A stretch of 20,411 bases of DNA, taken from IMG/VR virus record IMGVR_UViG_3300033146_001192, positions 1 to 20,411 of that record; one strand, given 5' to 3'. Below the pieces are notes generated by a model. That model saw nothing but the letters and a program-made list of their open reading frames with translations, made no database searches and was not told where the DNA came from. Every line of letters starts with the position of its first letter. Within the stretch, counting starts at the first letter, position 1. Source of the stretch: a virus. Both the position numbers and the translations under genes were made by a program. Positions 1 to 20,411 of this stretch are shown here, one piece after another.

Positions 1-779
1 GTCCCGTTAGTTAGCGGATAATCTTCGTCATTTTCAATATCCCAGTAATTCTTAAGACAAATTAATTTATCGCCTACCTGAGGGAACATGCCCTGAATAC
101 CCTTAGACTCTCTAATAGTCTTATTTATTGACTGTCTTGTATTGTTTCTTGAGCATATGACTTGATCTGCCCAATTGAGCATTCCGATATTCAGTTGCTC
201 TCTCGTGATTACCTTAACAAAAGGATTGTCGTCCATCAAAGGTATCGGTTGTCCTGTTCTAGCTAACATGGAAACGTGGATAATAGGGTTGTCCGCAGCT
301 TGTCTGTGAATATTTGACAAGAAGACGTCAGGAGCGGCTAGCAGTCTATTGTCCTCTCCTATTGGAGGCAGCTGTCCGGGATCTCCGAGGCAAACCATCG
401 GAATGTTAAAACTTGCTAAATCTTTAAGCAATTCCATCGGGACCATCGAAATCTCGTCAACGACTATCATTGAATAGTTATCAATTGCGGCTTTTCTCTT
501 GAATCTAAACTCACCCGTTCTGCTGTTTCTAAATACGTCATAAATTAATCTATGTATAGTTAAAGCCGGCAACCCTTTCTTTCTTAGTACTAAAGCGGCC
601 TTGCCAGTATACGTAACGTATACAACTTTATTCTCAATCTTCATTCCTTCTACAAAATACTTTATAATGGTACTTTTTCCAGTTCCCGCATATCCGGAGA
701 TTACGGTAACTGGATCATTCTTCTTGTATCTTTTGCTTATAATATCTACTGCTTTTAATTGGTTTTCATCTAATATCAT
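1..779 (-). CDS. RecD/Dda-type SF1 DNA helicase (3' end outside window)
   Basis: The frame starts with ATG at 779 and stays open to the window edge, about 259 residues, so the C-terminal half is missing. Walker A is GYAGTGKS at about residues 29-36. Walker B is VVDEIS near 106-111. Motif III is GDPGQLPP near 132-139. This order and spacing match superfamily 1B helicases such as T4 Dda and RecD2, which unwind DNA 5' to 3' using ATP. In phages these act in replication restart and recombination. AAGGAG lies just upstream of the ATG. A separate promoter (-35 TAGACA, -10 TATAAT) sits in the 68-bp gap after recJ, so this gene can be transcribed apart from the upstream genes. Dda and RecD2 cannot be told apart without the C-terminus. 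Confidence 0.88.
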   Translation of the reverse strand, partial: MILDENQLKAVDIISKRYKKNDPVTVISGYAGTGKSTIIKYFVEGMKIENKVVYVTYTGKAALVLRKKGLPALTIHRLIYDVFRNSRTGEFRFKRKAAIDNYSMIVVDEISMVPMELLKDLASFNIPMVCLGDPGQLPPIGEDNRLLAAPDVFLSNIHRQAADNPIIHVSMLARTGQPIPLMDDNPFVKVITREQLNIGMLNWADQVICSRNNTRQSINKTIRESKGIQGMFPQVGDKLICLKNYWDIENDEDYPLTNG

Positions 780-807
780 CTTATCTCCTTTTTTTATCTC
801 ATAAGTA

Positions 808-836
808 ATTATATCATATTTTTTATATATTGTCTA
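808..836 (-). promoter_or_regulatory. sigma70/sigmaA-type promoter for the SF1 helicase gene
   Basis: On the minus strand TAGACA (831-836) is followed by a 17-nt spacer and a perfect TATAAT (808-813). It is in the only sizeable gap in the left half of the window and points at the ATG at 779. Confidence 0.65.
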
Positions 837-847
837 TAGCTACCTAA

Positions 848-2623
848 TTAAAGATTAGAAATATTAGAGACAACTTCAAATTGCTGAATCATTACTTGTG
901 GAATACTGTTTCCGTTCCAATGGTTGATACTACATCTACCAACTATATTTACTATTGTGTCGGTATACTCATTCGGAGCCAATTTAGCATAGAGCTCTTT
1001 GTCGAATCTAAACTTCATGAAACTAACGCCATTAGAAGTTATTTTTAAAGTGGGATTCTTATCCGGTGAATATAAAACTTTGTTCTTGTTATTAATTCGG
1101 ATTCCTTCAATGAATACATAAGGCTCAGTCATTCCTTTACCCCATATTGAACTTAATGCGCCTATGTCAAGCACCTTGTCCGCAATATTCTCAGTACCAT
1201 CAAAGATAAAATCTACATTATATTCAGCTTCTGTGTTCTTGTAATTAAGTCTTTCATTCGCATAACTTATAAATTTATCTAAATTCTCTTGCGTAAAGCT
1301 AGTACCAAAAGCGTTACCATGACCAGATGCATACTCAGCAAGATCGCTATCCGCAATAAAAGTCCTTAAATCTGGCATCTGTTCGCACTCATAGTTTCTA
1401 CCAGAGCCTGAGAAGAAACCATCTTTTTCAGCCAAAACTAGAACAGGTCTTGAATACTTAGCCATTATTTGATTGGCAACTAGACCATTTAAATTCTTGT
1501 CTAACTTTCCTTTTGTATCTAAAACAATAACCGCATTGTTTTCTAGTGACTCTTTTGTAATCGTTTTCTCTAGTTCGTTAAAAGTTTTGTCTCTAACTCT
1601 TATCTGTCTATTCTTTACGTTAGTAAGAACCCTCAAAGCTTGACCAAGAACCGTCTCTGTATCACCTGGCTTATGACCTCTTTTCAACGATGGAACTGTA
1701 ACGCCTACATTCTTATCTAACATTGATTCAAAAGTAAGTGCTTTCTCTTCCATTGTTCCAACTCTAACTACAGCATTAATAAAAGGAGCTACGTAAAACG
1801 CAAGAGAGATTGGCGTAATTGTTTGTCCTATTGAATATGAGTTCTTGTCTATCAACCCTGCTAAGAAAGGATTTGTATTAGGTTCTGAAAAGTCTTCTAC
1901 CGGCGCAGCGAGAGCTATAATACCAAGCTCAATTAAACGTTTGGTTTCCAAGTCTTTCATGTCTGACATGTCTGCGATTAAGCCTAAAGCCGCAAGATCG
2001 ATGAAGTCAAAAGCTGTTTTAACTCTTTTATGAGAGTCACATTCGGTTACATCCATAACTCTTAAGAACTGAAATACTACGCCAGCTCCGCACAATCCCT
2101 TGTTATCATAATTTTCTGATAGTTGATTATTGACAACAATTGCGTCTGAACTCTCCTTTTCGCAATCATGGTGATCAAGTACAATAATATCGATACCAGC
2201 TTCTTTTAATATACTGTGTTCTTCATATTGATTACTTGCTGAGTCAGGGGCTATTACTAAACTATACCCCTTCTCGATAATGTCTTCTACATTCTCAATG
2301 CCATGAAATTTCCCCTCGTGGAATTGAAAGTCAATGTCTATATCATTAAAATTTGCATACATATAATTGTAAAATTCTGCGGAAGATGTGAATCCGTCGG
2401 CATCACAATCAACTACTAGCAGCATTTTACTTTTGCCCTCAAGATGTGTGATAAGACTGTTGACCGCTCTCTGAATATTATCAAGAAGAAAAGGGCTTGC
2501 TATAACATCATCTTGTGTGTTTATGAACTGTGGGATATCCTCCTTAAGAACTCCTCTGTTAATTAAAATTTGCTCTACTGCTGTTAAATTCGGGTCACGC
2601 TCTGAAAAAAGTCTGATTTTCAT
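848..2623 (-). CDS. recJ: RecJ-like single-stranded DNA exonuclease (DHH family)
   Basis: A 591-residue protein with the DHH phosphoesterase core: VVDCDADG (Asp72, Asp74, Asp76), APDS near 125-128, LDHHD at 149-153, and a glycine-rich GLCGAG segment. A DHHA1-like part follows, with GSGRN and ASGHGNAFG, then a C-terminal region where RecJ proteins carry an OB fold. Cellular RecJ degrades ssDNA 5' to 3' with Mn/Mg at the aspartates and His. In a phage it would process ends or remove displaced strands during recombination. The ATG lies 8 bp after the primase stop, so the two are probably co-transcribed. Length is close to cellular RecJ, and all metal-binding motifs are present. Confidence 0.9.
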   Translation of the reverse strand: MKIRLFSERDPNLTAVEQILINRGVLKEDIPQFINTQDDVIASPFLLDNIQRAVNSLITHLEGKSKMLLVVDCDADGFTSSAEFYNYMYANFNDIDIDFQFHEGKFHGIENVEDIIEKGYSLVIAPDSASNQYEEHSILKEAGIDIIVLDHHDCEKESSDAIVVNNQLSENYDNKGLCGAGVVFQFLRVMDVTECDSHKRVKTAFDFIDLAALGLIADMSDMKDLETKRLIELGIIALAAPVEDFSEPNTNPFLAGLIDKNSYSIGQTITPISLAFYVAPFINAVVRVGTMEEKALTFESMLDKNVGVTVPSLKRGHKPGDTETVLGQALRVLTNVKNRQIRVRDKTFNELEKTITKESLENNAVIVLDTKGKLDKNLNGLVANQIMAKYSRPVLVLAEKDGFFSGSGRNYECEQMPDLRTFIADSDLAEYASGHGNAFGTSFTQENLDKFISYANERLNYKNTEAEYNVDFIFDGTENIADKVLDIGALSSIWGKGMTEPYVFIEGIRINNKNKVLYSPDKNPTLKITSNGVSFMKFRFDKELYAKLAPNEYTDTIVNIVGRCSINHWNGNSIPQVMIQQFEVVSNISNL

Positions 2624-2631
2624 TTATATAC

Positions 2632-3756
2632 CTACTTTTGAAACAACCTTTGTTCGAAAAGTTTTTCAAAAATTTCCTTTCCTTTGTCTATTGGCGAGTC
2701 TTTGTAGTCAAGTAGTTCTTCTTTGTCAAATATAATTGAAACGGAATAATTTTTACCGATTCTTTCAACCATTGAAGTTAAGTTCTTAGTCTGCTTTAAA
2801 AACTCATTGTCCCCTCTTTCTTTCCATTGCTTGTCTAGTGCGATCACTATTTCATTTACCTCTGGAGTAAATACTTTTATTATTTCTAGCTGAACCATAG
2901 ATAGGGAACTTCCACATATTGCAACTGAAATATTATTTTCAAACCCAAAAAGGCTGTCATATAGCAGTACCGATTTCTCAGATTCAAAGATAATTATTTT
3001 TTTCATTGTTCTTATATTGTGAATAGTTTTATTTAAACCGTATAGATTTTGACCTATTGCATGGTTATACATTACACCACCAAGAATGAGAGGACCATAC
3101 TTCCCGTATCTTTCAATCTCTTCTTCAACTAGCGCCCTAAACCTAATTCCCACTAAATCGCCAGTGTGCGAGTAATGAGGTATAACTATTTTATGCTGAG
3201 TCCCATGATATTTTATACCGTACTCCTGCATAGTCGGCACTGTAATACCCTCGTTTAACCAAGGGGCTGGAGCCGCAAAAGAAAGATTATCTAATTCACT
3301 TTCAGAAATTGATTTAAGTCCGAGTGGAATCTTCTTCTTCAACTTTATAATCTTTGAATAGAATTGAATTAATTCTATATGATCTCTAATAGCAGACCCT
3401 CCATTTCGGGTGTTGTCTTCCATTAGAAGAGTTGGATCCAAATCAAGAAAATCAATTACTTTTGCTATTGCATATTGAAGAGTTACCTCTTCATCGTTCG
3501 TAATGAGTTCAACTTTCATTATTAGCTCAAAGATATCGAATAATCCTTCACATTCTGTGTAACATTTAAATAAACTTGAATCTGTGTAATAGTAAAGCTT
3601 CTTTCCATTTGACCGACCTGGTAAGTGATGGCAGATAGTTTCCATTTGAAGACCTTCTGGAATGCGTATTGGATTAGCTCCGTAACTTTTAACGATTCCG
3701 ATTATTTGCTCGATCTTAATTGACTCTCAAATGTCTTTTATTTTATATCTAGCCAT
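2632..3756 (-). CDS. DnaG-like phage primase (CHC2-like zinc finger plus TOPRIM), with in-frame TGA at codon 10
   Basis: The zinc-finger region begins around ICHH and continues through KLYYY to KCYTEC, then FDIFELIMKV, as in phage CHC2 primases. A TOPRIM-like segment follows: IIIFESEKS, then IVIALDKQW, and LLDYKDSPID near the end. It would make RNA primers for the DnaB-type helicase just upstream. The ATG at 3756 has AGGAG 8 nt away and is 11 nt after the helicase stop. Codons 1-9 read MARYKIKDI, codon 10 is TGA (3727-3729), and the same frame continues ESIKIEQIIGIVKSYGANP into the zinc finger. The first downstream in-frame ATG (3645, METICHH) would drop a segment that looks like normal primase N-terminus. 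It has AGAAGG 7 nt upstream and so remains a possible start. Stop is TAG. Confidence 0.82.
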
Positions 3757-3767
3757 CTTTTTTTCTC

Positions 3768-4046
3768 CTAGTCCTCCTCTACTACTATATTAAAATTATC
3801 AAGAGGAATTAATTTATAGTTATTGTCTGTTGCAAATATAGGATTGACTCTACATGTCCCAAGGTCCTCGACACACCAAAGCTTAACTGATTTAAATCTA
3901 CCACGTCTATTCTTGAAAACATGATGAACTAAAGTTGGTGTCGGCATAGCATTGGTTGAGGTTAGAGACTCAAGATTTTTCAAGTCTGTTTCAGTTACAG
4001 GAAGCACGATTGTACCAAAGTCAATCTTATCTGCAATGGCCTTCGC
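3768..4046 (-). CDS. dnaB: dnaB-type replicative helicase, exon 3 (C-terminal end)
   Basis: This exon encodes 92 residues beginning AKAIADKIDFG, the segment that follows RG in phage DnaB-family helicases, then IVLPVTETD and a C-terminal tail. It ends at TAG (3768-3770), 11 nt before the primase ATG. The frame is open further upstream, to an ATG at 4166, but that part lies in group I intron sequence and is not protein. The junction ACACG|GCGAAG is set by protein homology, by the G ending the intron, and by a short P10 (GCG with CGU). It joins exon 2 (ending AGAGGT) in phase 0 to give RGAKAIADK. The exon supplies the end of the RecA-like ATPase core. Confidence 0.85.
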   Translation of the reverse strand, partial: AKAIADKIDFGTIVLPVTETDLKNLESLTSTNAMPTPTLVHHVFKNRRGRFKSVKLWCVEDLGTCRVNPIFATDNNYKLIPLDNFNIVVEED

Positions 4047-4422
4047 CGTGTTATTCTTATGTTTCCACAAGCACTGACTATATCTTAACAAAACACTTTG
4101 ATGTGTCTTGCTATATCTGTTTCGATTTTCACATACTTCGTTTCCTAAAATATGACTACGTATCAATAGTAGCTCTACTCCCCAGCATTACAACCTAAGG
4201 GATAGTCGATAGCCCGCTTTAATTAGTTATTTACCCTTGTAGAAAGTAGGCTCATTTACCATTTTAATTTTATGAGCCATGTTTAACTAATTAACATGGG
4301 ACGGGATTGTCATGTCACTTGATAGTGATTTAGATTTCCCCGTAAGCATCAGCGTTATTTTTTTTATGTCGCTAACACCCCTGCTGATAAGCAGGTTAAA
4401 ATATATTAAGGCACGTGTTTCT
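4047..4422 (-). ncRNA. Group I intron 2 of the helicase gene (no ORF, about 376 nt)
   Basis: Core elements in order on the minus strand: P-like CUUACGGGG near 4340, Q-like CAAUCCCGU near 4310, R-like AUCGACUA near 4210, and S-like AAGAUAUAGUC near 4080. R and S pair as P7 (GACUA with UAGUC). P1 is exon GAGGU with guide GCCUU, giving the required U.G pair at the 5' splice site. P10 is the weak GCG/CGU. A CUUGUG-GAAA-CAUAAG hairpin precedes the 3' end, which is G. No homing endonuclease is present, so it is a minimal or ORF-lost intron. It fills this gene-free stretch completely. Confidence 0.82.
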
Positions 4423-4476
4423 ACCTCTAAGCAAGTTCTGATTCCCGTCTTGTTTTGTCTCCCAGTCCATGGGATT
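4423..4476 (-). CDS. dnaB: dnaB-type helicase, exon 2 (54-nt mini-exon)
   Basis: Eighteen codons encode NPMDWETKQDGNQNLLRG. The NQNLLRG part is the DnaB-family segment just before AKAIADK, found at the start of exon 3. The 3' boundary (AGAGGT) is well supported by P1 of intron 2. The 5' boundary is less certain. I put it after GUGGG, the right arm of a CCCAU/GUGGG hairpin that would be P9 of intron 1, because an in-frame TAG occurs four codons earlier. About 30 to 35 residues expected between exon 1 and this exon, including the helicase Q motif (H4), are not encoded nearby. Confidence 0.72.
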
Positions 4477-5451
4477 CCCACATTTCTATGGGCACTGACT
4501 ATCTCTTACTTAGTAATATCACTAAGTACATCCGTTTCGGTTCTCAGCAGCTTCATTTCTTATAACTGCGACACGTACTAATTAGTGTCCCTACGAGCCT
4601 ATTAAGCCTCTAGTCGATACATGCTTCAAATCCACATTTTTTTACGCTTCTTATAAATCGGCAAGTGTTTATAAGAGCTTCCTTCTAATATGTGTTTTAC
4701 TGATGATGCTCCAATTATATCTTTAAAGATAGTCTGAATCTCCGGAATGGTTTTAGTTAAGTACATTGATCTCATCAAGAGAGCTTCTTCGTCAGATATT
4801 CTAGACATTCCATTCTTAGAACCTGGTCTAGCAAGAGCTTTTCTTCTAAGAGGATAATCAACGGATTGTATTCTCCATGCCTGCCCAGTGTTTATTAAAC
4901 TAATGGTGGCAACTGAAACATCAAACCTCTTGGCTATAACCTCAAAGTTCATTGAAGTGTCTTTTAAATCATGCACTATTACAGGAATATCAGATTCACA
5001 TAACTTGGATTGAGAATGATTTTCTCTTGAGAGGTTTGGACCTTTTCCACCGTTTGAAGTGTTATATCCATTTGAAACTGTGTCATATTTAATAATCCAA
5101 TATATCTCTCTTTCGTTCCTTAAATCATCGTCTTCAATTAACTCTAAAACCTCTAAGCTAAAATTCTCGATTGAGTATTTTCTAAAAGCCCTGTTCTTCT
5201 TTGATTCGTAGTCAGAAACATTCTTATTTAAGTGAGAGGTTCTATGTTCAGACCATCTTCTCTCAATATCGTTGCTTTGACCTATGTACTTTTTATTGTT
5301 TTCTCTATTGGTTATCATGTAAATTCCTTTTATGATAATCACCTACTATTTTTATTTTGCCTGTTTCTGTGTCTTTGATTCACACGGGATTGCCTTCAAC
5401 TCTACTTGGTAAGGTTCCCCCGTTAGCTAGACTGTTTATCTAACCCCTACT
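4477..5451 (-). ncRNA. Group I intron 1 of the helicase gene, td-like, carrying a GIY-YIG endonuclease
   Basis: P-like GCUAACGGGGGAACC (5413-5427) and Q-like GCAAUCCCGUG (5383-5393) lie before the endonuclease ORF. R-like AUCGACUAGAGG (about 4607-4618) and S-like AAGAGAUAGUC (about 4498-4508) lie after it. P7 pairs GACUA with UAGUC, and P3 may pair AGUCU with AGGCU. The ORF is therefore in the P6 region, where T4 td carries I-TevI. The 5' splice site is placed after GACU (P1 GACU with GGUU) and the 3' site after GUGGG. Both are softer than in the other three introns, and no good P10 joins them, so the 5' and 3' halves may come from two different introns. Confidence 0.72.
4626..5342 (-). CDS. 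GIY-YIG homing endonuclease (in helicase intron 1)
   Basis: A 238-residue protein with GIY at residues 6-8, YIG at 19-21, Arg28/Arg29 and a conserved NEREIYWI...NGYNTSNGGKG segment, all typical of the GIY-YIG nuclease domain in the first 100 residues. The C-terminal half has helix-turn-helix-like stretches (VIAKRFDVSVATISLI; ISDEEALLMRSMYL) and a SKNGM segment like NUMOD3, consistent with DNA-binding modules of I-TevI-type enzymes. It would cut intronless alleles of the helicase gene to drive homing. The start is GTG (reads MIIIKGIYM), without a strong Shine-Dalgarno, and the stop is TGA. It lies wholly between the Q and R elements of its intron. Confidence 0.88.
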   Translation of the reverse strand: MIIIKGIYMITNRENNKKYIGQSNDIERRWSEHRTSHLNKNVSDYESKKNRAFRKYSIENFSLEVLELIEDDDLRNEREIYWIIKYDTVSNGYNTSNGGKGPNLSRENHSQSKLCESDIPVIVHDLKDTSMNFEVIAKRFDVSVATISLINTGQAWRIQSVDYPLRRKALARPGSKNGMSRISDEEALLMRSMYLTKTIPEIQTIFKDIIGASSVKHILEGSSYKHLPIYKKRKKMWI

Positions 5452-7647
5452 AGTCTTATCTTCTCTTAGTTTCACTCCACCGCTCCTTTTAGTTATTTCT
5501 TCTAAAATCTTTAAAGAGGTGTGAATATAATCCATGAAGACATATTTAACTCCGCTATCTATTACATGTTTTTTAATGGTGTTTTCTATATCAGAGAGAG
5601 AAAAATCTGGGAGCTCTTCCAAGTAAAGTGGACTATCAATCATCATTTGACCAGCCTTAAGGACTCGGTCCTCTTCGTCTCCAACATAATTACCATCTAG
5701 TATCTTCTCTTCATTTACACCGGAAAGAAAAGCCAGTATCATAGTCTGAAGCTCTTCAACTTCCTGTTCAGTAGATATGAATAAAGCAGGCTCTTTCGTT
5801 CCATTCTTAACCCACTGCCCTGTATTTAAATCATAAAGCTCATCCATTGCGATGTATGATGAATCCGCAATTGACATTCTTGTATTATGCGTAACTATGC
5901 CCCCTTGCAAAAGAAAGAGTTCAGTTGGATTGGTGGTACTTATACAGGTCATTTCCTTTTGAGCTTCTGTCTTTTCAATCTCAAGAATACTGACATAAGA
6001 GTTTCTTGAAGGTTGTGACCATTTTTCGTTAATCCTTTCAGAGTCGTGAAGAACTTCTAAGTACTCGTTAGTTCTTATGGTTAAGTCATAGTAACCGTCA
6101 AATTTATAGTCCTTTGTTCCATTGGGCTGGATATGACCTTTCTTTGACTCTGCTATCCTACATATGACTCCGAGTGAGTCACACACTTCTTTTATATCGT
6201 TCGCAAAAGTAACTGATGATGTGGTGTATCTGTAACCATTCTTCTCTGAGGTTAAACCGCCTTTCGCATCAATAATTCCTTTTACTAGCTCCCATCTATC
6301 CCTGGGTGAGCTATATTTGTAAATGTCTGGGATGAAACGCTCTGTAGAGTGATTTTTAATTAAATCTAATTCTCTTATGATATTTAAGAACTGAGAGGTT
6401 CTTTCTCTTTTTATCTGTCTTATATTGAAAAACATTCTATCTGGAGTTTCCTTGTAGTCTATTTTAGATAAAGTAGCATTAACTAAAGCTAAATCAGCTA
6501 TTACTTTTTCTAGTAGCTCTTCATCATATATACTTAAATAAGTATGAAAGCCATCTTTTCTAAAGACCGCATCAGAAAGTATGACACCCATCGTATGAGG
6601 TTTAACTGGAACTGCTTTTCTTGAATATCTAAGAGGCCTAATCGATGGAAGTCTTAACTTTCCAGTTAAACCTGTTGTTCCATTTCTAATATTCTCTGTT
6701 TTTAAGATTGTTTTAGTGTCTGCGGTTTTCAGCACGTCTGGCTTACTGATTTTAGAATAAGTCCAAAGATGCTCTTCGCAACACTCAATAGTAATGCTAT
6801 TTGAGAATCTAACCTTACAAACGTCTTTCAGTCCTTGCGGGAAGGTGCCTTTAACTCGATACACTTTACCGTCTTCGCCAAATATTGGATCTCCTATAGC
6901 CAAGTCCTCTATTTTCGTAGGCCCACTCGGCGTCATAACTAAAGTGCCATTTGCAAGTGCTTTTCCAAGACCGGTGGCCGCAGATCTTAGATAAAATTTC
7001 TTTAATCTCGCACCTCTTGTAACTGTGTTAATCAAGTTTCCATAAAGTGGTAGCCCAACCTCCGGAGTGTCTTTCATTCTTTGAATCAGTTCAAAAATAT
7101 TATCTCCAGCTTGAGCCCCCTTGGTCGAAACGGTTTCAAGGTATTTACTTTTGATGTCGTTTATTTTATCGTCTATTGCATCTGCAATATCCATTATATC
7201 TGTTGAATCTAACCAATCTTCTTGAAGCTGTTTCTTTGAAACATTCAAAAGAGATGGATCATATAGCCAAGATACGTCTAAGCCGTGATTGTTATACATT
7301 CTTAATAGAGTCATTTTCTTCATTCTGTTATAGTAGTAGTCGAAGTTAGAAATGTCTGACGACTCTATTATTTCAGAAAGATACTCAGGACCCTTCTCTT
7401 TGTTGAATTTTTCGTATATGCCAGGTCTACTTGATAAGTAGTTGTCAATATCTAGCAAACCAATATTTTTTACCCCTTGTTGCTTTAAGTTGTTTACTGC
7501 TCCGTATATGTATAAGTAGAAACTAGAACCAAAGTCTTCTGCATTAAAGGTGTACTTATCAGTTCTTAGTAAGATTGTACTATGTGTAATTAGTCCTGCT
7601 AGTACCTGTGAGATACTTTTTTGGTCTAGTAATTGATTACTATTCAT
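5452..7647 (-). CDS. dnaB: dnaB-type replicative helicase, exon 1 (N-terminal domain, Walker A interrupted by an intein, Walker B)
   Basis: The exon encodes 732 residues, of which 230-588 are an intein. The mature part has an N-terminal alpha-helical domain, then the RecA-like core: Walker A ATGLGK|T split by the intein, FISTEQEVEELQTMILAF (motif H1a region) and KYVFMDYIH (Walker B, H3). The reading frame leaves protein-like sequence after KLREDKT and hits a stop four codons later, inside intron 1. The product should be the hexameric fork helicase working with the primase downstream. The ATG at 7647 overlaps the end of the zinc-finger gene by 8 nt, so translation is probably coupled. Splicing to exons 2 and 3 leaves the H4 segment missing. 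Confidence 0.88.
5884..6960 (-). mobile_element. Class 3-type intein in the helicase Walker A motif (359 aa, degenerate LAGLIDADG)
   Basis: The intein runs from Ala230 of the precursor (ALANGTLVM) to Asn588 (VTHN), followed by Thr+1. It begins with Ala rather than Cys or Ser. The diagnostic class 3 triplet is present: Trp66 in block B (EEHLW), Cys339 in block F (MTCIS) and Thr357 in block G (VTHN), numbered within the intein. Two LAGLIDADG-like motifs sit at about 122-131 (MGVILSDA) and 225-234 (KGIIDAKG). The second has Lys where the catalytic acid should be, so cutting activity is doubtful. Removal joins GLGK to TRMSIAD and rebuilds the P-loop. Confidence 0.9.
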
Positions 7648-8164
7648 CTAGTTGCATCCTTTCTAGTTCATCAAAGTCTATTGCGGCATTGAACCGAACA
7701 GTACTCTTTGGTGGTTTAATCCTTATAACGACTTCATTTGGCTTAAAGTCTTCTTGCTTTACATCTTTGTTCTTTATGTTTGAATAAAAGATAGTTTCGT
7801 AATGCTTCTTAGCGTCTGCGTAGACGAAAGGAACTATTCCGATTCCACCGTTTGCTTTCTCTTTTGAGCTTTTCTTTACTTCATACCAGTACTTTAAAGT
7901 TCCAAGTATACCTGAATATGAATACTTGTAATTTACTACCATATCCTTAATTTGTTTCTGTACCCTTGCTCCAACGTAATCTGTCTCAAATAATTTACAT
8001 ATATATTCATTTAGTAGCACTGACGCAGTATCTTCTGCTGATTTATTTTTAATTGAATTTAAGTAGCACTCTTTGTGCCAATATCTATTCTTAAGATGCT
8101 CAAACGGAACCTTGTCTCTATCGAAGGTTTCTCCGCATCCTGGACATTTAACTCTGTGAGCCAT
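7640..8164 (-). CDS. Zinc-finger protein upstream of the helicase, possible helicase loader
   Basis: A 174-residue protein whose N-terminus has Cys7-x2-Cys10 and His30-x2-Cys33, a probable zinc-binding site. The middle, about residues 70-120, is rich in Tyr, Lys and Gly (YSYSGILGTLKYWYE, then GGIGIVPFVY). The C-terminus is acidic (ELERMQLDE). No family can be named with certainty. It overlaps the helicase start by 8 nt, and phage helicase loaders or primosome adaptors are often encoded directly next to dnaB-type genes, so a loader role is a position-based guess. Start ATG at 8164 has GAGGTG upstream. A hairpin separates it from the sak4-like gene before it. Confidence 0.75.
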   Translation of the reverse strand: MAHRVKCPGCGETFDRDKVPFEHLKNRYWHKECYLNSIKNKSAEDTASVLLNEYICKLFETDYVGARVQKQIKDMVVNYKYSYSGILGTLKYWYEVKKSSKEKANGGIGIVPFVYADAKKHYETIFYSNIKNKDVKQEDFKPNEVVIRIKPPKSTVRFNAAIDFDELERMQLDE

Positions 8165-8185
8165 ATTTTCACCTCAATATAAACA

Positions 8186-8209
8186 ATGGAGAGCTATTAA
8201 ACTCTCCAT
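8186..8209 (-). terminator. Hairpin between the sak4-like and zinc-finger genes
   Basis: An 8-bp perfect stem (ATGGAGAG / CTCTCCAT) with an 8-nt loop follows the sak4-like stop and is followed on the minus strand by a moderately T-rich TTGTTTATA. It could be a weak terminator or an RNA-processing or stability element. Confidence 0.45.
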
Positions 8210-8231
8210 CATTCTTAGATTCTATTCTATT

Positions 8232-9200
8232 CTATGTTTCAATGCCTTCCATTGCTTCGGCCTCTGCTTTCAACTCGGCTAAAGTAACTTCATATTTGGC
8301 GAGGTCTTCATCAGACACGGGGAAAGCCTCTAGCTCACTAGCAATAATTTCGACAATCATTGCTTGATCAATAGTACAATCTGAAACCTTTTTACCGATT
8401 CCCAACTGTTTGTTAATCACGTGAACGATTCGAGGTCCGTAGTATGGAGTATTGATTAATAGTAGTTTATCAGAAATCTTTTTAAACTTCAACATAACAG
8501 TGTCAAAATCAATTTCAACCGCAGCCATGTGAACATTCTCTCTTTCATCGCTAACGTACTTATTATCAGACTCAAGAGCCTCTTTATCAATCGCACGTCC
8601 AAGAGCACCAACTAAGTTGTCGTAACTAAGAATGATTTTCTCTTCGATATACTTGAATCTAGAACCCGCTTCAAATCTAGGTGTTCCTCTTAAGAACATA
8701 TACACTTGATGACCCTCAGCAGTGTCAACGCCTCTAATATAACCAATAATATCAGTCATTCTTGAAACTATTAACTTAGCTTTGTTTGGAAGAGTTGGAA
8801 TGATTTTATTATACTCAAGACCAGCCTCATCTGTAAAGGTTCTATCTATTTCATGACTTATCATAACGATACCATAGTTCATTTGAACTATTTGTCTTAA
8901 TCTAGTGTCGAACTCTTTAGCCACTTTAGAATAACCTTGACCATAAGGAACCTCACCGATTGTATTTACACCCTCGATACCACAAACGTATTGTTCGCAG
9001 TAGTCATAAAGAATGTCAGCAGTGTCTAAAACGATTGTTTCAAATTTTTCCTGAACTTCAGTTTCTTTTAATTCTCTTAGAACCATTAAGAAATCTGACC
9101 ATCTATTGATAGGTTGAACGAAGATGCCGGGTAGTGCTGAGTACCCTTTCTCTGCGGCTAATAATAGAGAATTTGGAAAGCGTGTTGCTATAGTAGTCTT
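8232..9200 (-). CDS. Sak4-like RecA-fold ATPase (ssDNA annealing/recombination), exon 2
   Basis: This exon encodes 322 residues beginning KTTIATRF, the second half of a Walker A motif whose first half (YGPPKIG) is in exon 1. Walker B is TIVLDTADIL. MISHEIDRTF is the sensor-like region typical of phage Sak4/AAA_24 proteins. The spliced product has 351 residues, longer than minimal Sak4 owing to a C-terminal alpha-helical and acidic extension. Sak4 proteins are RecA-like single-strand annealing recombinases, often encoded beside an SSB, as here. The apparent ATG at 9203 is a chance codon made by the last intron bases (ATG|AAG) and is not a real start. Stop is TAG. Confidence 0.85.
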   Translation of the reverse strand, partial: KTTIATRFPNSLLLAAEKGYSALPGIFVQPINRWSDFLMVLRELKETEVQEKFETIVLDTADILYDYCEQYVCGIEGVNTIGEVPYGQGYSKVAKEFDTRLRQIVQMNYGIVMISHEIDRTFTDEAGLEYNKIIPTLPNKAKLIVSRMTDIIGYIRGVDTAEGHQVYMFLRGTPRFEAGSRFKYIEEKIILSYDNLVGALGRAIDKEALESDNKYVSDERENVHMAAVEIDFDTVMLKFKKISDKLLLINTPYYGPRIVHVINKQLGIGKKVSDCTIDQAMIVEIIASELEAFPVSDEDLAKYEVTLAELKAEAEAMEGIET

Positions 9201-10163
9201 CATATTTAGACTATATCTTAAAATGCATTAAAGAGCTGTTTTTGAAAGAACAAATCCTTTTAGTTTTCTTTTATTATTAACGTACCTGGACACAGAAGCA
9301 ATACCAATCTGAAGGTCTTTTGCACACTCTTTTTGACTTGAGTAGGATTTTATAAAAATACCTTCATCATCATAAAGAAATACTTCTTTCCTGTTGAGGT
9401 TAAACCATTCAGGTATCCTGCTTTTTTGATATGACTTAAACTGGAATGATCCGTAGTGCATCACTTCCTCTTTAACACATCTTAGTATCGTGCTATAGTC
9501 CATCTTGAGCTCTTGAGCGGCCGACTTTGAGTTTTCGAATCTTCTTACGAACTCTCCTTTTAAAGTGTATTGGAAACATTCTCGCATCTCGTTTTTTTGA
9601 AGTCCCGATAGATAACTATGTCGCATATTTTCAAGAGCGGTAGACCACTCCAAATTAGACAATTCGTTATTTAACTTATTCCCATCTTTATGGTTGACTT
9701 GTAGGTCATTCATCTCTGGGTTCGGATCAAAAGCTTTCAACACGAGTCTGTGAACTGAACAGTTCTTGTTGACCCTGGCTCTTAGATGAACCATGTGATA
9801 CCCATTACCAGACACAGATCCTCCTAAAAGGGTTTTTGAACTGTCGTTTCTCACAGCTCCCAAACTTGATACACTATAAAACGTCTCTAATTCGTTAATA
9901 ATAATTTTTTTCCATTGTTCTTTCATTTTTCTCTCCTATACACCTACGGGCGTTTCGATTATAAAATCTACGGTTATAAAACCTAGTCGTTGAACGTGTT
10001 CCCCTTTGGGGAGTTCGCTGCGGATTACTTAATATCTTTGACTTTTTACTATCTCTACCGTGATTAGCAGTAGCCACTAGTGCATTACTACACTACCTTA
10101 GTACCAAAGTGTTTAAAAGCTTTCCCGCAATTAACCCATATAATTTAGGCAAAACTACAATTT
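9201..10163 (-). ncRNA. Group I intron in the sak4-like gene (963 nt), carrying an HNH endonuclease
   Basis: P AAUUGCGGGAAAGC, Q AAUCCGCAGCGAAC and R GUUCAACGACUAGG lie upstream of the endonuclease ORF, and S AAGAUAUAGUCU lies after it, 20 nt from the 3' splice site. P7 pairs GACUA with UAGUC. P1 is exon UAGGU with guide GCCUA, five pairs with U.G at the splice site. P10 is exon 2 AAGACU with AGUUUU next to the guide, six pairs. The intron ends in G. The splice joins PPKIG to KTTIA. The ORF lies between R and S, in the P8 region. Confidence 0.93.
9228..9926 (-). CDS. HNH homing endonuclease with NUMOD modules (in the sak4 intron)
   Basis: A 232-residue protein. The N-terminus (EQWKKIIINELETFYSVSSLG) matches the NUMOD4 module. 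The HNH_3 core is around residues 59-94, with SVHRLV, NHKDGNKLNN and LSNLEW. Two NUMOD1-like DNA-recognition repeats follow, near 110-150 (QYTLKGEFVRRFENSKSAAQ) and 190-225 (VFLYDDEGIFIKSYSSQKEC). This is the I-HmuI/SPO1-like architecture of phage intron endonucleases, which nick or cut the intronless target and favour spread of their intron. AGGAG lies 6 to 7 nt before the ATG. The frame is intact, so the enzyme may be active. Confidence 0.92.
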   Translation of the reverse strand: MKEQWKKIIINELETFYSVSSLGAVRNDSSKTLLGGSVSGNGYHMVHLRARVNKNCSVHRLVLKAFDPNPEMNDLQVNHKDGNKLNNELSNLEWSTALENMRHSYLSGLQKNEMRECFQYTLKGEFVRRFENSKSAAQELKMDYSTILRCVKEEVMHYGSFQFKSYQKSRIPEWFNLNRKEVFLYDDEGIFIKSYSSQKECAKDLQIGIASVSRYVNNKRKLKGFVLSKTAL

Positions 10164-10250
10164 ACCTATCTTAGGTGGTCCGTACAACAGTACGGAATAC
10201 CCTCTAAGGTCTCTGCTTACAATATGTGGTGTTAAATCCATTAATCCCAT
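10164..10250 (-). CDS. Sak4-like RecA-fold ATPase, exon 1
   Basis: This 87-nt exon encodes 29 residues ending VLLYGPPKIG, the first half of Walker A. ATG at 10250 is preceded by a perfect AGGAGG 8 nt upstream, just after the stop of the ssDNA-binding protein gene, so the genes are co-transcribed. Without splicing, translation runs three codons into the intron and ends (GKL, then TAG). Joining to exon 2 in phase 0 gives GPPKIGKTT, a complete P-loop. The exon is easy to miss because of its size. Its identity rests on the AGGAGG, the P-loop and the ribozyme pairings. Confidence 0.92.
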
Positions 10251-10265
10251 TATTTAGACCTCCTA

Positions 10266-11204
10266 TTAAAAGTTGAATGTGGTTGCTGCAGGTGTTGCTC
10301 CAGGTGTTGTTAAAATACTAGGAGCTGCGGCAGGTGCTTCTTGAGCCTTGTTAGCTTCTCTTTGAATTGTATCAGCTTTAATCGTTTCTAATTTAACGTT
10401 TCTTGCAGCCAAAGCCTTTGAAACCTCATCAACTGTCAACACTGAATCTTCACCAAACTCGTAAGGAATCTTACTAACGCCAGTTACAATGTACTTTTTA
10501 CGTGTTTGAGTATAATCAACAACTTTAGCTTCGCCGAACGCAGACTCTTCAGTTACAGTGGTAGTTTCAACTTGAGTTTTCATGTTACCCCAAACTTTAG
10601 TGAAAGTATTAGCTGGAAGAGCTGCGAAGTATTTAATACCATTTGCATTTTCAATTAAGAATTTAACAGGCATAGCTTCTTTCTTATAGTTGAAAATAAG
10701 TCCATTAAGGAAAAGGCTTCCAGTTGGCATTTGAACTCCATCAACGTCTTTTTTCAACTCTTCTGTTGTAGAAGTTATTAACATATCAACCTCAAACGTT
10801 GAAGAAGGGTTGGGAGATGCAACTAAGTGGTTAAAACCACCAAAGCTTCTAAGTTTGAAAGCAGCTTCGTTGTTTCTAATTGAGTAGAAATCGTTAAGAT
10901 CAAGTGCAGAGTCTACCTTGATACTTGCCGCGAACTCTCTACCATCTTTAACAACTGTTGGAGAGCTAAGAACATTAAGAATAAGTGCGAAATTCGCATT
11001 CTTAGTTCTAACTTGTGTTTGCTTGTTAGTTGTATACTCCATTACTAAGAAGTCCCACTCAGTAATGTTATCTTCTGTAACTTCAATTGCTATTGTGCCT
11101 CTTGCATATTGATTAGTTGGATCTTTTTTAGATGGTGCTACCTTTGATTCAACAATCTCGTAAAGAGTTCCTTCGATGTGAGTTTTGTTTATCATTTTTT
11201 TCAT
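10266..11204 (-). CDS. Probable phage single-stranded DNA-binding protein (OB-fold-like)
   Basis: A 312-residue protein. The N-terminus (INKTHIEGTLYEI...YARGTIAIEV) looks like the first strands of an OB fold. The middle is beta-rich, and the C-terminus is a flexible Ala/Pro/Thr tail (APAAAPSILTTPGATP) ending in TTFNF. A disordered tail with a terminal aromatic is reminiscent of SSB tips, although the acidic residues of DDDIPF are absent. It lies directly before the Sak4-like ATPase and after two DNA-binding proteins, a usual place for phage SSB. ATG at 11204 has AAGGAG 9 nt upstream; Met4 is an alternative start. Function is inferred from fold impression and position, not a diagnostic motif. 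Confidence 0.6.
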   Translation of the reverse strand: MKKMINKTHIEGTLYEIVESKVAPSKKDPTNQYARGTIAIEVTEDNITEWDFLVMEYTTNKQTQVRTKNANFALILNVLSSPTVVKDGREFAASIKVDSALDLNDFYSIRNNEAAFKLRSFGGFNHLVASPNPSSTFEVDMLITSTTEELKKDVDGVQMPTGSLFLNGLIFNYKKEAMPVKFLIENANGIKYFAALPANTFTKVWGNMKTQVETTTVTEESAFGEAKVVDYTQTRKKYIVTGVSKIPYEFGEDSVLTVDEVSKALAARNVKLETIKADTIQREANKAQEAPAAAPSILTTPGATPAATTFNF

Positions 11205-11234
11205 TCTTTGTTTCTCCTTGTCTTTTGTATTATT

Positions 11235-11654
11235 TTATTTGTCTTGAACAGTAGTTTTTTCAACTGTATCAACCATGGTTCCCGTTAGTTCTGTAAGAGA
11301 GTATCTAATAGGGCTCTCTCCATCTTTTGTGACGTACCCATCAGTAACTAACTTTCTGATTGTTCCACTTACTGAACGCCCAGATATGAACAATCCTTCT
11401 GCGATATCAACCGCCTTAAAATCATTCTCATATGTATCTTTATTCTCTACCATAAAATCGAACACTTTTCTACCGTTGTCAGTAAATTTCCCAGAACCTT
11501 TTTTAGTAGCACTCGTTATACTTACTATTTTTTTATCAAAGTAATCTAAAGCGTCTTCAAAATCTATCTCTTTGTTACTCTCCTTTAACTCATCGATACT
11601 ACATTCTTTTACTAGTAAATTAACAAATTGAATAAAATTCTTTTTGTTTAACAT
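11235..11654 (-). CDS. Small winged-helix DNA-binding protein B
   Basis: A 139-residue protein. Residues about 60-120 resemble a winged helix: a helix (NGRKVFDFMVEN), a helix-turn-helix with FISGRSVSGTIRKLVTDGY, and a wing (TKDGESPIRYSL). The first 55 residues are acidic and of unknown fold. It resembles the 87-residue protein upstream in the stretch N..K..DF through SV.GT...V..G, suggesting duplication and divergence. It sits directly before the probable SSB gene, downstream of a hairpin that may reduce its transcription relative to its paralogue. A role in transcription control, or as an abundant DNA-binding or host-takeover protein, is possible. No specific family can be named. Confidence 0.72.
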   Translation of the reverse strand: MLNKKNFIQFVNLLVKECSIDELKESNKEIDFEDALDYFDKKIVSITSATKKGSGKFTDNGRKVFDFMVENKDTYENDFKAVDIAEGLFISGRSVSGTIRKLVTDGYVTKDGESPIRYSLTELTGTMVDTVEKTTVQDK

Positions 11655-11704
11655 TTTTATCGCCTTTCTATAATCGCTTGTCTTTTATAATGTCTTTAAA
11701 AATG

Positions 11705-11738
11705 CACTAAAGACTATTAATTAAAATAGTCTTTAGTG
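11705..11738 (-). terminator. Perfect 14-bp hairpin with T-run between the winged-helix genes
   Basis: CACTAAAGACTATT and AATAGTCTTTAGTG form a 14-bp perfect stem with a 6-nt loop, followed on the minus strand by GCATTTTTAAAG. It fits a rho-independent terminator or attenuator that lets protein A be made in excess of downstream genes. Confidence 0.75.
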
Positions 11739-11751
11739 AACTTCAATTTGA

Positions 11752-12015
11752 TTACTCTACAGGTGCTGTTGGATCAAAAGCCATTCCAGCTTCAGTTAAT
11801 TTTAAAAGCTTAACTGCTTTGTGAGTTCCGTCTTCGTTAGTAATTTCTGCTGCTACTCTCTCGCCAAGACCTTTTTTAACAAAACTGTTAAAAGTTCCTG
11901 TTACTGAATTAACTGGTAATTCGATTGCTGCTGAAACCTCGTGAACTGTTACGTCCTCTGTTGATGTTTTTAAGAAATCCATGATTTTTACTGCGTTTTC
12001 TGATAAAGCTGCCAT
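11752..12015 (-). CDS. Small winged-helix DNA-binding protein A, first gene after the promoter array
   Basis: An 87-residue protein consisting of little more than a winged helix: ENAVKIMDFLKTS, then VHEVSAAIELPVNSVTGTF as helix-turn-helix, then FVKKGLGERV and a charged wing up to LLKLTEAGMAF. GGAGG lies about 10 nt before the ATG. It is the first gene after four strong tandem promoters and is followed by a terminator-like hairpin, so it is probably made in large amounts. That would suit an abundant phage DNA-binding protein or an autoregulator acting on repeats in the promoter region. The family is not identified beyond winged helix. Confidence 0.75.
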   Translation of the reverse strand: MAALSENAVKIMDFLKTSTEDVTVHEVSAAIELPVNSVTGTFNSFVKKGLGERVAAEITNEDGTHKAVKLLKLTEAGMAFDPTAPVE

Positions 12016-12118
12016 TTGTGTGTTCCTCCACTTTCGTATAATTTGATTTTGTAGTTTTATTATAAAGGAGTATTCCTTTAATAGTTACCGTTACTTTGTT
12101 TCTTTTACCTTATAATAT

Positions 12119-12147
12119 ATTATATATTATTTTTTAGTAAATGTCAA
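12119..12147 (-). promoter_or_regulatory. Tandem promoter P4 (nearest the winged-helix gene)
   Basis: On the minus strand TTGACA (12142-12147), a 17-nt spacer and TATAAT (12119-12124) form a full-consensus sigma70/sigmaA promoter. It lies within the proximal copy of a 52-bp repeat shared with P1. Confidence 0.88.
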
Positions 12148-12192
12148 GATTTTTCTAATTATTTTTTCTTGACTCTTTGTTATTACTTTATT

Positions 12193-12221
12193 ATTATAAA
12201 CTATTTTCTAAGAAATGTCAA
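12193..12221 (-). promoter_or_regulatory. Tandem promoter P3
   Basis: TTGACA (12216-12221), 17-nt spacer, TATAAT (12193-12198), on the minus strand. The 37-bp block 12185-12221 is closely repeated as P2. Confidence 0.88.
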
Positions 12222-12268
12222 GAAGAGTTTTGATTTACTTTTCTTTCCTTCTTTGTCGGTACTTTATA

Positions 12269-12297
12269 ATTATAAACTATTTTTTGGGAAATGTCAA
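12269..12297 (-). promoter_or_regulatory. Tandem promoter P2
   Basis: TTGACA (12292-12297), 17-nt spacer, TATAAT (12269-12274), on the minus strand. Same 37-bp block as P3, with a few differences in the spacer. Confidence 0.88.
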
Positions 12298-12353
12298 ATA
12301 TTTTATAAGGTTTTATAAGGTTTTCTTAACTTGTTTCTTTTACCTTATAATAC

Positions 12354-12382
12354 ATTATATACTATTTTTTACCACATGTCAA
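12354..12382 (-). promoter_or_regulatory. Tandem promoter P1 (overlaps the ligase stop codon)
   Basis: TTGACA (12377-12382), 17-nt spacer, TATAAT (12354-12359), on the minus strand. The ligase TGA stop lies inside the -35 box. Confidence 0.86.
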
Positions 12383-13482
12383 CCAAAAATTGCTTCAAAA
12401 GTACAAGATTTCGCAGTTTTATCTTTCCTAAACGTTGTATAGGTCGGATGCCTTAAAGAATCTTTCGTGACCTCCATGCAACTACAACTAACGACTCGTC
12501 CAAGATAGTTCTGTGGTGAATCAGTGATCTTTCTTCTTAATTCGTCTGTCAATCCCGATGAAACTGTACCTATTAACTTCAGTTTTCCATCTTTGTCATA
12601 AGCGCCTAGTTTAATAGAGGTCTTAACTCCCTGATAAAACGGCTTTGTTACTGGAACGTACCTGCCCATCTCTTCCGCAAAATATGCACCCTTACATAAA
12701 GCTTTAGTTTCAGAGTCAAACCACAACTCCCAGTTCTCTATATTATCTCCTGCGTATACCATAGTGGCGTTTTCAAATCCAACGCATATAGCATCAACGT
12801 CATCTTGTTTTTTAACCTTGATGCTCGACCAGGCTGGTCTTTTTCCATCTATATAAGGTTGGGTTTTTAGTTTTAAAATTATACCTTCTTCTCCGTCTGC
12901 CAAGGCCTTTGCCGCAAAGTTGTAAAGATCGTCTTCAACAGATTCGGCCAACTCAAGAAACTCATTCAGTATCTTGTACTTAGCAACAGTTTCCTCTAGT
13001 ATGAGGGATCTTTCTTCTGCGCCTTTGCCTCTTAAGTCCTCGCCATCTAATTTTATAATGTCAAACATATAGAAGCTAATATTACCACCTTCAGCTTGTC
13101 TTGATAAAGCTTTCGTAGTCAAGCAACCCATAACGCTTCTAACCGCATTGCTATCTTTACCTGGGAAGTAAATCTCCCCAAGTATTACAGTGTCATTCGG
13201 AAGCATCTTCATAGCTTCTTCGATATGAGGAACCTTTTCAATTGACTCTGTAGGAAGCCCTGTTTTTGTACTAGTACCTCGGCTAAACAGAAAAGATTTC
13301 CCTTGAGTTCCTTTGTTATACTCATACCAATTTCCATCTTTCTTTAATTGTCCGTAGTACTTGCCAGAAGAGCACATCTCTTCTAGCATATGCTTTTTAT
13401 GCTTGGGTAGTGTCCAAAACTCCATAGCCTCATGTATTGACGCTCCGCTGTATAATTCATCTATTTTCTCTTGTGAGTACAT
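12379..13482 (-). CDS. ATP-dependent DNA ligase
   Basis: A 367-residue protein with the nucleotidyltransferase motifs in order: motif I KKDG with Lys47 as the adenylated lysine, motif III FDIIKLDG, motif IV EEGIILK near 211-217, and motif V WSSIKVKK near 230-237. A C-terminal OB-fold region follows, ending in MEVTKDSLRHPTY. It seals nicks using ATP, for example after RNase H and polymerase finish lagging-strand fragments, or in recombination. Its size is that of compact phage ligases, without the zinc finger or BRCT domains of the bacterial NAD enzyme. The ATG at 13482 follows the gyrA stop by 3 nt, with GAGGGG as ribosome binding site inside the end of gyrA. The stop is TGA, overlapping promoter P1. 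Confidence 0.92.
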   Translation of the reverse strand: MYSQEKIDELYSGASIHEAMEFWTLPKHKKHMLEEMCSSGKYYGQLKKDGNWYEYNKGTQGKSFLFSRGTSTKTGLPTESIEKVPHIEEAMKMLPNDTVILGEIYFPGKDSNAVRSVMGCLTTKALSRQAEGGNISFYMFDIIKLDGEDLRGKGAEERSLILEETVAKYKILNEFLELAESVEDDLYNFAAKALADGEEGIILKLKTQPYIDGKRPAWSSIKVKKQDDVDAICVGFENATMVYAGDNIENWELWFDSETKALCKGAYFAEEMGRYVPVTKPFYQGVKTSIKLGAYDKDGKLKLIGTVSSGLTDELRRKITDSPQNYLGRVVSCSCMEVTKDSLRHPTYTTFRKDKTAKSCTFEAIFG

Positions 13483-13485
13483 ATT

Positions 13486-16400
13486 TTACTTCCCCTCTAT
13501 ATTTATAATGTTATCTATTGAGTTAGTTTTAATGAGTGAGTTTCCACCAGCCGCTCTTCCAACTAGAGGAATCTCTTTATTCATAATTAGTTTCGCTTTT
13601 CTATCAAAATATACTAGGATAGAAGGATTTTGTGAGGACGATATATATGAAAGTTCTTCATTCTCTTTTGAACACTTATGCCCAACAACACCGATTCCAC
13701 CTCTACCTTGAACAGGGTAGTCTTTTATAGCTGTCTTTTTCATGTTGCCCAAATTAGAGATAGTTACAACCGTTTCATTTAAGTTATTAACGCTAGAAAT
13801 ACAAGTAGCTTTGTTTGAATCTTTTAGTTTAATTCCAATTACTCCAGTTGCTACTCTTCCTATGCAAGTAACTTTATCTGAGCTAAAGTGAATTGTCATA
13901 CCGTTAGAAGTACCAATAATTAAATTGCCTTCCGTAATAGTAGTTACTCCAACAACCTTGTCATTGTCTGTGAGTTTTATCCCTATGGTACCATTTCTTT
14001 TTATTGAAGTATAATTAGTTAACAAGCTTTTTTTAACGATACCTTTTTTAGTAAGCATTATAAGATACATATTCGGATCTTTAGGGTCTATAACACTTAT
14101 TATTTTAGTGCCTTCCGCAGATAGTAACATTCCATTTGTAATGTCAACAGCATGGAACCTATAAACCTTACCATCTTCTGCAATAGCTGAAACGTAGTCT
14201 TTGTTAGAAATATAGTTACTATACACAAAGGCTCTAGACTCTAGCTTCGTAAATGGCTTCTGTGAAACTCTAACTTTAAAAGCTCCATCAACTGCAATGT
14301 AGTTGAATATTTCAGCAGCTCGCTCTTTTTCAGTTCTAGGTACTATAATATTATCTATTACAGTTCTTCTTGCGTCTCCAAACTTAGACTTAATTTCATT
14401 GAGTTTTAAGATAATTTTGCTTTCTAAGTAGTCACTATCTGAAAGCGTTCTTTCTAAGTCGGCTCTTTCGGCTTCTTTATCTCTCTTTTCGTTCTCTAAG
14501 TCAAGAGTTTCTAGTTTTGTTAATCTAGTTAATTTAATATCCAAAATAGCTTTCGCCTGATCTTCATTTAGACCAAACTCTTTAACTAAAGACTCTTTTG
14601 CTTCTTTTGGACTGTTACTACCTCTAACTATTTTAATTACTTTGTCGATACTATTAATTGCTATGATTAATCCTTCAAGAATATTAATTCTCTTTGCGAT
14701 TCTTTTGAGTATGTAGTTGCTCTTTCTAGCTAGTATTTCCTTTTGAAAATTAAAGTACTCTTCAACCAAATTCTTAAGCGAAAGAGTTTTTGGCTCTCCT
14801 TTTACTAGACAAGTGAAGTTCAAACTAACAGTTGACTCCAAAGCTGTTTTAGCAAAAAGAAGTCTAAGAACGTCTTCAACTTCAGCGTTCTGATCAACTT
14901 CGACTATCAGTCTAATGTCCTTGCCACTCTCGTCATAAACATCTGAAACACCAACTATATCCTTGTTCTTACACAACTCAACAATTTTCATCGTTAGAGC
15001 ATCTTTTTTAACCGCAAAAGGAATCTCCGTAAACACAATTAGTTTTCTCTTTTTATTTCTTGGTTTGTCTTCAATGTGATAGATTCCTCTAACTCTGACT
15101 CTGCCACGACCTGTTTGATAACCTGAAAGTAACTCGTCTCTATTAATAACCAAGCCACCTGTTGCGAAGTCAGGCCCTTTTAAAGTTTTAAGCATTTCCG
15201 CAACAGTAATATCTTTATTCTTTGAGTATTCAACTATTGTATCAATAGTATCTGTTAAATTATGTTGAGGAAATGATGTTGCCATACCCACTGCGATACC
15301 AGTGCTTCCATTAACAAGTAAGTTAGGAAACAGAGCTGGTAGTACAACTGGCTCTAATTCATCATCAGAGAAGTTAAGTTTAAAATCTACAACGTCTTTG
15401 TCCATGTCTTGCAACATTTCCATTGAGAGTTTGCTTAGCTTCGCTTCTGTGTTGTGATTAATAAAACCATTCGCAACGAAAGAATGACAATCAGAATCAA
15501 CTTTTATAGAGTACACCACTTCTTCGTCTGGCAAGACCTCAAGAGAAACGACCTCCACATCTAAGTAGTTGTTTAGTAGGTTTAAAATCACTCTCTCTTC
15601 TTCTGCGGTAGCAATACCTTTGATCTTTGAGCAGTTTTTTAAGTTGGCGAAAGAGGTTTTACGAGCATACGAAGAGGGGTACTTCTTTCTAATAAAATTA
15701 GATATCTTTGGTATGTTGTAATAAGAGTTATTGGCAATCTTTTTTTTCTTTTCTTTGTTTAAGACGCTGGCTTTTAAAGACGCATTTTTTCTATCGCTTA
15801 GGAATCCAATCTGATCCATGAACTTGGCAACTCCATATGAAGAGATTGATAACTTATACTCAAGATTTGATTTCGAAACAGCGCTAAATATTCCAAAGTT
15901 TTGTATTAACAGTATTTGAAGTTGATTAACTAGCTTTTCGCTGTACGATGAATATTGAATCCCTATACCACCAACGTACCCGTCGCCTTCAAATAGGTAT
16001 TTAATAAAGTTTTTTTGATACTCTTTAGTTCCCTTCAAGACCTGCTTTGGAACTACTTTATCTCTAGCCTTGTCTTTGTAATCGTATTTTTCAATAAAAG
16101 ACTTAAAATATTCTTTATCTGCAATACAGTACTCATAGACACTCTCTCTTTTTACAATATTTGCAAGAGAGGAAGAGTCTCTTCTAAAAAGGTCTTGAAC
16201 CGGCTCAACCATATCTATGTCTGTATTGTTAATACCAATCCTGTTTTGAGTTGTAATGTACCCCTCTGAAACTAAGCAGCCAAGAGCCCTAGCTTCAAGA
16301 ATGTCGTTATGTTGACCAAAGACAGAGTTAGTCTCATTGGTTGGCACTAAGATTCGATCTCCTGTCTTAAAGTCAGATATTATCTTCCACTCAAACTCTA

Positions 16401-16998
16401 AATCTTTGTTTAAAACTAGTAGAGGATGATTGTAACTCCCCCTTATTGACATACCATTTTTCGCACTTAACTTATAGATAGTATGATAGCCGCTATTAAA
16501 CAGTTTTTTAGATGAGTTGTTTCCTTCAATACTTTTAATGCTAATCTTGTCAATAACGTTGTCTGAATTTAGTTCAGTGCTTGCCAACTCTTTTATTGGT
16601 AAAGTACCTTGGTCCGTTGCGATTAAGGCGTCTCCTGTTACGCAGTATCGCATAGCCGCAGGTGGATCTCCGTCAATAGTTCCCATGTTACCATGTCCAT
16701 CAACTAAAGGGTATCTCAAGGAAAACGGTTGAGCCATCCTAACCATTGCATCGTAGATAGAAGTGTCACCATGCGCATGATATTTACCCATTGTGTCACC
16801 AACGATACGAGCTGATTTCTTATGAGGTTTACTTGGTATAAGACCAAGTTTATGCTGTGCGAATAAAATTCTTCTATGAACTGGTTTATTACCATCTCTA
16901 ACGTCTGGCAGCGATCGATCAGTGATAACCGACATTGAATAATTTATAAACGAATCTTCTACTTCCTTAATTATCTCACTATTGAATACTTGCTCCAT
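13486..16998 (-). CDS. gyrA: Type IIA topoisomerase subunit A (GyrA/ParC-like) precursor with intein
   Basis: A 1170-residue precursor; removing intein residues 119-516 leaves 772 residues, in the usual GyrA/ParC range. The N-terminus has [17 protein letters not shown] and KYHAHGD, then AAMRY with catalytic Tyr118, which forms the covalent bond to cleaved DNA. A coiled-coil segment ([20 protein letters not shown]) and a C-terminal beta-pinwheel follow. The motif VQGRGGIG near residue 1096 resembles a GyrA box, favouring gyrase-like over ParC-like activity, but this is not certain. It would pair with the gyrB-type subunit two genes upstream. ATG is immediately after the RNase H stop, with its GGAGG inside the RNase H gene, indicating translational coupling. 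Confidence 0.93.
15451..16644 (-). mobile_element. Class 1 intein with LAGLIDADG endonuclease at the GyrA active-site tyrosine (398 aa)
   Basis: The intein starts with Cys (CVTGDALIA) right after catalytic Tyr118 and ends GFINHN before Thr+1 of TEAKLS. Block B is SYNHPLL, and the LAGLIDADG motifs are [11 protein letters not shown] and [12 protein letters not shown], both with acidic residues kept. Ligation restores AAMRYTEAKLS. The insertion point and flanking blocks (NSDN, LFNSG, NHPLL, GFINHN) resemble the mycobacterial GyrA inteins, such as M. xenopi, which use the same site. All splicing residues (Cys1, block B His, penultimate His, Asn398, Thr+1) are present, so it should splice. Confidence 0.96.
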
Positions 16999-17505
16999 CT
17001 ATAAACCTCCTTTTCCATTTATTTTTTCTAAATAATTTTTCTTTTGAATCTCTCTTTGTTTGACAGCCACCCTGTCAGCGACTTCATTGAAGTAGTTACC
17101 AGCGTGACCTTTTACTTTGATAATCTTTATGTTGTTTTCAAATAACATAAGAGCATGAAGTTTTTTAATCGTCTCTAAGTTCTCAGGTGGTCTTTTATTT
17201 GTTTTCTTTATCCAATTATTGGCTTCCCATCCGTCCATCCAAACATTGATTGTATTTACAACGTAAGATGAATCAGAGTATATTTTAATCTCTTTTGGTT
17301 CTTCTAGCTTATTATTATAGTCTTTTGCCAATTCAATGGCTCTTAAGACAGCAAGCATTTCCATTTCGTTGTTGGTTGTGTTTGTCTTACCGCATCCTTC
17401 TTGGTGTAGCAGTAGTCCATCTACCACTACAATTATTGCATAACCACCAAAACTCTCTACTTTTCCGTTGCCAGAGCAGGCTCCATCTGTGTATAATTCT
17501 ATCAC
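16999..17505 (-). CDS. rnhA: Ribonuclease HI
   Basis: A 168-residue protein with the RNase HI active site: YTDGACSGN (Asp7), NNEMEM (Glu49), YSDSSYVV (Asp78) and KGHAGNYFNEVADRVA with the last Asp and its His. The WMDGWEANNWIK segment matches the substrate-handle region of bacterial RNase HI. It degrades RNA in RNA-DNA hybrids, here most likely Okazaki primers or R-loops. Length is near that of E. coli RNase HI (155), with a short Lys-rich tail. The start is GTG at 17505 with AGAGGA upstream, 15 nt after the topoisomerase B stop. It lies between the two topoisomerase genes and abuts gyrA. Confidence 0.95.
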   Translation of the reverse strand: MIELYTDGACSGNGKVESFGGYAIIVVVDGLLLHQEGCGKTNTTNNEMEMLAVLRAIELAKDYNNKLEEPKEIKIYSDSSYVVNTINVWMDGWEANNWIKKTNKRPPENLETIKKLHALMLFENNIKIIKVKGHAGNYFNEVADRVAVKQREIQKKNYLEKINGKGGL

Positions 17506-17520
17506 TTCATCACTTCCTCT

Positions 17521-17925
17521 CTAAACTGTAACTTTTGCCTTCAATGCGTTTTGCTCTATAAAAGCTTTTCTATGCTGAACACTTTTGCTCCCCATTAAAT
17601 GAACGAACATTTCTGCGGTAGCCTCTTCATCGTCCATTAGTATCCTTTTGATACGTCTCTTGTCAACGTCCATAGTCGTTTCTTTTAGTTGCTCTGGATC
17701 TAACTCCCCAAGACCTTTCATGTATCCAACTTCTAATTTACTAGTTGGGTATTTAGCTTTAAAATCAGATAGTTCTTTGTCATCTAGTAAGTAATATGAT
17801 TTCTTGTTTTTAACAACTCGATAAAGTGGAGACATAGCAACATAAACGTGACCAAGTGATATTAGCTCTTTCATATATTTGAATAAGAACGTAAGGATTA
17901 AATATTTGATATGAGCTCCGTCAAC
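17521..17925 (-). CDS. gyrB: Type IIA topoisomerase subunit B (GyrB/ParE-like), exon 2
   Basis: This exon encodes 134 residues starting VDGAHIKYLILTFLF, the continuation of the TOPRIM metal-binding motif TDADVDG begun in exon 1. It goes on through YMKELISLGHVYVAMSPLY and MKGLGELDPEQL and ends RKAFIEQNALKAKVTV, the normal C-terminus of GyrB/ParE proteins. The open frame only shows an ATG at 17874, but the preceding VDGAHI codons are clearly coding and place the exon start at 17925. Stop is TAG, 15 nt before RNase H. Confidence 0.93.
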   Translation of the reverse strand, partial: VDGAHIKYLILTFLFKYMKELISLGHVYVAMSPLYRVVKNKKSYYLLDDKELSDFKAKYPTSKLEVGYMKGLGELDPEQLKETTMDVDKRRIKRILMDDEEATAEMFVHLMGSKSVQHRKAFIEQNALKAKVTV

Positions 17926-19081
17926 CTTACATACCCTAGCTTTCGCTATACTTATTATAAACTATTTTATATTTTTCGAACTTCCTGTCCAAGAAAACTG
18001 TTGCATCTTTGTAAATTTTATCCAATTGATTCGCAGCCGCTAATGTTCCACCTATCTTGAAACTGTATATGCTTTTATCAGATAAAACGTTAGCTTTAGA
18101 AGTTTCAAAGAATTCTTTTATTTTAAGCAAGAATTCTTCTCTACCTGAAAAACCAAAAACAAAGCTTTTTTTAGAAACAGAAATGTACCCGTCGCCATCA
18201 AAATACCCTCTTATAAAATGTCTAACTAGGCTCTTCTCTATGACTGGGAAGTCTAGCTTAAAGGTTTTTTGTTCAACAACGCCATGTCTCTTTAGATCAT
18301 TGACAGTTGTCTGGCTCGTCATTAGTATTCTACTGAAGTAACCGTCTTTATTGTATCCACTTCCTTTGTACTCAAGGATTGGATTCGTTGATTTAATATC
18401 GCTCTTGAATTTAGCTAAATGGTCACTATCTTTTGATGACAAAGTAATCCCAAACTTTTGCGCTCCATGAGGTCTTTTAGATTCAACGAACCCATCTGCG
18501 TAGAAAAAACCAAGCCAATACGCCTTTTTTTCACTATCAATGTTTTTAAAATAATCAAAGTCATGTGAATACATTCGGCTCGTTTCGCTTGTGTTTCTAA
18601 TTGGAACGCCATTCTCAACCAAAATTCTAGATAACGTTTTCCTCGAGTGGTTCAACTCTTTTGAGATTACTCGTATAGAATTTCCATTTTTATATAACGA
18701 TATTAGTTCGGACAGTTCTTTTTCTTGTAGTACTAATTTTTTAGGCATTATTGTTCTCCTTTTCGTTGGGTTATTGTTTCCGTCAACGTAAATGAAAAAC
18801 GAATAAAATAGTTTAAAGGGAATAGACCATATTATCACCTAATTTCTTAGGGCTGTGTATTTCGGACCAGTTTTCATTGGTCCTACTCTCATGCCTGAGA
18901 TGGTCGTTGAACGTTACTCTTTTAAAAGAGTCTTCGCTGCTGATTGCCCAATCTCTATAATTTTCAAACATTCACGCTTGTCGTTTCCGACTACGTTGTA
19001 GTTTATAGAGCTCTAAGGGGTTTCCAGCAATTAACACAGTGCTTCAATAGAGATCACTCTCTAAGGGGACGTTGTAAGTTC
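17926..19081 (-). ncRNA. Group I intron in gyrB TOPRIM domain (1156 nt), carrying a LAGLIDADG endonuclease
   Basis: P AAUUGCUGGAAACC, Q AAUCAGCAGCGAAG, R GUUCAACGACCA (about 18900-18914) and S-like ACUGGUCCGAAAU (about 18860-18872) are present; P7 pairs GACCA with UGGUC. P1 pairs exon GGAU with GUCC, with U.G at the splice site. P10 pairs exon 2 GUUG with the CAAC directly before that guide. The intron ends in G. Splicing joins MTDAD to VDGAHI. The endonuclease ORF lies after S, in the P9 region, and stops 10 nt before the 3' splice site. The 333-nt stretch 18749-19081 is ribozyme core. Confidence 0.94.
17936..18748 (-). CDS. LAGLIDADG homing endonuclease with N-terminal helix-turn-helix (in the gyrB intron)
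   Basis: I choose ATG at 18748 (MPKKLVLQE), which has AAGGAG 7 to 8 nt upstream. The frame is open further, to 18838, but that part overlaps the intron core and lacks a ribosome binding site. The 270-residue protein has a helix-turn-helix-like N-terminus (SIRVISKELNHSRKTLSRIL) and two LAGLIDADG motifs, AYWLGFFYADG near 76-86 and IRGYFDGDGYI near 179-189, both with acidic residues, so a monomeric active enzyme is likely. Its target would be the intronless TOPRIM sequence of related topoisomerase genes. Stop is TAG. Confidence 0.92.
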   Translation of the reverse strand: MPKKLVLQEKELSELISLYKNGNSIRVISKELNHSRKTLSRILVENGVPIRNTSETSRMYSHDFDYFKNIDSEKKAYWLGFFYADGFVESKRPHGAQKFGITLSSKDSDHLAKFKSDIKSTNPILEYKGSGYNKDGYFSRILMTSQTTVNDLKRHGVVEQKTFKLDFPVIEKSLVRHFIRGYFDGDGYISVSKKSFVFGFSGREEFLLKIKEFFETSKANVLSDKSIYSFKIGGTLAAANQLDKIYKDATVFLDRKFEKYKIVYNKYSES

Positions 19082-20411
19082 ATCCGCATCGGTCATAATT
19101 ATAATCTTTTCATATCTTAGTTTGCTAGCATCAAATTCCTCGCCAATCCCGCAACCTAGTGCAGTAACTATATCTTTTATCTCTTGATTATTCATCATTT
19201 TAACAAAGTCTGTGTCTTGTACGTTGAGAACCTTACCTTTTAGAGGAAGGATCGCTTGTGTTTTTCTTTCTCTGCCCTGTTTAGCAGATCCGCCCGCACT
19301 AATTCCTTCAACGAAGAATATCTCGGTGTCCTTGGCAGTTTTTTGAGTACAGTCCGCAAGTTTCCCGGGCAATGTTGAAGAAAATCCGTTGGACACTGCT
19401 TTCGTTCTAACAGTCTCTCTTGCTTTTTTAGCAGCGGCTTTTGCTTTCTTACTCATAATCGCCTTTAAAACAATTGTCTTTAACTCATTTGGGTTAGCTT
19501 CAAACCAGAGTCTTACCTCTCTACCGAATGATCTTTCAACCAATGGACGACCCTCACTTGAGTTTAAAATGTCTTTTGTTTGACCGTTGAAAACAGGGTC
19601 TGGCATTTTAATCGAAATAACCAACACGAGACCTTCTTTTAAGTCTTCTCCTGTTAGGTTTGGGTCCTTCTCTTTTAAAAGATTTGAAGCTCTTGCCATA
19701 TCGTTCACAGTTCTAGTCATTGCTGACCTATAACCTGTAAGATGAGTCCCTGCCGTGTTAGGTATCCCATTTGTATATAATTTAATTTTTTCACTAAATC
19801 CGTTTGAGAACACGAGTGACAGGTCTACCGCAGAGTTTCCGTCTACATGATTCATACTAAAAATACTTGTAGCTTGATTTTCTAGCTTACACAAGTCATT
19901 TACATAATCAACCAAACCATTCTCACTTTTTAAAATCACAGGAGCGTCTTTTTTATAAGCTACCTTAAAAGTTAATCCTTCACATAAAAAAGAGAACTCT
20001 TTTACGAGGCTAATGAGTCTACCCTTGTTAAGTTCGATACCCTCTTGAAAAATAGTCGCATCAGGTTTAAACTCTATAAATGTTCCAGTTCTACCAGCTT
20101 TATTAATCACATTAAATGTTTTTCTAATTCCTTTTTCAAATGTCATCGTAGCTTCTTTACCATCTCTTAGCGATACCACCTTGAGACTATCTGACAATGC
20201 ATTCGCAACTTTAGTGCCAACTCCGTTTAGTCCACCTGAACTATTGTAACCAGTACTACCATCTGAGTTAAACTTAGCACCTGTATGAATCTTTGTGAAT
20301 AAATTTTCCAGTGTTTCTGTGCCATCTTTCGCAGGTCCCCAAGGTATCCCTCTACCATGGTCAGATACGGAAATAACGTTTTTATCTGATATACTAATTA
20401 TAATCTCATCA
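19082..20411 (-). CDS. gyrB: Type IIA topoisomerase subunit B (GyrB/ParE-like), exon 1 (5' end outside window)
   Basis: The frame is open from the right edge of the window to 19082, about 443 residues, so the true start is beyond 20411. The visible part begins inside the GHKL ATPase domain (SDHGRGIPWG, then GGLNGVGTKVANAL). It continues through the transducer domain and reaches TOPRIM: FFVEGISAGGSAKQGR with the metal-binding Glu, LPLKGKVLNV, and IIMTDAD. The intron cuts after this Asp, inside the TDAD-VDG motif. Unspliced translation would end seven codons later (ELTTSP). With the GyrA-like subunit it would form a complete type IIA enzyme for relieving supercoils ahead of phage forks. Confidence 0.94.

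Follow-up and report, generated by a model that had tools for sequence, protein, structure and literature searches.

Self-splicing insertions have been described in several phage and bacterial settings. In zeta and delta crAss-like phages, a single MCP gene is found in five pieces, according to the available part of PMC7886860. Phage group I introns with homing endonucleases occupy sites in conserved phage protein genes, and their endonuclease ORFs are of the GIY-YIG, HNH or LAGLIDADG type, in the available excerpts of PMC3984707 and PMC11878797. At the protein level, mycobacterial DnaBi1 is a redox-regulated class 3 intein with the cysteines Cys48 and Cys118, and motif H4 of mycobacterial DnaB holds a second intein (accessible portion of PMC6195587). 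The excerpted literature on gyrB introns and homing endonucleases yielded no report of a group I intron in a phage gyrB.

Five self-splicing insertions in the phage fragment analysed here (the window, 20,411 nt in full) looked intact, namely three introns and two inteins, and a further intron was damaged; all were spread over the four DNA-replication genes gyrB, gyrA, sak4 and dnaB. The three families of homing endonuclease detected with Pfam in the introns (LAGLIDADG, HNH and GIY-YIG), like the location of the sites, agreed with the phage introns cited above. Comparison with the crAss-like phages concerns element density only; the elements found here were in replication genes and the DnaB and Sak4 relatives belonged to SPbeta-like and Enterococcus EF1/VRE9-like phages, unlike in the available part of PMC7886860. 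Such kinds of insertion are already known, but their crowding in one fragment is unusual. The best overall explanation, and one that we consider highly probable, is an invasion by six homing elements, of which five would be able to splice and the sixth was broken by a loss of about 120 nt.

The features are listed below with scores from the Rfam model RF00028, from model R1 (trained on eight relatives, with window sequence excluded; its E-values are rough) and from model R2.

19082..20411 (-): gyrB exon 1, cut by the window end; phrog_543 2.1e-91
17926..19081 (-): gyrB group I intron, 1156 nt; RF00028 49.2 bits; R1 29.7 bits, E 2.4e-5, at 18749-18911
17936..18748 (-): LAGLIDADG homing endonuclease ORF of the gyrB intron; LAGLIDADG_3 6.2e-10, phrog_4645 endonuclease 2.8e-56 (both scores computed on the longer listed ORF, from GTG 18838)
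17521..17925 (-): gyrB exon 2; DNA_gyraseB_C 5.8e-20 on 17521-17874
15451..16644 (-): gyrA intein, 398 aa; Intein_splicing 2.6e-13, LAGLIDADG_3 1.5e-11
9201..10163 (-): sak4 group I intron, 963 nt; RF00028 48.4 bits
9228..9926 (-): HNH and NUMOD4/NUMOD1 homing endonuclease ORF of the sak4 intron; HNH_3 4e-10, NUMOD1 1.3e-8, NUMOD4 2.3e-7
5458..7647 (-): first coding stretch of dnaB (N-extein, intein and C-extein to KLRED); DnaB_C, phrog_19
5884..6960 (-): dnaB intein, 359 aa; closest PDB match 6bs8 (DnaBi1), 3.5e-6
5449..5458 (-): deletion junction; the dnaB codons end in KLRED (GAT, last base 5458), followed by 9 nt and then the 3' strand of P2
4468..5457 (-): 5'-truncated dnaB group I intron; R1 75.7 bits at 4470-4621, R2 21.6 bits, E 0.0011, at 5381-5471, and alignments
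4626..5318 (-): GIY-YIG homing endonuclease ORF; Pfam GIY-YIG 1.5e-12; listed from GTG 5342
4423..4467 (-): 15-codon dnaB exon DWETKQDGNQNLLRG, separating the truncated intron from the last intron
4047..4422 (-): last dnaB group I intron, 376 nt, ORF-less; R1 84.1 bits, E 3.5e-18; R2 48.2 bits; RF00028 29.7 bits
3768..4046 (-): last dnaB exon

The fragment probably represents the replication cluster of a phage with SPbeta-like and Enterococcus EF1-like phages as its relatives; no structural gene was recognised in it. A preliminary description had counted six splicing elements in four adjacent genes, occupying more than 5.5 kb. The lengths summed to about 5.76 kb, including the 990 nt of the truncated dnaB intron, so the occupancy stands, while the genes proved not to be adjacent: six other ORFs lay between them, namely RNase H, DNA ligase, a phrog_2367 ORF, a phrog_4680 ORF and two small ORFs with weak HTH matches. 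As for the count, three introns and two inteins looked intact, but the GIY-YIG intron of dnaB was 5'-truncated. Reading the insertions as selfish elements spliced at both the RNA and the protein level is correct. Each homing element sits in a conserved motif: the Toprim motif of gyrB, RY|TE of gyrA, Walker A of sak4 and of dnaB, and two H3-H4 sites of dnaB.

The three intact introns interrupted sites that were mostly empty in relatives. The gyrB intron was inserted at MTDAD|VDG, with a U.G-anchored guide GUCC pairing with exon GGAU, and joining of the exons restored MTDADVDGAHI in frame. This site was empty in four of the five loci having the gene, all four showing the same segment, and no gyrB relatives were found in the viral_contigs scan. 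Its endonuclease ORF likely starts at ATG 18748, which is preceded by AAAGGAG. The sak4 intron split GPPKIG|KTT, its guide GCCUA pairing with exon UAGGU, and the joined exons read GPPKIGKTT in frame; 44 of the 53 sak4 loci had an empty site, six did not span it and three contained a stop. In dnaB, the last intron lay at LRG|AKA near motif H4, the region where, in the accessible portion of PMC6195587, mycobacteria carry an intein. Its guide GCCUU paired with exon GAGGU, it folded into P1-P2-P2.1 (fold z -3.05), and the last two exons joined in frame to give LLRGAKAIAD, with the site empty in 56 of 59 loci (three not spanning). A degenerate-DNA scan, which may omit records very near the window, returned no near copies of the dnaB mid exon.

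In all three introns, the final U of exon 1 paired with a guide G and the final intron base was G. Guide pairings were short and singly not significant (shuffle p 0.22 for gyrB, 0.09 for sak4 and 0.13 for the last dnaB intron), and the case therefore does not rest on them. A core with a paired P7 was present in each (RF00028 for the three, R1 for gyrB and dnaB only). Across 11 aligned introns, two of them from the window, 15 of the 21 predicted pairs showed at least one pair-keeping double change, while the five P7 pairs were invariant. We infer that the gyrB, sak4 and last dnaB introns would self-splice from the mRNA in two guanosine-initiated steps.

Covariance models had been proposed as a check on the four intron positions, and cores were present at all four by RF00028 and/or R1, although the whole-window RF00028 search was blank in dnaB at E up to 1 and scored gyrB and sak4 slightly below the gathering score of 50. 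When the window's own record was searched, RF00028 found the sak4 intron only. Limited to 3950-5560, it reached its listed score on the last dnaB intron (E 3.1e-5) and 16.0 bits on the 3' end of the GIY-YIG intron (E 0.4). Beyond the last dnaB intron, the 3' half of the GIY-YIG intron and gyrB, R1 gave nothing better than E 0.44; it missed the sak4 intron, the core of which rests on RF00028. Relatives of the dnaB introns behaved similarly. RF00028 had no match at E up to 0.1 in the loci L012, L035, L041, L049 and L024, nor at E up to 1 in L035 4480-6480, whereas R1, given seven loci, matched L012 (31.0 bits), L024 (28.9 bits) and L035, which belongs to its own training set, and left L023 and L141 without a match. 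Since R1 scores loci that are blank in Rfam, a missing Rfam match is weak evidence of absence. The subclass of the dnaB introns, barely scored by RF00028 and with relatives missed by it, differs from the phage group I introns in the available excerpts of PMC3984707 and PMC11878797.

Both inteins proved complete. The gyrA intein interrupted RY|TE, at the active-site Tyr-Thr that is also the site of the Mxe GyrA intein, and 7 of 16 gyrA loci had this site empty, the other nine not spanning it. It began with C1, ended in FINHN|T and enclosed a LAGLIDADG domain. Its Cys1, HN end, Thr+1 and intein splicing domain fitted class 1, while block B, where TxxH is expected, read SYNH in the alignment with Mxe GyrA, the His being kept and Ser replacing Thr. 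Its closest PDB match was the Mxe GyrA intein 1am2 (2.6e-14), which, with 4oz6, shares the GyrA host and the Cys1 and HN ends but, unlike the 398-aa element found here, lacks a LAGLIDADG endonuclease domain. Excision would be post-translational, by the class 1 route.

The dnaB intein was inserted at GLGK|T in Walker A and ran from Ala1 to THN|Thr+1, with the class 3 residues HLW, MTC and VTHN in blocks B, F and G and no nucleophile at position 1. It would be excised post-translationally by the class 3 route, with attack by the block-F Cys and Thr+1 as acceptor. Of the 59 loci, 54 had an empty Walker A site. Among the remaining five, L049 held a shorter homologue of the intein at the identical site with the identical class 3 residue set, L035-L037 had another insertion and L046 did not span the site. 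By eye, the L035 insertion was judged to be an intron. The DnaB P-loop location, Ala1, the Trp/Cys/Thr triplet and the THN end were all shared with DnaBi1 (6bs8; accessible portion of PMC6195587), and alignment with 6bs8 placed counterparts of both Cys48 and Cys118 in the window's intein. Unlike DnaBi1, it was larger, had a weak LAGLIDADG_3 match (0.0016), and carried Thr+1 for Ser+1 and Cys for Asp in block B. Expression timing linked to splicing is a conjecture for this fragment, its nearest precedent being the redox-regulated DnaBi1 in the material available from PMC6195587.

The sixth element kept P3-P4-P5, P7, P7.1, P7.2 and the P9 side (helix names are our own assignment), with the GIY-YIG ORF between P4/P5 and P7, but was without the 5' splice site, the P1/guide and the 5' strand of P2. 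R2 aligned P2 in the last dnaB intron and skipped it in the truncated one. Compared with relatives, dnaB was missing 29 codons (N..ATQLNG), including the conserved ATQLN stretch, a gap known from one metagenome contig, and 57 of 59 loci read through KLRED|N uninterrupted, with two that did not span it. In L035 the related intron, inserted at QLNG|NW, had both guide and P2, and its ORF was 40% identical to the GIY-YIG ORF. The GIY-YIG intron shares its subclass with the last dnaB intron and belongs at QLNG|DW. About 120 nt are gone: the 29 codons that should close the upstream exon, followed by the intron's 5' splice site, its guide and one half of P2. Neither normal splicing nor a full-length DnaB is therefore possible from this sequence. 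The claim that all six elements must be removed for a working replisome accordingly falls on a dnaB short of 29 codons and an intron with no recognisable 5' splice site. Six queries in all six frames found no credible copy of the missing segment in the window: beyond the known flanks there were weak matches only (best E 0.076, in the recJ region), and two core-only queries gave no better than E 0.88 and 1.9. The element was classed as a truncated remnant rather than as an active intron, and the segment would have been lost either by a genomic deletion or in assembly.

As a cause of the gap, a decaying prophage or defective phage, in which dnaB and primase are pseudogenes and the dnaB splicing elements relics, can be entertained tentatively. 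In its favour, the dnaB gap lies 1.7 kb from a second lesion, a TGA at 3729-3727 that forms codon 10 of the primase, the gene after dnaB; of 25 relatives, 23 encode Lys or Arg at this codon. Against decay, gyrA, sak4 exon 2, recJ, ligase, RNase H and the present part of gyrB were open, as were three homing endonuclease ORFs, and no host flank was identified in the fragment.

The same nonsense codon could instead mark low-quality sequence, and the single metagenome contig also speaks for an assembly or sequencing fault, in which the contig lost about 120 nt while the phage itself has an undamaged dnaB and GIY-YIG intron; a count of six functional elements would then hold for the biology, though not for this sequence. 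This account is rather unlikely: no exact repeat above 11 nt touched the 120-nt region surrounding the junction, nor did the two dnaB introns share a longer exact stretch with each other, so collapse at a repeat is not obvious.

If the helicase gene, with its three homing elements, was truly disabled by breakage of the intron, the phage might persist on DnaB activity from a second dnaB copy, a host helicase or joining in trans. This is improbable in our view, and would mean that the splicing load had finally cost the host gene the function it encodes. Less probable still is a re-formed P1 (AGAU|...GUCU) by which the truncated intron splices KLRED onto DWETK, shortening DnaB by 29 residues. The join would be in frame (GAT|GAC) and its 4-bp U.G-anchored pairing (shuffle p 0.11) was no worse than those at the accepted sites, but neighbouring candidates scored alike (p 0.14, 0.29 and 0.31) and the test did not single one out; among eight candidate 5' splice sites near 5458 scored for guide pairing, none stood out. 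In addition, the predicted fold of the 5' region did not surpass that of shuffled sequences (z +0.31; 122 of 200 did as well), P2 was absent, and the product would be without the ATQLN stretch kept in relatives. Trans-splicing, with the missing exon and the intron 5' half elsewhere in the genome, is hardly credible even though the window is a fragment and the piece could be outside it, as the upstream exon continues straight into P2, unlike a split intron, and no such segment was found in six frames of the window.

With six invading elements, one of them broken, as the preferred reading, RNA introns and protein inteins converge on the same replication-protein motifs, Walker A being occupied by an intron in sak4, by an intein in dnaB and, by eye, by an intron in L035 dnaB. 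If the gap is real, an intron was broken by a deletion that also took host coding sequence, a concrete case relevant to the widespread view that such insertions cost their hosts almost nothing. Automatic annotation pipelines will call these genes wrongly: both dnaB introns escaped the Rfam scan of the whole window.

The replication genes under discussion lie on the minus strand of the 20,411-nt viral window and follow one another in this order:

minus strand, gyrB, truncated at the window end
minus strand, RNase H
minus strand, gyrA
minus strand, DNA ligase
minus strand, two small ORFs with weak HTH matches
minus strand, phrog_2367 ORF
minus strand, sak4
minus strand, phrog_4680 ORF
minus strand, dnaB
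minus strand, primase
minus strand, recJ-like gene
minus strand, AAA/PIF1-type helicase, truncated at the other window end

Among named relatives, Sak4 (exon 2) was nearest to Enterococcus phages VRE9, H1 and EF1 (44%), and DnaB to Bacillus SPbeta-like phages and the same Enterococcus phages (35%). Related DnaB was found at 59 IMG/VR loci (at most 68% across the query segment) and on three MAG contigs, of which a single Lachnospiraceae MAG contributed two and a Clostridium sp. MAG the third; we infer a Bacillota host.

The preliminary description is borne out in part: six elements interrupt four of these genes (introns in gyrB and sak4, two introns in dnaB, inteins in gyrA and dnaB), of which five look intact and one, an intron, is 5'-truncated. 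Insertions longer than 150 nt in the four genes were absent from 43 of 62 relative loci, with one in 16, two in one and three in two (59 viral and three MAG loci, many partial and several near-duplicates, with a gyrB match in just 5 and a gyrA match in 16). The window, with six per 20-kb fragment, was the maximum among the loci compared. Elements of this kind are already known; what is notable is their concentration in replication genes, three of them in dnaB.

The gyrB, sak4 and last dnaB introns (the last near motif H4, 4047-4422) look intact. Exon joins 19082 to 17925 in gyrB, 10164 to 9200 in sak4 and 4423 to 4046 in dnaB yielded IIIMTDADVDGAHIKYL, LYGPPKIGKTTIATRFP and GNQNLLRGAKAIADKIDFG, respectively. 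No interruption was seen at the corresponding points of relatives in 4 of 5 loci for gyrB, 44 of 53 for sak4 and 56 of 59 for the last dnaB intron, the others not spanning the point or having a stop within the aligned stretch; the four gyrB loci share one identical segment and are therefore hardly independent. ORFs are present in the gyrB intron (LAGLIDADG) and in the sak4 intron (HNH/NUMOD), while the last dnaB intron contains none. Its 5' domain displayed three hairpins compatible with P1, P2 and P2.1 (z -3.05; 2 of 200 shuffles equally good). All three introns showed guide pairings of 4-5 bp with a terminal U.G, individually non-significant against shuffled introns (p 0.22 for gyrB, 0.09 for sak4, 0.13 for dnaB).

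Over the whole window, RF00028 scored the gyrB intron at 49.2 bits and the sak4 intron at 48.4 bits, both slightly below the gathering score of 50; a search of the window's own record listed the sak4 intron only, and a search limited to 3950-5560 gave 29.7 bits for the last dnaB intron. Among the DnaB relatives, and among those of the GIY-YIG ORF, more introns of one subclass were recovered. From an alignment of eleven intron 3' halves (two from the window, several closely related), RNAalifold predicted helices that we name P7, P7.1, P7.2 and P9, with at least one pair-keeping double change in 15 of 21 predicted pairs and five invariant P7 pairs. A core model (R1) trained on eight relatives, without window sequence, scored the last dnaB intron at 84.1 bits, the 3' half of the GIY-YIG intron (4468-5457) at 75.7 and the gyrB intron at 29.7; it missed the sak4 intron, and no further match in the window had E below 0.44. 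Of the four group I introns of the preliminary description, all are thus supported at their cores by RF00028 or R1, although the GIY-YIG intron lacks its 5' front.

In relatives the reading runs uninterrupted as KLRED-NILFMLSxRLKDLCNQYGIFIMSATQLNG-D[W/Y] or close variants, KLRED|N being unbroken in 57 of 59 loci. The window instead has, after KLRED (5458), 9 nt leading into the 3' strand of P2, and the next exon starts at DWETKQDG (4467). Here dnaB is twenty-nine codons short; a six-frame search of the window found no credible copy of the missing segment. A homologous intron in locus L035, at QLNG|NW, retains guide and P2, and a model of the intron 5' half (R2) aligned P2 in the last dnaB intron and skipped it here. 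The missing length is estimated at about 120 nt, 87 nt of exon and, judged by L035, some 30 nt of intron. A candidate replacement site, KLRED|DWETK, would be in frame with a 4-bp guide (p 0.11, on par with accepted sites), but neighbouring sites were similar and folding of the region did not surpass that of shuffles (z +0.31). There is no obvious sign of assembly collapse at a repeat, since no exact repeat longer than 11 nt touched the junction and no exact stretch above that length was shared between the two dnaB introns. With its front absent, P2 skipped, the codons gone and no replacement site distinguished, this intron is, as read from this sequence, a truncated remnant, and the proposal that all six elements must be removed for a working replisome is unsupported here.

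The primase frame (3756-2632, minus strand) reaches upstream to ATG 3756, with homology to relatives from its first codons, and its codon 10 (3729-3727) is TGA; the listed ORF begins anew at 3645. Lys or Arg codons occupy this position in 23 of the 25 loci matched from residue 8 or earlier (some of them near-duplicates), the exceptions being L031 (TTA) and L022 (ATT). Together, this TGA and the dnaB gap suggest either that the genome is defective or that the contig is faulty here.

Both inteins claimed earlier were matched to known ones. The gyrA intein (398 aa, at RY|TE) matched the Mxe GyrA intein (2.6e-14) and a LAGLIDADG domain (1.5e-11), its block B reading SYNH versus TxxH. The dnaB intein (359 aa, at GLGK|T) had Msm DnaBi1 (6bs8) as best solved relative (3.5e-6), a class 3 intein in the DnaB P-loop whose Cys48 pairs with the catalytic Cys in a redox disulfide (PMC6195587). 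Like DnaBi1, it has Ala1, the triplet Trp, Cys and Thr, and a Cys aligned to Cys48, from which a redox link could be hypothesized. Such a link need not be common to the family, because L049 carries a shorter homologue, inserted at the same site, in which Trp takes the place of Cys48. The first half of phrog_19299 ('terminase large subunit') matched the dnaB intein (6960-5884; 9.3e-27) and its second half Sak4 (window 9203-8232; 3.5e-17); despite its name, it may be a Sak4-like ATPase with a related intein.

Other insertions and possible recoding were observed in relatives. The window sak4 intron has a GGT|AAG context, as does an insertion in the dnaB Walker A of L035, where Rfam found nothing (L035 4480-6480, E up to 1). 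A further dnaB site, near SIAD|KID, is occupied in L012 (10585-11760) and L142; the L012 LAGLIDADG ORF, 5' of the core, is 33% identical to that of the window gyrB intron. In-frame TAG occurred within dnaB at a query Gln position in nine loci (L004, L041, L045, L055-L060), within sak4 at residues other than Gln (L009-L011, L033, L041, L045), and in the GIY-YIG ORFs of L041, L045 and L048, which suggests that some phages of this group recode TAG, perhaps as Gln. An in-frame TGA (locus position 10511) at a Trp residue of dnaB in L038 and L044 possibly reflects TGA-to-Trp recoding. Finally, L016 and L056 belong to one 402-kb contig (IMGVR_UViG_3300032167_000002), in which either a module was duplicated or two phages were joined; their replication regions are about 70-82% identical over about 17 kb, and just one of their two dnaB genes has an intron.

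What the first reader, a model, noticed from the sequence alone, without database searches (positions are those of the whole stretch)
3768..7647. Spliced helicase lacks the segment that should contain motif H4
Exon 1 ends in coding-like sequence KLREDKT and exon 2 resumes at NPMDWETKQDGNQNLLRG. In the DnaB family about 30 to 35 residues (an LK.LA helix, a beta strand and the conserved TQ/SQ of motif H4) lie between. I read all minus-strand frames of 4477-5451 and found no such exon. The 5' half of intron 1 also lacks a good P10 with its 3' half, and its core resembles that of intron 2. Options: a missing exon lost by recombination or assembly collapse between two similar introns, an exon elsewhere joined by trans-splicing, or a truly shortened helicase.
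Basis: partly seen in the sequence, partly recalled or inferred. Interest (0 to 1): 0.8.

Follow-up and report, generated by a model that had tools for sequence, protein, structure and literature searches.

The report
Deletion across a helicase exon–intron boundary
A phage replication-helicase gene really does lack a stretch of about 28 residues that all 133 comparable relatives have, but the cause is ordinary: a deletion of roughly 120 bases that removed the end of one exon together with the start of the mobile intron behind it, leaving a broken gene copy or an assembly error rather than a new kind of splicing.

Summary
The gap is real. All 133 homologous helicase loci with enough downstream sequence encode the segment between LRED and DW...NQNLLRG; the window does not, in any of six frames. 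The missing motif is H3 (helix, strand and conserved Gln), not H4; H4 (NLLRGAKAIADKIDFG) is present. There are not two fused introns. Several distinct relatives carry one group I intron at the matching site (TQLNG|DW) with a related GIY-YIG ORF, a conserved IGS, P2 and P2.1. In the window everything from P2.1 onward is kept, and P6 covaries between the two halves, so both belong to one intron. The last ~28 codons of exon 1, the 5' splice site, P1/IGS and the 5' strand of P2 are missing as one block: LRED to the end of P2 is 10 nt against 127-132 nt, so about 117-122 nt are gone. Any product lacks H3: the allele is null as written (inference). An in-frame TGA at codon 10 of the neighbouring primase fits a defective genome or a poor consensus. 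Mutation or assembly artefact: needs raw reads. Trans-splicing and a functional short helicase are not supported.

The parts
5456..7647 (-). Helicase exon 1 (DnaB-like; contains an in-frame intein), truncated: ends ...KLRED-AA, lacking the last ~28 codons including motif H3
   Evidence: tblastn/alignment with 133 homologous loci; coordinates
5884..6960 (-). Intein inserted after the Walker A GLGK (starts ALANGTLV, ends VTHN, +1 Thr)
   Evidence: weak Hint_2 match, ORF, intein-less homologues resume at TRMSIAD; coordinates
5455..5456 (-). Deletion junction (position +/- a few nt): exon-1 sequence GAAGATAA joined to the P2 3' strand GACTAGTAGG; about 117-122 nt missing
   Evidence: LRED-to-GGGG distance 127-132 nt in 9 loci versus 10 nt here
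4468..5455 (-). Remainder of group I intron 1: P2 3' strand, P2.1, P3-P9 and ORF; lacks 5' splice site, IGS/P1 and P2 5' strand
   Evidence: alignment with L041 and other introns at the same site, P2 survey, folding
5426..5444 (-). P2.1 hairpin GTTAGATAAACAGTCTAGC, first intact intron element after the junction
   Evidence: strand folding; coordinates
4626..5342 (-). GIY-YIG homing endonuclease ORF inside intron 1, intact (238 aa)
   Evidence: Pfam PF01541 E=1.5e-12; PHROG 7168 E=4.9e-32; 41% identity to L041 intron ORF
4423..4467 (-). Helicase exon 2 DWETKQDGNQNLLRG (start of motif H4 region)
   Evidence: homologue alignment; coordinates
4047..4422 (-). Group I intron 2 (376 nt, no ORF), complete with P1 and P2, at LLRG|AKA
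   Evidence: P2/P2.1 found; same site occupied in L002, L015, L031
3768..4046 (-). Helicase exon 3 AKAIADKIDFG... to stop
   Evidence: tblastn; coordinates
3727..3729 (-). In-frame TGA at codon 10 of the downstream primase gene (ATG at 3756), at a position where homologues mostly have Arg or Lys

Best explanation
Shown from sequence: the phage helicase gene carries one ordinary GIY-YIG group I intron at the TQLNG|DW site, as several relatives do, and compared with them a single block of about 117-122 nt is missing: the last ~28 codons of exon 1 (motif H3) together with the intron's 5' splice site, internal guide sequence/P1 and the 5' strand of P2. Inferred: without P1 the intron cannot select its 5' splice site. 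Unspliced translation ends after LREDKTSRG, and even a lucky in-frame splice (LREDKT-DWETK) gives a helicase without H3, so the allele is null. The GIY-YIG ORF is intact and could still be made. Cause, less certain: a real deletion in a defective phage genome (about 0.6) or an assembly or chimeric-read artefact in a metagenome contig (about 0.35). The second lesion in the next gene, a primase stop codon, fits either. The confidence below is for one intron plus one deletion block, whatever its cause.
For: 133/133 homologues have the segment and the window has none. Introns at the same site in L041, L168, L174, L175, L184, L186, L208 and L241 have the exon end AAT(GGT/AGT/GCT), an IGS-P2 stretch TTGCCAATAA..CTTATCC or close, and where compared an ORF related to the window's. 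LRED-to-P2-end distance is 127-132 nt against 10 nt. P2 is found in 42 of 44 distinct introns of this family but not in window intron 1; window intron 2 has it. RNA folding gives P1+P2+P2.1 in L186 and L174 but only P2.1 in the window. P6 5'/3' strands covary, GTGTG with CATGT (L041, L175, L208, window) and GTGCG with CGTGT (L168, L174, L186), so the two halves belong to one intron (strand sequences printed; pairing read by eye). The primase TGA sits at a conserved Arg/Lys position.
Against: No near-identical undeleted relative was available (closest helicases ~66% identical over 142 aa), so the exact deleted sequence and both endpoints are inferred. Real deletion and artefact cannot be told apart without reads. 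The reading frame would stay open across a fortuitous splice, a 1-in-3 coincidence.
Confidence: 0.87

Rival explanations
1. Assembly artefact (a sub-case of the best explanation as to cause): the phage is intact, and the contig joins exon 1 to the intron across a 120-nt gap through a chimeric read or a gap-closing step.
For: Metagenome-derived virus record; two lesions in adjacent essential-type genes while the other genes compared look intact.
Against: A repeat-driven collapse needs a k-mer shared by both ends. The left flank matches exon 1 only up to GATAA and the right flank is intron, so any overlap is only a few bases. No Ns at the join.
Confidence: 0.35
2. Trans-splicing: the missing exon piece with P1 and the P2 5' strand lies elsewhere in the genome and joins in trans.
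For: Only 20 kb of the genome is known, so an exon elsewhere cannot be excluded.
Against: Exon 1 runs straight into P2-3'/P2.1 with no intron 5' end after LREDK; nothing like the segment in the window; all relatives found with this intron are contiguous in cis; a literature search showed no phage precedent in titles and abstracts.
Confidence: 0.03
3. Two different introns recombined (5' half of one, 3' half of another), losing an exon between them.
For: Introns 1 and 2 share a core type; no P1/P10 for intron 1.
Against: P6 strands of intron 1 match each other and differ from intron 2 (sequence); one full-length ORF spans the supposed breakpoint and matches single introns at this site end to end; the 3' site is the same as in single-intron relatives.
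Confidence: 0.04
4. A functional shortened helicase: the intron now splices at a new 5' site (KT| or KTS|), giving an H3-less but working enzyme.
For: An in-frame product is possible; a 4-bp TAGT/GCTA pairing like P1 of L041 exists.
Against: The pairing overlaps P2.1, which scores and folds better; P2 is absent; H3 is present in 133/133 relatives.
Confidence: 0.03

Closest known systems
GIY-YIG-encoding group I introns at the TQLNG|DW site of the DnaB-like phage helicase
   Same: Same insertion site, 3' end, P2.1, P4-P7 core; GIY-YIG ORF 37-41% identical where measured
   Different: Window copy lacks the 5' splice site, P1/IGS and P2 5' strand, and ~28 codons of the upstream exon; the hairpin after the P7 5' strand differs in sequence
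T4 td / I-TevI type phage group I introns
   Same: GIY-YIG ORF looped out of the core, phage DNA-metabolism gene as host (own knowledge)
   Different: Different gene and site; membership not modelled here
DnaB-like helicases of gut Clostridia phages and MAG contigs, of Enterococcus phages VRE9/EF1 and of SPbeta (YorI)
   Same: About 50-66% (metagenomic) and 44-49% (isolates) identical over the ATPase core
   Different: The metagenomic relatives all encode motif H3; the window does not

Membership tests
Phage group I intron with GIY-YIG ORF (site TQLNG|DW) | P3-P9 core with P7 (ATCGACTA/TAGTCAG) and matching P6 | tested here: met
Phage group I intron with GIY-YIG ORF (site TQLNG|DW) | GIY-YIG endonuclease ORF | tested here: met
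   Pfam PF01541 1.5e-12
Phage group I intron with GIY-YIG ORF (site TQLNG|DW) | 5' splice site with IGS/P1 and P2 | tested here: not met
   absent, deleted; hence an inactivated derivative, not a working member
Phage group I intron with GIY-YIG ORF (site TQLNG|DW) | Rfam group I intron model match | tested here: not met
   no match at gathering score for any intron of the window, intron 2 included; not decisive, since the apparently complete intron 2 is missed as well
DnaB-like replicative helicase | Walker A, Walker B, H4 region | tested here: met
   PHROG 19 E=1.9e-29 and Pfam DnaB_C 1.3e-7; homologue alignment
DnaB-like replicative helicase | Motif H3 (helix, strand, Gln) | tested here: not met
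Trans-spliced group I intron | Missing exon and intron 5' part present elsewhere in the genome | not testable with these tools
   not in the 20.4-kb record; rest of genome not held

The most novel reading that the evidence does not exclude
The helicase mRNA is completed by an exon that lies elsewhere in the phage genome, joined through an intron split between P1 and P2 (a trans-spliced phage group I intron).
Probability: 0.03. Interest if true: 0.85.

Novelty: new member of a known kind. Interest (0 to 1): 0.2.

Why it matters
It removes an apparent case of a helicase without a core motif, or of trans-splicing, and shows how an intron 5' end and its exon can be lost together. More usefully, the comparison shows that this phage helicase gene has about four group I intron sites and an intein site within its ATPase core, a good system for studying crowding of mobile elements. 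It also warns that consensus metagenome contigs can carry null alleles of replication genes.

Tried and rejected
Hidden exon in the window: six-frame profile search, nothing. Two-intron fusion: rejected through single-intron relatives, P6 covariation and the whole ORF. Natural short form: 0 of 133 relatives. New P1 at KT| or KTS|: only a 4-bp pairing that competes with P2.1. Recoded TGA in the primase: it is the only in-frame TGA in the genes examined, and TGA ends two other genes, so not a general reassignment. Near-identical second copy: no match to a 25-mer of the intron in viral contigs; the window ORF alone as query found no relative. Literature searches gave no parallel. The first P6 pair count used a wrong register and was replaced by reading the printed strands. 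A covariance model was not built because alignments and the P2 survey already decided the point.

Full report
Setting. The window is a 20.4-kb virus record with no further sequence held. The genes discussed are on the minus strand. The helicase (7647 to 3768) contains an intein after Walker A and two group I introns. Profile searches call it DnaB-like (PHROG 19, E=1.9e-29; Pfam DnaB_C, 1.3e-7).

Is the segment missing? Yes. In close relatives the sequence between LRED and D(Y/W)...QNLLRG reads N(I/V)LFMISxRLKDLCNQYGVFIMSATQLN(A/G/S), an 87-nt gap between the two aligned parts in nearly all uninterrupted genes. Across viral and bacterial-genome contigs, 133 of 133 helicase loci with at least 150 nt after LRED encode it (some of these are overlapping or near-identical contigs). 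A profile built from 28 distinct copies finds nothing in six frames of the window. In T7 gp4 nomenclature helix alphaF belongs to motif H3 and the DNA-binding motif H4 is residues 493-504 (PMC9198812), so the missing part is H3; the window still has the H4 region (NLLRGAKAIADKIDFG). Transfer of the T7 names to this family is my inference from the order of the elements.

What is intron 1? One intron, not two. L041 has a group I intron at TQLNS|DY whose ORF is 41% identical to the window's over its whole length and whose 3' half aligns with the window through P7 and the 3' splice site. Pattern searches gave more introns at the same site: L168, L174 (same as L194, L202), L175 (same as L234), L184, L186, L208, L241. 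They share exon end AAT-GGT/AGT/GCT, an IGS written TTGCCAATAA or close, CTTATCC, a P2 hairpin, a P2.1 hairpin ending in GC, then TAACGGGG. In the window the order after LRED is GATAA-GACTAGTAGG-G-GTTAGATAAACAGTCTAGC-TAACGGGGG: the P2 3' strand and P2.1 follow the exon directly. The distance from the GAT of LRED to the GGGG at the end of P2 is 127-132 nt in nine loci and 10 nt in the window, so about 117-122 nt are gone.

Structure. Folding of the 5' region gives P1, P2 and P2.1 in L186 and L174 (z -3.6 and -2.8) and only P2.1 as a stable element in the window (z -1.0). In a survey of 44 distinct introns of this family, P2 followed by P2.1 was found in 42, window intron 2 included; window intron 1 is one of the two without (this is a simple stem search, so some of the 42 are probably chance stems). 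The 5' strand of P6 is GTGTG where the 3' strand is CATGT (L041, L175, L208, window) and GTGCG where it is CGTGT (L168, L174, L186); the strand sequences are printed. The script's own pair count there was off by one register and printed 0, so the pairing was read by eye. This ties the two halves of window intron 1 together and argues against a hybrid of two introns.

Consequence. Without IGS/P1 the intron has no 5' splice-site selection (established group I mechanism). Unspliced reading gives ...KLREDKTSRG-stop. A hypothetical splice after KT or KTS would stay in frame, but P1-like pairing there is only 4 bp and overlaps P2.1, and the product would still lack H3. So the helicase allele is null as written (inference).

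Mutation or artefact? A repeat collapse in an assembly graph needs a long shared word at both ends; the flanks share at most a few bases, so this is unlikely. A chimeric read or gap closure remains possible. The next gene, the primase, has an in-frame TGA at codon 10 at a position where homologues mostly have Arg or Lys, while other genes compared (RecJ-like, Sak4-like, gyrase subunits, SSB-like) show no such missing segment. Two lesions within about 2 kb fit a defective genome or a weak consensus about equally well. Only raw reads can decide.

Verdict. Interest is low. The chance of something categorically new (trans-splicing) is about 3%.

Noticed in passing
window 3727-3756, minus strand: Primase gene has a purine-rich ribosome-binding-like site and ATG at 3756 but an in-frame TGA at codon 10; homology to primases runs through it.
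   Followed up: partly
L002, L015, L020, L031, L041, L051, L073, L171, L183, L241, L264-L266 and window 3768-7647: The helicase ATPase core holds group I introns at about four sites (after Walker B, TQLNG|DW, LLRG|AKA, AIAD|) plus an intein at Walker A: a mobile-element hot spot.
   Followed up: partly
L041, L051, L249, L252, L264: Relatives show in-frame TAG at Gln positions (probable TAG=Q recoding), whereas the window uses TAG as a normal stop.
   Followed up: no
window 5884-6960: Helicase intein starts with Ala (ALANGTLV) and its endonuclease motifs look degenerate (ILSDAVF, IIDAKGG): possibly an Ala1 intein with a dead endonuclease.
   Followed up: no
window 9200-10170 and 17875-19060; 13486-16998: Sak4-like ATPase gene interrupted at Walker A by an intron with an HNH ORF; gyrB by one with a LAGLIDADG ORF; gyrA appears to carry an intein. 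Exons of the two interrupted genes join without gaps relative to homologues.
   Followed up: partly
window 4047-4422 and 4468-5455: Rfam group I intron models do not detect these introns at gathering score.
   Followed up: no
window 4595-4618: After the P7 5' strand the window intron has GAGGC..GCTC where relatives at this site have TCCCC..GGGGA.
   Followed up: no
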